A stretch of 64,000 bases of DNA, taken from NCBI GenBank assembly GCA_964036045.1, contig CAXIWF010000588.1:39001-103000 (forward strand), in the 5' to 3' direction. Under the pieces are notes generated by a model. It ran no database searches. It was given only the letters and a program-made list of their open reading frames with translations, and was not told the origin of the DNA. Position 1 is the stretch's first letter. Each line of letters begins with the position of its first letter. The position numbers and the translations under genes were made by a program. Below, piece after piece: positions 1 to 64,000 of the stretch. The stretch comes from Eutreptiella sp. 'Long Island Sound 2002' (taxonomy: Eukaryota; Euglenozoa; Euglenophyceae; Eutreptiales; Eutreptiaceae).

Positions 1-825
1 GCTCGAGCCTTGGAGCTGGAGACCATACTGCTTGAGACCACTGCCAAAGGTTTCGTTTTGGTTTTCAGAGACGGATCATCAGAGAAATTCGAAGGGGTTT
101 GCAGACTGGGAGGGTATGGAGTGTACAGCGACCAAGGGGTCGCCCTCTCATCGCATATGCCACTGGAAATGAAGCAAACCAACAATGCAGCGGAGCTGAT
201 GGCGGCGCTCTGCGCCCTCCAAATGCACCCGGTGGGGAAAATCGCCATATGCTCAGACTCCGAGTATGTCCTGCTCGGTGTCAAAGGAGCGGCAAAACGA
301 TGGAAAATCAAGGGATGGGTTGGCTCATGTGGACCCGTCAGCAACGTCCCTATCTGGGAGATGATTCTCACAGAGCTAGAGAGGGAGGGGCGTGAATTGG
401 TATGGATCAAAGTGCCGTCACATGTCACAGTCGAAGGAAACAATGAAGCAGACCGTTTGGCATCCGTCGGTCTTCATATGCACCCACTCTACCCCTTCAG
501 CAACACACCACACAAAGAAGCTTTTGTACCATGCACACCCCAGCCCCCTGTCAAACGCGCCAGGACTGCTCACCATACACCTGTACCACCGCATGTCTCA
601 CAAAGAATCGATTTTTCTGTGGCGTCGCCTGGTTACGTCTCACTGAGCTCTGACAAAGCACAAGCCATCCTACAGTCTTTTCAACTTGAGGCAATGTCTG
701 ACCCTGGTACCGACACTGCTGTGGAGGCAGACGAATCGGGAGGCTCGGACACAGCCTCCACGGTCTCATGGGCTGTCAGCTCTGACGGCTTCAGCACTGA
801 CGTAAGCGAGTCCCGCCTACTCTAG
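1..825 (+). CDS. RNase H-domain ORF of a retroelement, 5' end outside window
   Basis: The frame is open from base 1, so this is the C-terminal part of a longer protein. A ribonuclease H type I domain covers about residues 15-155. Its acidic residues are in order: Asp in RDGSSEK, Glu in NNAAEL, Asp in CSDSEY and Asp in NNEADRLA, with the usual His in PSHV. RNase H of this type removes RNA from RNA/DNA hybrids during reverse transcription. A Ser/Thr/Pro-rich tail of about 110 residues follows and ends SDGFSTDVSESRLL. The ORF at 20811-22193 and the broken copy at 18156-18670 share this layout of RNase H plus Ser-rich tail, so this is a repeat family rather than a host RNase H1. No reverse transcriptase is visible in the window part. 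Confidence 0.7.
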   Translation, partial: ARALELETILLETTAKGFVLVFRDGSSEKFEGVCRLGGYGVYSDQGVALSSHMPLEMKQTNNAAELMAALCALQMHPVGKIAICSDSEYVLLGVKGAAKRWKIKGWVGSCGPVSNVPIWEMILTELEREGRELVWIKVPSHVTVEGNNEADRLASVGLHMHPLYPFSNTPHKEAFVPCTPQPPVKRARTAHHTPVPPHVSQRIDFSVASPGYVSLSSDKAQAILQSFQLEAMSDPGTDTAVEADESGGSDTASTVSWAVSSDGFSTDVSESRLL

Positions 826-1257
826 AAATGAATGTATGTTGTCACGGTGTGCCTCTCAATCAGTCAGCACGTCGCTGTTTTTGGCGTGCGTCTTTGCTGC
901 TGGGATTCGTCACACCACACTACACAGTTTTTACACTTGCAATTTTCTAACACACAAGTGGCCGTACAGTCAACCTCCAAGGCCGAAGGAGTGCCGAGGA
1001 CGACATGCAAAGCCGCCTGTGTTTCAGGTTCAGATGACACTGTCCTATAAGATGCATGTATGGCCTTGGTCTGTAGCTACGAGTGACACTTCTAATTTTG
1101 GTGCGAGGCACACTGTACATAGTGTTTTGCAGCTTTATTGTGAAGAACACACATTGGACTAAAGGCTGGAAGTGCCTATGGCGGGGGCATTCAGTCAATC
1201 AGAACCGACCATTGCTCTCTCTCTCTCTCCCTCTCTCTTGTGTAAGCAACGCCATGC

Positions 1258-1345
1258 CGCGGCTTCGCCGCGTTGATACACGCTGAGAGGGCAGAGGTTT
1301 GTTGATGGGGACCTGTCGACGGTTCCATGTTCCACTGTTCTACGG
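1258..1345 (+). repeat. Conserved 3' hairpin and tail of the RNase H element family
   Basis: A GC hairpin (CGCGG, short loop, CCGCG at 1258-1272) is followed by TTGATACACGCTGAGAGG and a GGGGACCT block. A matching hairpin (18802-18816) and downstream block (18816-18890) follow the RNase H-tail copy that ends at 18670. This looks like a conserved 3' end of the element. The stretch 826-1257 between stop codon and hairpin shows no gene, only a CT-rich microsatellite at 1213-1240. Confidence 0.45.
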
Positions 1346-1901
1346 GCAAGCAACGCCATGGCAGCGCCTCCGGTGCCGTATTGGTGACAGTGCACCGTGA
1401 GAGTTCCCGGAGTGACATGAAGTACTGTTGGTATGCCAGTGTGATTCTGAAGGGGTGAAGACCATCGTTGATCTGTGGCCAAGCAACGCTCGGCGTTGGT
1501 GCCGTCAAATTCTGGACCTTTACCGTCGCCTGGACAAAGGGGGGGGTGGGGGGCATCATTGCGCCCGACGCACCACGGCGCTCCACCCACGGCTACGCAG
1601 CTGCCTTGGCGGCCCCCAATCACTAAAGAATGATCTGCACAGAATGTTCAGTCGTCCCCCCCCCCTTCGTGCATCTCCCTGTCCACCACCCCCTCCGCGC
1701 CTCGCGTAATCGGCGCTCAAGTATGGCCGAATAAGTGCCTGCATCTTGCGTCCAGAGCCAGATTCGTGAGTGGAGTGCAGGCAGAGTACATGTTGCTGAG
1801 CTGCCGACACGACACACCCACTGGAGGGCAGGCCCCACCGTGACATGCTGCAAGGAACACACAGCACTCAGTTATACATACGTGTTGTGGCTTGTACAGC
1901 C

Positions 1902-2415
1902 CCCCCCCCCCCCCCGGAGACATTCGATAGCCCGTGGGCGAACTCAAGGCAACATTCAGTACCGGTTTGGAAGTGCTGCAGTGCACCAGAACATTGATGA
2001 GCTGTGACCGGTGACCTGTGACACGGGGGGCGTTCGGTAGCTGAGTATCCGTTGCTTCATCCCCCCCCCCCCCCCGGCCCCCGCGCACTGATCTGGTTTG
2101 CGCTGCAGTGCAGCGAGTCACAACAATGTACTGAGATCCGTGGCTATGACCATGTGCCTGTGTCACGGGGGTACATGCGAGAGCTCAGTATCCGTTGCTC
2201 ATGGCCCGCCCCCTTGAGTGAGTGCATACGTCTGACCGGGGCCGCAGGCGGGGGGGGGGTAGGCTGAGTTTGGTACGGTAAAGAGCAAAGACATGGACAT
2301 GAGCGGTGCCGCAGTGCAGCGGGACATTCGTGAGCCGTGAGCGGTCACCTGTGACACGGGGGGCGTTCGGTAGCTGGGTGTCCGTAGCTTTAGGGCCACC
2401 CCCGGGGGAGGGAGG
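1902..2415 (+). repeat. Short C-tract repeats, three degenerate copies
   Basis: Three related segments lie at about 1965-2070, 2098-2210 and 2300-2415. They share a CTGCAGTGCA-type core, a GTGACACGGGGGG block, the word GTATCCGTTGCT or a close variant, and then GGCC or CATCC running into C or G runs of up to 16. A fourth copy lies at about 22630-22770 inside murC intron 2. No coding potential is convincing. They look like small non-autonomous interspersed repeats bounded by homopolymer C/G tracts. Confidence 0.5.
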
Positions 2416-2419
2416 GGGG

Positions 2420-3888
2420 CAGACGCTGTTGATGGGCCATCCGAGTGCATCACGTCGGCTCTGCATAGCCCCAGAGAACTGTTCACACCCGTGTGCCGGC
2501 GCTGACGCTTGCGGTGGATCCCGACGTGCGTGAGCAACCCCCACGTCATGCGTGCGGTGCAGCGAGCTTCGCGACCATGACCAGAGCTGCCGACCAGAAA
2601 CACGGCCCGTGGGGAGGCCAGGTCCACCGGAGGTCTGACCTGCCTCGTGCTGCATGACCAGCGAATACATTCACCCGGTGGCCCAGGCCTCGGAATGGGT
2701 CTGGTATGGACCGTGCGGCACACCAACGTGCGTTCGGTTCAGAATGGAAAGACCGAAAGAACTGCACTTGCTTGGCGCACCATCGATGGGTGTTGATGCA
2801 CAGTGTTTGGGGGTGGGGGGGGATGAGAGGTGGGTGCTGGAGGCGTTGGGGTGTGGTGCCAGACGGTGACCCCCCTGCCAGCCGTCGGGGCGTGCGGCTC
2901 CACTGTGGAGCCCATATCGTCGGGTCGCACCAAATCCAAATCCAAATCTGTGTGCCGGCGCATCGTAACGCTGAGAACTGACAAGTGAAATTGTCTGAAG
3001 ACGGGGGCATCCAGTCTATCAGTTCAGACCTCAATTGTGACCACCACTTCCCCCCACCTTCAAGCACAGGCCCGCCAGAAGTAGCCCCAGCCCAAGATTT
3101 GGCTGCATGTCAGGCTAGGGCATCCACCATTTTACTTTGGCAGGGGGGGGGGGGGGCTCTCGTCCCAAAAATCTTATTCGGGGGGGGGGTTCTCTCATGA
3201 AGGGGGGGGGGGTGTGGCATGGGATGGGAGGAGGGCCTATAGATGTTTTGAGACAAGGCAATGGCTGAATTGGGTAATGATGGTTGCGGTGGTTGTATAG
3301 CCAGCAATCTGGCATGCAAATTGAATGTTGATGTGTGTCAGGGACACTGAGGGTCATGGGGCAGTGGCAATTCTGGGTCTTGCAGGATCACATTTTTTTC
3401 TCGGTACATTTGTTTTGCAATTTCAGACAAGGACCCACTGCCTTTGGCGTGTTTTGCACACCGGTGAATTGTTGTTCCACATTTGGCTGATGATGGCAGG
3501 GCGGGATGTTGTGTTGTCTTTGCTTCTGCCATGAATTCTGAAACGTCCCAAAAATGACAACATCCGTTCACAGATGTCTGGGAAGTACCAATGTTATCAT
3601 AGAGGAATGGCATTGGTCGCAAAAAAATTTCTAGGTGTCCACCGAAGCCGTCTCGTCTCAAAACAGTTCACCAAGAGGGGGGATACTCTCTTGTGTGTGT
3701 GTGGGGTTGACCATGAGATGGGAGCCCCCCCCCCCCCCCCCCCTGGCCAAATTAAGCGGTGGATGGCCCTACACAGCTCATAAATACAATTCCGCTGCCG
3801 GGGCATGTCGCATCCACCATCCCCCGCTTTTTGATGTTACTAGCCCTGAGGGTAGCCCAAATGGACGCCTGGACCCCAGCAGCAGTGC
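2420..3888. other. Non-coding, G-run-rich stretch
   Basis: No supported gene. It contains several G runs of 9-14 (3140-3215, with three runs within 70 bp), a C run of about 18 at 3725, and short ORFs that merely translate these runs. Confidence 0.5.
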
Positions 3889-4422
3889 GTGCTGTGGATC
3901 TGGGTGACTGGGTTTTCATCGGCCAAGGCCTTACTCGTTGAAGTGGCTGCATCCAAATCACAGACCCAATCGGTGTGGCAGTGCACAGCAAACACATGGT
4001 CGACTGCCATCCCCTGGGCCTTCCGGTATGATGTTGAAGGCAAGGGCCGCGAGGATGCATACTGGCGCCCGCAGGTGGGGGTGCCCATGTCCGAGGGGCA
4101 GACGGCCCACACCACCAAGATTGCCATCATGCAGTTGTTCGTGCCCTCTGCCTGGGTTAACTTCTATGCAGTGACCTCTCGGGTGTATCCTCGCACCTTC
4201 ATCTTGGTGTCGTTGGTGGCCCAGACCGGGCTGCTCATTGTGACCCCATTCGTCTGGCCGGACAGTGCAGCCCACAAGCGGAACAAAGTGACGCTTGCGG
4301 TGGAGGCATCGGTCATTGGACTGTATTTCAGTGTAGTGTATTGTGTTGTATTGTACAGTGCCATATTGAGGTGCATTGTTCAGTGCATCGTCGTCTGCTG
4401 CAGTGCATTACCATGCACTTGA
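3889..4422 (+). CDS. Unrecognised ORF with hydrophobic segments, possibly an exon
   Basis: A 177-codon open frame. The middle (about 4021-4330) is the most protein-like part. It begins with a polar section (YDVEGKGREDAYW) and then has hydrophobic stretches around TFILVSLVAQTGLLIV and ASVIGLYFSVVYCVVLY that could be membrane helices. The last 30 or so codons run into the 200-bp tandem array that starts near 4331 and are probably not protein. A CAG precedes GTGGGGGTGCCC near 4072, so splicing cannot be excluded. I do not recognise a family. It may be a relic or a captured exon. Confidence 0.25.
   Translation: MLWIWVTGFSSAKALLVEVAASKSQTQSVWQCTANTWSTAIPWAFRYDVEGKGREDAYWRPQVGVPMSEGQTAHTTKIAIMQLFVPSAWVNFYAVTSRVYPRTFILVSLVAQTGLLIVTPFVWPDSAAHKRNKVTLAVEASVIGLYFSVVYCVVLYSAILRCIVQCIVVCCSALPCT
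3906..3999 (+). repeat. Interspersed direct repeat, copy 1
   Basis: About 90 bp starting TGACTGGGTTTTCATCGGCC matches 5705-5800 at roughly 90%, sharing GGCTGCATCCAAATCA and GTGCACAGCAAACAC. The two copies bracket the 200-bp tandem array, which suggests the whole 3.9-5.8 kb segment expanded by duplication. Confidence 0.6.
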
Positions 4423-4553
4423 GCCATGGGAGTAAAAGCAGACAGAGAATATGTCACAAGCATGCAGCAACATCAATGCAACGAACCTTTTTTTTATATA
4501 TTTTCAATATCCAGTGAAGGTATATGAATGAGTGTAGTGTATTGTGTTGTATT

Positions 4554-5304
4554 GTACCCCCCCCCCCTTGCGCAAGCACGGCCTTGTCTAAGCACGAAGA
4601 CCCCGTGTGACCGTTGTTTTGATGGGTTTTTCTGACCACGTTTTTTATGGTCAGAAATTCATTGTTTCGTGATTGTGCGCTGATTGTACAGGGAAAGAAG
4701 GGCTGGGTCATGTTTGTGATGGTTCCTCTTGCTCAACAACATTCTGATTGGTACTGCAACCCAATGGTAATTGTTTTGCTGGTTTTTAGCCATGAAAAAT
4801 GCTGCTTTTCATCGTCTTGCTCAGATTCTGGGGAGGATGATGAAGTGCAGCTGGTATGGGCTAAAGCATCCCGTGGGATTTGGGGCCTCGGCCATGTTTT
4901 TGAGGACAAGCTTTACTTCACCAAAGATATTGTTGATGACAGTTTTGTCCCCAAGAATAGGAAGCCTAAATCTATTTCCAAACCTGCAGCCAAGCCTGCC
5001 CCGAAGGGGAAACATGTGCAACTATTTAAGATGAAGCGCAAGGTTGGAAAGGGTTTCTATTCCGTACCCGTTGATGGGCAGTAAGGACACGAGGACCATG
5101 CTGAATTTTTGCCTGCACGTTGTGTTCCAGTGCCATGCTTGTGAGTGATGTGCTTGGTGTGGGGTATGGGCAGGTTTTCTGTGTGCAGTGTCTCTTTGTG
5201 TTGCGCGTCGCGCGCAAGCACGGGCTTGTCTAAGCACGGGGACCCCGTGTGACCGTTGTTTTTCTGACCTTGGCCGTCCTTGTGCAAGGGGGGGGGGGGG
5301 GTAC
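4554..5304. mobile_element. C-tract TIR transposon with GTAC target duplication, carrying a gene fragment
   Basis: The element occupies 4558-5300. It starts with a C run then TTGCGCAAGCACGGCC, and ends with TTGTGCAAGG then a run of 13 G, forming terminal inverted repeats. GTAC is present on both sides (4554-4557 and 5301-5304). The tandem unit at 5480-5510 shows the uninterrupted site (TTGTATTGTAC then AGTG), so both insertion and duplication are read directly from the window. Subterminal repeats of the form AAGCACG.CCTTGTC.AAGCAC recur in the copies at 11463, 15731 and 17919. No transposase is seen inside, so it is non-autonomous. Confidence 0.75.
4647..5084 (+). pseudogene. Captured exon-like ORF inside the C-tract element, PWWP-like
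   Basis: A 145-codon frame. The second half (about 4790-5084) looks like real protein: an acidic Ser/Asp stretch, then DEVQLVWAKASRGIWGLGHV, then a Lys/Pro-rich tail ending FYSVPVDGQ and a stop. The LVWAK...W pattern resembles the start of a PWWP or related chromatin-binding domain, though the PWWP core itself is not present. A possible small intron (GTAATTG...TTTTTAG) lies just upstream at about 4768-4790. The first half (MVRN...RDC.) is element subterminal sequence, because 18004-18120 encodes a similar string. Best read as a host exon picked up by the transposon. Confidence 0.35.
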
Positions 5305-5704
5305 AGTGTTATATTGAGGTACATTGGTCAGTGCATCAAAGGCTGCTGCAGTGCATTACCATGCACTTGAGCCATGGGAGTAAAAGCAGACAGGGAATAT
5401 GTCACAAGCATGCAGCAACATCGATGCAACTAACCTTTTTTTTTATATATTTTCAATATCCAGTGAAGGTATATGAATGAGTGTAGTGTATTGTGTTGTA
5501 TTGTACAGTGTTGTCTTGAGGTACATTGGTCAGTGCATCGTCGGCTGCTGCAGTGCATTGCCATGCACTGGAGCCATGGGAGTAAAAGCAGACAGGGAAT
5601 ATGTCACGAGTATGCAGCAACATCGATGCAACTAACCTTTCTATACATACATTATCTCTACCTAACCCTACATATATATCTCATGTTTTGTCCTTGCAAG
5701 CGAA

Positions 5705-6950
5705 ACCTGGGTTTTCATCGGCCGAGGCATTATTAGTTGAAGCGGCTGCATCCAAATCAGAGACCCAATTGGTGTGGCAAGCAGTGCACAGCAAACACGT
5801 GCTCAGGCGGAGCAGGATCCACCAAAGCTGCTCTGTTGTTGTGGTTGGTTTAGGATGCGATGGCCAAAGTGGGAGTTTTGCAAAACTGAGTGCACTCAGT
5901 TTTACCATTTTTGTTTGTTTGTTGTTTGTTTGTTTGTTGACTCAGGGTTACAAGCTGGAAATTTTACCTGCATTGAGTTCCACAAGTTGGCCATCCTCAT
6001 TGCTTTTTTTTTTTATAGAAAAACAGCAATAACAAAATGTCTGCTTTCCTATGGTGTCTGGCTTCCACCGGTAGCTCTCCTTCCGTGAAGGACATTGCTG
6101 CAAGTGTTGCGTGCGCTTCACCATCCACAGCCCGCACACAATTTCCCTGACGTGTGCTTCTGCAATTAAATGAGGGGGGGTGGTTACTTCGAATTGATGC
6201 CTTGGAACGTGCATGCTTGTTGCATCTAAGGTCGCTTCAGTGGGTGCCTGAAATGGTGATGTTCACATGCGTTTGCAGCAACAGCAACCCCCCCCCCAAA
6301 AAATTACCAATTTGGTCTGCCGATTTGTTGGGTTTCTAGATTTCGCCTAATTGTTCGGCCGATTCATTGGGTTTCTGGGATTTTGCCGATTCGTTCTGCC
6401 GATTTGTTGGGGCTTCTGGGATTCTGGGACACCTGATGAGATGGAGAGATTGCGCTTTCGGGTGTTCGTGTGTGGTCTCCCTTCCTTGTTTGCTGTGCTC
6501 TGTTCTGGTCTTTTGTCTTTGTTGGGCCAGTTGTCGCCAGAGTTGGCCTGGTCATTGTTGTAGACAACCACTGTCCAACCCTGTCCAACCCTCTCCAACG
6601 CTCAACAACCCACAACCCTCTCAAAGAGCATCTATAAGGGGGCACCTTAAGCGCAGTGCGCGTGCAGTGCGCGCGCAGTGCAACTATCTGGGCGTCTGGC
6701 CGTAGTAGACATCCATACTTTGTGGTACTTTGGGCATCATTGTTGCTTGGTAGTAGGTTTTGGTGCATTGGATCTGGCATTTTTGGATGTTCACCCTGAT
6801 GTTTCACCCATTTCTACTTTTTTGCACACATTTTTTGCCCATTTCCACCACATCTACTCTTTTTCTCGGTTGATTGATATGGTGATACACTTTGAGGGTG
6901 CCTGCTACAGGACATCATACTTCCCTCCTCATTTCTTAGGCCCATTTTCT
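5705..6950. other. No convincing gene; second copy of a direct repeat and a TTTG microsatellite
   Basis: 5705-5800 is the second copy of the repeat at 3906. A (TTTG)n stretch lies at 5912-5940. At 6305-6425 the word CCGATT(T/C)GTTGGGTTTCT recurs imperfectly. At 6645-6690 there is a GCAGTGCGCGTGCAGTGCGC motif of the kind also seen near 7337, 14380 and 14530. Confidence 0.4.
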
Positions 6951-6952
6951 CC

Positions 6953-7273
6953 ATGGATCTCAGTATTGGAGATAGGGTGTTCTACACCTCCAATGGCCTG
7001 CAACCTCTTGCCACGGTGGTTGGGACGGGTGAAGACGGACTCCTCCACTTGGAATACTACCAAGATGGGTTGAGAGTCGTGAATCGGCAATGCAAGATGG
7101 AGTCCATCTCCTTTGCCATCCCAAGTTCACACTCGCCACCCAACTGCCCCCCATCTCCGCCGCCCAACACACTGTCAAGTTCCCCCCCGCAAAGGCCCCT
7201 GGTCCTTCACCATGCCACAAGAACCGGGAATGTCCCCCTCAAGGTCCCCTCTAGTCCAGTTTGGGTCGCCTAA
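6953..7273 (+). CDS. Small ORF with a beta-rich N-terminal half, unrecognised
   Basis: The ORF starts at ATG and reads MDLSIGDRVFYTSNGLQ, then a section patterned like a small beta barrel (ATVVG..., LHLEYYQDGLRVVNRQC), then a Pro/Ser-rich tail. The SIGDRVFY...VVG...YY pattern resembles SH3- or chromo-like barrels found at the C-terminus of some retroelement integrases, but this is a resemblance only. A competing overlapping frame (6678-7073) has no recognisable features. No neighbouring retroelement domain was found. Confidence 0.35.
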   Translation: MDLSIGDRVFYTSNGLQPLATVVGTGEDGLLHLEYYQDGLRVVNRQCKMESISFAIPSSHSPPNCPPSPPPNTLSSSPPQRPLVLHHATRTGNVPLKVPSSPVWVA

Positions 7274-7538
7274 TTCTAAGGGTGTTTCCAAGGGGCGTGC
7301 CTAGGGGCTCTTCGGAGGGAACATAGTCTAAAAGTAGCGCGCAGTGCAAGGATTCCCCCTAAGTCTTGTTCCTCCCCTCTGACCCGACATAATCCGAACC
7401 CAGTAACCATTAGCAGTCCTGTCTAACCCTCTCTCAGCTTGGATTGAGCCAATGGAGCGCTGGAGTGATACCTGTGCTTGCAGTGCTCAGTTGCCGCCAC
7501 GCCCCAGGGGCACTTCAAAAATGCAGAATGGTAATCAA

Positions 7539-8123
7539 TCAACACTGAGTCTGCAGTGTCCTGGCCGACCTCTTGATGATATGAAAAGAGAATTTTGCCT
7601 TGGACAGCTGAGGTACATATGCATCTTGGGGACCACAGAACATAGGATTGAACGATAGGATAGCAGAAAGTTTCTCACCATGCACACCGCACCTTTCCAG
7701 CATCCGCAGCATTTTGAAGTCACCAACGGCCAGAACGTATTTCCTCAACGCCTCCTTCGATGTGGTGTCCATGTACGGCACTAGTTTCTTGAGGGCAGTA
7801 GGATGACCGAAACAGCAATCAGCTGCAGCACATACAAATCGCGCAAACGCTTCGGCGAGTTTTGTGCAAGCTTCATGCACATCATTTCCTTCACCCAGCC
7901 CCTTGAAATGGATGAGCACAGCCTGCTGCGCAATGCCAAACTGCCCGTTCTTGAGTGCGGCCTCACCATATGCACACACAGCCCTCTGGTCGATAGCCTT
8001 GTTGATGTCACCGTCGCGGAACACCTCAACCCACCAGCGCTGCACTTGCTCCATACTTCCAAGGAACACACCCAGCCAGTACTGTACAGATTGGAACAGG
8101 CAGTGTGACAAGGCAGGCAGCAA
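7539..8123 (-). CDS. Unrecognised helical ORF, possible exon
   Basis: A 194-codon frame whose composition is protein-like (few low-complexity stretches, alternating hydrophobic residues consistent with alpha helices). A repeat-like pattern is visible in LRKYVLAVGDFKMLRMLERC. It ends at a clean stop. The 5' side runs into a CAG/CAA-rich minisatellite, and there is no good upstream start, so the frame may be an internal or 3' exon. A competing minus-strand frame at 7781-8137 looks less protein-like. No family recognised. Confidence 0.35.
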   Translation of the reverse strand: MLPALSHCLFQSVQYWLGVFLGSMEQVQRWWVEVFRDGDINKAIDQRAVCAYGEAALKNGQFGIAQQAVLIHFKGLGEGNDVHEACTKLAEAFARFVCAAADCCFGHPTALKKLVPYMDTTSKEALRKYVLAVGDFKMLRMLERCGVHGEKLSAILSFNPMFCGPQDAYVPQLSKAKFSFHIIKRSARTLQTQC

Positions 8124-8345
8124 TCAGGAGGCAGCAACTAGCAGTCCAGCAGTCCAGTCAGCAGTCAGCAAGCAGCAATCGGCAAGCAGCAGTCAGCGAG
8201 CAGCAAGCAGCAATCGGCAAGCAGCAAGCAGCAAAAGAGGCAATCAGCAATCAGCCATTAGCAGACAGCAATCAGCTAGCAGCAACCAGCAACCAGCAGG
8301 CACGATTGCACAAACCAAACAGCAACAGACACGATCGTAAATGAC
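8105..8345 (+). repeat. CAGCAA/CAGTCAGC minisatellite
   Basis: A degenerate array built from AGCAGCAATCGGCAAGCAGC-like words, about 240 bp long. Degenerate relatives (CAAACCAAACAGCAACAGAC) continue to about 8430. The Gln/Ser-rich translation on the + strand is a product of the repeat, not evidence of a gene. Confidence 0.7.
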
Positions 8346-9194
8346 ACCTACAAACAGACACCATCACAAATGGCACAAACCAAACAGCAACAGACATGTT
8401 CGCAAATGAAAGACAACCCACACACCTGCAAACACCCACAATCGCAAAGGACACTTGAGAGAGGTGACATCAACTCACAGCCCAGCAGAAAATCAGAAAA
8501 TCTCCCGGCCAAGAGGTGGCAGGAAACCAGAGTCCAAATATACGTCCCACCGCTGCAGGCAGCATGTGAACTGTGGATCACACGGGACACATATGTTGTA
8601 CTCAGACTGTCAGCATGCTCCGGTCCGTCTGACCGAGCACCTACGAGGCACACGTGAGTGTGAGCTAAACAAAAATACAAAGGCAAAATCCTTGAACATG
8701 ATGTGCACCACTGGTGTGCATCACTTGGCGATCCTGAACCCCCTAGCCCTGTGTCACACTTCCCACATTAATGGTCTTGGCCACCGTCCAAACTTCGCTA
8801 TCATGGGAATCACTGAATGCTGTTGAATGAGAAGCATGTGAGGGCATGCATGGAAGGGACACTAAGGGCCAGAGGCGGCACCTCTGGGAAGATGGATCGG
8901 TGTCTGCTCTCACCAAAAGTGCGTTCCCCCACTTGTTTGGGGCAAGTAACAATTTCCTTCTCAAGACCCAAACTAACATGTACACCCAGAAGTGCCAATT
9001 GGCACACTTACTTGGCCTTTACAGCAACCCCTGTTTTTTGTACATGGCAAATGCATTCAACAAGGTTTCAGTGCTCAACACGGCATTGGGTGTGGCGGAG
9101 GGGGGGGCGAGGCGGTGGCACCAAGTTGGGCTCCCAGCAGGGTGTGTGTAGCAGTGTTTATTTGTGCATGGGCAAATGGTGTTAGTGCCTATTT

Positions 9195-9480
9195 GGGGGG
9201 GAAGGGGGTCGAAGGCCCCCTTCCCACATATCATCATTTGGTGTCTACAGCATGCCTACAATTGGCAGACCGCGTCTACTTGTGGCAGACAGTGTCTACG
9301 TGTCTACAGACCAAGCCCGTGTGCACGAGTAAATGACATGAGCGGCCTGTTTCTGGGGGAGGGGCCTTCAGCTCCTTCCCTAAATATTCTCACCTGTGTC
9401 TACAACATGCTGAAAGTGTCTACAATTAGCAGACCACGTCTACTTCGGGCAGACACTGCCTACAGACTACATACTGCAAT
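9195..9480 (+). repeat. GTCTACA repeat, two tandem copies
   Basis: Two related segments (about 9195-9330 and 9345-9480), each with a G/C-rich block GGAAGGGGG...CCCCCTTCC or a degenerate form, followed by repeated GTCTACA and GCAGACC(A/G)CGTCTAC words. A third copy is at 17318-17450 in murC intron 1. The stretch 8430-9190 shows no gene. Confidence 0.6.
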
Positions 9481-9484
9481 TTCT

Positions 9485-10083
9485 ATGGAGCACGGGTAAA
9501 CGGAGTGGCATTTGGTGGTATCATATCATTCTGTCTCATATGTCTCATCGGTATCATATGCTGGAGTCACCCACTTTCCCAAGCACAGTCTTGAGTACTC
9601 TTTGAACTTCTGGAGTCAGTCAAAAAAAAAAAGTAAACGGAGTGGCATTTGGTGGTAAATGTGCACAGTCTTGCATACTAGGGACCTTCAGCCCCACATG
9701 GGGTGCTGAGCGCCCACCCCAGCAAAGGCCTTTGACCCCAGATCAGGGGGGGGGGGGGGGCAGAGCTTGCCCCCCCCTATTCCACATCAATGTCACTTTC
9801 TTTTTATTTTTTTAGGCTGACTCAATGTAGGGAATTGAGGACCGAAGAACATACAACAGTGCATTTATATACACTGCACCCTCCTCCAATGAATCTCGTG
9901 CGAGCAACGAGCAAGCACCTCACCAATCAGTATTGAATGTGAATGCCAACTCAGCGGACTATGGGGATGTGGCGATCTCAGCCACAGGTTCCAGACAACT
10001 CAGTGTATTGGGGCGTTTGGGGAGCCCCAACATTTTGCAAGTAAAAAGAGGCGTAAAGTAGAAAAGCACCTCTGCGTTCTCAG
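9485..10083. other. Region upstream of murD with possible splice acceptors
   Basis: No ORF is supported. Two acceptor-like sites are visible: a T-rich tract ending TTTTTTTAG near 9815, and CTCTGCGTTCTCAG ending at 10083, directly before the first codons of murD. A G run lies at 9747-9760. The second acceptor may join murD to an upstream leader or targeting-peptide exon that cannot be identified here. Confidence 0.4.
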
Positions 10084-10086
10084 GGC

Positions 10087-11454
10087 ATGAGGAAGAATGC
10101 ACATGTCATGGGAATGGGCGTCTCTGGTAATGCAGCAGCCCGCTTGCTTCGACGCCATTCGTGGTGTGTCACGGTAAGCGATTCCAAGGACAACGACGCC
10201 CTGCGGCAGCAAAAGGAATCCCTCGCTGCACAGGGCATCACGGTCCTTCTGGGGACCGCCTTCACCCCCGACGCGGCCCTAGACCTCGTCGTCGTGAGCC
10301 CGGGCGTCCCGTGGGACGCCCCACCGTTGGTCCGGGCACGGGAGCTCGGGGTGCCCACCGTCGGGGAGCCGGAACTGGCCTGGCGCTTCCTCAAGGACGT
10401 GCCGTGGGTGGGCATCACCGGCACGAACGGCAAGACCACCACCACCGCCCTCATCGCGGCCATCTTCCAGGCGGCCGGGCTGCACGCCCCCGCCTGCGGC
10501 AACATAGGCCACCCCCTATCGGAGGTGGCGATTGCCGCGGCCGATGGCCGCCGCCCGGACTGGGTCGTCGCGGAGCTGTCCAGCTACCAGATCGAGGGCA
10601 CCGCCGAGCTCGCGCCCCGCGTCGGCGTGTTCACGACGTTCACCCCGGATCACCTGGAGCGGCACCGGACAATGGACAACTACTTCCGCGTCAAGGCCGC
10701 CCTGCTGCACCGGTGCGACGTGCGGGTGCTGAACGGCGACGATCCGGAGCTCCGGAGGCGGGCCGGCGCGGAGTGGCCCGCGGCGGTGTGGACCAGCGCG
10801 CAGGGCCCGGCCTCGGTCCCGCGGAACGCGGACCGGGGGGTCTATGTGGCAAGCGGTTGGGTGGTGGCCGCCGGGGCCCGGGTGGTGCGGGCCGACGCTT
10901 TGCGGGTGCCGGGGGGGCACAACCGGCAGAACTTGCTGATGGCGGTGGCGGCCGCGGTGGCGGCGGGCGTCCCCGCGGAGGCGATCGCGGAGGCGGTCGC
11001 GGGCTTCGAGGGCGTGCCCCACCGCCTGCAGACGGTGCGCCGCGGCGGCGGCCTCGCGTTCGTCAACGACAGCAAAGCGACGAACTACGACAGCGCCCAA
11101 GTGGGGCTGGACGCCTTCGAGGGCCCCGTCATCCTCATCGCCGGGGGGCAGGCGAAGGAGGGGACCGACAGCGCCGGGTGGCTCGGGGCCGTCCGGCGCA
11201 GGTGCGCGGGGGTCGTGCTGATCGGCCGGGACGGGCCGGCGCTCGCGGGGCTGCTCCGGGGCGCCGGGTTCGCGGACTGCGAGGTGGCGCAGGACATGGG
11301 GCAGGCGGTGCGCCGCGCCGCGGAGTGGGCGGGGCAGAAGGGGGTGGCGACGGTGCTGCTCAGCCCGGCCTGCGCGAGTTTCGATCAGTACCGCAGCTTT
11401 GAGCACCGGGGCGAGCATTTCCAGCAGCTCTGCCTCGAATTGCCGGGTGTCTGA
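10087..11454 (+). CDS. murD: UDP-N-acetylmuramoylalanine--D-glutamate ligase (MurD)
   Basis: MurD adds D-glutamate to UDP-MurNAc-L-Ala using ATP, the second amino-acid step of peptidoglycan precursor synthesis. The 455-aa product has the normal family length in one uninterrupted frame. An N-terminal Rossmann-like start (AHVMGMGVSGNAAARLL) is followed by the ATP-binding loop GITGTNGKTTTT (about 109-120), LSSYQIEG, the DHLERH segment, the C-terminal-domain signature NDSKATNYDS (about 326) and LSPACASFDQYRSFEHRG near the end. Motif wording such as VVVSPGVPWDAP, ELAWRFL and HNRQNLLMA is typical of cyanobacterial MurD. ATG 10087 lies where bacterial MurD begins, but CAG|GGC just before it looks like a splice acceptor, so an upstream targeting exon is possible. 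The gene is GC-rich compared with its surroundings, consistent with transfer. Confidence 0.95.
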   Translation: MRKNAHVMGMGVSGNAAARLLRRHSWCVTVSDSKDNDALRQQKESLAAQGITVLLGTAFTPDAALDLVVVSPGVPWDAPPLVRARELGVPTVGEPELAWRFLKDVPWVGITGTNGKTTTTALIAAIFQAAGLHAPACGNIGHPLSEVAIAAADGRRPDWVVAELSSYQIEGTAELAPRVGVFTTFTPDHLERHRTMDNYFRVKAALLHRCDVRVLNGDDPELRRRAGAEWPAAVWTSAQGPASVPRNADRGVYVASGWVVAAGARVVRADALRVPGGHNRQNLLMAVAAAVAAGVPAEAIAEAVAGFEGVPHRLQTVRRGGGLAFVNDSKATNYDSAQVGLDAFEGPVILIAGGQAKEGTDSAGWLGAVRRRCAGVVLIGRDGPALAGLLRGAGFADCEVAQDMGQAVRRAAEWAGQKGVATVLLSPACASFDQYRSFEHRGEHFQQLCLELPGV

Positions 11455-11462
11455 CGAGGATC

Positions 11463-11819
11463 GTACCCCCCCCTCCCCTTGTCCTAGCCACGCCCTTGTC
11501 CAAGCTACAGTAGGCGTGGGGACCGTATTAATTCGGTACCAAATGTAGTGCAGCCACATTAGACATGGGTTTGGTGACGAATTTGCCAGTTACATAGGGT
11601 CGTGGACACATTTGTTGTGAGTGTTTGCCCGCTTGAACTCACACAGCTCTGATTTTGGGGATATTTGTGCACCATATCCCCCTTTCTTGCACCAGCTGAC
11701 CATGCCGGTAGTTGTATGTGTCGCGCGCAAGCTACGCCCTTGTCCAAGCTACAGTCGGCGTGGGGACCGTATTAATTTGGGACTTTTGCGTAGCTTATAC
11801 AAACGGGGGGGGGGGGTCA
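11463..11819. mobile_element. C-tract TIR element directly after murD
   Basis: It begins GTACCCCCCC only 9 bp after the murD stop and ends with GCGTAGCTTATACAAACGG running into a G run and GTCA. Ends are inverted repeats (CCACGC near the left end against GCGTAGC near the right). Two internal copies of CCTTGTCCAAGCTACAGT are followed by GGCGTGGGGACC at 11501 and 11750. The flanks GTAC and GTCA are not identical, so the target duplication is not clean here. It probably supplies the murD 3' UTR. Confidence 0.6.
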
Positions 11820-12084
11820 TCACTCATCTGCATCCGCACCTGCACCGGCACATCGGGCCCTTGCTGAGGGGCATTCAATGGCCATGTCGGTGCAGTGACC
11901 TCAGGGCGGCATTCCGGGCTGGCCTGGTTTGCGCTGCGAGAGCGGCCCGGCCAAACACTTTGTGATTGCAGGGCGCTTGAGCTCAGGTGGACTGAGGGAG
12001 TCTGGCAGGAGGTCAGGATCGTGCGGGTGATTCCAAAACCCTGACGCCATCGCCCCGGGGGCATGGGCGGATGAGTCAGAGGCC

Positions 12085-12346
12085 AAACATCAGCCTCCAA
12101 TTTCGGGCCCCCTGATTCATGGGATGGGGCCTCCCGCCCGTCCATTGGAGTGAGATTTACACGTGTGCCGGCAGGGGACCAGGAGGAGGGAACATGCCAA
12201 ACATCAGCCTCCAATTTCGGGCCCCCTGATTCATGGGATGGGGCCTCCCGCCCGTCCATTGGAGTGAGATTTACACGTGGAACACAGGGGACCAGGAGGA
12301 GGGAACATGCCAAACATCGGCCTCCAATTTCGGGCCCCCTGATTCA
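12085..12346 (+). repeat. 112-bp tandem repeat, 2.3 units
   Basis: The word CCAAACATC(A/G)GCCTCCAATT starts at 12085, 12197 and 12309, an exact 112-bp period. Each unit contains GGGCCCCCTGATTCATGGGA and GGAGTGAGATTTACACGTG. Confidence 0.85.
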
Positions 12347-12349
12347 TTT

Positions 12350-15184
12350 GCATTGTTTTCCCCGAGGGACATTTTTCTGATGGGGGTGGGGCGGTCTCGC
12401 ACTTGCGCCTGCTCTTGCCACTGCCCTCCCGCCTGCAATTGCACTCATCTTCGCCTGCGCCCGCACGGGACTCGGACCCGGACTCGGACCAACCCGGACC
12501 AAGGCCCAGTGCTGGCAGCGGAAGGAGGTCCGCAGCGCCGCATCGCGCTGCCTCCGCCACCGACGCCCGCAGTGGCACTGGCGTTCGTGCTGAGCTGCTT
12601 CACGAAGAGGGTACGTTTGCCCGGCGCGTGCCCGGCGCGCCCGACATCCAACTCAATGCTCCGGCCATCTATCACAGTGCTTTACCCCCAAACATCACCC
12701 CCTCCTCTAGCCCAGGAACCCTAAGCACAAGCACATTGTATGACTGTTGGCAATCAAATAAGTTCCCATTTTCTCGCCCAACAAATGGGAGTATCACATG
12801 CACCCTACCCTTGTAGGCCCCATCATGGCCACCCACCTCAAAATCAAAGAATCCCCCTCTTGTGCGTGACGGACCACTCAAGTGGCCACACCGAAGAGTG
12901 GGAGTCCTTAAACCCCAACTCGAGGGGCCACACCAAAGCGTGGGAAAACTTTGCCCGGCGCGCGCCCGGCGCGCTAACGCACTCTCTAAGACCGCGACGG
13001 CGCATCGCGAGCTCCAGCCACACACGATTCGATCCCCAGAAAAAAAAATCAAAAATCAAATTCTGGAGCCCCTGCACCAAAATGTTTTTTGAAGGCCTTG
13101 AGAGCCTGAAACCCGCGACGGTCTGCCAAACGTTCCCCCCGCCTTGAGCCCCTCCCCCCGCAAGCGCGGGAGAGGGTTTGCGTTGGGGGCGGTCGTTCGG
13201 GTCGGGGGGTCTGCCAAAGCGGCCCCCTTTTGAGCCGAGCCCTCGCACAAGGGCAGTCCGTGGACTGTCAATGGCTCGGAACATCTTTGAAACACAAGTG
13301 CCCCGATGACGTCCGACTCAACGTGATCCGTGCGTCCCGGAGAATCATTCATATTTGAGGCCCTCTCGATGAACATCTGTTTGCTGCGGAGTTTGAGCAG
13401 AGGCCCCTCCAGCCCTACCCCAAGATCCCTGGACATATCCCGTTGCACGCCACGATGGGGCGCGCTGCTTGCGAACGACGGGCGATGCGACTTTGGATCC
13501 AATGATTCGAGGCGAAGCTGACCACTCGCGGCGCTTGATCAGAGAGGGGGAGGGGCGGGGCGCCATTGAGTGATCCGGCGAAATTGTCTTCGGCGCCAAT
13601 GACGCCAACTCTCAGTGGCATTTTGCTGACCCTTGACCTGCTTCGTGTACACTCGGTAGACACTTGGTGGGACTACGGTCACAAGTAAAAATTTTTTTTT
13701 CAGTGGCAGCAGTCAGCTCTCACCCTCATGTTTTGTCAAATGCGAAACAGGCTCCTCAAAACCTCAGCACCCCCTCCCCCCCGCGGGACGGGGGGGGGAT
13801 GAATCTGCACCCAGCTCTGCAGCCGACCCTGCAGCCGGGGCGGGGGGAGGGTTGGATTGTTGCGCCCGGCACGGCCACCTTGGCCACCTGACGTCCTAGC
13901 TGCGGCAGGCGATGCGGCGTTGAGGCTTGCACGTGTCAGTGCATGCAGGATTCAGGGACGTCGATGCTAAAGAAGAGAGCGGTTTTGCATGACTGTCCTC
14001 TCTGGAGGTCAACCAAGTTCGCATCACCGAGTATTGGGTAACAACAGCACCAGAGCGCTTTAAGAGGCACCGTTTGTTGCACTACTGTCAGGGATCGGGT
14101 CATTGTTATGCCAGATCCAGCCTTGGTGGGTGAATGTGTGAAGGAAAGAAAGCCCTCGTGGAGGTGATGGGGCCATTCTTCTGATCTACCTCTCTGCGGA
14201 GCAGCCTACACAGGGGCTGGTTTTTGACGAAACATGGTTTCCCTGTTGGCCACTAGTGGCGTGTCTGCGGCAAAGTTCCCAGCCCCCCTACACGGAGGGT
14301 TGTGGGGGGTGCGCGTCAATGAAACCGGCGCAATACAAATCCTCATCAGTGGTACCATAGGGGGAGTACCTACCGCGGTGCGCGCGCGGTGCGGGTACTG
14401 GGGTTGTTCCGTGGGCCCTTTCATCCAGAGCCAATCAGGGGGAATGGTACCGCCTCACAGCCCACCAGGTACCATCTACAACTCCTCTCCCGGTAGACCA
14501 TCTGCTAGGGAAGTCGTTCAAATCCTTGGCACGGTGCGCGCGCGGTGCGGATACTCCCCCATCGGCACCTTTCGGCTCCATGCCCGGCAGCAGCACGCGG
14601 AGCCTGCGTGCACATCCAGAACGGAGTAGGAAACCGTTGTGCCCTGTGCATGGCTCAGAAAGACGCAGCCCAGCAGGTCACAAGATGGGGACTCTACACA
14701 GTCCCGTACCCGATGTCCATCCGCGCTCATGGCCCTTTTGGGGGCGGCTGCACATGCCTCGCGCCGGAACACCAAAAAACAAAAGAAAGGCACAGCCCAT
14801 CTGAACAGCTCTGAGCCTCGATTCCAAGGGGTTACCTCGAGTACTGTGAAGTGCGCAGGCTGCGCCAGCTCATCTTGGGCTGAGCCAAAAAAAAAAAACA
14901 ACAAAAGAAAGGCGCAGCGCATCGGATTTTATTGGCGATGCCCAACGCGAGTGGCAGGTCTGGTTTGCAGTGCTGCCTCCCTCGGGCCCATCGAAAAGGC
15001 ATTGCTGACCCGCCCTGCTCGAGGTGGCTTTGATGGTGCGGTGGGCGTCACAGTCACGGTTTCGCGTGCCGTTGGTTTTCCCAGCCCATGGCCGACGTTG
15101 ATGTTGGCATTGCCGTGCACAACTGACGGACAGCGGCGGTTGATGTCTGGGGCAGTGTCTTGACCGACCCGCCGCTTCTGTGCC
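12350..15184. other. Intergenic DNA between murD and murC, no supported gene
   Basis: This 2.8-kb stretch has no ORF with a recognisable domain. Visible items are GCCCGGCGCG words at 12622 and 12955, a GCGGTGCGCGCGCGGTGCGG-type palindrome-like motif at 14375-14395 and 14532-14552, and two A-rich words (ACAAAAGAAAGGC(A/G)CAGC) at 14778 and 14900. The promoter of murC should lie near the 3' end but no motif is evident. Confidence 0.4.
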
Positions 15185-15713
15185 ATGAGTCATTCCGGCG
15201 TCGCGTCTGCTGCTGCGCCGGGCCGCACGCCCGCCGCGCAGGCGGCGCTCCGCCTCATCCAGTCGGGCCAACCCATCGCGGCCCACTTCATCGGCATTTG
15301 CGGCGCGGGCATGAGCGGGATCGCGAAGGTGTTCCTGCAGCAGGGGCACACCGTCACCGGCAGCGACTTGGCCCGCTCCGGCGCCGCCGCGGAGCTGGAG
15401 GCGCTGGGCGCGGTGGTCCACATCGGGCACGCGGCCAAGCACTTGGGGCGCCCGCACGTGGTGGTGTTCACCGGCGCCATCCCGTCCGGCAACCCCGAGT
15501 ACCTGCGGGCGCAGCAGGAGGGCCTCCCGGTCCTGCACCGCTCGCAGGCCCTGGCCCTGCTGCTCTGCAACCGCACGGCCGTTGCGGTGTCCGGCAGCCA
15601 CGGCAAGACCACGTCCACGGCGATGGTGGCGGTGGCCCTGCGGCATCTCGGGGCGGACCCCAGTTTCGTGAATGGCGGTGTGGTGATGGATGTGGGCTCG
15701 AGCGCGGCTTCGG
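15185..15713 (+). CDS. murC: UDP-N-acetylmuramate--L-alanine ligase (MurC), exon 1 of 3
   Basis: MurC joins L-alanine to UDP-MurNAc with ATP, the first amino-acid step of peptidoglycan precursor synthesis. I join 15185-15713, 19333-19748 and 25583-26119; the lengths (529+416+537) total 494 codons including the stop, giving 493 aa, normal for MurC. Exon 1 carries a short N-terminal extension of about 33 residues rich in Ala (no clear signal peptide), the nucleotide motif HFIGICGAGMSG and the ATP loop SGSHGKTTST (about 136-145). It ends in GGVVMDVGSSAASG. ATG 15185 is the first start after an in-frame stop at 15161. The donor is G|GTTGCT at 15713/15714, phase 1. Wording such as VLHRSQALALL and HLGADPSF is typical of actinobacterial MurC. 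Confidence 0.92.
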
Positions 15714-15730
15714 GTTGCTGCTCCTCCCAT

Positions 15731-16106
15731 GTACCCCCCCCCCCCTTTGTATTAGCCACGCCCTTGCCCAAGCTACAGTAGGCGTAGGGACCTCATTCAT
15801 TTGGTACCTAATTTGATTCGGTCCCCAATGTAGTGCAGCCACATAAGACATGGGTTTGGTGACGAATTTGCCAATCAGATGGGGTCATGGACACATTTGT
15901 TGTGAGTATTTGCCCACTTGAACCCACAGAGCTCTGATTTTGGGGATATTTGTGCATCATATTCCCCTTTCCTGCACCAGCTCACCGTGCAATCTTGTCT
16001 TTCTGAACCAGCGCGCAAGCTACGGCCTTGTCCAAGCTACAGTAGGCATGGGGACCGTATTCATTTGGGACTTTTGCGTAGCTATTACAATGGGGGGGGG
16101 GGGCAC
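15731..16106. mobile_element. C-tract TIR element at the start of murC intron 1
   Basis: It begins GTAC then 12 C, 17 bp inside the intron, and ends GCGTAGCTATTACAATGG then a G run and GCAC. It is a close relative of the element after murD: both share TTTGGTGACGAATTTGCCA, TTGTTGTGAGT.TTTGCCC and GGGACTTTTGCGTAGCT. The flanks GTAC and GCAC differ by one base. Confidence 0.65.
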
Positions 16107-16455
16107 CCTCTGCTTCGTCTCTGCCCCCCTCCACACACGCACTATCACCGTCGAGGGGAAGGCCGAAGGAGGGCTATGCTTAGCAGCCCCAACACGGTGG
16201 GAGCAGTAGAATGCAGCTCGCATACGCGGGCGCCAGCGATTATATTGATCAGGTAGGGCACGATGGACAGCGGGTTTCCGCACAGGCAACCATGCCACTG
16301 TACTCACCAGCCAACAACCCACGCATCGACCAGGGGTACATACGATAGTGGAGCACCCCAACCAAGAAGGGAGCACGATGACTGTGCAAGAACCACTGCA
16401 CTAACGGCTGAGATTGTCTGTGGCGGGGACATTCAGTCAATTGATACCGACCATT

Positions 16456-16805
16456 GAACCCCTAGTAACCACCTAACCGCCACCGACCAACCACCTAACA
16501 ACCACCGAACAACCACCACCAACCATCTACCAACCACCAACCGCCTAACAACCACCTAACAACCACCACCAACCGCCTACAACCACCTAACAACCACCAC
16601 CAACCACCTACTGACCATCCAAAAACCACCCACCAACCACCGACCAACCACCTAACAACCACCGAACAACCACCACCAACCATCTACCAACCACCAACCA
16701 CCTGACCACCACCTAACAACCCCGTAACAATCACCTAACGGCCACCACCAACCACCGAATAACAAACGAAAAACCCCCTACCGACCACCTACCAACCACC
16801 TGGTA
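16456..16805 (+). repeat. ACCACCTAACAACC minisatellite
   Basis: About 350 bp of AACCACC(T/G)A(A/C)CAACC variants with no fixed higher-order period visible by eye. The minus-strand Gly/Val/Trp-rich ORF at 16495-16683 is a translation of this array. Confidence 0.8.
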
Positions 16806-17149
16806 GCCACCTAGTCGGATGCAGCCCGACAAACGGGCGCCGCAACATTATTGATCTGGTCCTCCACGGAAACATCAGGTTACAGCAGGTTACAGCACAG
16901 ACCACTAAAACCACTGTACTTACCAGCCAGTGCCAGGATCCCTCATCCGATGTACATATGATAGTGGAGCACCCCAACCAAGAAGGGAGCACAATGACTG
17001 CGCAAGAACCACTGGACCAACGGCTGAAATTGTCTATAGCAGGGACATTCAGTCATTCGATACCGACCATTGAACACCCCCGCACACGCACACGCGCACA
17101 CACCCACACACACCCTGGGGGTGGGTGGGGGAGTGCTGTCGGAAATGCA

Positions 17150-17285
17150 TTGTACGACGCGTCGGGGCGTCGTACAAGGCGTCGGGGCCCGACGCGTCGG
17201 GAGCGTACGACGCGTCGTACAGTGTCGTACAAGGTGTCGTACAGCACCAACACCGTACGACACAGTACGACATAGTACGACCGCC
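17150..17285. repeat. Palindrome-rich GACGCGTC repeat block 1
   Basis: A run of interlocking palindromes: GTACGACGCGTCGTAC, GGGGCCC, GACGCGTC and repeated GTCGTAC(A/G). A second block of the same words lies at 17576-17685. Every few bases there is a self-complementary word, so single strands would fold heavily. Confidence 0.7.
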
Positions 17286-17317
17286 CTCCCCCTCTAGGCG
17301 GGTAAACGATGGCAGCG

Positions 17318-17450
17318 GACCGTCTTGGGGGAAGGGGGCCTTCGGCCCCCTTCCCAAATATTGGCACTTCGCGTCTACAACATGCCGACAGTGTCTACAA
17401 TTAGCAGGCCGCGTCTACCTGTGGTGCACAGTGTCTACAGACCCCAGACC
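17318..17450 (+). repeat. GTCTACA repeat with perfect GC hairpin
   Basis: GGAAGGGGGCC TTC GGCCCCCTTCC forms an 11-bp perfect stem near 17331-17356. It is followed by GTCTACAACATGC, GTCTACAATTAGCAG and GTCTACC words, matching the copies at 9195-9480. Confidence 0.65.
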
Positions 17451-17462
17451 GCCCTCCCCCTG

Positions 17463-17575
17463 TGCAGAGTGTTGCTTAATAGAAGGGGGGGGGGCAGAGT
17501 GTTGCTTAAGAGAGGGGGGGGGGGGGGCAGAGTGTTGCTTAAGAGAGGGGGGGGGGCAGAGTGTTGCTTAAGACA
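17463..17575 (+). repeat. Short tandem repeat GCAGAGTGTTGCTTAA plus G run
   Basis: Four units of GCAGAGTGTTGCTTAAGAGA followed by a G run of variable length (8-14). Confidence 0.8.
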
Positions 17576-17685
17576 CTGTACGACGCGTCGTACAGTGTCG
17601 TACAAGGCGTCGGGGCCCGACGCGTCGGGGATGTACGACGCGTCGGGAGGTGTCGGGGCCCGACGCGTCGTAAAATCCCTATTTC
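17576..17685. repeat. Palindrome-rich GACGCGTC repeat block 2
   Basis: The same interlocking words as at 17150-17285, including GTACGACGCGTCGTAC and GGGGCCCGACGCGTCG, directly after the GCAGAGTGTTGCTTAA array. Confidence 0.7.
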
Positions 17686-18155
17686 GACAGTAGTGGGGTG
17701 GGGGGGGGCGACGTACACAAACACACACCCAGAGGGACGACGTCCAAGGGTGAGAGATTGCACACAAGCGGGAGGGCAACCGGTGTGCAGGGCTGGAGGG
17801 GTGTGTGTGTGGGGGGGGGGGGGGGGTTGGCGCATCGGGGTGTGGCGTTGCAGGAGGATGCAGCAAATGCCTCGGAGGTGGCGGGGATCCCTGCCTGAAA
17901 AAGTGGTGCAGTGAACAGGTAACCCCCCCCCGCCTTGCGGAAGCACCGCCTTGTCCAAGCACCGGGACCCGGTCTGACCGTCGTTTTTCTAACCGCAGTT
18001 TTTATGGTCAGAAACTTAACAGAACGTGATTGTGTGCCGATTGTAGAGGGAAACAGGGGCTGTGTCATGTTTGGGATGAGTCCCCCTGCTCATAACAACA
18101 TTAATTTACGCTTGCTACTGCACCCCGCTGCTGTTTGTTTTGATGGGATTTTCAG

Positions 18156-18509
18156 TCATGACTCATGCCGTTCCTCATGGCTTGGCTGGTACCGCGCGTC
18201 GCACCGCCTTGTCCAAGCACCGGGACCGGATAGTGGCTCGGTTTCTACCATTGGTTCCAACCCCAGCTCGTCCCACTCCGCGACCCTGCGCCGCTTGGAT
18301 AGCGGCAACAGATTGTTTGGGTGTAGTTCTCTCCCCCTCTCCGCGAGCGCATCTGCCGCCTCGTTCCCCGGCACCGCCAAATGTGAGGGTACCCATCGCA
18401 GTCGTACGCCCCCACCCGCGGACTCCCGCAGCCACAGGATTGCCTCCCACAGGTCCCGAGGATTCGGGGGCGGGGACGTCGGAAGACGAAGAGGTGTTGT
18501 CCGTGTCAT
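18156..18509 (-). pseudogene. RNase H C-terminal fragment, inverted
   Basis: On the minus strand the frame includes DLWEAILWLRES, LRWVPSHLAVPGNEAADALA and a following RGRELHPNNLLPL. This is the last third of an RNase HI domain: the PSH histidine and the final GNEAAD aspartate are present, while the first three catalytic acids are absent. The equivalent part of the intact ORF at 20811-22193 has VDLWIQILEL and LHIPSHIGIKGNGRADHLAD. It is a truncated copy and should not be active. Confidence 0.6.
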
Positions 18510-18670
18510 CAGCAGAGCTGTCCGGGGGCGGGTTCTCCACTGATGTCAGTGATCGGGCACGGGAGAGGGCGCAGGAGTTTGGCAACATGGGGGTGTGGGA
18601 CACAGATTACAGTACGGATGTCAGTGACAGCCGGAAGCGTAAGGGCAGGAGGGTAATCAAGACTTCCTGA
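18475..18670 (+). pseudogene. Tail of an RNase H-family ORF
   Basis: The + strand encodes SEDEEVLSVSSAELSGGGFS, TDVSD, then a basic end RKRKGRRVIKTS and a stop. The ORF at 1-825 ends VSSDGFSTDVSESRLL, so this is the same Ser-rich tail. It lies head to head with the inverted domain fragment at 18156-18509. An internal inversion has therefore separated domain and tail within one transposed copy. The family 3' hairpin follows at 18802-18816. Confidence 0.5.
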
Positions 18671-19332
18671 TACGTGGCCTAAAGGCACGTGCCTGACCAT
18701 AAACTAACCGGAGGTGGCGCCAGAGGCGCCTTTCTGGACCGATGGGACAATGTGTGGTGGCGCCTGACGGCGCCTTGCTGGACAGCACGAACAATGTGTG
18801 TCGCGGCTCCGCCGCGTGATACTTGCTGATTGAGGGCATAGGTCTGTCGGTGGGGACCTATTGCTGAACTTTCCACTGTTCTATGGCCAAGCACCGGGAC
18901 CCGGTCTGACCGTCGTTTTCCTGATTTTCCTGGTGCTTGCGCATGGGGGGGGGGGGGGTAATTGACAGCGCTGCGCGTTGTGTGGTGTGGGCATGCGGTG
19001 CACTGGGGCACCCTCTGGGGGGGGGAGGGATGCATTAGAAGGGAAAAGACCGCAGAGGCGGCCCCAGAGGCGGCACCAGAGGCGGTTAGGCAGGCGGTTG
19101 GAGGAGGTTGCCAAAGCGGTTTGGGGGGCGGTTACTGTCGGTTACAAATGCCGTTGAGGCTGGCACTTGGCGTCAGGGGGACAGTGGCTGGGCATAGGCA
19201 GGGCGCCGTGCCGGGGGGGGGGGGGGGCTCCCCCTTCCAATGCATCCCTGGGGGGGGGGGTCCCCACTACCTCTTTCCTCCCCTTGTTCAGCCCCTGGTG
19301 GCGAGGGCTTCGGTCAAACCTCCCGGTGTCAG

Positions 19333-19748
19333 GCTCCGGACGAATGTTCGTTATCGAGGCCGACGAGTCGGACAAATCGTTCCTAAATTACCCGGTGGAC
19401 GTCGCGTTCATTACCAACGTCGACTTTGATCACCCCGACTTCTTCTCCGGCCGCGACGCCTACGAGGACGCCTTCGTGGAGTTCGCGACCGCGGCCCGCG
19501 ATGCCGTCGTCATCTGTTTGGACGACCCCGGCGGGCGGCGGGTCCGCGCCCGCCTCACGCACCGCCGCGTCGTGGGCTACGGGTTCGCCGCGGACGCCGA
19601 CCTGCGGCTTCTGGCGGTGGACGCCAGTGGGCCCGCCGCGTCTGCGGCCGTTTGCTTTGCGGGCCAAGAGCACAAAGTGCGGCTGCGGGTGCCCGGGCGG
19701 CACAACGCCTACAATGCCGTGGGGGCCCTGGCGGTGCTGACGGCCCTG
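19333..19748 (+). CDS. murC: MurC exon 2 of 3
   Basis: This exon encodes the end of the central ATPase domain. It starts SGRMFVIEADESDKSF, where the EADESD acids bind Mg-ATP in MurC, continues through NVDFDHPDFF and the linker VPGRHNAYNAVGA, and ends GALAVLTAL. The acceptor is CAG at 19330-19332. The exon must end at 19748 to continue in frame into GFPIAAALEA of exon 3, which gives the donor GCATGC (a GC-AG intron). Reading on without splicing adds 11 residues and stops at 19779-19781. Confidence 0.9.
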
Positions 19749-20810
19749 GCATGCCCCCCCATCCCCCAGGGCTTTGCTTGAAGGGGAGGGGGTGCGATCG
19801 CGGAAATTCCAGAGCGGTTGCGGAGCGGTCGCAGGGGGTGTGAAGCGGTTGGGGGGCGGTTACTGGCGGTTGGAAGTGCGGTTGGGGCCGGTGTTGGGGT
19901 ATGGGAATGCGTTTGGGGTAGAGTCAGGGCCGGAGTGTTTGGGGGGGAGGGGGGGTACCCCCCCCTCCCTGAAGCGATTCCCTGCCCATCCCCCCCCCCC
20001 CTGGCCTGCGCACTCCTTCACCCCCTTCCCCGCCCTCTCCATTCTCTGAGGGCCTCGCTCCACGCACCCTCTCCGCATCCCTCCCCCTCCCCCTCTTCGC
20101 TCCCCCAACACCCCCCCCCCCCGCCTTCTCTGTGGCCCTTTTGCCGGTTCCCATACCCGTGTGTGCCCTGCCCACGGGGAACGCCCCAGCGGCCCACACG
20201 CCCCGAATCCTCGCGTCCTCAGGGGCAAAGGGGGTATCAGAACGACAACCGGAGGACGACTGTAGGAGGGACCCCCTCTTCCCCCTGGACCCCCCCCCCC
20301 CCGCACCCGGACTTAGAATTCGGGAAACGATGAAATTTACAAAAGGAACACTCCCTTTGGGACCTTTTCGGTGCCCAAACGGTTGGACTCCGGCGTGGGG
20401 GGCGTTCAGACCCAGATCACGACACCACCCCCCCCCCCCCCCCACCAGCCCACCCTCCGCCGGGAGGTCCAAAGTGTTGAGGAGGTCTGGGCCTTGGCCT
20501 AAACCTGATGCCAAAGGCGCCGGAAATTGTTTGACATACGGTGGGGGGGTTAGAAATTGACTTCCCCCTCCGTGTTACGCACACAATGCTCAGACTTTTA
20601 TGGGGAACCCCAATGTGCAGCCAAAACAGGAGAAAGCCTTTCACCCCTGACCCCCCCCCCCTCCCCCCCCGGGACCGGACCCCCATCGGGTAAAGTGTTG
20701 TTTCAAGACCCCCGCATACGTGTGTTTAACATGATCAGTGCGACTGGGGGATCATTGTAAGGTATGTCTGTTGGGATGCCCGGGACCCCCCCCCCCCACC
20801 GCAGCGATGC

Positions 20811-22193
20811 ATGCACAAGCTGAACCAGCACATGGGGCGGCCCACGTGGGACCAGTTCCAAGCGTTGTGGCTGAAAGTGTTGCGTGGGTGGGAAGAACAC
20901 CCGTCCCCCATCCTCCCCACGGATGAAATTACACTGCTGATAAAGGCCCTGGAGTCCATGAGGGACGGTACTGTTCTACAGCACCCACGAGTGGCGGTCT
21001 CATCCACCAGGTCCCCCCCCCAACTGCGCCTGCCAGCGCGCAAGCGGCCCAAAAAATTCCAACATGCAGAGGGGTTGGCAGCACGGTGCGAAGAAATCAT
21101 CCGCGGATACCAACAACAGGGATGGCAAATCATCTATCCAGACGGGTCGTCGGAAAAACATCCAGAAGTAGGATGGGTGGGGGGCTACGGTGTATTTTTT
21201 GGGGACGAACGGGACACTGCAGAGTTCATCCCGGTGGAAGAAGACCAAACAAACAACAGAGGGGAACTACGAGCCGCCCTCCGCAGCCTGCAGGGACACC
21301 GCGCAGGGCAACGGTCGCTGATATGTCCGGACTCACTACTGGTTGTTAACGGGGTGCTGGGCTGGGCACAGCGCTGGAGGCGACATAAGTGGCACAATTC
21401 AGCGGGTAAAGTGAAGCACGTGGACCTCTGGATCCAGATCCTGGAGCTCGTAGAGCGGTGGGGAGAGGAAGTCAAGTGGCTACACATACCGTCCCACATC
21501 GGCATCAAAGGAAATGGACGGGCGGACCACCTCGCCGATGTGGGACGCCGCCGGTCACCGCTCCTCTTCGGGCGCATTTCAAGGCGCCCACACCCGACAG
21601 AGAAGGAAGACGCCCCCCTGCCAGAGGAGACATCCATCTGGGGGTGGGAGGAAAACGAGTACTCGCAGTCGCTAACGCCACTCACAGCCCCGCACGAGGC
21701 GGCGATGCCCAGTACACCGCCGGTAACACAGTCGTACACCCCAGTTACAACGCCATCAGGGCGCCCAACCCCCCTTTCACCACTGTGGGATATCGAGGTG
21801 TGTACACCGGTGCAAATCAAAAAGAAACAACGCCAGGCCACACCAGGATCCACACTCCAGTGGTCGGCGGTACGCGGCCCGTTGCCTAATCACACGGAGG
21901 CCACGCCAGCCACAAGCCGGCGAACGAGCACGCCCTACCGTGTGGGACCAGCGAGAACCACGTTCCACACGCCACAATCCCTGTCACCCATGTCCCCCCG
22001 AGTGTCCCTGCAGCTGCTAGCATCGTTGGAGCTGGTGGCAATGGAGGGCGAAGAACCCCTGTCCCCCCGGAAGGAACTGAACTATGAGACTTCGTCACAG
22101 GAGCCCCACTCGGATGCATCCGCGCCGGGCTCCCCCTCCACGGCTTCAACGATGTCATGCAGCACTGAAGGGTCACGATGCCTTACCCCCTGA
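20811..22193 (+). CDS. RNase H-domain ORF nested in murC intron 2, intact
   Basis: A 460-aa ORF. The first 95 residues (RPTWDQFQALWLKVLRGW...) match nothing I know. An RNase HI domain follows at about 100-245 with all catalytic acids: YPDGSSEK, NNRGEL, CPDSLL, GNGRADHLAD, plus the PSHI histidine. A Pro/Ser/Thr-rich tail of about 200 residues ends with PSTASTMS, similar to DTASTVS in the ORF at 1-825. A possible small intron lies just upstream (AAG|GTATGT at about 20759 to ACCGCAG at 20804), so the coding part may extend further 5'. It probably belongs to a retroelement or a domesticated derivative; no reverse transcriptase is adjacent. It lies in the same sense as murC. Confidence 0.7.
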   Translation: MHKLNQHMGRPTWDQFQALWLKVLRGWEEHPSPILPTDEITLLIKALESMRDGTVLQHPRVAVSSTRSPPQLRLPARKRPKKFQHAEGLAARCEEIIRGYQQQGWQIIYPDGSSEKHPEVGWVGGYGVFFGDERDTAEFIPVEEDQTNNRGELRAALRSLQGHRAGQRSLICPDSLLVVNGVLGWAQRWRRHKWHNSAGKVKHVDLWIQILELVERWGEEVKWLHIPSHIGIKGNGRADHLADVGRRRSPLLFGRISRRPHPTEKEDAPLPEETSIWGWEENEYSQSLTPLTAPHEAAMPSTPPVTQSYTPVTTPSGRPTPLSPLWDIEVCTPVQIKKKQRQATPGSTLQWSAVRGPLPNHTEATPATSRRTSTPYRVGPARTTFHTPQSLSPMSPRVSLQLLASLELVAMEGEEPLSPRKELNYETSSQEPHSDASAPGSPSTASTMSCSTEGSRCLTP

Positions 22194-22571
22194 GTGTTGA
22201 ATGTTGAATGTCTTTGACCTTAACCGATCCTGTACCCACTGGGTTTTTCAACCTAAGGCCCCAGCAAAGCCCGACCTAGTGTGGCCGAATGGGGCCAGCT
22301 ACAGCAGCACCACGGGAAGGGAGTGACCATTGACCCGGATGCACGCATAACCCTGTAGAGCCCAGGAAGCGAATGCAGCGAGCGGACACAGGGACGAGGA
22401 ATGAACTGCTGAACAGACCTCGAGCTGAGGCTCCGCCGAACATTGGCAGATTGGACAGATGGCGATGACAGCTGTGGGGCAGGCGCAGCCAGAGCCAAAT
22501 GCGGACACTGCAACCTGACCATTTGAGGCCCACCGTGCGCTACCAGCCCCACCCAGGCCAGCCCCAAGCCC

Positions 22572-22770
22572 CCCCCCCCCACAGGGCCGCTGACTGCAGT
22601 GAGCTCAAGGCAACCTTCCCCCCTCGTTTGAGGTGTGCTGCAGTGCAGCAGGTCAAACAATGAACGGAGGTTTGTGGCGATGACCATATGCCTGTGACGC
22701 GGGGGTATATGTGAGCTTTGTATCTGTTCCTTTATGGCCCACCCATGGGGCCCAAAAAGTGAAGGGGGGG
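22572..22770 (+). repeat. C-run/G-run bounded repeat
   Basis: About 200 bp running from a C run at 22569-22581 to a G run at 22765-22775. It contains GCTGCAGTGCAGCAGGTCA, ATGACCATATGCCTGTGACG and TATCTGTTCCTTTATGGCCC, homologous to the copies at 1965-2415. Confidence 0.6.
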
Positions 22771-25582
22771 GGGGTTTGGTGTCAGGATTTGAGTCTGAAC
22801 GCCCCCTGTGGCCCTAATGTAAAGGCCATGAGGACCCCACATGATACCGCAAGCGTTGTGCAGCCACCGGGTGTGTGTGGCCCTTGGAGTGCTCCTGGTT
22901 GACAGGGTGGCAGGTACTCTGCTTTGGGGCTTCCATAGGGGAGGGTGGATTTGGATTTCAGGCCCAGGGCACTTCCCCAAAAGGGCCGCACCGGGCGTTT
23001 GGTGGGCAGATGTGCCCCGATGCCACTATGAACGGGTGAAGTGTCACGTCAGAAAAAGAAATATATAAAAAATTATAAAAAAAATTTTCGAGTGCCACGC
23101 GAGTACACTCGCTTGACACTTCTTTACACTCGTGTGACACTTCCCCTCACTGTGAACTGTGACCTGCAAGAATGCAAAGTTCATTCTGACACCCGCACGG
23201 TAGACAGCCGCCACTGCCGCTGCTTGCCTGATCTTGCTCCCGCCAGAGTGCCACTGGGAGCTGCGTTCTTGCAGTATTTCGTTGGTTGCCAAACTGGTCC
23301 ACAACAACGAGGGGTATGGGGAGGGTATTGGGAAGGCTGCAGACCTCCTCGGGCGGCCAACGATATCCCATCTCGCCTCCTGTGAACAGTTGACAACATG
23401 GCGCGAGTAGGCAATGCCACCAAGGCCCACGGGGGAGCCGACTCCGGGGGTTCTAGGACGCCAACTACCCCCCCCCCCCCCCCAAAGGGGTCTCTGGCCA
23501 ACAGTTAGTTGCCAAACGTGTCGCCCTCAGGAGTCAATGGGCGCCAAAGGCGCCCGACGCTCCATGGGCACCAAAGGTGCCCGAAGGAAAAATTTGTCCA
23601 TTGCACATTATACTTAAACCCAACCCAAGGCCTCACATTACGAATGCCGTGATGTGACTCTGGCACACCTTTGTGCACTGTAATTTGAGCCTACACTTTT
23701 ATGCCGCATCGCTAGACACCAGATAGTGCGATCACACCACTCGCTGCAGACTTGTGTCCACAGCACCCCTACAACACTGCCGATGGCCTCACAAAGGAAA
23801 GGCAGTCACCGGATGCTGTGTTTCTTGGGGGACGTATGCGATGGGATGGCTGCAGTGCCTCGCCTCAAATTCCCAAATGCAGTACCCAGCACCGCACAAC
23901 TGCCCACAAGCACCTGCACCACTGGAAAGCTCAGAGTCCCAAACTCTGGCCCTTGGCTTGGCACCGAGGTCCCTTGGAGGTGCATGGCTGGATATACCTA
24001 GACAAAGCAATTGAAGAGGACCAGCACCACGTGACATGCTTTTGCGCCCTCCTCTCATCAACAAGCTGCTTTCATCACTCCGCCCCCCCAAAACCAGAGA
24101 GAGGTCCACCACTAATACATGATAGCACACCACCGAGGCAAGGTCTCTATGCCACCCAAAGGCAGCGAAGGACTGCTGTGATGATATCAATCCGGAATGG
24201 CCTTTCCGTCGCATTAAAAGTCGTCCCAGACCCCATCTGCCGGCAACATTAGAAGGCAAGTCAGAGCAGCGAGATGAGTGTCCAGGGGGCAGCATGGTCT
24301 AGAGGAGGCTAACAGCTTGGGTTCTGGCAAGACGGTTAGGCTTCTTGAAGAGGAGGTGCCATCGTTTTGGTGCAACTGACTCTATTTTTGGCCAACTTTG
24401 ATTTCTTGGTTTTCTCAGTTTGTCGTTTCTCCTTGCGGTTTACCCTCCATTTTCATTGTGTTTGGTTGGTGTGTATGTTTGCTGTCTGATCGGCTTGGCA
24501 GATTTTGCCACATCAGCACGAACGGTGGTCTTTGCGTTCTACGGGGAGACAGGGGAGGGGCAAGGCGTAGGACTCATTCCTCCTGCCACCCCGCCGTGCC
24601 CGGACAGGGAAGAGGATAGGGCACCTAGGGCCTTACCTCAAACCCGGGCCTGTCGCTGACCTGCTTTGTGAACGATCGGCGGACAATTGGGGGAACTTCG
24701 GTCATGAGTTAAAAAGGGCGGGGGGCGTCTTTGCGTCATTGTTTTCGACCCACATTCGTTCCCCATGTTATGGAGGGCGTTGCAACAACGGGTTCGTGTC
24801 GCTTCTTAACTCCTCACCACATGACACCGCCCCTACACATGCGACTGCCGTGGGCAGACATCTGGGCATTCCCAGTCACTGTCAATCGCTCCCAAGAGAA
24901 ACTCGATACCGTGGGCTGCAGGGCTCTGGTCACATGCATCAGGCAATGGGTCACTCGCCGGAAGTGCAGTCACAGTTTGGCGTTGGGCCGGCCCCTCCGT
25001 CAGGCAGCGCAGCAGATGGGGGGGCACTCACAGCTCCCAGCGCTTGAGCTGTAGCCCATGCCCTACCCCCAGGGCCTGCACGGGGATATCTGGTCTGGGG
25101 AACAGGGGTCGTGAAACGGACCTGAAGTGCAGTGGGGTGGCCTGTCTGCTGACCCACGCACGGTGCGGCGCACATGGGACCTGCTCACAGGGACCAGGTG
25201 AGCCATGGCCCTGGGTCGAGTGCCCCGGCAGCCGCCAGCCTCCTCGCCACGCCCTCTGCATGGCCTCTCTCTGTGTGGCCTCCTTACGCATTCCTGATGA
25301 CCACCCCTGTTCTCTGCCTCTCCCTGCCCCTGCCTTCGGGACGCGTCCCCAATCAAGGGGCGGAGGATTGCGGTTCGCATTTTTTCGTGATTTTCTGCAA
25401 TTTCGCAGTTTGCCCCCCAATTTTTCGCAATTTTCTGCAATTTCGCAGTTCCCCCCCCCCCCCCAATTTTTCGCAATTTTCTGCATTTTCGCAGTTTCCC
25501 CCCCAATTTTTCGCGATTCTCTACAATCCCTCGATGGCCTCTCCTTTGCTGTCTTCCCTCTGCCCTGCTGATTCGTCTCCAG

Positions 25583-26119
25583 GGCTTCCCCATTGCAGCG
25601 GCGCTGGAGGCACTCACGGCATTCTCTGGCACTCAGCGCCGATTCGAGTTCAAAGGCGAGGCCCGGGGCGTCCGGGTGTACAGCGACTATGCGCATCACC
25701 CGACAGAGGTCCGGTGCACCCTGCAGGCCGCGCGGGCCGTAGCAGGGGCTGGCCACGTGCTGGCCATCCTGGAGCCCCACATGCACTGCCGGACACGGGT
25801 CTTCGCCGAGGCCTTTGCCGAGAGCCTCGGGGACAGCGACTACGCCTTTGTCAAGGATATCTTCGCCTCCCGTGGAACTCCGGAGGAGGGGGTAGACAGC
25901 AGCACCATCACCAGCCGGTCTCGATTCCCGGACCAAGTCCGGGCGTGTTGCGGGTGGCATGAGGCGTTTGAGCAGGGGGTCCCGCTGCTCCGGGAAGGGG
26001 ATGTGGTGGTCTTGATGTCCGCGGGGCCTGAGCCTCCAGCGCCAGCGCTGCTTTCGGCACTGAAGCTGTCGGGGTCTATCGAGACGTCTGAAGAATCTGG
26101 GCAGACCCTTCATAGTTGA
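25583..26119 (+). CDS. murC: MurC exon 3 of 3
   Basis: This exon encodes the C-terminal amino-acid-binding domain. It reads GFPIAAALEALTAFSG, RRFEFKG, VYSDYAHHPTEV (the family's DYAHHPTE signature, about residue 348), then LEPHMHCRTRVFAEAFAESL and a final VLMSAGPEPPAPALLSAL before a 20-residue polar tail. Two places differ from the usual text: the PHLYSRT region reads PHMHCRT, and the late GAGD motif reads SAGP. The frame and length are otherwise intact, so a working enzyme is likely, but the lost Asp near the end is odd. Confidence 0.92.
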   Translation, partial: GFPIAAALEALTAFSGTQRRFEFKGEARGVRVYSDYAHHPTEVRCTLQAARAVAGAGHVLAILEPHMHCRTRVFAEAFAESLGDSDYAFVKDIFASRGTPEEGVDSSTITSRSRFPDQVRACCGWHEAFEQGVPLLREGDVVVLMSAGPEPPAPALLSALKLSGSIETSEESGQTLHS

Positions 26120-26539
26120 TACCTGCCCGGCATTTGTCCAAGCACGACAGACAAATTTGTCCGGTCCGTAGTGCACACATTGCTTCACCGAGGAAGCGAC
26201 ACTTCCACAACCAATTTTTTTGACATTGTGACCAGCCAGAATGACCATGATCCATATGTCAAGATGGTGGAACCTTCTTTATGCGATCTCACCCTATTTG
26301 TCCAGTAGGTTTCTGGGGCAGGAGAGTGTTGGGACTTTGCGTCATGGAGTAGCACACTTGGGATCCCCGAGAAGACAGGGGTTTTGCGGCCATTTTGACT
26401 CCTCCCTGTTGTGCGGACCCTGAGAGCCAGGGGTCTTGTATCCATTTTGATAATCCCACAGAAGGTAGGGATTCTCTAGCCCTTTTGACTCCTCCCCGCC
26501 GTGGGGACTCCGAGAAGGCAGGGGTGCCATGTTGATTCT

Positions 26540-27065
26540 CCCCCCGCCTTCTTTTACTGGACCCTTTTTTTTAGGAGGCCTTTCTTTACTTTACCCTTTT
26601 TTTGGGAGGCCTTTTTTTATTTTACCCTTTTTTTGGGAGGCCTTTTTTTACTAGACCCTTTTTTTAGGAGGGTTTTTTTTACTAGACCCTTTTTCTTGGA
26701 GGGCTTTTTTTACTCGTCCTTTTTTGTAGGAGGCCGTTTTTTACTGGACTGGATTTTCCGGAGGCCTATTTTACCAGACCCTTTTTTTTAGGAGGCCTTT
26801 TTTTTACTAGACCCGTTTTTGAGGAGGCCTTTTTTTACTTGACCCTTTTTTCAGGAGGCCTTTTTTTACTCGTCCTTTTTTTTAGGAGGGCCTTTTTCAG
26901 TAGACGCTCTTTTTCGGAGGCCATTTTTCCACTAGACCCTTTTTTTAGGAGGCCCTGCTTTAGTGGACCCTTTTTTTTAGGAGGTCATTTTCACTAGAAC
27001 CTTTTTTTAGTAGGCATTTTTTTACTTTACCCTTTTTTTAGGGGGTTTTTTCTTTACTAGACCCG
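26540..27065 (+). repeat. T-run minisatellite, about 30-bp unit
   Basis: About 17 imperfect units of the form TTTTTTAGGAGGCC then TTTTTTTACTAGACCC. The + strand Phe/Leu-rich ORF at 26501-26791 is a by-product. Confidence 0.85.
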
Positions 27066-28400
27066 TATCATATTCAATTCCATTTCAATTTCAATTTTGT
27101 TTGTGGGATCTGCACCCTTTTTAGCTGGGCTATAGAGTGCACCACTTCACCCTCCCTTTTCCCACCTGTGGAGATGACGGACACATGCAGGAGAGTATGG
27201 GCCTAGAACCTAACCAACCTCGCCGTATTATACGGGTCTTAGACTGGAAAATAATTCATTTCCCATAAACTCCTATCAAGCAAGCAAGCTTTAAGGACTC
27301 CGCCCATTCTCTTATAGAACGTAGGGCGGAGCCCTGGGTAACCCGGCAAGGGTTAATACCGTGTGCAAGCGTGTGGCCTAAGCCATTTTAATGCGTCATA
27401 TGCATGCAGAAAGGGAGGCAGTTCCTTTGGTACACAAAGGATCACGCACATAAACCAACAATCTCAACCAGGAGGTGGGCTCCTCCTCGGCTTACTCACC
27501 TTACTCACCATGCACAGAGTGTGAATGCCGAAACAAACGAGCGCAAAGACAACCCTCAGCGCTTAAACAACCCTACAACGATTTAAAACAACCCTAAGCG
27601 ATTAATGCATCGTGAGTATGACTCTCTTTTTCTTTTGTCACCTGCAGAAGAGCGAACAGGATGGGCGGCAAAAAAACGACACAAAGCGAAGCCTAACATT
27701 TAGAGCAACACTACTTTAACGTGAACCTGTGGAGAAAAGGGGAGAGTGAATGAGGGCACAGGGAAAACACAACAACGCGTGACTACGTGAGTTAGGCACA
27801 TGCATCGCGAGCACAACGCGAACTCTAACCTTATGTGCGCGCTGCGTGCTCCATTCGTGTAGCATATTTTTCATCCGTTGTTTTACCTGTCCAGAGCAGG
27901 AAGCAGGAATACCCGAACAACCTTGGCGTTTTAACGAAACGAGCAACACGAACACAATGCATACGTGTGGAATGACAAGAACATACCTGAGAAGCGGGTT
28001 GTCCGCTTACTCTGTTTTGTTGGTCCTACTTCACTGCTTTTTTCTAAGGTTTATAAAAAATTTTGATGCAACCGAGCACAAATTTCTATTACAAGCTTTT
28101 AAAAACATGGTTCACACCTTTGTTTTAGTGTGCCGTTTTGCTTCCGTAGCCTTTTTTGTGGGCGCGGCTATGTTGCGCTTGTCTACGACTGTTAGTTTTG
28201 GAATAAATTTGACGATTTTTAACGTCTCTACGTCGAATTTTAGCGATTTGACTTTTAAAATTGCTAACCCTACCGCTAAGCCGCAGGATTCACACCCGGT
28301 TGGTTTCATTTTCTATTTTTTTCAGCTCCTGCAGTTTTGTGCACTCCATTGGCAGTATTGCTTTGCCCTGGCCCTTGGTCAGGATGTTTATTAAAACACT
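27066..28400. other. No supported gene
   Basis: The sequence is more AT-rich than the murC region. A 182-codon ORF (27846-28394, +) has hydrophobic stretches but no recognisable motif and is opposed by an overlapping ORF. At 27235-27345 the DNA contains ACTCCGCCCATTC and GGGCGGAGCCCTGGG, an imperfect inverted repeat. Confidence 0.35.
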
Positions 28401-28412
28401 GTATATACAGCA

Positions 28413-28505
28413 ATGGCCGTCCGCATTAGAGCGTTCGACCATACCCTAGTGGGTAACCATGTGTACTCTTGGGAGGAGGTCCTGGGTTCCATCCCCTCTA
28501 CCCCC
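28413..28505 (+). ncRNA. tRNA-like sequence, probably the head of a SINE or a tRNA pseudogene
   Basis: ATGGCCGTCCGCATTAGAGC resembles a D-arm with an internal A-box promoter. GGTCCTGGGTTCCATCCCC about 55 bases later resembles a T-arm with a B-box (consensus GGTTCGANTCC, two mismatches). Between them lies CCATACCCTAGTGGGTAACC, which can form a small stem. The acceptor ends do not pair convincingly, so a functional tRNA is unlikely. A T run (AAATTTTTGTT) follows, as expected of a Pol III unit. Confidence 0.35.
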
Positions 28506-29535
28506 AAATTTTTGTTAAAAGTTTTCGCTCAACGCCGGTGGCTTTTGAGGAATGCCCCTTCGTAGGGACAGCATACACGGTACATTACACTGTTTTTCAA
28601 CGGTACCAGCAGTGTGATCGGCTTCTATGAACTGATGAGAGTGTCAATTGCTGGTTTGAAGCATTTTCTGAGGTAATTTCAGGGTAATTTGAGCCTTTTT
28701 CTTTGGTCTTACTAGCTTGATCAACCAAGGGGGAGTCAGAAAAACTCACTACTCAAATGTTTCACCTACGTATTGTGGGCCTACTTTTTCAACTGATTCT
28801 GGATTCCGTTGCTTGGCTAAGTTGGCCAAGCCATATTCTGTGTGTGGCCCAACCTACATGCTCCTGATTCCTAACCAATTCCATTGTATCTCAAAGTGTG
28901 CACATGAACTGCTTAGGACTATCCTTGGGGCCAGATTTATGCCAGTTTTCATTTTAAAACCAACTGCTTTGTTTATAATTGATTGAAGCTTTGTATTGAG
29001 ACCTGCATTGTTCATTCTCCTCTTTTGCTACATATGCTTTGAATTGGAAGGATATACACCTGAATTTGATTTTGATCCGGTATTTGGCCTGCTTTGCATT
29101 TCTACTTTGTAATTTAGCACCTGGGGAAACTCTATCAAGGTTTTCATCATCAAAAACACCAAGCAAGAAGGAATACAAACACAACAAGGCACACCAGAAT
29201 ACTTTTGCGAGCATCTTCCATAAATGTACGTTTGACGAGCGCAAAGCCTTCACAACCTGTTGCGCAGGGGTAGGGGTACCGGCAAACCCGTGAAAGAAGG
29301 GTTGAAAACTGCTCTTGCTTTTGCTGATGCATTGGCCACCGTGGAACAGCATCTTTGGGGTCTCAGTTAGCAGCAAGTCGCATACAGCAATCAATTACAC
29401 GCGCACATTCACAATATACTCGATTATGACAATTTTGTATATAATTCTGGGTATGAGGGTGATGACAGCTCACAGGCGTCTCCCTTTTAGAAGCCGTATT
29501 AATAATCTCTTTGTTACTCTTCGACTTTGTTACTC
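28506..29535. other. No supported gene
   Basis: Short ORFs on both strands overlap each other. None shows a recognisable motif. Confidence 0.4.
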
Positions 29536-29539
29536 CCTA

Positions 29540-30270
29540 CTTTGTTTCACTTGGAGGGATGTGTTTTTCGCTTCGAAGGAGGTATGTTTCACTTGGACGG
29601 AGACCCAAAACTCATGGAGAGAAGTATTTTTCACTTCGATAGGGGTATTTTTCACTTGGAGAAGGGTGTTGTTCAATTGGAGAGAAGTGTTTTTTACTTG
29701 GACTGAGGTGATTTTCAAATGCAGGAAGGTATGTTTCACTTGGAGAGAGACCCAAAACTTAGGAAAGGGGGTGTTTTTCACTTCGACGGAAACCCCAAAA
29801 CTCATGGCGGGAAGTGTTTTTCACTTGGACGGAGGCGTTTCTCACTTGGAGAGAAGTTTTTTTCAATCGGACGGAGGTGGTTCTCAATTAGAAGGAGGTG
29901 TTTTTCCTTTGGAGAGAGGTGCTTTTCACTTGGGGTGAGATGCAAAACTCGTAGAGAGACGTGTTTTTCACTTGGAGGGAGACCCAAAACACATGGGGGG
30001 AGGTGCTTTTCACTTGGAAGGAGACCCCAAACTCATGGAAGGCCGTGTGTTTTTCAATTGGAATGAGGTGTTTTTCACTTGGAGGGAGACCCAAAACTCA
30101 TTGAGGGACGTGTTTTTCACTTGGAGGGAGGCCCAAAACTCATGGGGGGGGGGGGTTCACTTGGAGGGAGACCCTGAACGTATGGAATTCGGTGTCTTTC
30201 AATTGGAGGAACGTGTTTTTCACTTGGTGGAGGGTGTTTTTCAATGGCAGGAAGGTTTTTTCATTTAGAG
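29540..30270 (+). repeat. Minisatellite, GTGTTTTTCACTTGGA.GGAG unit
   Basis: About 20 degenerate units of 30-60 bp built from GTGTTTTTCACTTGGAGGGA and ACCCAAAACTCATGG. ORFs on both strands here (29315-30268) merely translate the repeat. Confidence 0.85.
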
Positions 30271-31434
30271 GGAGGACTTAGCAGAACTGTGCAAACGATA
30301 ATAATAACAATAATATCCTCACCATGGAATAGCAGTAATACTAAATGATAATAATAAAATAGGGTATTTTTTTAGCACCTCCGGGGAACATTTGACCCTC
30401 TCCGTGGAATATTTAGCACCTGCGTGGAACATATGACAGATCCGCCTGTCGCCTGTTCATGGGAGGTCTTCCGCAGTCTGACCGCGGCTGACCGGCGGAG
30501 CGGCGCGTGCGACCAAAAGTTTGATTTGCGGCAAGTTTTGCCCCCACTGGGCATAGGGTCAGGGTTGACAAATTTGATGGCCTTCTGCAGAATGCAATCC
30601 TCAGCAACTTCCAACTCGGTCACTCACTCGATGGGGGCACTTAGGCTCAAGTCAAATACACAACTAGCGCGCCGCCTACCTAAGCGGAAGGTTCCATGCA
30701 AGTTTAAATCTGGGGGGTTGGTGGCACGATTCTTTCCATGTTATGTCCGATTTAACAGCCCGAATGTGAAGCGATTCATCGGCTATAAAATGCCGTTGAA
30801 TCGATTTTGTGCCTGGACGCGTACATCTATCATGTGTCGGAAAATTGTCGACTCCCGCGTCTAGCAGCATTACGACAATGCTCCATGCTTCTCAAATAGG
30901 GGCCGTGGGAAGTAACAGGGAGATGATTCTTTGCCATGAGTCCATGCACTACCTTGAGCTCGATGATTCCCTCTCTCCCTTGTAAACGTCCACGGATGCA
31001 CTCAAACAAGTCACATATAACGTGAGGTCACCAGTGTGGGTCCTTGCTTAGGCTTCTCAAACGTCTTCGCTTGCTCAAGATTGTAGGTGTCAAACCATGA
31101 TTTGGGGTGGGTACCAAGAACGTCAGCTTCATGCGCTTGGGTTTCCCCACAATTTTTGGGTTTTCAAAAATAACCCATGTCACATTTGCTGCATTGCGTG
31201 GTTCTTTTGTGTTGGTTCAACGTGAAAGTACCTTCGGACACGCAGGCACAGTTGTATGCATGGATAAAGCGACGGGGAGAGTGGGACACACCACACACAG
31301 AGAAGGGCATCTGGACCACTGGTATGGGGGACTTCAATGGAACACAACACACGGTGGTCCAAACAAGAAGTGTCCGAAGTGATGTATGTAGTGATGATGG
31401 TCACATGAATGCACATGCCCGAGACAAGTAGATT
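30271..31434. other. No supported gene
   Basis: Starts with an AATAAT-rich stretch (30296-30360), then unique-looking DNA. ORFs of up to 146 codons show no recognisable domain. Confidence 0.4.
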
Positions 31435-33915
31435 TTTATGCTCCCGTTCCGATACTCACTGTTTTGACTGCTGGCGGTTGGTTCGCGACTTTACCGTAAC
31501 CGCCAGTTTAACTGTTTATAATGGAAATTTTAACGCTATCCGTCACGAAGGCTCCAAAGTCGCCAGGAACTGCATGGATGCTTCCGCAATTTTCATAATT
31601 AATACTCGCAACCTTAATCCGAATTTTTCAGGATGTCGAAATCGGATTTTCGACTTCGACATCCCCGCACTTGATTTGACCTCTTTCGAGTGGACCTACG
31701 TGCTTCCATATGCACGAATCAACTTCCCTTTTATCCTGCCCTCCATTTGTCTTAAAGATATGGGCAAAACAAAGTTGATTCGTGAGGCCACTTGTGAAGG
31801 TCATATCTCCTGTTGCTTGCGAGTATTGACGATAAGGAAACGTGGGATGTATTCACAATACTCCCGACGTAATTTAGGAAGCATTATATGCCTTGCGTCT
31901 CCACACGTGCGCGCTCGTGTAATGGATCATGGTCAAGAGGGTAGAGTTTGCGTTACAACTCATTGGCCATGATATTGCGTGCGTTAAGATAACTTTCGAG
32001 TGTAGCGCGCAAGTGTTGGTGTTGCATAGGAACTCTCCTTGAGTTCCTATGAGCGATTGACACAAAGATATGCCCTTGGAGGGGCATGACATATCGTGGT
32101 GGGAGCTACATTTTTGGGCAATATGTGGTATGTGCCATGTGTTGTGTTGTGTGCCCATTTGGCGGGTCCATTACTCCAAGCCAAGCCCGCCAATGGACCT
32201 CATATTGTGCAAGCCCCTTCTCCATACTCCCTACGGTCAATTGCAAGCCTAACCTTCGTGAAGGGAAGCTTGTGTGGTGATCCCGAAGCGATGCGTTGGG
32301 AGCAAGGTGTGTGTTTTACAATTTTCCATATTTTCATGTGCTCACTTGGGAAGTAGCGCTCGTAACCTTTCAAGGCGCCCCAAGTGGAGCACATATGTGG
32401 GATCGAAGGTCATTGGTGTCAAGTCATTGTGTGTAGAAGGATTAAGTGATTGCACGATCCAAGCCGGAGATATTATAATATAATTGTAGACCTTTCAAGG
32501 CACTTTTGTGTGTCATTGTGCCAATTTTGCCATTTTTGGCTCGTCATGATGTCAAGTGGCGACCGTGTATCTCAACGTTGCGCTCAATTGACATCATGAC
32601 CCAAGTATGTTATGAGGGTACATACTTCGGTAGCCAACATATCTTGGACCCGGCGAATAACTCCTCTTAGGCTTGGCATACCGTGGCCGCCATGTTGGCG
32701 ATTTGGGACTATCCCAAATCATGGGCTCACTTGGCGACCCTGCCATTCCCAATACCGGAGGAGTTGGGCGACGCCCAAAAGATATGTTGGACCAACATGA
32801 CTTGATACCAATCCTATGGCACACTCCGGTCCGAGTCGGGCATGTGCCTCATTTGCCTCAACCATGAGTGTGCGCATTTTTGGCCATTTTGAGCATTTTT
32901 CCACTCTTGCTGCCCGCCGTGCCCCATGTTCTAACCTTCGTGCATGCCGGACGCATGGACCAATGGACCATATATGACATGGGTGTTATGGGTAATGGTC
33001 CCCATGGTCCACACACCACGTGGGCGAAGCGGAGCCGCCTTCGTCAAGGCGCTAGGCCAAATTGAGTATGGGCAATTTTGCCATTTTTGCATTTGTGGAC
33101 CCAATTGGGATCGTCACCACGCCGAGTGGCATGGAGATCTTTGAGAGCCAAGGGCATGGGAGTCTCCATTGGACTCCCGCCAGATTGCGTATGGGATGGC
33201 GGATCGGATCTCCAAGCCGGCGTGGAGATATACTATTGGGAGCACACCGAATTTTGGCTCATTTCAGGCAGCCAAAATGACCCAATTTTGGGACCCCAAT
33301 TTCCCCCTTCCGTGTGGTCAATTGGCAGCCCCATTTCTCTAAGCCCAGAGGGAGCCGGGACCTAAGTCCAAGTTGTACACTCAGATATAAGTCCTAGGTC
33401 CTGCCTCCTACCCTGTGAGCCATTGGCCTTACCTTGGCCGGGCGAGCCACGCGTGGGAATGACGCCAATTTTGGTGATTTTGGCATCATGACCCCACTTG
33501 ACTCATCCGTGTTGCCCTGATGCCGGGACCTCAGAGGGAACCTGGTTGGGTGAGGGCTCCAGGGGGTTCGTACTCGAAGGGCATAGGGTCAGTTGCCTCG
33601 TCCCTACCTCTGGCGGGTCCGAACGAGGGGTCAATTATGGGGATTTTTGAGTTAGTTTCAGTTTGGGCTGAAACAGCCCATTTTCAGCTACCAACTCCTG
33701 GGTGATAATGGCGGGGCCATATCTCTGGCTCAGAGAGGAGTTCAGACCTGCCGTTAAGGGAGCATTGGGAGCCACTGTCGGTTGGCCTTGGAGCCCATTG
33801 GTTCCCAGGAACTCGCCTGTGGCTGTGCGGGACACCTCTCCCATTGGCAGGGTTTCAGCGTCCGGACTGAGCAGGGCATGGGTTGTGTTTTAGCCCCCGC
33901 CCCTACCAGCCACTG
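31435..33915 (+). repeat. 2.48-kb direct repeat, copy 1, packed with perfect hairpins
   Basis: Matches 34178-36658 at about 95% with no net length change (constant offset 2743). No protein is supported. Perfect inverted repeats follow one another: 31471-31479/31498-31506, 31631-31640/31655-31664, 32025-32035/32041-32051, 32543-32555/32588-32600, 32603-32610/32620-32627, a nested set 32634-32645/32779-32790 enclosing 32659-32666/32758-32765 and 32700-32708/32712-32720, then 33158-33164/33172-33178 and 33208-33214/33223-33229. Confidence 0.85.
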
Positions 33916-34177
33916 GGTACCCGCTGCCATGCGTGGGTGTTATCGAGCCCCCCCCAGGGTTTGCTCTAAGGAGGGGGGTGAAGCGGTACCCAGAACCCCA
34001 TGGCTAGGTTACGGTCTCCGGTCCACTAACCCCATGCACGGAAGGGAAGACGCCCGTTGACGCTCCGTTCCGTGCCGTAAAGCCCCGCATCGGCAACCGA
34101 TGCACCGCCAGCGGAGATTTGTATATCAGAACATCAGGAACCAACAGGGTTTTATTTTCATATTGTTTCCGTCAAGT

Positions 34178-36658
34178 TTTACGCTTCCGTTCCGATATTC
34201 ACTATTTTGACTGCTGGCGGTTGGATCGCGACTTTACCGTAACCGCCAGTTTAACTGTTTATAATGGAAATTTTAACGCAATCCGTCACGAAGGCTCCAA
34301 AGCCTTCAGGAACTGCATGGACGCTTCCGCAATTTTCACATCTTACACTCGCAACCTTAATCCGAATTTTTCAGGATGTCGAAATCGGATTTTCGACTTC
34401 GACATCCCCGCACTTGATTTGACCTCTTTCGAGTGGACCTACGTGCTTCCCTACGCACGAATCAACTTTCCTTTTATCTTGCCCTCCATTTGACTCAGAG
34501 ATATGGGCAAAACAAAGTTGATTCGTGAGGCCACTTGTAAGGGTCATATCTCGTGCCGCTTGCGAGTATTGACGATACGGAAACGTGGGATGTATTCACA
34601 ATACTCCCGACGTAATTTAGGAAGCATTATATGCCTTGCGTTTCCACACGTGCGCGCTAGTGTAATGGATCATGGTCAAGAGGGTAGAGTTTGCGTTATA
34701 ACTCTTTGGCCATGACATTGCGTGCGTTAGGATAACTTTCGAGTGTAGCGCGCAAGCGTTGGTGTTGCATAGGAACTCTCCTTGAGTTCCTATGAGCGAT
34801 TGACACAAAGTTATGCCCTTGGAGGGGCATGACATATCGTGGTGGGAGCTACCTTTTTGGGCAATATGGAGTATGTGCCTTGTGTTGTGTTGCGTGCCCA
34901 TTTGGCGGGTCCATCGCTCCAAGACAAACCCGCCAATGGACCTCATATTGTGCAAGCCCCTTCTCCATACTCCCCACGATCAATTGCAAGCCTAACCTTC
35001 GTGAAGGGAAGCTTGTGTGGTGATCCCGAAGCGATGCGTTGGGAGCAGGGTGTGTGTTTTGCAATTTTCCATATTTTCATGTGCTCACTTGGGAAGTAGC
35101 GCTCGTAACCTTTCAAGGCGCCCCAAGTGGAGCACATATGTGGGATCGAAGGTCATTGGTGTCAAGTCATTGTGTGTAGAAGGATTAAGTGATTGCACGA
35201 TCCAAGCCGAAGATATTATAATATAATTATGCACCTTTCAAGGCACTTTTGTGTGTGCTTGTGCCAATTTTGCCATTTTTGGCCCGTCATGATGTCAAGT
35301 GGCGACCGTGTATCTCAACGTTGCGCTCAATTGACATCATGACCCAAGTATGATATGAGGGTACATACTTCGGTGCCCAACATATCTTGGACCCGGCGAA
35401 TAACTCCTCTTAGGCTTGGCATACCGTGGCCGCCATGTTGGCGATTTGGGACTATCCCAAATCATGGGCTCACTTGGCGACCCTGCCATACCCAATATCG
35501 GAGGAGTTGGGCGACGCCCAAAAGATATGTTGGACCAACATGACTTGATACCAATCCTATGGCACACTCTGGTCCAAGTCGGGCATGTGCCTCATTTGCC
35601 CCAACCATGAGTGTGCGCATTTTTGGCCATTTTGAGCAATTTTCCACCTTTGCTGCCCGCCGTGCACTATGTTCTAACCCTTGTGCACGCCGGACGCATG
35701 GACCAATGGACCATATATGACATGGGTGTTATGGGTAATGGTCCCCATGGTCCACACACCACGTGGGCGAAGCAGAGCCACCTTTGTTAAGGCGCTAGCC
35801 CAAAGTGAGTGTGGGCAAGTTTGCAATTTTGGCATTTGTGGACCCAATTGGGATCGTCACCACGCCGAGTGGCATGGAGATCTTTGAGAGCCAAGGGCAT
35901 GGGAGTCTCCATTGGACTCCCGGTGGATCGCGTATGGGATGGCGGATCCGATCTCCAAGCCGGCGTGGAGATATACTATTGGGAGCACACCGAATTTTGG
36001 CTCATTTCAAGCAGCCAAAATGACCCCATTTTGGGACCCCAATTTCCCCCTTCCGTGTGGTCAATTGGCGGCCCCATTTCTCTAAGCCCATAGGGAGCCG
36101 GGACCTAATTCCAAGTTGTACACTCAGATATAAGTCCTAGGTCCTGCTTCCTACCCTGTGAGCCATTGGCCTTACCTTGGCCGGGCGAGCCACACGTGGG
36201 AATGACGCCAATTTTGGTGATTTTGGCATCATGACCCCACTTGACTCATCCGTGTTGCCCTGATGCCGGAACCTCAGAGGGAACCAGGTTGGGTGAGGGC
36301 TCCAAGGAGTTCGTACTAGAAGGGCATAGGGTCAGTTGCCTCGTCCCTACCTCTGGCGGGTCCGGACGAGGGGTCAATTTTGGGGATTTTTGAGTTAATT
36401 TCAGTTTGGGCTGAAACAGCCCATTTTCAGCTACCAACTCCTGGGTGATAATGGCGGGGCCGTATCTCTGGCTCAGAGGGGAGTTGGGACCTGCCGCTAA
36501 GGGAGCATAGGGAGCCACTGTCGGTTGGCCTTGGAGCCCATTGGTTTCCAGGAACTCGCCTGTGGCTAGGCGGGATACCTCTCCCATTGGCAGGGTTTCA
36601 GGGTCCGGACTGAGCAGGGCATGGGTTGTGTTTGAGCCCCCGCCCCCACCAGCCACTG
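34178..36658 (+). repeat. 2.48-kb direct repeat, copy 2
   Basis: Starts at TTTTACGCTTCCGTTCCGAT and ends at CCAGCCACTG, paired with copy 1. The spacer of 262 bp (33916-34177) is unrelated to either copy. In the arms I compared, the hairpin stems are the same in both copies while nearby loop bases differ, for example GGTTCG against GGATCG in the first hairpin loop. No terminal inverted repeats, LTR ends or flanking target duplication were recognised. Confidence 0.85.
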
Positions 36659-36867
36659 AGAGGGTCGGACCTGGGATTGGGATACAAGTTAGAATAGAGT
36701 GTCTATTGTCCTGTGATGCCCTTACCCCAGTCCAGTCTTAACCCCATGTGTACATATCCTGATGTGTTGCTGTACATACTTTCGTTCCTTCATTTCAGAG
36801 TGGCAAGGATTCTGAAACGCTTTGTCACATGACATGAGCGCATTGATGCCCCTGTGAGCGTAGTGCT

Positions 36868-37776
36868 TTGCCTGCCTGCTCACTTGCGCGTGTCCCGCAG
36901 CGTCCCGTGGCCGGCCCCCCACGGGAACGCGTCAGGACCAGCATGGACCAGATGGGGAAGGACAAGACGGTCCAGAGAAGGGAAGTGGGAGGAGAAGGAG
37001 CAAAAGGAAAAGCGGCCAACCACGTGGAACCCGGACGAGGACAACCGGGGGAGCAGCGCACCAGGGCAGGTACATTCGGGGGCGAGGCGGCCATGGAAAG
37101 GAGCGTCTGGAGCTCCAGGAGGAAGAAGAGGCGGCGGCGGCAAGAATCGACAAGGGGTAAGGGGTGCGTGCAAGAGAGTCAGGGTCGGTGGAGAGAGAGG
37201 ACGAGAAGAGCAAGAGAAGGGAAGAGGGAGGAGAAGGAGAAACAAACACGTGGAACCCGGACTGGAACATCCGGGGAAGCAAAACACCCGGACTGGAGCA
37301 TCCGGGGGGCGGAGGCCCGGGATTGGAGCGTCCGGGGAAGCAGCGGGCTGGGATTGGAACGTCCGGGGCTGCGATGGGAGGGGGATACGGTAGCGGAGAA
37401 CAACGGCGAGGAGCACATGAACAAGGGCAAGGACCAGATGAGGAAGGATACGACGAAAGAGAGTCAGGAAGCGGGAGGGGAAGGAGCAGATGGAAAAGCG
37501 GCCGAACACGTGGAACCCGGACGGGAACAACCAGGGAAGCAGCGCACCAGGACTGGAACATCCGTGGGCGAGGCGGCCCTGGATGGGAGCGTCCGGGGCT
37601 CCAAGAGGAAGATGAAGCGGCGGCGACAAGAAACGGCAAGGAGAGCAAGTACAAGAAGCGGGGAAGGGGGAGAACGAGGACAAGAAGAGCAAGAGGCGGG
37701 AAGCGAGAGGAGAAGGAGAAGAATGAGAGGCGGATGGGCACATGGAACCCGGACCCGTGTGGCTAGGGCCACGTGA
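36868..37776 (+). repeat. GC-rich internally repeated segment with a long open frame
   Basis: About 205 bp at 36945-37150 recurs at 37434-37640, and shorter units of GGAACCCGGAC(T/G)GGAACATCC and GGAGCGTCCGGGG(A/C) repeat between them. The 302-codon + frame is Arg/Gly/Lys/Glu-rich and equally long frames exist on the other strand, so composition alone explains it. A Lys/Arg-rich protein cannot be excluded but nothing supports one. Confidence 0.6.
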
Positions 37777-37805
37777 CGGCCCCAGGGGACTAGGACAGCA
37801 TGGGA

Positions 37806-38180
37806 GGCGGCACAGGAGAGAGGGGCGGGGGCGGGAGGGGAGCGACCCGTGCTAGGCGCACAAAACGGTCCCCGGATGGATGAGGATCCAGTGGGCCCGC
37901 GCCACAGGGTTGCTGGCGGCCCGTTGGGGTATAAGCACGGGATGAGGGATGGGATGGGGCCGCACAACAGCCCAGGGGATTAGGCTGGGGCCGCGGCACA
38001 GGGGAAAGGGACGGGGGCAGGAAGGGAGCGACCCGTGCTAGACGCACGAAGCGGTCCCCGGATGGAAGAGGATCCAGTGGGTCCGCGCCACAGGGTTGCT
38101 GGCGACCCGGTGGGGTATACACACGGGATGATGGGACAAGGGGACGGGGCGGGGAAGGGCGTGTGGCTAGGGCCGCACAA
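37806..38180 (+). repeat. About 180-bp direct repeat, two copies
   Basis: 37806-37975 and 37992-38180 share GGAGCGACCCGTGCTAG.CG, GCGCCACAGGGTTGCTGGCG and GGCCGCACAAC(A/G)GCCC. The rest, to 38925, shows no gene; a (TTAC)n microsatellite is at 38927-38942. Confidence 0.7.
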
Positions 38181-39219
38181 CGGCCCGACGGGGTAGGGAG
38201 TCCATGGGACGCTGGGAACGGGCCGTTGCCGGGATGAGGCAAAAGGGAATGGGACATGGGATGGGCAGGGAGACCAAAAGCGCCAAGCAACAGCCCCGTG
38301 GGATTGGGAAACCAGTCGCCATGGAGTGGTGAACCATGGGCCAACCATGGGGAACCTGACCACGGGAAGTCGGGAAAATGCTCTGAACTCCGGGACGGCC
38401 GTGAGGTGTCCGCAGGGGTGAGGGTTGACCTTGAGATCCCCGGGTCAATGGCCTGAGTACACGTAGGTTCACGCGTGAGCGGGACCAGGGGGAACGTGGA
38501 AAGGGTCGCCCCCTGGCCTCCAGCCGTGGATGGACGACACCCAAGTGCATCCGGGAGCCGAGTGGGTACTCCCACCCGTGAGGGATGGGGAGTGGTGGAA
38601 TGTGGTTGACAGAGAGAAATGCTCCGCTGTCGGCGAGGGCTATCCACAGGAAACCCGCCTGCAGGCGCCCAAAAGGCTGTGCTAGGGGGGGAAGGCCGGG
38701 GGATCCTTCAAAGGGTGACCACAAAGGAGCTGAAACCGTGAGGGCAGCGACTGAAGGGAGCCTACCGCCGGTCATGCCCCAAGGGAACCTGGTTGAAGTT
38801 CTCGGCCGTGAGGTGAGACAGGGGTCGCCAGGGGAACTGATGGTGGAGAGCTCTCCTTCCCGCCAGAGGCGGCCACCATGTAAAACAAACAAGGAGATGT
38901 CAGATGAGGCTGCGGACGCGGCCGCCCTTACTTACTTACTTACTTGCAAACACCAAACATACCGTTGGTGAAGCATGAAGCGTTGGAGATAGTGGTGTCG
39001 TTCCCCCTGTCATTGACTTCCTTGTTCATGAGATAATTAAAAACATGACCACGCCAAGGAAAACAAGACAAGCAAGAAAATAACGGAACAAAATTTACGG
39101 GATCAAATTTCCCAAAATTGTTTAGCTCCCTAGGGGCAACCAAAACGCAAACACACAAAACACTTGGGGCATGAGGACCCCACTTGTCGATGGAGAAGGC
39201 GACGGAGATGGGAAGTATC

Positions 39220-39400
39220 CTTGGTTATTTCTTGTGCCCAAGAGAAAGCACATCTTGGATATTTCTTGTGCCCAAGAGGGGGCACATCTTGAATATTTCT
39301 TGTGCCCGAGAGGAGGCACATCTTGGAACTTGGAAAGCGCCCAAGAGGAAGCGCGGCATTGCTACTTCGGAAGCGCCCAAGCGGAAGCGCCGGGAGTGAG
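39220..39400 (+). repeat. Short repeat with CTTGTGCCCAAGAG words
   Basis: Five degenerate units of TTCTTGTGCCC(A/G)AGAG.(A/G)GCACATCTT, changing to GGAAGCGCCCAAG.GGAAGCGC in the last two. Each unit can form a small stem. Confidence 0.65.
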
Positions 39401-41779
39401 GATGTAAAACCAGAAACACCAACCTACAGGGTAACAAAAAGGTCCCTTACTGGAAAATTGAGCATTTCAGGAGTCGGCACAAGAAATTCCTAAATTTTGA
39501 GGCCTTGCCGTAAAATTAGGCAAACCTGTGCTACCAGAAAGATACAATGGGGTTCGACTCCTTTAGATATATGTTTCGATTCATCCTAAAATCCCCAAGA
39601 TGATCATGTTTCAACTAATCAAAGAAAAGTAAAACTAAATGAAAACTATCACTAAGATGACTTAAAACAAAGTTTGGAAAATGGACTCATAAAATCATAG
39701 AATTTTTGGGATGAATGAAAAATGAACCACAACAAACAAGGGCAAAGGCAAAGCAAGGAAGACACCAACAAAATCACCATGTCGACATCCGAGTCATTGT
39801 TGACGGTGTGGGGCTGCCGTGTCGTTGCCAAGGCCCCACCATTTCTGTTTCTCCACAGCGGCGGGTCGTGGTGGCCAAGGCATTAAGGATCCATACGGCT
39901 CTACCCCCACTTAGGTACCCAAGAATGGGGCCGGGCTCACGGCTACATGCTAAACAAAGCATAGGAGACGTGTGACACCAAATCCAACTCTCATACATGC
40001 ATTACCTTTATCCTTGCTCGTAACTAAACAACAACAAACCATGCAATGAAAATCACTACGTACAACAACCAAAATCCAAGGAACAATAAACAAACAATAT
40101 GTGCTTGAATGGAATGAATGCATAACAATGCAATGAATGTAATGAAAGCATATGAATGCAACACTTGGAATGCGACAAAGCAAAATAGTGGTGCACCATC
40201 GAGAAACTACAATTCCCACCTCGAAAGCGAGCCAATCAATTGGAGAAGATATACGTTCAATCAAAATCAAACCTAATGAATCCTTATATTCGCATATTCG
40301 GGTGATCGCAGCGCAAGCTGCAACACAGTTTAAACTAACGAATCACGATCTTTAAGGAGCAATAATATGATTGCGTGACAGCAGAGAATTGAATGATGCA
40401 CCTGTCAGTACTGATCACGGCCCGCAAGCGACGCGATCTGTCCTCCTGTAATCTACGATCTGTCTGGCACTGTACAGTCTAAATCTGCAACACAATCACC
40501 TGAATTGTAGCGACGTTGAAAGAAATCATTACTTTCCAACTGTCCACAATCCCAGAGACAGCAGAATTTTTTTTTTGCCTGCCTCTCTTTGTTACACGCA
40601 GCAGTATTGCTGCTGGAGGGTGGTGCAGCGGGTGGAGCCCCACAATCTTGGGCGGCCATCCTCCCATGTGTGTGTCACGAAAGAATTTAGATCACGGATC
40701 TTCAGTTGGTGCCCGCACAGCCGCCTAACCAGCCAGCACCAAAAGCAAAGAGGCAACTAACCAAACCCACCCTGACCCGTACCCATGTACATCAAGATGC
40801 GCAAGCCACACCCCTGGGGCGCGGCCGCCGACAAAGCACCGACGACGCACACCGGAGAACACAACACTACAGCACCGCTGCACCAGTTGGCCATGCCTGT
40901 GCCTGCAGTGTGCACGCGCCCCGTTTTCGATTTTCAAAAAAAAAAACAAGCAAAATAAAACAAAACAAATACAGAGCAAAAAAAAAAAGAACGAAGAAAA
41001 GAAAATTAGGGAAGGGGGAGGAGGAGGGACGCAACCACCAACAGCACACGCAAACCGCACACAGCGCGCGCACCGGTGACCAGGCGCCAAGTGGGCCAAG
41101 ACACCGCACACGCACATGCACCGAGGGCAGCAAAGGGACAGGACGCAACGGTCTACACCCCTAGGGTCGGTCACACCGGGCGAGTGGCAGGAGCGGTACT
41201 CCAAGGCCACTGGTCCAAGCCCGGCCAGGCTGCATCAGGGACCATGGCAAACGTCGCCCGGGGCCATGGAAGCAACTGATGACAGGCTTGCCGGCACACA
41301 GCCCAGGAGGGGGTCGCCTGCCAAGCAGCAGGGCCCCGCAACGCGAGCCACAGGGGTGAGGCGGTCGTACCGTAGACTCACGGGAGCAATACCCCCTGTG
41401 GTGAGGGATACTCCATACGGCTGGGCAGCCCCCAGAGCTGCCGCCCACAGGAGGGGGCATGTGACCCTACCCACGGACACATGTGGGGACACGCTCCCAC
41501 CCGGGACACCTGGACCAGGTGGCCGCGACACTGCCTTCGCAAGCACCTGCGGTAGCGGCTTAAGGGGCCCCTGACCTAGGGCAGTGGGAGGGACAGGAAG
41601 TCCCCTTGGTAAGACCTTCTTCCTGCATTGTCAAAGGAGGCATCCCGGGCTCCCAAAGATACCTACCTACCTACCTCGAAGAACCTACGCCTCCGGAAGA
41701 ACCGAAGGAACATGAATGCCTGAAGCCTGGCCCCAGTCCTAGGGCAGTGGCACCCGAACCCTTGTGCGTGGATTGAGGT
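39401..41779. other. No supported gene; A-rich and low-complexity stretches
   Basis: 39500-40400 is AT-rich. 40930-41030 is an A-rich tract with AAAACAAG and AAAGAACGAAG words. 41660-41680 contains a (CCTA)n microsatellite. Short ORFs show no motifs. Confidence 0.4.
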
Positions 41780-43785
41780 TTGCCCCCAGGCATGGCAGCC
41801 CCTAAGCTGGGTCTCGATGAGACCATGGACCTGCTTAACCTGGTCTTGGGTGCAGGCGATGAAGACCCTGATCTGAGTGCATTGTCAGCAGCACTCAAGA
41901 CTAAACTGGGGCTCTCCGATTTGAAAAAGCCTCCACCTACCATCTCACCTAGTATGGAACTTTTGACCAGGGATGTGAAAAGCTGCAGAGGTATCCGCAA
42001 CTCGCCCATGGACACCTGTCCTAGCCCTTTCCCCCCTCGTGTGAGGACTGTGCCTGTCTGTACTATAGGCGACACCACAGAAGCGGAGATGAAGCGCTAT
42101 GGCCTGGCTGCGCTAGCGCCATTAGCCACCACGCACCCCTCACCCCCTTCAGGTTGAACAGGTGACCCAGGTGTGCCAGGTAGAGGAACGAAGGCTATCG
42201 CCACTGCGAATCTTCAGGTCGAACTCCCCGAGTTCGATCCCAAAAACCTGCCCGAGTGGGCTGAGGAGTTTTCCGAGTTTTTGCTCCTCACAAGTGAGCA
42301 ACTTGCTGATGTCGGGACCAAATGCACGCTCATCAAAAAGTTGTGCAAAAAGAAATTCCTTCAGCAGCAAGTCAAGACTGCTATCAGGAGGAGCTCCAAC
42401 CGGGGCAACTTCCTGAAAAGACCGGAGCAAATGTATCCAGTCCGGGAAAGGGACCTGAGTGTCCGAACGGAGGTTAAAGAGTTGCCTCCACTCCCCGAAT
42501 TCCCCACAGTTGCCCGTATCTCAGATTTCGTGGTGCAGCTGGAAGAGCTCATGGGGCGTATGAACCCCACATCCTATGGGCCTACAGAGCCTCATCTGTG
42601 GCTCCCGGGGAAGATTCCTCCCAAGACATGAGAACTGCAGGGAGACCTCCGAGAGGAAATCTCGGATGCACTGTTACGATGACCTGGTCGATCTGTTGAT
42701 CGAATTGGCCATGGAGAGGGAGAGTAATCCCACATGGATAAGTATCTGCGCAAGGATCTGCGAAGGGAGACCCCAGCTGAGAAGGGTCCTGGAGGGAGGT
42801 CGCCTCAACCCCACTCTACCCCTGGGAAGGGCCATGGTGGGCATCTGAAGCACATGACTGAGATCCCCTCCTCCAAGGGTAAAGGGCCCCAAATCTTTTC
42901 TACTGTCGTCCTACGGACGATAAGGGTGGACCTTGCCACGCGCCCGACTGTGATGGGCGAAGTGCGTGCATGCTCCAACTGAAGCGCACGCAGAAAACCA
43001 AAGATGGTCAGGAGGTGAAGCACCAAGACCATTTCCGCTGCATGATAACCTGCGGATATTGCGGCAAAAGGAGGCGTTATGAAGATGAATGCCACGTAAA
43101 ACGCCGCGAATCCGAAAAACATAAGAAAGCGGAAGAGGAGCGGCGTAAGAACGCCGGTAAGGGTGGTAAACCCGAAGGGGGGGGGCCTAACCCTCAGGGT
43201 TTTAAGGGTAAGGGTAACCCTGGTGGAGGACGAAGGTCCTCAGCTCCCCCCACTGGCGGCAGAGGAACACCCAACCCCACCCCTAAGGGTGAGCAGTCGG
43301 GTGAAAAACGGCCTGTCCCCTCCACCCCGAGCGCTGGTGGCGCCGACAAGAGCAGCAAGAATGCCAAGAAGCGCCGTCTCAACTGGCACTCTAAGTGCAT
43401 GCAGGCTGCTGAGGTTGAGGTAAAGTTCCGTGGAGAAGGATAGGGGGGCGGCTCCGACGATGAGGATTTGGGTTTCTGGATCACCGTGATAGTTGGTGAT
43501 CAGGTTTACAAGGCGGTCTTCGACACGGGCGCTACACTTTCAATCGTGGCCCGCAGACTGCTAAAGCAAGCCAAGATCCGGAAAACGAAAACTGTGGCCA
43601 TAAGGGTTGGGGATGGTCAAACCATCCATTCCCTTGGGGGGGTCCACGTGACCGTCTGTCTGGGCGATAAGCAGGTGACTCAGCATTGCAAAGTGCTCGA
43701 CACCGACGCCTTTGACATTGACATAGGCACAGATTTCCTGCGCCGTAACCCCTAGGTGAAACTGTTGTCTTTGCAATGTTAAATG
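41780..43785 (+). pseudogene. gag/protease region of a retroelement, broken
   Basis: Frames follow each other in collinear order but are broken. A capsid-like segment (LPEFDPKNLPEWAEEFSEFL at about 42205, then CTLIKKLCKKKFLQQQV and a Pro-rich linker) is interrupted by TGA at 42155 and a stop near 42630, and the frame changes at least twice between 42630 and 42970. A zinc-knuckle-like CGYCGKRRRYEDEC follows near 43050, but the position normally holding His is Arg. After another stop at 43441 comes a retropepsin domain with the active-site motif FDTGATLSIV and the later DIDIGTDFLRR (43468-43755). No reverse transcriptase follows. The intact element would make capsid, RNA-binding and protease proteins for its own particles. 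Confidence 0.7.
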
Positions 43786-43926
43786 TGTGCCCAACAGCAA
43801 TTCTTTGACCTCATATCATTGAAGAGCATTATGGCATATAGGCCATGTTTGATGTCTTTACGTCCTCAAATCACCCAAATGTACCAAGGTGACCTATAAA
43901 TGTAGCATTGCCGCGGGTGAAGGTGA

Positions 43927-44121
43927 ATGTCCACAACAAGCCACAACGAGTTTTTGGTTGTTGTGGATTCCATCCAAAGGCAGGTTCAGGGGGTGGCCAT
44001 TGGGGGTACCACATCTGCACAGCTCGCCTATATATACTGCATGGTTCGCGAGAACCGACTCTACTCCAGGCCTTGGCTTGAACAGTTCCATACAATGCAG
44101 CGTTTCCTCAATCTCAGATAG
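43927..44121 (+). pseudogene. Fragment of a Penelope-type reverse transcriptase
   Basis: A 64-codon frame contains RQVQGVAIGGTTSAQLAYIY then CMVREN. The complete Penelope-like element in this window has the equivalent RGVAIGGLCSAQAAQLFC then MMRE (reverse transcriptase motif B). Only this motif survives. It lies directly after the gag/protease relict, in the same orientation. Confidence 0.5.
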
Positions 44122-44195
44122 GTACTCTAGTGTGCTGAATATGAATCCGGGAGGAAACCGAGTTGCTGCTCAATGGGTAGCCATGGTATAGGGTG

Positions 44196-44345
44196 CATAG
44201 TGATGGTGGGCGCATAGAGTGCACATAGAGGGCACATACGCAAAGAGGGCACATAGATTGCACTACATCTGGGGGGGGGGGGGGCATAAACGGTCTGTGC
44301 CGCGCCGTGCCGCCTATGGGGGGGGGGCGTAAACGGTCTATACCA
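44196..44345 (+). repeat. GGGCACATAGA minisatellite and G runs
   Basis: Degenerate 10-12-bp units (GGGCGCATAGAG, GGGCACATA) related to the larger array at 61720-62420, followed by two G runs each preceding GCATAAACGGTCT or GCGTAAACGGTCT. Confidence 0.6.
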
Positions 44346-44685
44346 TGCCGGGAACTTGCACTAGGGGTGGACAAGGCTCGTTAGGAAAGTTGAAACACCT
44401 ACTTGGGGGGGGGGAGGGGGGTTGTTCGGGTACATATGGATGTAGTAAACACACTTCAATGGTTTTTTTCCGTGGCCCGCCCTTGGACGTGTCGTTTCTA
44501 GCCTACACCCGGTTGGTAGTTCTCAGCCAGCCCTGTCTGCCACTGCTAGGGTTAGGGTAGGGGCAAGGCCACACGATAGCACTAAACAAAGGCAAGCAAT
44601 AAGTCATTGGAGCAGCTTCACCATTCAAAATGTTAAGCAACACAATGTTGGATTTACTTAAGCTGGTCCGTATGGGCACAAAGCA

Positions 44686-45627
44686 TCAATCAAGGAGCCG
44701 GCGCGGGATGGCGCGGGCCCGACCTGAGCGACTGGGCTGAGCAGACATGTTCACGATAGCCTGTGCTTCAGGAGCAATTACCCTACGCTTAGCCTGGTGA
44801 GCTGTGTGCGTGTCCGGTGCCCTCTCCCTTTTCTTGGGTGGTGGCCGTGGTGGCTTTGCTTTGGCTCTCTCTTCCCTTGCCTGTGCCGCCTGTGCTTGTG
44901 CTTGCTGTCTGGCCCGTTTGGCTTCCTCTTTCTGCCTCTGAGCCTGCAGGATGTCATCGTGCTTACATTTAGCGAGCTGAATGCGGAAATTCTTTACACA
45001 CTTCCCATGCATTTCCTCTACACGGGCAGCCCGGTGAATAAGTTGGGAGACATCCTCCTCTAAGAGGGGCATGTCGACACTTGCATTTGCACGGCTGATA
45101 GCCGTAGCAGTGACACGCCAGGGAGCAGCAGTGTAACCCATCAGTTTCCATTGATCTGATAAGGCCCCAAAGAAACTTTTCTCAAATACTGAAGTGCATG
45201 GCGTTGCTTTTACAGCAGATAAGTGGGTAGAAGAGGTAGGATCCAATGCACCACCATTTCTATAAGCAATAGTATACTTCTCCCACCGCTCTGACATGAC
45301 ACGGAAGATGATGCGTAGGCGCCTCAACAAGATCGGCAACAAAGGGTGAGCTTGTACGATTGCCATTCCCTTGCCCTCAAATTGCAAAGCAAGCTTGGGA
45401 TCCAAGGCCCATGAACGCAATGCCTCTTGGAATTGCAAAACATAAGGGTGGGCAGCGCCAACGGAAACAATACCACCTGCATGAAACTCTTGGAAGAAAG
45501 GCTTCGCCCAACATGCATGCAAAACCGTACCCATCATGAGAAACAAGCACGTGGAGGGTGCTTGTGCCCAACGGAGAAGAGAAGACCACCAAGGCAAAGA
45601 GTCACCATTGCGAACCTTATCTTGCAA
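44686..45627 (-). CDS. Transposase-like protein, C-terminal exon or part (copy A)
   Basis: A 313-codon frame, most complete in this copy. It contains a hydrophobic section (LRWAQAPSTCLFLMMGTVLH), KATPCTSVFEKSFFGALSDQ, a charged coiled-coil-like stretch rich in Gln/Ala/Lys/Arg (about 220-275), and a basic end. The T.C(T)..VFE(K/E)SFFG section recalls the acidic motif before the last helix in hAT- and KDZ-like transposases, but this is a weak analogy. The ORF begins just after a 55-bp interval that separates it from the upstream frame. Confidence 0.4.
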   Translation of the reverse strand: MQDKVRNGDSLPWWSSLLRWAQAPSTCLFLMMGTVLHACWAKPFFQEFHAGGIVSVGAAHPYVLQFQEALRSWALDPKLALQFEGKGMAIVQAHPLLPILLRRLRIIFRVMSERWEKYTIAYRNGGALDPTSSTHLSAVKATPCTSVFEKSFFGALSDQWKLMGYTAAPWRVTATAISRANASVDMPLLEEDVSQLIHRAARVEEMHGKCVKNFRIQLAKCKHDDILQAQRQKEEAKRARQQAQAQAAQAREERAKAKPPRPPPKKRERAPDTHTAHQAKRRVIAPEAQAIVNMSAQPSRSGRARAIPRRLLD

Positions 45628-45671
45628 AAAAGCAATAATGCGGTTAAGTAAGAGAAGAATGATGCAACTTT

Positions 45672-46449
45672 CATAGAATGTGCCAAAGAATCGCTATCCA
45701 ATGGTCCGCCCCAAAGTGGGGGTGGTTGTGTGATGGCGGTTTTGTTGTGAGTAAGGGGGCATTGCAAAATCGCATGGATCCATCGTCCCCCACCCGACTC
45801 ATCAATTGCATGACCGGAGTTGCATTGGAAATGCCAACCTTCCTTTGATGTCCCGTCGCGACCCATACACATGGCAAAGTCCTTTGAACTTTTCTTGGCT
45901 TGTGCAAAAGCAAGGGCCGCGCACTCTTTCGCCCACTCACCTCCCTCAACACCCCAACGATCAAATGTGCATCTACAAGGAACACGTGTGACATGAATCC
46001 CAAATGCATTAGCCCCATGGACAATGTGTTGACCAACCTTGTTTGCAGAAGTACGATCTCTCATCATACGGTAGGCACATTGACGCACACTTGCCTTGTA
46101 TCTACCACCATGAAAAAGGGAAGGATTTTGCGAGCGAAGCAATTGTCTTTTGAGACAAGAAGAAACGACATTGCGCGCCAAAGCCTTTGCCCTCCATCTT
46201 GCCCTACTATTGACTACTTGCAAAACACGTGAGTGGGACATCCTTAACCTAAGGTTTTTTTCCTTAAGTTCCTTCTTCCTCTTATAATCAACGGCCCGAA
46301 GTGCAACCATTCGGCGCCTTGTCTTCTCCATCTCAATCTTCACATCGGTCAACCTCTTTTCATACATCTCCAACTCAAGGTTTTTGATCGTTGCTTCTTT
46401 CAACATCATGTTGCAATGATCCTCCACTACCTTCAAGTCTCCCAAAGTC
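45672..46449 (-). CDS. Transposase-like protein, middle part (copy A)
   Basis: Contains a long predicted coiled coil (LGDLKVVEDHCNMMLKEATI...TRRRMVALRAVDYKRKKELK), then FAMCMGRDGTSKEGWHFQCN with an Asp that could be catalytic in an RNase H-fold transposase. The next sequence in copies B and C is ATGTAAGTTGC, a perfect GTAAGT donor; in this copy it is ATGAAAGTTGC, so the donor is lost and the frame reads on into nonsense to 45534. The N-terminus is cut off at 46449. Confidence 0.4.
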
Positions 46450-46587
46450 ACACAATGTCACTTGGGGTGCTAAAGTACTGGCAAGACTCGTCAGCGGGCA
46501 GGACAAAGCAACAAAACGGCGTTAGCCCATAGACTGTGGAACACGAATGTGTGAGCGTCTTTCGTCAAGCCAGAGTGCACATAAAAC
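46450..46587 (-). repeat. 3' terminal direct repeat of the Penelope-like element
   Basis: Identical by eye to 53773-53910 (constant offset 7323). Its left edge directly follows unit position 1962 of transposase-like copy A. Confidence 0.85.
46478..46573 (-). ncRNA. Hammerhead ribozyme, 3' copy
   Basis: Same sequence and fold as the 5' copy at 53801-53896. Read on the minus strand the order is GAAA, cleavage triplet CTA, CTGACGA. Position by offset: cleavage between 46530 and 46529. Confidence 0.8.
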
Positions 46588-46620
46588 AGGGGGCCGGAGC
46601 CCCCTGGAATCACCAAGTCA

Positions 46621-49600
46621 TCAAAGGCCAAGTATATTGGCACTGCAGAGTGCAGTTGTGGCATCCGTACCAGGCAACCCCAGGCTGTGGAGCACAGGAT
46701 TACATACGGGGGGCAGGGAGGGAGCAGGCGGGTAAAGCAGACCTAGAACCAGATCACGGTCACACAAATTAGACCGGGTGAGTCCCGAATAAAGACCAGG
46801 TTTCCACCATGAGGTGGGGTACCGCTTCATGTGTAATTCGTGCACGCATGCAAGGGCATTGTGTTGTACATCGGACCAGCGCGTGGAATACCCAGCGGAT
46901 TTGAGTCCCAGGGTGACTGCAATGCTCTTGGTGGAGCGTTTTGCTTGGACAGCCTCGGGGTCTGGGAATCGGGAGAATCGTTTGTGGGGGGGCACACTCC
47001 AATCTACCTTAGTTTTCAGGCGCATTGACACCTCTGCGGTGTCAGGTAGCACGCACAGAACCGCTTCCAGGCTGGGAATCACCAGCCCCTCGGATTCCTG
47101 CTGCAATTCCAGCCCATACAGTTTTTCGAACATACGCTGGAGTCTAGTCAGGCCAATATTCCCACATATGGCGCCTACAATATTGTCCATGTACCTGTAA
47201 GGGGGGATGGGAAGGGCATGTTTGGGCAGGCATCGTGACAGCTTGTGAGCCGGAGAGCCGGAGGAAGTGTTAAACGACAATTCACGCATCATGCAAAAAA
47301 GTTGCGCAGCTTGCGCCGAGCATAGACCGCCTATCGCAACGCCGCGTTTTTGTTTGGCCACCCTGCTACCAATGACAAAAATATCATTGTGATATACATC
47401 AAAATTCATATAAGCTAAAACATCTGACATGCTGAGTATGTGAAAGTCACTAGTGTAGCCACGACCTAAGCGGTCCAGCTTGCGGTTACGACGATGGATG
47501 CTGAAGAGGAGGCCGTTAGAGCCAACTCGGAGGTTGCTGGGTATGTGAGGTTTCGGGGACGGTGGGGCTGCACGGATCGCGTCCGCAAGGGCATCGGCAA
47601 TCTGGGATATTGCTTCAATAACGCCATCCCTAGGGAGGCGAGGGAACATCTCCCGGACGTCCAACTCGAACAGACGCAGTTTTTTGCGGGGGGGGGGGTC
47701 CTGAGGGGTACAGGCGAGCCATCGCTGAGTTGAGCTTCTCGACATACGCACGCACGTCGCGCACATCCAGAATAGCCCATGTATCCAGCATCTGGGTCGC
47801 TGCACTGATGAGTAGTGTGAGACAGCGACTTATGAGGCGGCCATGCTGCTTCATGGGATGGCTAAAGTGGGAAAACAACAGACGCCATTTCAGGGTATCA
47901 GTGAACTCGTCACTTTTATGCTTCAAGAAGGGGAAGGACACTGGGGGAGAGGTGCGGGCAGAGCAGCGGAAGTATTTGGTCAATCCAAATTGACGTGCAG
48001 CGTCCATGAGCTTTTGTAGAGCAAAAACTTTAGCATCAACCACAGTCGGAAAATCGCCCAAAATTTCAAACTGTTCGGGGTCGGAGTACAGGATCCGGAT
48101 GTAGCTGAAAAATAGACGCTTGCACATAACCCAGGTGCGCCCGGGGTTTTTATCAACAACAAGGAAAACGTAGCGATCACCCCATTTGCGTTGAAATTCC
48201 TTGATACGCTCCGGCCGCAGATACCAGGGTAGGCTGTGGGCCGTGTCTGTGTGAAGCGACTTGGCTTTGTGGACCATCGCAGCACAGTAGGTCCCGACTA
48301 GGTTATCAGGCAGGCGCGACACAGTGGCAATGCGCTTCGCGCATCGGACCACGTCCCCTTCCATAGATTCCCACGTGGTGATCGTTCGGTTGCCCATGTG
48401 TTGAGTAAGCAAGCAGTATTCAGGTCCAAAGAGGGTTTGCCATTCAGAGGGGTCACGCGTGCATACACAGTTCTGTATCGTGTGAACACCGGAGACATGG
48501 GAGCACGCACAGTGGGAAGACCGGCGGCAGATGTAGTCCCAGGATTTCTGAATTTTCCGCTTACACAGATGGTCAGGAACGGTGCAGCCACTCTTCGAGG
48601 TGAGCTGGACGGCGGACCGCAGGTAGGAACGGAGTGGCAGGGGGAGGGGGGATTGGGAGATGGTGTCTTGAATGCCGCTTTTGATATCCTGGGGGGCAGG
48701 GTCGTTGGAGGCAGGATATGGGAAGGGAAGACGCTGGGGCAGGTGGATACCGACGCGTTGATGAACACGGGCTGACACCTTGCGGAATAAATCGTTCCAC
48801 TCCTGACGGGGTATAATGGATTTGGATACAGTTAGAGTATCCAACAGGGTGGGCAGAGAGAGGGCGATGCGGCGGTTCTTCTGGATGTAGCCAACAATCG
48901 TTTTGACACGCTGGCGGCTGCAGATTTCTGTGGATGCCTGGATGCGTTTCAGCAGTTTCCATTTGAGGTGGCAGTAGTGGGCGGTATCGCGCTGATTGTA
49001 TACATTGGCACCGAAGTACCGAATCCATTTCTTTTCCACTGACGCATTCTGAGACTGGTGGCACACTTCCAGGGGCAAAATGAGAAAATGGTGCAAGCCT
49101 TTTCGCGCCATAGCACTACAGAAATCAAGGCCTTCAAGAAACTCGTGTTCCCCGCGGTGAATGTGAAAGAGTGCGCGCATAGCCCCCGCGATGTGTTCCA
49201 GGAAACGCACGACAAGGGGTCGGTCTGTGCGGCCAACATACACTTTGGAGTCCAACAGAGAGAAGACAACATAAACAGAGTGGAGACCAGGTTTCAGGTA
49301 TGGGAGAGAGAGAGCTTTGGAGAGACCGAACAGTTTCCGGATCCAGGTTTGCGGAGCAAAATGCAGAAGTGTTCTCATTTCTTCAAGGTGCGTGGACAAA
49401 GCGAGCTTCTGAGTTTCAGAGTGTGGTTTGAAAGTGTTGCTGGAATACAGATTGTCACGAAATTCAGTGTTGCGTTCCATAGACGCCCGAAAGATGACGC
49501 GCATAGGGCCCTTGCCCATGGAAGCGGTGAAGCGTGCAGGCGGCATGTTCCAAAAGCCACGGCCGTATTTGGCTCTAGCGCTCAGAGCAGCAATGTATGT

Positions 49601-50860
49601 ATAAATATTGAAGAGGGGCGCGCCATTTGCTGATGCACAGCAATCCTCAAGTAGGGTTGGGGTTGTGACAAACCAGGAGATGGGGGAATTCACGAATTTT
49701 TTACGTTGGTGTTTGGTATAGAAAGGATGGAACAGGGGGCATGAAACGGAGTATTTTTCTTCGAAGGCACACCACGCATTACCGTTCTTGCACAATTTTC
49801 TCGCATACTCAATCCAAACCTTGTGGGAATGCGGGATACCGAACACTGCCAGTTCCAAGTCGGGGTTGGCGCGTAAAGTATCGGTTAGCAAGCCAGGGGA
49901 GTCACCCGGCTGCGGTAACAGGAGTATGCGACGCGATCTGCAGGCCACATCATGTGGCGAAGGGAGCGCGCCGAAACGGTGCTCAAACGGGGCCATGGGC
50001 CCGGTGAACGCTGTGTGTTGTGAGCCACGAGAGAAGGAGGTGGTACCTATCGTCCCATCGATGTTGAATACATTAAATAAGGTATCCCACCATGTTTCGA
50101 GCGGAGACCAGAATTGGGAGCAGGGTAAGAAGGCAGGTTCTGAAGAAACGGATTGTGTGTAGTCAAGCACATGCAAACAAAATTGGAAACATTCGTGGTC
50201 AGATATCATACTCCAATGAAGATTGTTATAGGAGCGATGAAAGCGATACCAAAAGCGGCGGCAAACTATGGAATCATTAATTAGATGCATGCATTGCGTT
50301 ACGGCATTTGAGATGAACTCGGGTTGGGAAGGAAAACGGACATTCATATTGCAGAGTGCATCGCATGCAAACTGGCGGATAGCCGTAGATGACATGGATT
50401 CACCAAATTCAATAACCGTATCCTGGAAGTCGGAAATGACCGAGGCGGTGTTATGGACGGGGGTGTGGGTGGTATGGGCTGGAAGGGCATTGGCCACGGT
50501 GGCGACTTGCTCGAGCCACGGAAGGCCATGGATGGGGAGCAGTTGCAAAACCGATTTTTCAATTGGTTCCGGTCGGGAGGAGACACTACCAAAGCGGCGA
50601 ATGCGCTTGCATGCACGGTGCGCGCGTGAATGTGGTGTAGAGGATGCGGTTTTGGGTGGGGGATGGGACCAACGTGAGTGACGGCGTTTAACGGCTAAGC
50701 AAATAGAGCTTCGCCGTCGCCGGGCAGACGCAGTTGGCGGTGGTTGTGGATTTTCCTTGGGGACGACGGAAATTGGACGTTGGAACACCGGTGGGGAGTA
50801 ACGGCGTGGGGGTCGAGTGCAGCGTGTACGCGTGCGAGACATCCGCATAGATTCGTCCAT
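46621..50860 (-). CDS. Penelope-like ORF2: GIY-YIG endonuclease plus reverse transcriptase, one frameshift
   Basis: The frame runs from about 50860 (ATG of MDESMRMSRTR) and stays open to 47630. A GIY-YIG nuclease begins near 49275 (VYVVFSLLDSKVYVGRT). A Cys-rich segment (CRRSSHCACSHVSGVHTIQN, then CVC) follows near 48510. Reverse transcriptase finger residues (VVDKNPGRTWVMCKRLFF) lie near 48130. The frame then shifts in a run of 10 or so G on the + strand (47687-47697). The second frame carries motif A LFELDVREMFPRL, motif B RGVAIGGLCSAQ and motif C YRYMDNIVG, and ends at 46621. Motif C is YMDN, not YxDD; the neighbouring relict does not reach this motif. The protein would nick DNA and copy its own RNA. 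With one homopolymer length change the two frames are continuous (about 1,410 codons), so this may be a sequencing error or a recent mutation. Confidence 0.85.
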
Positions 50861-50949
50861 ATTTAACGTGTAAAGAGCGTGTAAAAAGCGAAGGCACGTG
50901 TGAGTCAACCAAACGTGGAAAAAATAGAAAGCTCGAAGCGACAAATTGA

Positions 50950-53729
50950 TTAACGTGTCTTGGATGTGTTGCGGGTCATGTGGCGCTTGGCGCCGCGGCA
51001 ACGATCAAAGGAAGGGACAAGCGACTCGCGGTCTCGGGAGAGGTGAGGAGACTCGATGAAGAACGGCGCACCAGTGGGTTTACCAGCAGTGAGGAGTTGC
51101 ACCATGTATCCCGGCGTGCTGTCTTGTTCCCCGTAGGACACAATAGACACTTGCTGGAGCAGAGCGCTACCGCCGGCACCCCATGCACCCCATACATGTT
51201 CATTGGCATTGTAATTGACTCCAATGGGTGTTTCACCATTGTCCACAGTCATGCGTTCCGGGCCCATTTGTGGCGTAGGCGGCGCGGATGTAGAGGCGGG
51301 GCCAATTGCGGCGCTAGATGAAGATGAATTAGAAGCGGGCGCAGGCTCGGGAGCGGGTTCACCGGAAGGCGGAGTTGGTCGTTTTATCAAGCCGGACTCG
51401 AGCAAGCCATTGAAAAGGCCGTCCAACTTATTGTTCATGGATTCATGGCCGGAAGAGACCTTGGCATCAAGAGCGTGAACGGAAGATCGGACCTCAGAAA
51501 TTTCTGTTTTCATGGCGGATTGAGTCTCTTCAAGTGCACGTAATTTATTATCGGTGTATACTTCGAAAGCCGATTGTGCGATAGGCGTTTGGGATGTGCC
51601 ATTCATGGGCGCATTAGTAGATTGCTTGGAAGAAGACGAATTTCCAATGCGGCGAGTAACGGATGTCCAACACTCACCATCGGGGTCTTTAGAATTTCGA
51701 ATGCGCGAAATGAGATCACTAGTCGTGGCGTCGGGCACACCGGCGATGGTGAGAGTGTGCTCATCAAAAGACACATGGGACACCTCAAGTGATAGCTGAA
51801 GTTAGCGGTTGGGGCTTCGTCACGGTGACTTCATGAACGGGCTCCCCAACTCTCACACCCGGTCCGTGTCGTTCATTTGAGTAAACCTCTACTAACGTCT
51901 TTGTTCCCGAGCCGCAAAAGGAACATCGTAAAATTGAACCACATCGTACAATTGAAGCGCCACGCATACAAGGCCGTGTAGACTGCCGCCATGAGCACTC
52001 ACACATGGGCTACAACTTGGGGGTGAGGGAATACTATTCCCAATGGAACACATAGCTCAGAACACATGACCTATGGATAGTACAACCCGAGATGGACCCA
52101 GCCACACAGCCATTTCGCAAGCGCTACAAGCCACGAGCCAAGGAGACACAAGCAAGGTCTCCTGAACGACGCACGAAACACACCGCACCGGACGCACACT
52201 AGACAGCTACTAAGCCTCTTCAACAAGGCATCCAAAGGACCCGCACGTATGACTCGCTAAACACGCCATGCTACCTTGGTGGGTGTTGGGCCACACCACC
52301 CCGATGCCTCCAAGCAGTGCGGCACGTGTTTGAGTCAATGTAAGAGAAGGCATTGTACCATGGCATATGTGCACGCATACTAATATAGCTTGAACTTCGT
52401 TCCGCAGTTGGTGACCATGGAAGGACTAACTAGAGAGCAAGTCGAGATATGTGCCCGTGGGGTAAGGCAAATTAGCCTTGCATGCAACCCCCAAAGTCAT
52501 GAAGTTAGCGGTTGGGGCTTCGTCACGGTGACTTCATGAACGGGCTCCCCAACTCTCACACCCGGTCCGTGTCGTTCATTTGAGTAAACCTCTACTAACG
52601 TCTTTGTTCCCGAGCCGCAAAAGGAACATCGTAAAATTGAACCACATCGTACAATTGAAGCGCCACGCATACAAGGCCGTGTAGACTGCCGCCATGAGCA
52701 CTCACACATGGGCTACAACTTGGGGGTGAGGGAATACTATTCCCAATGGAACACATAGCTCAGAACACATGACCTATGGATAGTACAACCCGAGATGGAC
52801 CCAGCCACACAGCCATTTCGCAAGCGCTACAAGCCACGAGCCAAGGAGACACAAGCAAGGTCTCCTGAACGACGCACGAAACACACCGCACCGGACGCAC
52901 ACTAGACAGCTACTAAGCCTCTTCAACAAGGCATCCAAAGGACCCGCACGTATGACTCGCTAAACACGCCATGCTACCTTGGTGGGTGTTGGGCCACACC
53001 ACCCCGATGCCTCCAAGCAGTGCGGCACGTGTTTGAGTCAATGTAAGAGAAGGCATTGTACCATGGCATATGTGCACGCATACTAATATAGCTTGAACTT
53101 CGTTCCGCAGTTGGTGACCATGGAAGGACTAACTAGAGAGCAAGTCGAGATATGTGCCCGTGGGGTAAGGCAAATTAGCCTTGCATGCAACCCCCAAAGT
53201 CATGAAGTTAGCGGTTGGGGCTTCGTCACGGTGACTTCATGAACGGGCTCCCCAACTCTCACACCCGGTCCGTGTCGTTCATTTGAGTAAACCTCTACAC
53301 CTCAAGTGATAGCTCGTCGGCAAATAGCTTCATGCGTTCGTCATTCCATGGAGAAACACCAACCACATCAAGTGAATAGACGCTAGCGGCGGAAGCCTTG
53401 GGTGTAGTAGCGACCGGTGGTCCCATGGACTCAGGGCGGATACCTTCGAACGTAGTCCCATTCTCCTTGCACTCAAAGAATTTGCGTTTGTTAACGCAAA
53501 TGCGCCACCACATCCATTGGTAGGGACAATTTTTGAGGAGGTGCTTTTCGAGGCAATTGAAACACGTAACTTGTCGAATGTAGCTCCCATCGGAAGCAAC
53601 GTCACCACACTTCTTGATGCGTTGAGGGCATTGGAACATGTAATGACCATAGTTGTCGCACATGGAGCAATATGTTTTGTCCGTAGCTTCGGGACGTTGA
53701 GAGGCATCGGAACGGCTCTTGGGAGGCAT
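50950..53729 (-). CDS. Penelope-like ORF1: zinc-knuckle and coiled-coil protein, split by an insertion
   Basis: Two parts, 53729-53298 and 51797-50950, read in one frame when the inserted DNA and one copy of the 18-bp duplication are removed. The first part has a canonical knuckle CSMCDNYGHYMFQC (CX2CX4HX4C) and a variant CFNCLEKHLLKNC. The second has a coiled-coil-like stretch (ALEETQSAMKTEISEVRSSV) and a Ser/Pro-rich section, ending MTRNTSKTR. Total about 420 residues. The layout suits an RNA-binding, multimerising ORF1 protein. It stops about 90 bp before the ORF2 ATG. The start at 53729 is ATG (MPPKSRSDASQR). Confidence 0.75.
51798..53296. mobile_element. 703-bp tandem-unit insertion in ORF1
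   Basis: The word GAAGTTAGCGGTTGGGGCTT starts at 51798, 52501 and 53204, a period of exactly 703. The third unit is only 93 bp long. The result is R-U-R-U-R, where R is a 93-bp repeat and U is 610 bp of internal sequence. The sequence ACACCTCAAGTGATAGCT occurs on both sides (51780-51797 and 53297-53314). Each unit holds a minus-strand frame of about 70 codons (CGSILRCSFCGSGTKTLVEV) with no known motif. The structure resembles a terminal-repeat miniature retroelement or a tandem retrozyme-like element. Confidence 0.8.
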
Positions 53730-53772
53730 GAGGAGCGAGTTAGTATGACCCTTGGGTGGTCAAACGAGAGGT

Positions 53773-53910
53773 ACACAATGTCACTTGGGGTGCTAAAGTA
53801 CTGGCAAGACTCGTCAGCGGGCAGGACAAAGCAACAAAACGGCGTTAGCCCATAGACTGTGGAACACGAATGTGTGAGCGTCTTTCGTCAAGCCAGAGTG
53901 CACATAAAAC
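53773..53910 (-). repeat. 5' terminal direct repeat of the Penelope-like element
   Basis: 138 bp, identical by eye to 46450-46587. It carries the hammerhead fold. Its right edge abuts unit position 645 of transposase-like copy B (GTGTAACCCATCAG). Confidence 0.85.
53801..53896 (-). ncRNA. Hammerhead ribozyme, 5' copy
   Basis: On the minus strand all core elements are in place. Stem II is formed by the two ends: CTGGC-TT-GAC then GAAA on the 5' side, and CTGACGA then GTC-TT-GCCAG on the 3' side, 8 bp around a 2x2 internal loop. Stem III begins AGAC/GTCT and is extended by ACAC/GTGT closing a 4-base loop. The cleavage triplet is CTA, cutting between 53853 and 53852. Stem I is TGGGC/GCCCG (one G-T wobble). 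With stem II open, this is the type II permutation. Hammerheads are known in the terminal repeats of Penelope-like elements, where they process tandem transcripts. Confidence 0.85.
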
Positions 53911-54408
53911 TGTGTAACCCATCAGTTTCCATTGATCTGATAAGGCCCCAAAGAAACTTTCCTCAAATACTGAAGTGCATGGCGTTGCTTTTAAAGCAGA
54001 TAAGTGGGTAGAAGAGGTAGGATCCAATGCACCACCATTTCTATAAGCAATAGTATACTTCTCCCACCGCTCTGACATGACACGGAAGATGATGCGTAGG
54101 CGCCTCAACAAGATCGGCAACAAAGGGTGAGTTTGTACGATTGCCATTCCCTTGCCCTCAAATTGCAAAGCAAGCTTGGGATCCAAGGCCCATGAACGCA
54201 ATGCCTCTTGGAATTGCAAAACATAAGGGTGGGCAGCGCCAACGGAAACAATACCACCTGCATGAAACTCTTGGAAGAAAGGCTTCGCCCAACATGCATG
54301 CAAAACCGTACCCATCATGAGAAACAAGCACGTGGAGGGTGCTTGTGCCCAACGGAGAAGAGAAGACCACCAAGGCAAAGAGTCACCATTGCGAACCTTA
54401 TCTTGCAA
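53911..54408 (-). CDS. Transposase-like protein, part (copy B)
   Basis: Same frame as 44686-45627 up to SDQWKLMGYT, where the Penelope-like element cuts it off at 53910. It reads KATPCTSVFEESFFGALSDQ, with Glu where copy A has Lys. Confidence 0.4.
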
Positions 54409-54449
54409 AAAAGCAATAATGCGGTTAAGTAAGAGAAGAATGATGCAAC

Positions 54450-55238
54450 TTACATAGAATGTGCTAAAGAATCGCTATCCAATGGTCCGCCCCAAAGTGG
54501 GGGTGGTTGTGTGATGGCGGTTTTGTTGTGAGTAAGGGGGCATTGCAAAATCGCATGGATCCATCGTCCCCCACCCGACTCATCAATTGCACGACCGGAG
54601 TTGCATTGGAAATGCCAACCTTCCTTTGATGTCCCGTCGCGACCCATACACATGGCAAAGTCCTTTGAACTTTTCTTGGCTTGTGCAAAAGCAAGGGCCG
54701 CGCACTCTTTCGCCCACTCACCTCCCTCAACACCCCAACGATCAAAGGTGCATCTACAAGGAACACGTGTGACATGAATCCCAAATGCATTAGCCCCATG
54801 GACAATGTGTTGACCAACCTTGTTTGCAGAAGTACGATCTCTCATCATACGGTAGGCACATTGACGCACACTTGCCTTGTATCTACCACCATGAAAAAGG
54901 GAAGGATTTTGCGAGCGAAGCAATTGTCTTTTGAGACAAGAAGAAACGACATTGCGCGCCAAAGCCTTTGCCCTCCATCTTGCCCTACTATTGACTACTT
55001 GCAAAACACGTGAGTGGGACATCCTTAACCTAAGGTTTTTTTCCTTAAGTTCCTTCTTCCTCTTATAATCAACGGCCCGAAGTGCAACCATTCGGCGCCT
55101 TGTCTTCTCCATCTCAATCTTCACATCGGTCAACCTCTTTTCATACATCTCCAACTCAAGGTTTTTGATCGTTGCTTCTTTCAACATCATGTTGCAACGA
55201 TCCTCCACTACCTTCAAGTCTCCCAAAGTCCTTTGCAA
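54450..55238 (-). CDS. Transposase-like protein, middle exon (copy B)
   Basis: 262 codons with the same coiled coil and GRDGTSKEGWHFQC as copy A. It begins after an acceptor-like CTTTTCAACCTGCTTTAG|G near 55247 and ends where ATG overlaps a perfect GTAAGT donor, so it is likely an internal exon. The downstream acceptor (TTTTTTGCAAG near 54410) does not give a clean in-frame join by eye, so the exact splice is unresolved. Confidence 0.45.
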   Translation of the reverse strand: MQRTLGDLKVVEDRCNMMLKEATIKNLELEMYEKRLTDVKIEMEKTRRRMVALRAVDYKRKKELKEKNLRLRMSHSRVLQVVNSRARWRAKALARNVVSSCLKRQLLRSQNPSLFHGGRYKASVRQCAYRMMRDRTSANKVGQHIVHGANAFGIHVTRVPCRCTFDRWGVEGGEWAKECAALAFAQAKKSSKDFAMCMGRDGTSKEGWHFQCNSGRAIDESGGGRWIHAILQCPLTHNKTAITQPPPLWGGPLDSDSLAHSM

Positions 55239-55515
55239 CCTAAAGCAGGTTGAAAAGCAAGTGTCGGCACCTCAAAAGTGGAGCCGTACTTGGATCGGTA
55301 ATACTTGCCGGTGTCATTTTTGGGTCGCCGGCAACCCAAAACACCAACGGGTGCACCGTACTTGACGAAACTAGCCAAATCCTAAATGCCTTTTGATCCC
55401 TCAACTTGTGGTGCCTTTAGCTTGGAAATCCATGAGGATCCACTTTTTCGCAATATTAGTACCCAAAGGTGAATAGCATGGTCAAACCTTGAAAACAAAG
55501 CGGCACAAGGTAACA

Positions 55516-55992
55516 CTACAACCTAGCAAACACGCACAAGCAGTTTTTGGAGGCAACCAACACGGACATGTACCACGATTGCAACATGGTGACAATTGTT
55601 GGCCTAAATTGTAAATCAAGGTTGTAATGACCACAATGCAAGGAGTCACACCTTGAAAGTTTGGGTGTAGACCTCACTCGTAGTTGCCTTTTTAACCTTG
55701 AGCGCGTCCTAGTTGCCACTTGTTGACAATGACCTTCAAAAGTCTTCTTCTCAAACTTCTCTTCCTTGATTGTCCCCAACAATGCCTTGCCCCTAGCCTT
55801 GCAATCACCAATGTAGCACCATTGTGGTGTCCTACCACACTTCAGGTGAGGAGGGGGTGGCTGCAATGGTAGCTCGGTCGGCGGCGAACGCCATTGCGTC
55901 GAGACTACCAAGTCGCCATGAACCCAACACCACTTTCTTGGCATTAGTAGTGCGGCAGCAGGATCCAAAGATCTGAAACATAGAATCGTCAT
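55516..55992 (-). CDS. Possible N-terminal exon of the transposase-like protein (copy B)
   Basis: A 158-codon frame. The most protein-like part is MPRKWCWVHGDLV, then TPQWCYIGDCKARGKALLGT and IKEEKFEKKTFEGHC, with paired Cys and a His that could bind zinc. The last 60 codons look non-coding, so an exon would end inside. The frame starts within the MITE at 55950-56048. An identical frame occurs in copy C at 59973-60449. Confidence 0.3.
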   Translation of the reverse strand: MTILCFRSLDPAAALLMPRKWCWVHGDLVVSTQWRSPPTELPLQPPPPHLKCGRTPQWCYIGDCKARGKALLGTIKEEKFEKKTFEGHCQQVATRTRSRLKRQLRVRSTPKLSRCDSLHCGHYNLDLQFRPTIVTMLQSWYMSVLVASKNCLCVFARL

Positions 55993-56048
55993 AGAATTAA
56001 TAGTTCTAACATCCTATCAAAAAAAATTCTTGGATCCTGTTGCCGCAC
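55950..56048. mobile_element. 99-bp MITE with TA duplication (copy B)
   Basis: Terminal inverted repeats GTGCGGCAGCAGGATCC and GGATCCTGTTGCCGCAC (one mismatch), flanked by TA on both sides (55948-55949 and 56049-56050). Size, AT-rich centre and TA duplication suit a Tc1/mariner-type miniature element. Confidence 0.7.
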
Positions 56049-56871
56049 TATGATTTTACATTCGATTTTGCACTAAAACTGCCCCTTCCGCAGCAGCCGG
56101 CGGCCATCGCCAGCTGTCCCGTACCCGTCCAGGGCTAGGACTCCACCCCTAATCCCCATTCCTACCTGTAAAAAACCCTCCAAAAAGGGGGTTTCACCAA
56201 GGTGGGAGGCGGCCCCGGGCCGAAGCGCACCGGCGCAATCTGCCGCAAGGTCCTCACAGCCCTTGTCCACCCCTACCTGCACTTTGCACGCGATGCACAG
56301 AAACTGGGCGATTCTTGAACTCAAGTGCAGTGTTCTGCAGCTTGTCCTTTGATGTATATTCATTGGGAATGTGTGCATGGTGTAGATTTTGCCCCGCTTG
56401 CCCCGTTTTTGCTGCCCCATTTCTTTTCAAGTCCTTTTTTTATTTAAGCACACCACATGAGAAGAAATTAGGCCCAAAGTGTATGTACCAAATAAAGGCC
56501 ACTCGTGGAAGCGAATAACGACTCACTTGGTGTTGCTTCTGGCCGTGCGCTTTTTGTATGCTTGCCTCATCTGCAACTTCATGATAGTTTTCGGTGATTT
56601 AAATTGCAAGTGATGAATGAATTAGTGCATTTTGCACGTGGTACCTTCAATTGTATGCCCATGGTCTTGCGGACGTGTCGTTTCTAGCCTACACCCGGTT
56701 GGTAGTTCTCAGCCAGCCCTGTCTGCCACTGCTAGGGTTAGGGTAGGGGCAAGGCCACACGATAGCACTAAACAAAGGCAAGCAATAAGTCATTGGAGCA
56801 GCTTCACCATTCAAAATGTTAAGCAACACAATGTTGGATTTACTTAAGCTGGTCCGTATGGGCACAAAGCA

Positions 56872-57327
56872 TCAATCAAGGAGCCGGCGCGGGATGGCGC
56901 GGGCCCGACCTGAGCGACTGGGCTGAGCAGACATGTTCACGATAGCCTGTGCTTCAGGAGCAACCACCCTACGCTTAGCCTGGTGAGCTGTGTGCGTGTC
57001 CGGTGCCCTCTCCCTTTTCTTGGGTGGTGGCCGTGGTGGCTTTGCTTTGGCTCTCTCTTCCCTTGCCTGTGCCGCCTGTGCTTGTGCTTGCTGTCTGGCC
57101 CGTTTGGCTTCCTCTTTCTGCCTCTGAGCCTGCAGGATGTCATCGTGCTTACATTTCGCGAGCTGAATGCGGAAATTCTTTACACACTTCCCATGCATTT
57201 CCTCTACACGGGCAGCCCGGTGAATAAGTTGGGAGACATCCTCCTCTAACAGGGGCATGTCGACACTTGCATTTGCACGGCTGATAGCCGTAGCAGTGAC
57301 ACGCCAGGGAGCAGCAGTGTAACCCAT
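56872..57327 (-). CDS. Transposase-like protein, C-terminal part (copy C)
   Basis: 151 codons equal to the end of the copy A frame: MGYTAAPWRVTATAISRANA, the coiled-coil section, the RPPPKKRERAPDT basic segment and IPRRLLD at the end. Its upstream part continues to about 57397, where the foldback element interrupts it, and resumes at 58447. Confidence 0.4.
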   Translation of the reverse strand: MGYTAAPWRVTATAISRANASVDMPLLEEDVSQLIHRAARVEEMHGKCVKNFRIQLAKCKHDDILQAQRQKEEAKRARQQAQAQAAQAREERAKAKPPRPPPKKRERAPDTHTAHQAKRRVVAPEAQAIVNMSAQPSRSGRARAIPRRLLD

Positions 57328-57395
57328 CAGTTTCCATTGATCTGATAAGGCCCCAAAGAAACTTTCCTCAAATACTGAAGTGCATGGCGTTGCTT

Positions 57396-58449
57396 TTTAT
57401 TATGAAAACGGGCTATTAACCCGTTTTCCTCAATGAAAACGGGCTGTAAAAGGTGCGTAAGCACCTTAGCCCGTTAACCTGTCCACAGTTTTGGCAGGGG
57501 TTAACCCGTGTTGCTCAATGAAAACGGGCTATTAACCCGTTTTTCTAGAAAGAAACGGGTTAACCCCAAATTTTATGGGCTTATGGGTGGAGGCTCCTCC
57601 TCACCCTGCTCCCGTGGCCGATTTGGACCGTGAACCGGTGGAGGCTCCTCCCCACCCTGCTCCCGTGGCCGATTCGAGCCCTGCAAAGCTTAGTGTGACA
57701 TCCTCCCAATCAGGTGGCTCTGTTGACTTGCTTGCTGGTGGTAGAAGTGAGTCTAGTGAGTCGATGTGTGACTATGACGAGCGACCCTTGACACAGGTGT
57801 CCCTGAAGCGCTCTTTGGAGGATAGTCGCCAAGAGTATAGGGATGCACCTCCCACCGCAGCTAATGCTCCCATTTCCCAAGATCTCTCGGATATGCCAAT
57901 GCCTTTCCAAAAGATGCGGCGACCAAAGTGTCCGCCTGCGGTTAGGCAAGTGGCATCCGAGTTCATTTGTCATAAGTGCTCCCGAGAGATCAATGTGTGG
58001 TGTCCTTTACGACGGTAGCATGATGTCTTTTGTGTGATGTGTAATGCTCCGTACCATGAAGCTTGCATGGGCGAGGGTGCCAAAGATGGCTCCATGCATA
58101 ATTATTGTGCACTATTATTAATAATGTACACTCGGATTCGAAGGACAAATCAAAACAAACTAACATTATACTATATTATTATAAACGCTAATGAAAGGTG
58201 ACCACTCGAAACTATCCTGTCTCGTGTATGTACAGTGGAGGCGTTTTTCCCCATGCCAGTGGTAGGGTTTTTTATCACGTCATCCAACATTTCACATGCG
58301 GTACTTTCTTTTTTTCCTTGCCTCTCCTCCATGTGTCAACTGGAACCTGCACCGGTCGCCGGGAGGTTTGCACAAGTGTCCCAAGAACCTAACGTCGGTC
58401 TGGTTAACCCGTTTTTCAGCCAAATAAAACGGGCTATTAACCCGTTTTT
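57396..58449. mobile_element. Foldback-type element with AAAACGGG palindromes
   Basis: Inserted in GCTTTT|AAAGC of the transposase-like unit; the empty site is seen at 53985-53996 in copy B. The left end contains GAAAACGGGCTATTAACCCG and the right end AAAACGGGCTATTAACCCGT, each itself a near-perfect palindrome. More copies of the AACGGG/CCCGTT palindrome occur at 57434-57480, 57518-57560 and 58402-58415. TTTT on both sides may be the target duplication. Confidence 0.7.
57575..58018 (+). pseudogene. PHD-like zinc-finger gene fragment inside the foldback element
   Basis: A 147-codon frame. It starts with an imperfect duplication (VEAPPHPAPVAD twice), continues with a Ser/Asp-rich acidic region, and ends FICHKCSREINVWCPLRR with a stop. 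In the same frame after the stop come FCVMCNAPYHEACMGEG. Together the Cys/His spacing (CHKC, then W.C, CVMC, H, C) resembles a PHD or RING-like zinc finger broken by one TAG at 58016. Best read as a host gene fragment carried by the element. Confidence 0.45.
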
Positions 58450-58865
58450 AAAGCAGATAAGTGGGTAGAAGAGGTAGGATCCAATGCACCACCATTTCTA
58501 TAAGCAATAGTATACTTCTCCCACCGCTCTGACATGACACGGAAGATGATGCGTAGGCGCCTCAACAAGATCGGCAACAAAGGGTGAGTTTGTACGATTG
58601 CCATTCCCTTGCCCTCAAATTGCAAAGCAAGCTTGGGATCCAAGGCCCATGAACGCAATGCCTCTTGGAATTGCAAAACATAAGGGTGGGCAGCGCCAAC
58701 GGAAACAATACCACCTGCATGAAACTCTTGGAAGAAAGGCTTCGCCCAACATGCATGCAAAACCGTACCCATCATGAGAAACAAGCACGTGGAGGGTGCT
58801 TGTGCCCAACGGAGAAGAGAAGACCACCAAGGCAAAGAGTCACCATTGCGAACCTTATCTTGCAA
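58447..58865 (-). CDS. Transposase-like protein, part (copy C)
   Basis: The same frame as 53911-54408 from MQDKV.. to STHLSALK, then cut by the foldback element at about 58447. Confidence 0.4.
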
Positions 58866-58906
58866 AAAAGCAATAATGCGGTTAAGTAAGAGAAGAATGA
58901 TGCAAC

Positions 58907-59695
58907 TTACATAGAATGTGCTAAAGAATCGCTATCCAATGGTCCGCCCCAAAGTGGGGGTGGTTGTGTGATGGCGGTTTTGTTGTGAGTAAGGGGGCAT
59001 TGCAAAATCGCATGGATCCATCGTCCCCCACCCGACTCATCAATTGCACGACCGGAGTTGCATTGGAAATGCCAACCTTCCTTTGATGTCCCGTCGCGAC
59101 CCATACACATGGCAAAGTCCTTTGAACTTTTCTTGGCTTGTGCAAAAGCAAGGGCCGCGCACTCTTTCGCCCACTCACCTCCCTCAACACCCCAACGATC
59201 AAAGGTGCATCTACAAGGAACACGTGTGACATGAATCCCAAATGCATTAGCCCCATGGACAATGTGTTGACCAACCTTGTTTGCAGAAGTACGATCTCTC
59301 ATCATACGGTAGGCACATTGACGCACACTTGCCTTGTATCTACCACCATGAAAAAGGGAAGGATTTTGCGAGCGAAGCAATTGTCTTTTGAGACAAGAAG
59401 AAACGACATTGCGCGCCAAAGCCTTTGCCCTCCATCTTGCCCTACTATTGACTACTTGCAAAACACGTGAGTGGGACATCCTTAACCTAAGGTTTTTTTC
59501 CTTAAGTTCCTTCTTCCTCTTATAATCAACGGCCCGAAGTGCAACCATTCGGCGCCTTGTCTTCTCCATCTCAATCTTCACATCGGTCAACCTCTTTTCA
59601 TACATCTCCAACTCAAGGTTTTTGATCGTTGCTTCTTTCAACATCATGTTGCAACGATCCTCCACTACCTTCAAGTCTCCCAAAGTCCTTTGCAA
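58907..59695 (-). CDS. Transposase-like protein, middle exon (copy C)
   Basis: 262 codons, identical by eye to 54450-55238, including the coiled coil, GRDGTSKEGWHFQC and the GTAAGT donor at the end. Confidence 0.45.
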   Translation of the reverse strand: MQRTLGDLKVVEDRCNMMLKEATIKNLELEMYEKRLTDVKIEMEKTRRRMVALRAVDYKRKKELKEKNLRLRMSHSRVLQVVNSRARWRAKALARNVVSSCLKRQLLRSQNPSLFHGGRYKASVRQCAYRMMRDRTSANKVGQHIVHGANAFGIHVTRVPCRCTFDRWGVEGGEWAKECAALAFAQAKKSSKDFAMCMGRDGTSKEGWHFQCNSGRAIDESGGGRWIHAILQCPLTHNKTAITQPPPLWGGPLDSDSLAHSM

Positions 59696-59972
59696 CCTAA
59701 AGCAGGTTGAAAAGCAAGTGTCGGCACCTCAAAAGTGGAGCCGTACTTGGATCGGTAATACTTGCCGGTGTCATTTTTGGGTCGCCGGCAACCCAAAACA
59801 CCAACGGGTGCACCGTACTTGACGAAACTAGCCAAATCCTAAATGCCTTTTGATCCCTCAACTTGTGGTGCCTTTAGCTTGGAAATCCATGAGGATCCAC
59901 TTTTTCGCAATATTAGTACCCAAAGGTGAATAGCATGGTCAAACCTTGAAAACAAAGCGGCACAAGGTAACA

Positions 59973-60449
59973 CTACAACCTAGCAAACACGCACAAGCAG
60001 TTTTTGGAGGCAACCAACACGGACATGTACCACGATTGCAACATGGTGACAATTGTTGGCCTAAATTGTAAATCAAGGTTGTAATGACCACAATGCAAGG
60101 AGTCACACCTTGAAAGTTTGGGTGTAGACCTCACTCGTAGTTGCCTTTTTAACCTTGAGCGCGTCCTAGTTGCCACTTGTTGACAATGACCTTCAAAAGT
60201 CTTCTTCTCAAACTTCTCTTCCTTGATTGTCCCCAACAATGCCTTGCCCCTAGCCTTGCAATCACCAATGTAGCACCATTGTGGTGTCCTACCACACTTC
60301 AGGTGAGGAGGGGGTGGTTGCAATGGTAGCTCGGTCGGCGGCGAACGCCATTGCGTCGAGACTACCAAGTCGCCATGAACCCAACACCACTTTCTTGGCA
60401 TTAGTAGTGCGGCAGCAGGATCCAAAGATCTGAAACATAGAATCGTCAT
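59973..60449 (-). CDS. Possible N-terminal exon of the transposase-like protein (copy C)
   Basis: Same translation as 55516-55992, with the Cys-containing WCYIGDCKARGK section. Confidence 0.3.
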   Translation of the reverse strand: MTILCFRSLDPAAALLMPRKWCWVHGDLVVSTQWRSPPTELPLQPPPPHLKCGRTPQWCYIGDCKARGKALLGTIKEEKFEKKTFEGHCQQVATRTRSRLKRQLRVRSTPKLSRCDSLHCGHYNLDLQFRPTIVTMLQSWYMSVLVASKNCLCVFARL

Positions 60450-60505
60450 AGAATTAATAGTTCTAACATCCTATCAAAAAAAATTCTTGGATCCTGTTGC
60501 CGCAC
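60407..60505. mobile_element. 99-bp MITE with TA duplication (copy C)
   Basis: Duplicate of the MITE at 55950-56048 (offset 4457), carried along by the unit duplication rather than inserted independently. Confidence 0.7.
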
Positions 60506-61287
60506 TATGATTTTACATTCGATTTTGCACTAAAACTGCCCCTTCCGCAGCAGCCGGCGGCCATCGCCAGCTGTCCCGTACCCGTCCAGGGCTAGGACTC
60601 CACCCCTAATCCCCATTCCTACCTGTAAAAAACCCTCCAAAAAGGGGGTTTCACCAAGGTGGGAGGCGGCCCCGGGCCGAAGCGCACCGGCGCAATCTGC
60701 CGCAAGGTCCTCACAGCCCTTGTCCACCCCTACCTGCACTTTGCACGCGATGCACAGAAACTGGGCGATTCTTGAACTCAAGTGCAGTGTTCTGCAGCTT
60801 GTCCTTTGATGTATATTCATTGGGAATGTGTGCATGGTGTAGATTTTGCCCCGCTTGCCCCGTTTTTGCTGCCCCATTTCTTTTCAAGTCCTTTTTTTAT
60901 TTAAGCACACCACATGAGAAGAAATTAGGCCCAAAGTGTATGTACCAAATAAAGGCCACTCGTGGAAGCGAATAACGACTCACTTGGTGTTGCTTCTGGC
61001 CGTGCGCTTTTTGTATGCTTGCCTCATCTGCAACTTCATGATAGTTTTCGGTGATTTAAATTGCAAGTGATGAATGAATTAGTGCATTTTGCACGTGGTA
61101 CCTTCAATTGTATGCCCATGGTCTTGCGGACTTGTGGATCAATTTCGTGTGACTTGCCTCAACTTTGAACGATTTTCTTCATACATTTTTTTGCAAGATG
61201 GATTGTGTGCATAATCTTGTGTGCCTTTGTGTGCCTTTCTATTTTCTTTTTAAATTTTTTGGATCATTTTTGTCGACATGGATTAGT

Positions 61288-61386
61288 GGATCATTTCTTT
61301 TTTTTTGGAACTTACATTTATTGATCCACCAATATGTGTGAAAAAAAAAAGACCCAAAAATGTAAGTTCCAAAAAAGAAATGATCC
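61288..61386. repeat. Long inverted repeat in AT-rich DNA
   Basis: GGATCATTTC, a T run and GGAACTTACATTT (61288-61319) is the reverse complement of 61358-61386 except for three A/T bases in the run. GATCCA(A/C)CAATTTG words continue to 61460. No gene is seen in 61133-61720. Confidence 0.75.
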
Positions 61387-61719
61387 AACAATTTGCCTGG
61401 AAAAAATATGATCCAAAATGTTAGTTCCAAAACCGAAATGATCCACCAATTTGTGTGGAAAAAATATGATCCAAAATATGGTGCTTTGTACTTGCACTAT
61501 GTGTTACTGTTACTACCCGTTGGATCATTTTTCTTGCTGCCGAATTGGTGGATCACGTGTTTGCATGGATGTTCCGGGAAATCGTGGATCATTTTGCTAG
61601 GCAGTTGGGGGGGTTTTATGGGATAGGTGATCCGTGATCCGCGGATCATTTTTTGGGGGGGGGAGAGCGGGGGTTTTGGACCCCCGCGGATCAGTGATCC
61701 GCGGACTACCTACCACACA

Positions 61720-62420
61720 GGGCGCATAGAGGGCGCATAGTGGGTGCACAGTGGGTGCATAGTGGGTGCATAGAGGGCGCATAGTGGGCGCCTACAGGGC
61801 GCAGAGAGGGCACATAGTGGGCGCATACAGGGCACACAGTGGGCGCATAGAGGGTGCATAGAGGGCGCACAGAGGGCACATAGTGGGCGCATAAAGGTCA
61901 CATAGAGGGCACATAGAGGACACATAGAGGGTGCATAGAGGCCGCATAGAGGGCACATAGTGGGCGCACGGTGGGTGCATAGAGCGCGCATAGATAGAGG
62001 GCATATAGAGGGCACATTGAGGGCGTACAGAGGGCGCATAGTGGGCACATAGAGGGCGCACGGAGGGCACATAGAGGGCACATAGTGGGCGCACAGAGGG
62101 CGCACAGAGGGCACAAAGAGGGCGCATAGTGGGCACATAGAGGGCGCATAGAGGGCTCATGGAGGGCGCATAGTGGGCGCATGGTGGGCGCATAGTGGGC
62201 GCATGGTGGGCGCATAGTGGGCGCATACAGGGCGCAGGGAGGTAGCATAGTGGGCGCATAGAGGGTGCATGGAGTGGCATAGAGGGCGCATAGAGGGCAC
62301 ACAGAGGGCGCACAGTGGGCGCATAGAGGGCGCATAGATGGCGCATAGAGGGCGCATACAGGGCGCATAGAGGGCGCAGAGAGGGCACATAGAGGGCGCA
62401 TAGTGGGCGCATGGTGCGCG
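61720..62420 (+). repeat. 10-bp minisatellite GGGCGCATAG
   Basis: About 65 units of (A/T)G(A/T)GGGCGCATAG variants (GGGCACATAG, GGGTGCATAG, GTGGGCGCAT). All minus-strand Pro/Leu/Cys/Ala ORFs here (61710-62548) are translations of the array. Confidence 0.9.
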
Positions 62421-62429
62421 CATAGTCTC

Positions 62430-63029
62430 GCTAGTGCTCTCTTGGGGAGCATGCCCGCAAGACTTGTTTCACGACCCTGAAATGATGTGTGCGGATGACG
62501 TGTGCTGACCTGTGCAGGGGAAAGGCACAGCACGGCATTAACCAACATGGCATTCGGAGTGAGGAGAATATGTTAAAATGGTCTCATCACTGTGGACATT
62601 TGGTGTGTTCATGAACAAGTTCCAATGAATATTGCAGACCTGAGTATGACTTCGCTACATGTGTGCCCACATGTGTGGCTGCATCCCGGCTAATTTCAGA
62701 TATGTCATATGTATAAGGGCAAATGACACGCCGTGTTACATCCAAGGCACCTTTCCTATTGATGGTAACCCGGGCAGTAGTGTGAAGGCCCATCAAACTC
62801 CATCTCTGCATCTTCCTGTTGAGTTGGTATTGGTATGATAATACACCCCAAGCGCACTCCCCCCTCCTGCCCACCTGCTCTTTCACCAGCCCCAGAACTC
62901 CGTCCCGCCCACCCGCCCGACACCCGCGTGACCATGTTCCGCCCATCTGCCCACCCACCTGCAGCCTCGCCGTGTCTTTTCCCCTCTTCTGCCGGGTATG
63001 CCCATTGCAAATCCTGAACAACATTTGTG
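62430..63029. other. Region upstream of murE
   Basis: No supported gene on either strand. ORFs of 60-155 codons overlap in opposite directions. C/T-rich stretches at 62868-62990 could serve as splice signals for a leader exon of murE, but none is certain. Confidence 0.35.
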
Positions 63030-64000
63030 ATGCGGCTGGTGGCGGTATCCACAAGTTTGCCGGATGTTGAAATCACAGGCATAGAAATCGACTCCCGCCG
63101 TGTGGCGCCGGGCAACTTGTTCGCGGCCCTGCATGGTGCCGCCACGGACGGCCGATCCTTCATCCCGCAGGCGCTTGAGAAGGGCGCCACCGCGATATTA
63201 GGCTCTGGCTTGACGGCGTACGATTGTGGATCCGCAGCGGTGATCGACACCGACGATCCGCGGGGCTTACTGGCGAAGATTGCCGCCGCGTTCCACCAAC
63301 CCACCGTGCCCACGGTGTTGGCTGTCACGGGGACGAACGGCAAAACCAGCGTCACTCAGTTCGTCCGCCAAATGCTCACGCACCTGGGCCACAAATGCGC
63401 GAGCTTCGGGACGTTGGGCGCCGTTCCCGAGGGCGTCGTCGAGCTGCCGAGCATGACCACGCCCGACGTCGTGTCCCTCCATCGCGCGCTCCAAGCGTTC
63501 GCCGAACGGGGCTTCACGCACGTGGTCCTGGAGGCCAGTTCCCACGCGTTGGATACCCGTCAGAAACGGTTGGACGGCGTGCGCTTTGCTGCGGCGGCGG
63601 CCACGAACCTCACGCAGGACCACTTGGATTTCCACGGGACGCTCGAGCAGTACGCGGCCGCCAAGCAGCGGCTGTTCGATGACCTGTTGGACGGCCCCGC
63701 CGTTCTGCACGAGGACGCCCTCGGGCACTTCCGGGTCGACAAGGCGGTGGTGGTCGGGCGCGGCGGGGCCGCGGATCTCGTTGTGGGGCACGAGCGGGCC
63801 CCCGCCGGCGCGCGGGTGTCCCTCCGCTTCAACGGGGAGGTCGCCCGCGCCGACGTGCCCGTGTGCGGGGCGTTCCAGGCCGACAACATCGGCGTGGCGG
63901 TGGCCCTGGTGATGAGCTGCGGCCACACGTTCCCCGACGCGTGCGCGGCGGTGCGCGCGATCACCGTCGTGCCCAGCCGATGCGAGGTCGTGGCCGCCGA
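63030..64000 (+). CDS. murE: UDP-N-acetylmuramoyl-tripeptide synthetase (MurE), 5' part
   Basis: MurE adds the third amino acid (meso-diaminopimelate or L-lysine) to UDP-MurNAc-L-Ala-D-Glu with ATP. The frame is open for 323 codons from ATG 63030 and runs off the window. Visible motifs in order: ITGIEIDSRRVAPGNLFAAL (N-terminal UDP-sugar domain, about 16-35), the ATP loop VTGTNGKTSVT (about 98-108), TTPDVVSLHRAL, LEASSHALD (about 166-174) and NLTQDHLDFHGTLEQYAAAK with the Lys that is carbamylated in this family. The substrate-selecting DNPR or equivalent motif lies beyond the window, so the amino acid cannot be told. Wording such as IDSRRVAPG.LFAAL.GA..DGR is typical of alphaproteobacterial MurE. 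An in-frame stop lies at 63015. An acceptor-like AATCACAG at 63077 falls inside the conserved start, so the first exon boundary is uncertain. Confidence 0.92.
   Translation, partial: MRLVAVSTSLPDVEITGIEIDSRRVAPGNLFAALHGAATDGRSFIPQALEKGATAILGSGLTAYDCGSAAVIDTDDPRGLLAKIAAAFHQPTVPTVLAVTGTNGKTSVTQFVRQMLTHLGHKCASFGTLGAVPEGVVELPSMTTPDVVSLHRALQAFAERGFTHVVLEASSHALDTRQKRLDGVRFAAAAATNLTQDHLDFHGTLEQYAAAKQRLFDDLLDGPAVLHEDALGHFRVDKAVVVGRGGAADLVVGHERAPAGARVSLRFNGEVARADVPVCGAFQADNIGVAVALVMSCGHTFPDACAAVRAITVVPSRCEVVAA

Follow-up and report, generated by a model that had tools for sequence, protein, structure and literature searches.

Soluble peptidoglycan-precursor genes of several apparent bacterial origins on an 85-kb repeating unit in the genome of Eutreptiella

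The genome of the photosynthetic marine euglenid Eutreptiella (2.28 Gb) encodes MurA through MurF, and the affinities of these genes suggest that they came from several bacterial donors. We started from a stretch of 64,000 nucleotides (the window), which is the final 64 kb of a 103-kb contig (C588). The explanation we prefer, and to which we give an even chance, is that the host encodes a mosaic pathway for soluble peptidoglycan precursors and that a bacterium living within the cell carries out the membrane steps, as described for mealybugs. Eutreptiella would have gained the soluble peptidoglycan genes from different bacteria and would use them as its own; the enzymes would act in the host cytosol or go to the partner, and would take UDP-GlcNAc to UDP-MurNAc-pentapeptide of the diaminopimelate type. 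Since the host appears to be without MraY and MurG, lipid I and lipid II would need a bacterial maker, presumably a resident intracellular bacterium that lost its own MurA–F. The available portions of two reports describe the same division of labour for mealybugs and Moranella (PMC12176269) and a Eutreptiella strain with endobiotic Rickettsiales as well as epibiotic bacteria (PMC8061765).

A first-pass annotation of the window had proposed that MurD, MurC and MurE lie on one strand in transposon-rich surroundings, that MurC is split by introns, and that the three are of cyanobacterial, actinobacterial and alphaproteobacterial type, respectively. Profile scores and reading frames bore out the genes and their setting, the 'MurE' proving to be the start of a MurE-MurF fusion, and the guessed affinities held, that of MurC on its best matches. 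We assigned a protein to a family when its score exceeded the curated NCBIfam cut-off, and MurA, MurB, MurC, MurD, MurE and MurF all scored above it. MurD is a single open frame of 455 aa (10087..11454, + strand; TIGR01087 387.8 bits, cut-off 211.95) in which the motifs GTNGKTT, PDHLERH and DSKATN are all kept. It showed 62% identity to the MurD of Oscillatoriaceae cyanobacterium M33_DOE_052, to which it was also sister with an SH-aLRT of 96 in a tree made by a quick method from 47 rows (45 of the 80 fetched loci, the window and E. coli), in which the window row was long and its composition was flagged as odd. By sequence comparison the affinity of MurD is cyanobacterial. Identity to the cyanobacterial relative at the first, second and third codon positions was 0.695, 0.793 and 0.359. 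MurD did not arrive recently, because its third-position GC was 0.905 versus 0.582 in the nearest cyanobacterial MurD. A viral origin was rejected since the viral contigs searched for MurD relatives gave three pattern matches and no true relative.

MurC consists of three exons on the + strand. Exon 1 (15185..15713) and exon 2 (19333..19748) gave 163.6 and 105 bits with TIGR01082 when each exon frame was scored alone, and exon 3 (25583..26119) carries the C-terminal domain to the stop. Between them lie a 3.6-kb intron with GT..AG ends (15714..19332) and a 5.8-kb intron with GC..AG ends (19749..25582), the latter containing a retroelement frame with an RNase H domain (20811-22193; PF00075, 84.3 bits). 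The MurC model matched proteins of Eutreptiella gymnastica transcripts (MMETSP and UniRef) at 94-99% identity. One of these, the MMETSP protein P0121, contains both splice junctions and residues identical to those of exon 3, so the proposal that MurC is intron-split was confirmed. A second, P0122, shares the first junction and likewise lacks intron 1, but reads into intron 2 and stops. One of the MurC transcript proteins other than P0122 lacks 27 aa of the model. The whole protein, as P0121, scored 381.5 bits against the TIGR01082 cut-off of 335.1; the window exons scored singly fall below it. A dinoflagellate host, to which the GC..AG intron had pointed, was rejected: the spliced-leader signal was no higher than chance (1 match versus 3.29 expected), and the MurC matches then identified Eutreptiella.

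The named rows among the best 120 matches listed for MurC were actinobacteria, mostly from genera of the Microbacteriaceae. In a quick tree of 40 rows (38 of the 120 listed matches, the window and E. coli) the three Eutreptiella rows sat on a long branch apart from the actinobacterial rows, with E. coli very distant. Because the tree held actinobacterial-type matches and E. coli alone, the actinobacterial affinity rests on the best matches, by which MurC appears nearest to actinobacteria. A plant-type MurC as the source of the 'actinobacterial style', considered from the available part of PMC7231273, was set aside since the named best matches were actinobacteria; of the 120 best matches, those bearing a name included no plant-type (Frankia MurC2-like) MurC.

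At the end of the window lies the first third of a MurE-MurF fusion (63030..64000, + strand), a frame of 324 aa cut by the contig end. The full frame of 915 aa, whose start residues match the window piece, was found at C588:16653-19397 and also on a second contig, C1607. It scored as both MurE (TIGR01085, 462 bits versus 257.3) and MurF (TIGR01143, 411 versus 288.6), and its DNPR motif presumably marks a MurE product of the diaminopimelate type. Among the matches listed its relatives were alphaproteobacterial. A quick tree of 43 rows (the fusion protein itself, E. coli and 41 of the remaining 119 listed matches, one named row being labelled Lactobacillales) placed the fusion on a long branch and its precise position only loosely; the affinity of the fusion is alphaproteobacterial. 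MurA scored 493 bits against a family cut-off of 392.7 and was provisionally given a gammaproteobacterial affinity from its best matches within a plasmid collection.

The full fusion and MurA belong to a unit that extends beyond the window. The sequence of C588 repeats itself about every 85.37 kb (the period is 85,365 bp in C588 and 85,367 bp in C1607, which carries the same genes), and the last 10,704 bases of the window (53297..64000) are identical to C588:6932-17635 (blastn, 100%). Besides the genes of the window the unit contains MurA, a broken copy of MurB and the MurE-MurF fusion at full length, in the cyclic order EF, broken B, A, D, C, with MurA, MurC, MurD and the fusion on the same strand. 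The three-gene set of the first-pass annotation therefore grew. The order D-C-E seen in the window arises because the cut point in the repeating unit fell there, which weakens the earlier argument from gene order against a single transferred operon; that the genes are not one such operon is nonetheless supported, their affinities being different. The sequence overlap fits an extrachromosomal circle and a tandem array equally, both giving the same picture. A retroelement (46444..51797, - strand) with a GIY-YIG-like domain (PF01541, 22.0 bits, just below the cut-off of 22.6), which by resemblance we take to be Penelope-like, has an inverted copy of 98.4% identity at C588:1443-6795, which lies inserted within a different repeat of the unit. 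When 10 proteins of the unit, one of them a 35-aa piece, were compared with protein families, a single weak match was obtained (zf-RVT, 25.2 bits, below the cut-off of 27.5); of 213 further frames of at least 100 aa in the unit, the scans covered a minority.

An intact MurB was located on a 38.9-Mb contig, C22 (180.6 bits, cut-off 144.5). The MurB of the unit has lost its 5' end and carries a frameshift, and together with its 3' flank it aligned to the intact C22 copy with 88% identity over 1,262 columns, which ties the unit to the nuclear genome. A partial frame in the window (3703..4490, + strand) aligned over 799 columns, at 84% identity, with C22:26080299-26081066, a segment situated some 5 kb away from the intact MurB. 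The full-length form of this frame in the unit (588 aa) gave no Pfam match, and 'transporter-like' is our own reading of it. No further Mur relics were detected on C22 at E 1e-3 within the 80 kb examined. Four intact genes lie in the unit and fit the earlier idea of genes brought together; the fifth, the intact MurB, lies elsewhere and does not. With regard to catalytic and ATP-binding motifs, 16 of 17 patterns were matched in the Mur enzymes other than MurB, which was outside the set; the MurA pattern K.G is too short to mean anything. The sole miss was in MurC, where the string DYAHHP is nonetheless present. The frames of MurA, MurD, MurC and MurE-F are full length with their motifs retained.

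The membrane steps gave a different result. No match to mraY, ftsW, murG or ddl was found within the repeating unit. Searching the assembly with PF00953 gave two matches, one on a bacterial contig and one being the host ALG7. PF04101 gave five, of which the two strong ones read as ALG13 and an ALG14-ALG13 fusion, the remainder being three weak MurG-family rows of 33.6-34 bits. The host is thus apparently without MraY and MurG, as judged by searches that could overlook genes split into many short exons. The single bacterial MraY in the assembly lies on contig C1494 beside its own murE and murF, because of which that bacterium needs no host help. The first-pass annotation had suggested a peptidoglycan pathway and a search of the assembly for its other genes; murA, murB and murF were recovered, completing MurA–F, while host mraY and murG were not found, so the half of the pathway that stands is the soluble one, though the host may have a fuller set.

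A plastid role, in which a pathway from a prasinophyte-like plastid donor was patched by later bacterial acquisitions and serves the secondary green plastid, is unlikely. A euglenid bipartite plastid presequence is too long for the in-frame room upstream of MurD (10 codons), MurE-F (4) and MurC (7), though MurA has 104 codons and upstream exons could exist. The plastid pathway would also call for MraY and MurG, neither of which was found in the host, and the best 120 matches for each of MurD, MurC and MurE-F, most of them nameless, included none named as a plant or green alga. In its favour, the available text of published work predicts a complete peptidoglycan set in Cymbomonas, a phago-mixotrophic prasinophyte green alga (PMC5741210), and reports plastid peptidoglycan enzymes of mixed bacterial origin (PMC6704402, PMC6946739). 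Between the plastid and the endosymbiont offered by the first-pass annotation, the evidence leans to the endosymbiont without deciding.

We regard it as improbable that the Mur genes are degenerating cargo of a multicopy 85-kb element with MurC alone still transcribed. The broken MurB and the retroelement acquired by one unit copy are consistent with such decay, as is the finding of transcripts for MurC only among the unit genes: the exact MurD and MurE-F proteins formed one-member clusters, and no transcript source for either was present among the best 120 matches listed for each. The Eutreptiella transcriptome is itself incomplete, with about 37% of core genes missing according to the available part of PMC7052976. 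Against decay are the full-length frames of MurA, MurD, MurC and MurE-F with their motifs, the third-position GC of MurD, which argues that it did not arrive recently, and the intact MurB retained on C22. It is likewise doubtful that the soluble precursors or enzymes have another use, for instance in making UDP-MurNAc-peptides that act on associated or ingested bacteria, without any wall being built. The presence of the soluble steps with the membrane steps apparently missing, and the epibiotic bacteria described in the accessible part of PMC8061765, would suit such a use, but none was evident among the matches listed in the literature searched, and since all the successive soluble enzymes are kept, the ordinary product is the likelier one. 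A wrong joining of bacterial genes to euglenid repeats is highly improbable and already largely refuted: C588 and C1607 are small and self-repeating and the assembly holds the bacterial contig C1494, but the long MurC introns are removed in an independent Eutreptiella transcript, the same genes stand on two contigs, the database entries of the exact MurD and MurE-F proteins name a contig 85,358 bases long, and MurB with its flank is common to the unit and C22.

The preferred reading, a host-encoded soluble pathway feeding a bacterial partner, has its closest counterpart in the mealybug Planococcus citri, where, in the available part of the report (PMC12176269), horizontally gained soluble enzymes are host-encoded and host membrane steps were not found. 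Unlike that insect, Eutreptiella is a photosynthetic protist with MurA–MurF all present and four of five intact genes on an 85-kb unit; P. citri has Moranella as its partner, whereas no endosymbiont genome was encountered for Eutreptiella. The Eutreptiella plastid is secondary, unlike the plastids of glaucophytes, prasinophytes and mosses. The plastid pathway of those groups, as far as the available texts describe it (PMC6704402, PMC5741210, PMC9434261), similarly relies on Mur genes in the nucleus that came from more than one bacterial source; here, in contrast, no MraY or MurG was found, MurD falls inside cyanobacteria, MurE and MurF are fused and the genes are clustered. Paulinella chromatophora also has a Mur ligase of proteobacterial origin, MurF, in the part of PMC6946739 available, one enzyme there versus a five-gene set here. 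As in the bacterial dcw locus of E. coli, MurE, MurF, MurD and MurC share one strand and the cyclic order can be read as E-F, D, C, but here they span 85 kb with MurA and a MurB relic between them, introns and different affinities; on these sequence features the unit is not a compact single-donor dcw operon.

In Eutreptiella a multi-donor pathway is gathered almost wholly on a single repeating DNA unit in a eukaryote. A bolder proposal, which we put forward as speculative and think rather unlikely, is that the unit is a multicopy nuclear circle (episome) of 85 kb, a dedicated wall-precursor replicon assembled from at least four bacterial donors, with which the alga feeds, and thereby controls, the wall of an intracellular bacterium, as early organelle-making in a protist. 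Few steps on the way from endosymbiont to organelle have been observed; one is control by the host over the wall of its symbiont, for which the cited literature offers an insect as the worked example. If the preferred reading is true, the alga divides the work in the same way, and such control could be tested in it by D-amino acid labelling, imaging and inhibitors.

The window carries three Mur ligase genes on one strand, as the first-pass annotation had claimed, and that strand is the forward one: MurD as a single 455-aa frame (10087–11454, above the family cut-off), MurC in three exons (15185–15713, 19333–19748 and 25583–26119) separated by introns of 3.6 and 5.8 kb, and the start of MurE (63030–64000). 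Across the wider Mur set described below, motif patterns were matched in 16 of 17 cases, one of these too short to count, and the sole miss was a mis-set pattern. The setting is indeed transposon-rich, with retroelement frames around the Mur genes (RNase H frames at 1–825 and 20811–22193), numerous tandem arrays (57 rows, overlapping rows counted) and a weak GIY-YIG match at 47630–51001 (22.0 bits, slightly below cut-off). Two direct repeats were observed, one of 2.69 kb (53989–56678 and 58446–61135, 99.9% identity, frames on the minus strand), to whose frames two frames at 44686–46451 without a Pfam match are related, and one of 2.48 kb with copies near each other (31434–33915 and 34177–36658, 95.4%). 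An 11-base unit (AGGGCGCATAG) is present in 64 copies at 61719–62425, which creates a long repetitive open frame on the minus strand, and an array of T-rich 31-base units (26546–27064) starts about 430 bases 3′ of the MurC stop.

The splitting of MurC by introns was confirmed by a Eutreptiella gymnastica transcript protein, P0121, which is 94% identical to the spliced MurC protein over the whole length and has both junctions joined as in the model. P0121 lacks 27 aa of the model inside exon 2 and has a short changed stretch; the gap perhaps reflects either alternative splicing or an assembly fault. A second protein from the same source, P0122, is 99% identical across 65% of the length, runs into intron 2 and then stops. 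These matches point to a Eutreptiella as the host.

The window, positions 39001–103000 of its contig, C588, belongs to a genome totalling 2,280,300,865 bases. C588 is exactly 103,000 bases long, and its positions 6932–17635 are identical to 92297–103000 (period 85,365). In contig C1607 (97,007 bases) the opening 11,640 bases recur, with a single difference, at the far end (period 85,367). C588 17636–103000 and C1607 1–85367 share 99.978% identity (17 mismatches, 2 gaps), and the end of C588 abuts the start of C1607 within this repeating unit of about 85 kb. Because of the round number and the exact abutment, the two look like one 200,007-bp contig split in two. Left of C588 position 6932, a second retroelement copy, 98.4% identical, has landed within the resident copy's gag-like frame, and the unit copies are therefore not all alike. 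Another contig, 85,358 bases long, is also listed as carrying the exact MurD and MurE–MurF proteins. These data would suit a tandem array as well as a mixed population of circles.

A search of the same assembly for murA, murF and murB found the first two in the unit, upstream of the window on the plus strand of C588, as MurA (conserved part about 36,623–37,870; open frame 36308–38074) and a full MurE–MurF fusion (16653–19397). The cyclic gene order is MurE–MurF, broken MurB, MurA, MurD, MurC. The broken MurB (same strand, homology from C588 position 31781, also outside the window) has lost the first part of the gene and contains a frameshift; the intact MurB, one frame above the family cut-off, lies on the 38.9-Mb contig C22. 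The broken copy and its 3′ flank match the C22 copy with 88% identity over 1,262 columns, with an additional match of 170 columns, and a transporter-like segment near the C22 gene recurs in the unit; these shared segments tie the unit to the nuclear genome.

The proposed mixture of donors agreed with the nearest relatives of each protein. For MurD, all 80 loci kept have cyanobacterial titles (closest Oscillatoriaceae M33_DOE_052, 62%), and a tree of 47 rows places it, on a long branch, as sister to that sequence (SH-aLRT 96). For MurC, actinobacteria come next after Eutreptiella (48–53%), a best-hit result, as the MurC tree, limited to actinobacterial-type matches plus E. coli, is no test of other donors. 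The named relatives of the MurE–MurF fusion are mostly alphaproteobacterial fusions (best about 41–46% identity, some across half the length only), and the tree puts the unit's protein inside or next to them. MurA would provisionally be gammaproteobacterial by best match in a plasmid collection (57.8%), and its top solved structures are the MurA entries 4r7u, 3vcy and 1uae, presumably from Vibrio and E. coli. MurB is about 42–43% identical to Aeromonas, Neisseria, Prevotella and Riemerella records. Both origins are provisional because the plasmid collection samples bacteria poorly.

Third-position GC is 0.81 in MurE–MurF, 0.84 in MurC, 0.91 in MurA and 0.905 in MurD, compared with 0.546 total GC for the unit, 0.71–0.73 at third positions of two pieces of host ALG7 and 0.58 at those of the nearest cyanobacterial MurD. 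Over 449 codons, MurD and the latter are 69.5, 79.3 and 35.9% identical at codon positions 1, 2 and 3, a comparison that also spans bacterial history and so shows long constraint on MurD, not present use; third positions are saturated, and the protein has been conserved.

Profile searches of the genome contigs for the Mur ligase middle domain placed all 13 candidates on C588 (5), C1607 (5) and C1494 (3). C1494, which has murE, murF and mraY in a row and, in the 20 kb read, 66% GC and densely packed long frames, looks like a bacterial contig remaining in the assembly. Among the matches examined, none was a host mraY or murG: mraY lies on C1494, and the host PF00953 match and the two stronger PF04101 matches look like ALG proteins. 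PF00953 (MraY) gave two matches among five candidates, on C1494 and on C2, the latter presumably ALG7 by its motif. PF04101 (MurG) gave five among 18, three of them weak (33.6–34 bits); the others we take to be ALG13 on C557 and an ALG14–ALG13 fusion on C7. The ALG13-like gene lies on a small contig (35 kb) though C7 has the fusion, and C557 is perhaps DNA of another eukaryote. PF07478 (Ddl) gave nine weak matches among 23 candidates (maximum 49.1 bits), most on chromosome-scale contigs; the one examined, at C22 position 13802505, is an ATP-grasp-like exon. E. coli MraY, MurG, FtsW, FtsI and DdlB as queries had no match in C588 at E 1.

MurA to MurF would convert UDP-GlcNAc to UDP-MurNAc-pentapeptide, with diaminopimelate presumably as the third residue, as the MurE DNPR motif suggests. 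A host without MraY and MurG cannot make lipid II. Among the matches listed for Eutreptiella or euglenophyte peptidoglycan, dinoflagellate Mur ligases, gene transfer and mosaic pathways (titles and abstract openings, largely outside subscription journals and bioRxiv), there was no report of such a host-encoded pathway. The mealybug host is reported to encode the soluble enzymes itself, with the final three steps left to Moranella (PMC12176269). A Long Island Sound strain of Eutreptiella is reported to carry an endobiotic Rickettsiales, in an association whose symbiotic nature the review calls uncertain (PMC8061765); that strain may differ from this one, and no such partner bacterium was seen in this analysis of the assembly. 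By analogy, a mealybug-type split of the pathway with an intracellular bacterium would be a good, if indirect, fit to Eutreptiella.
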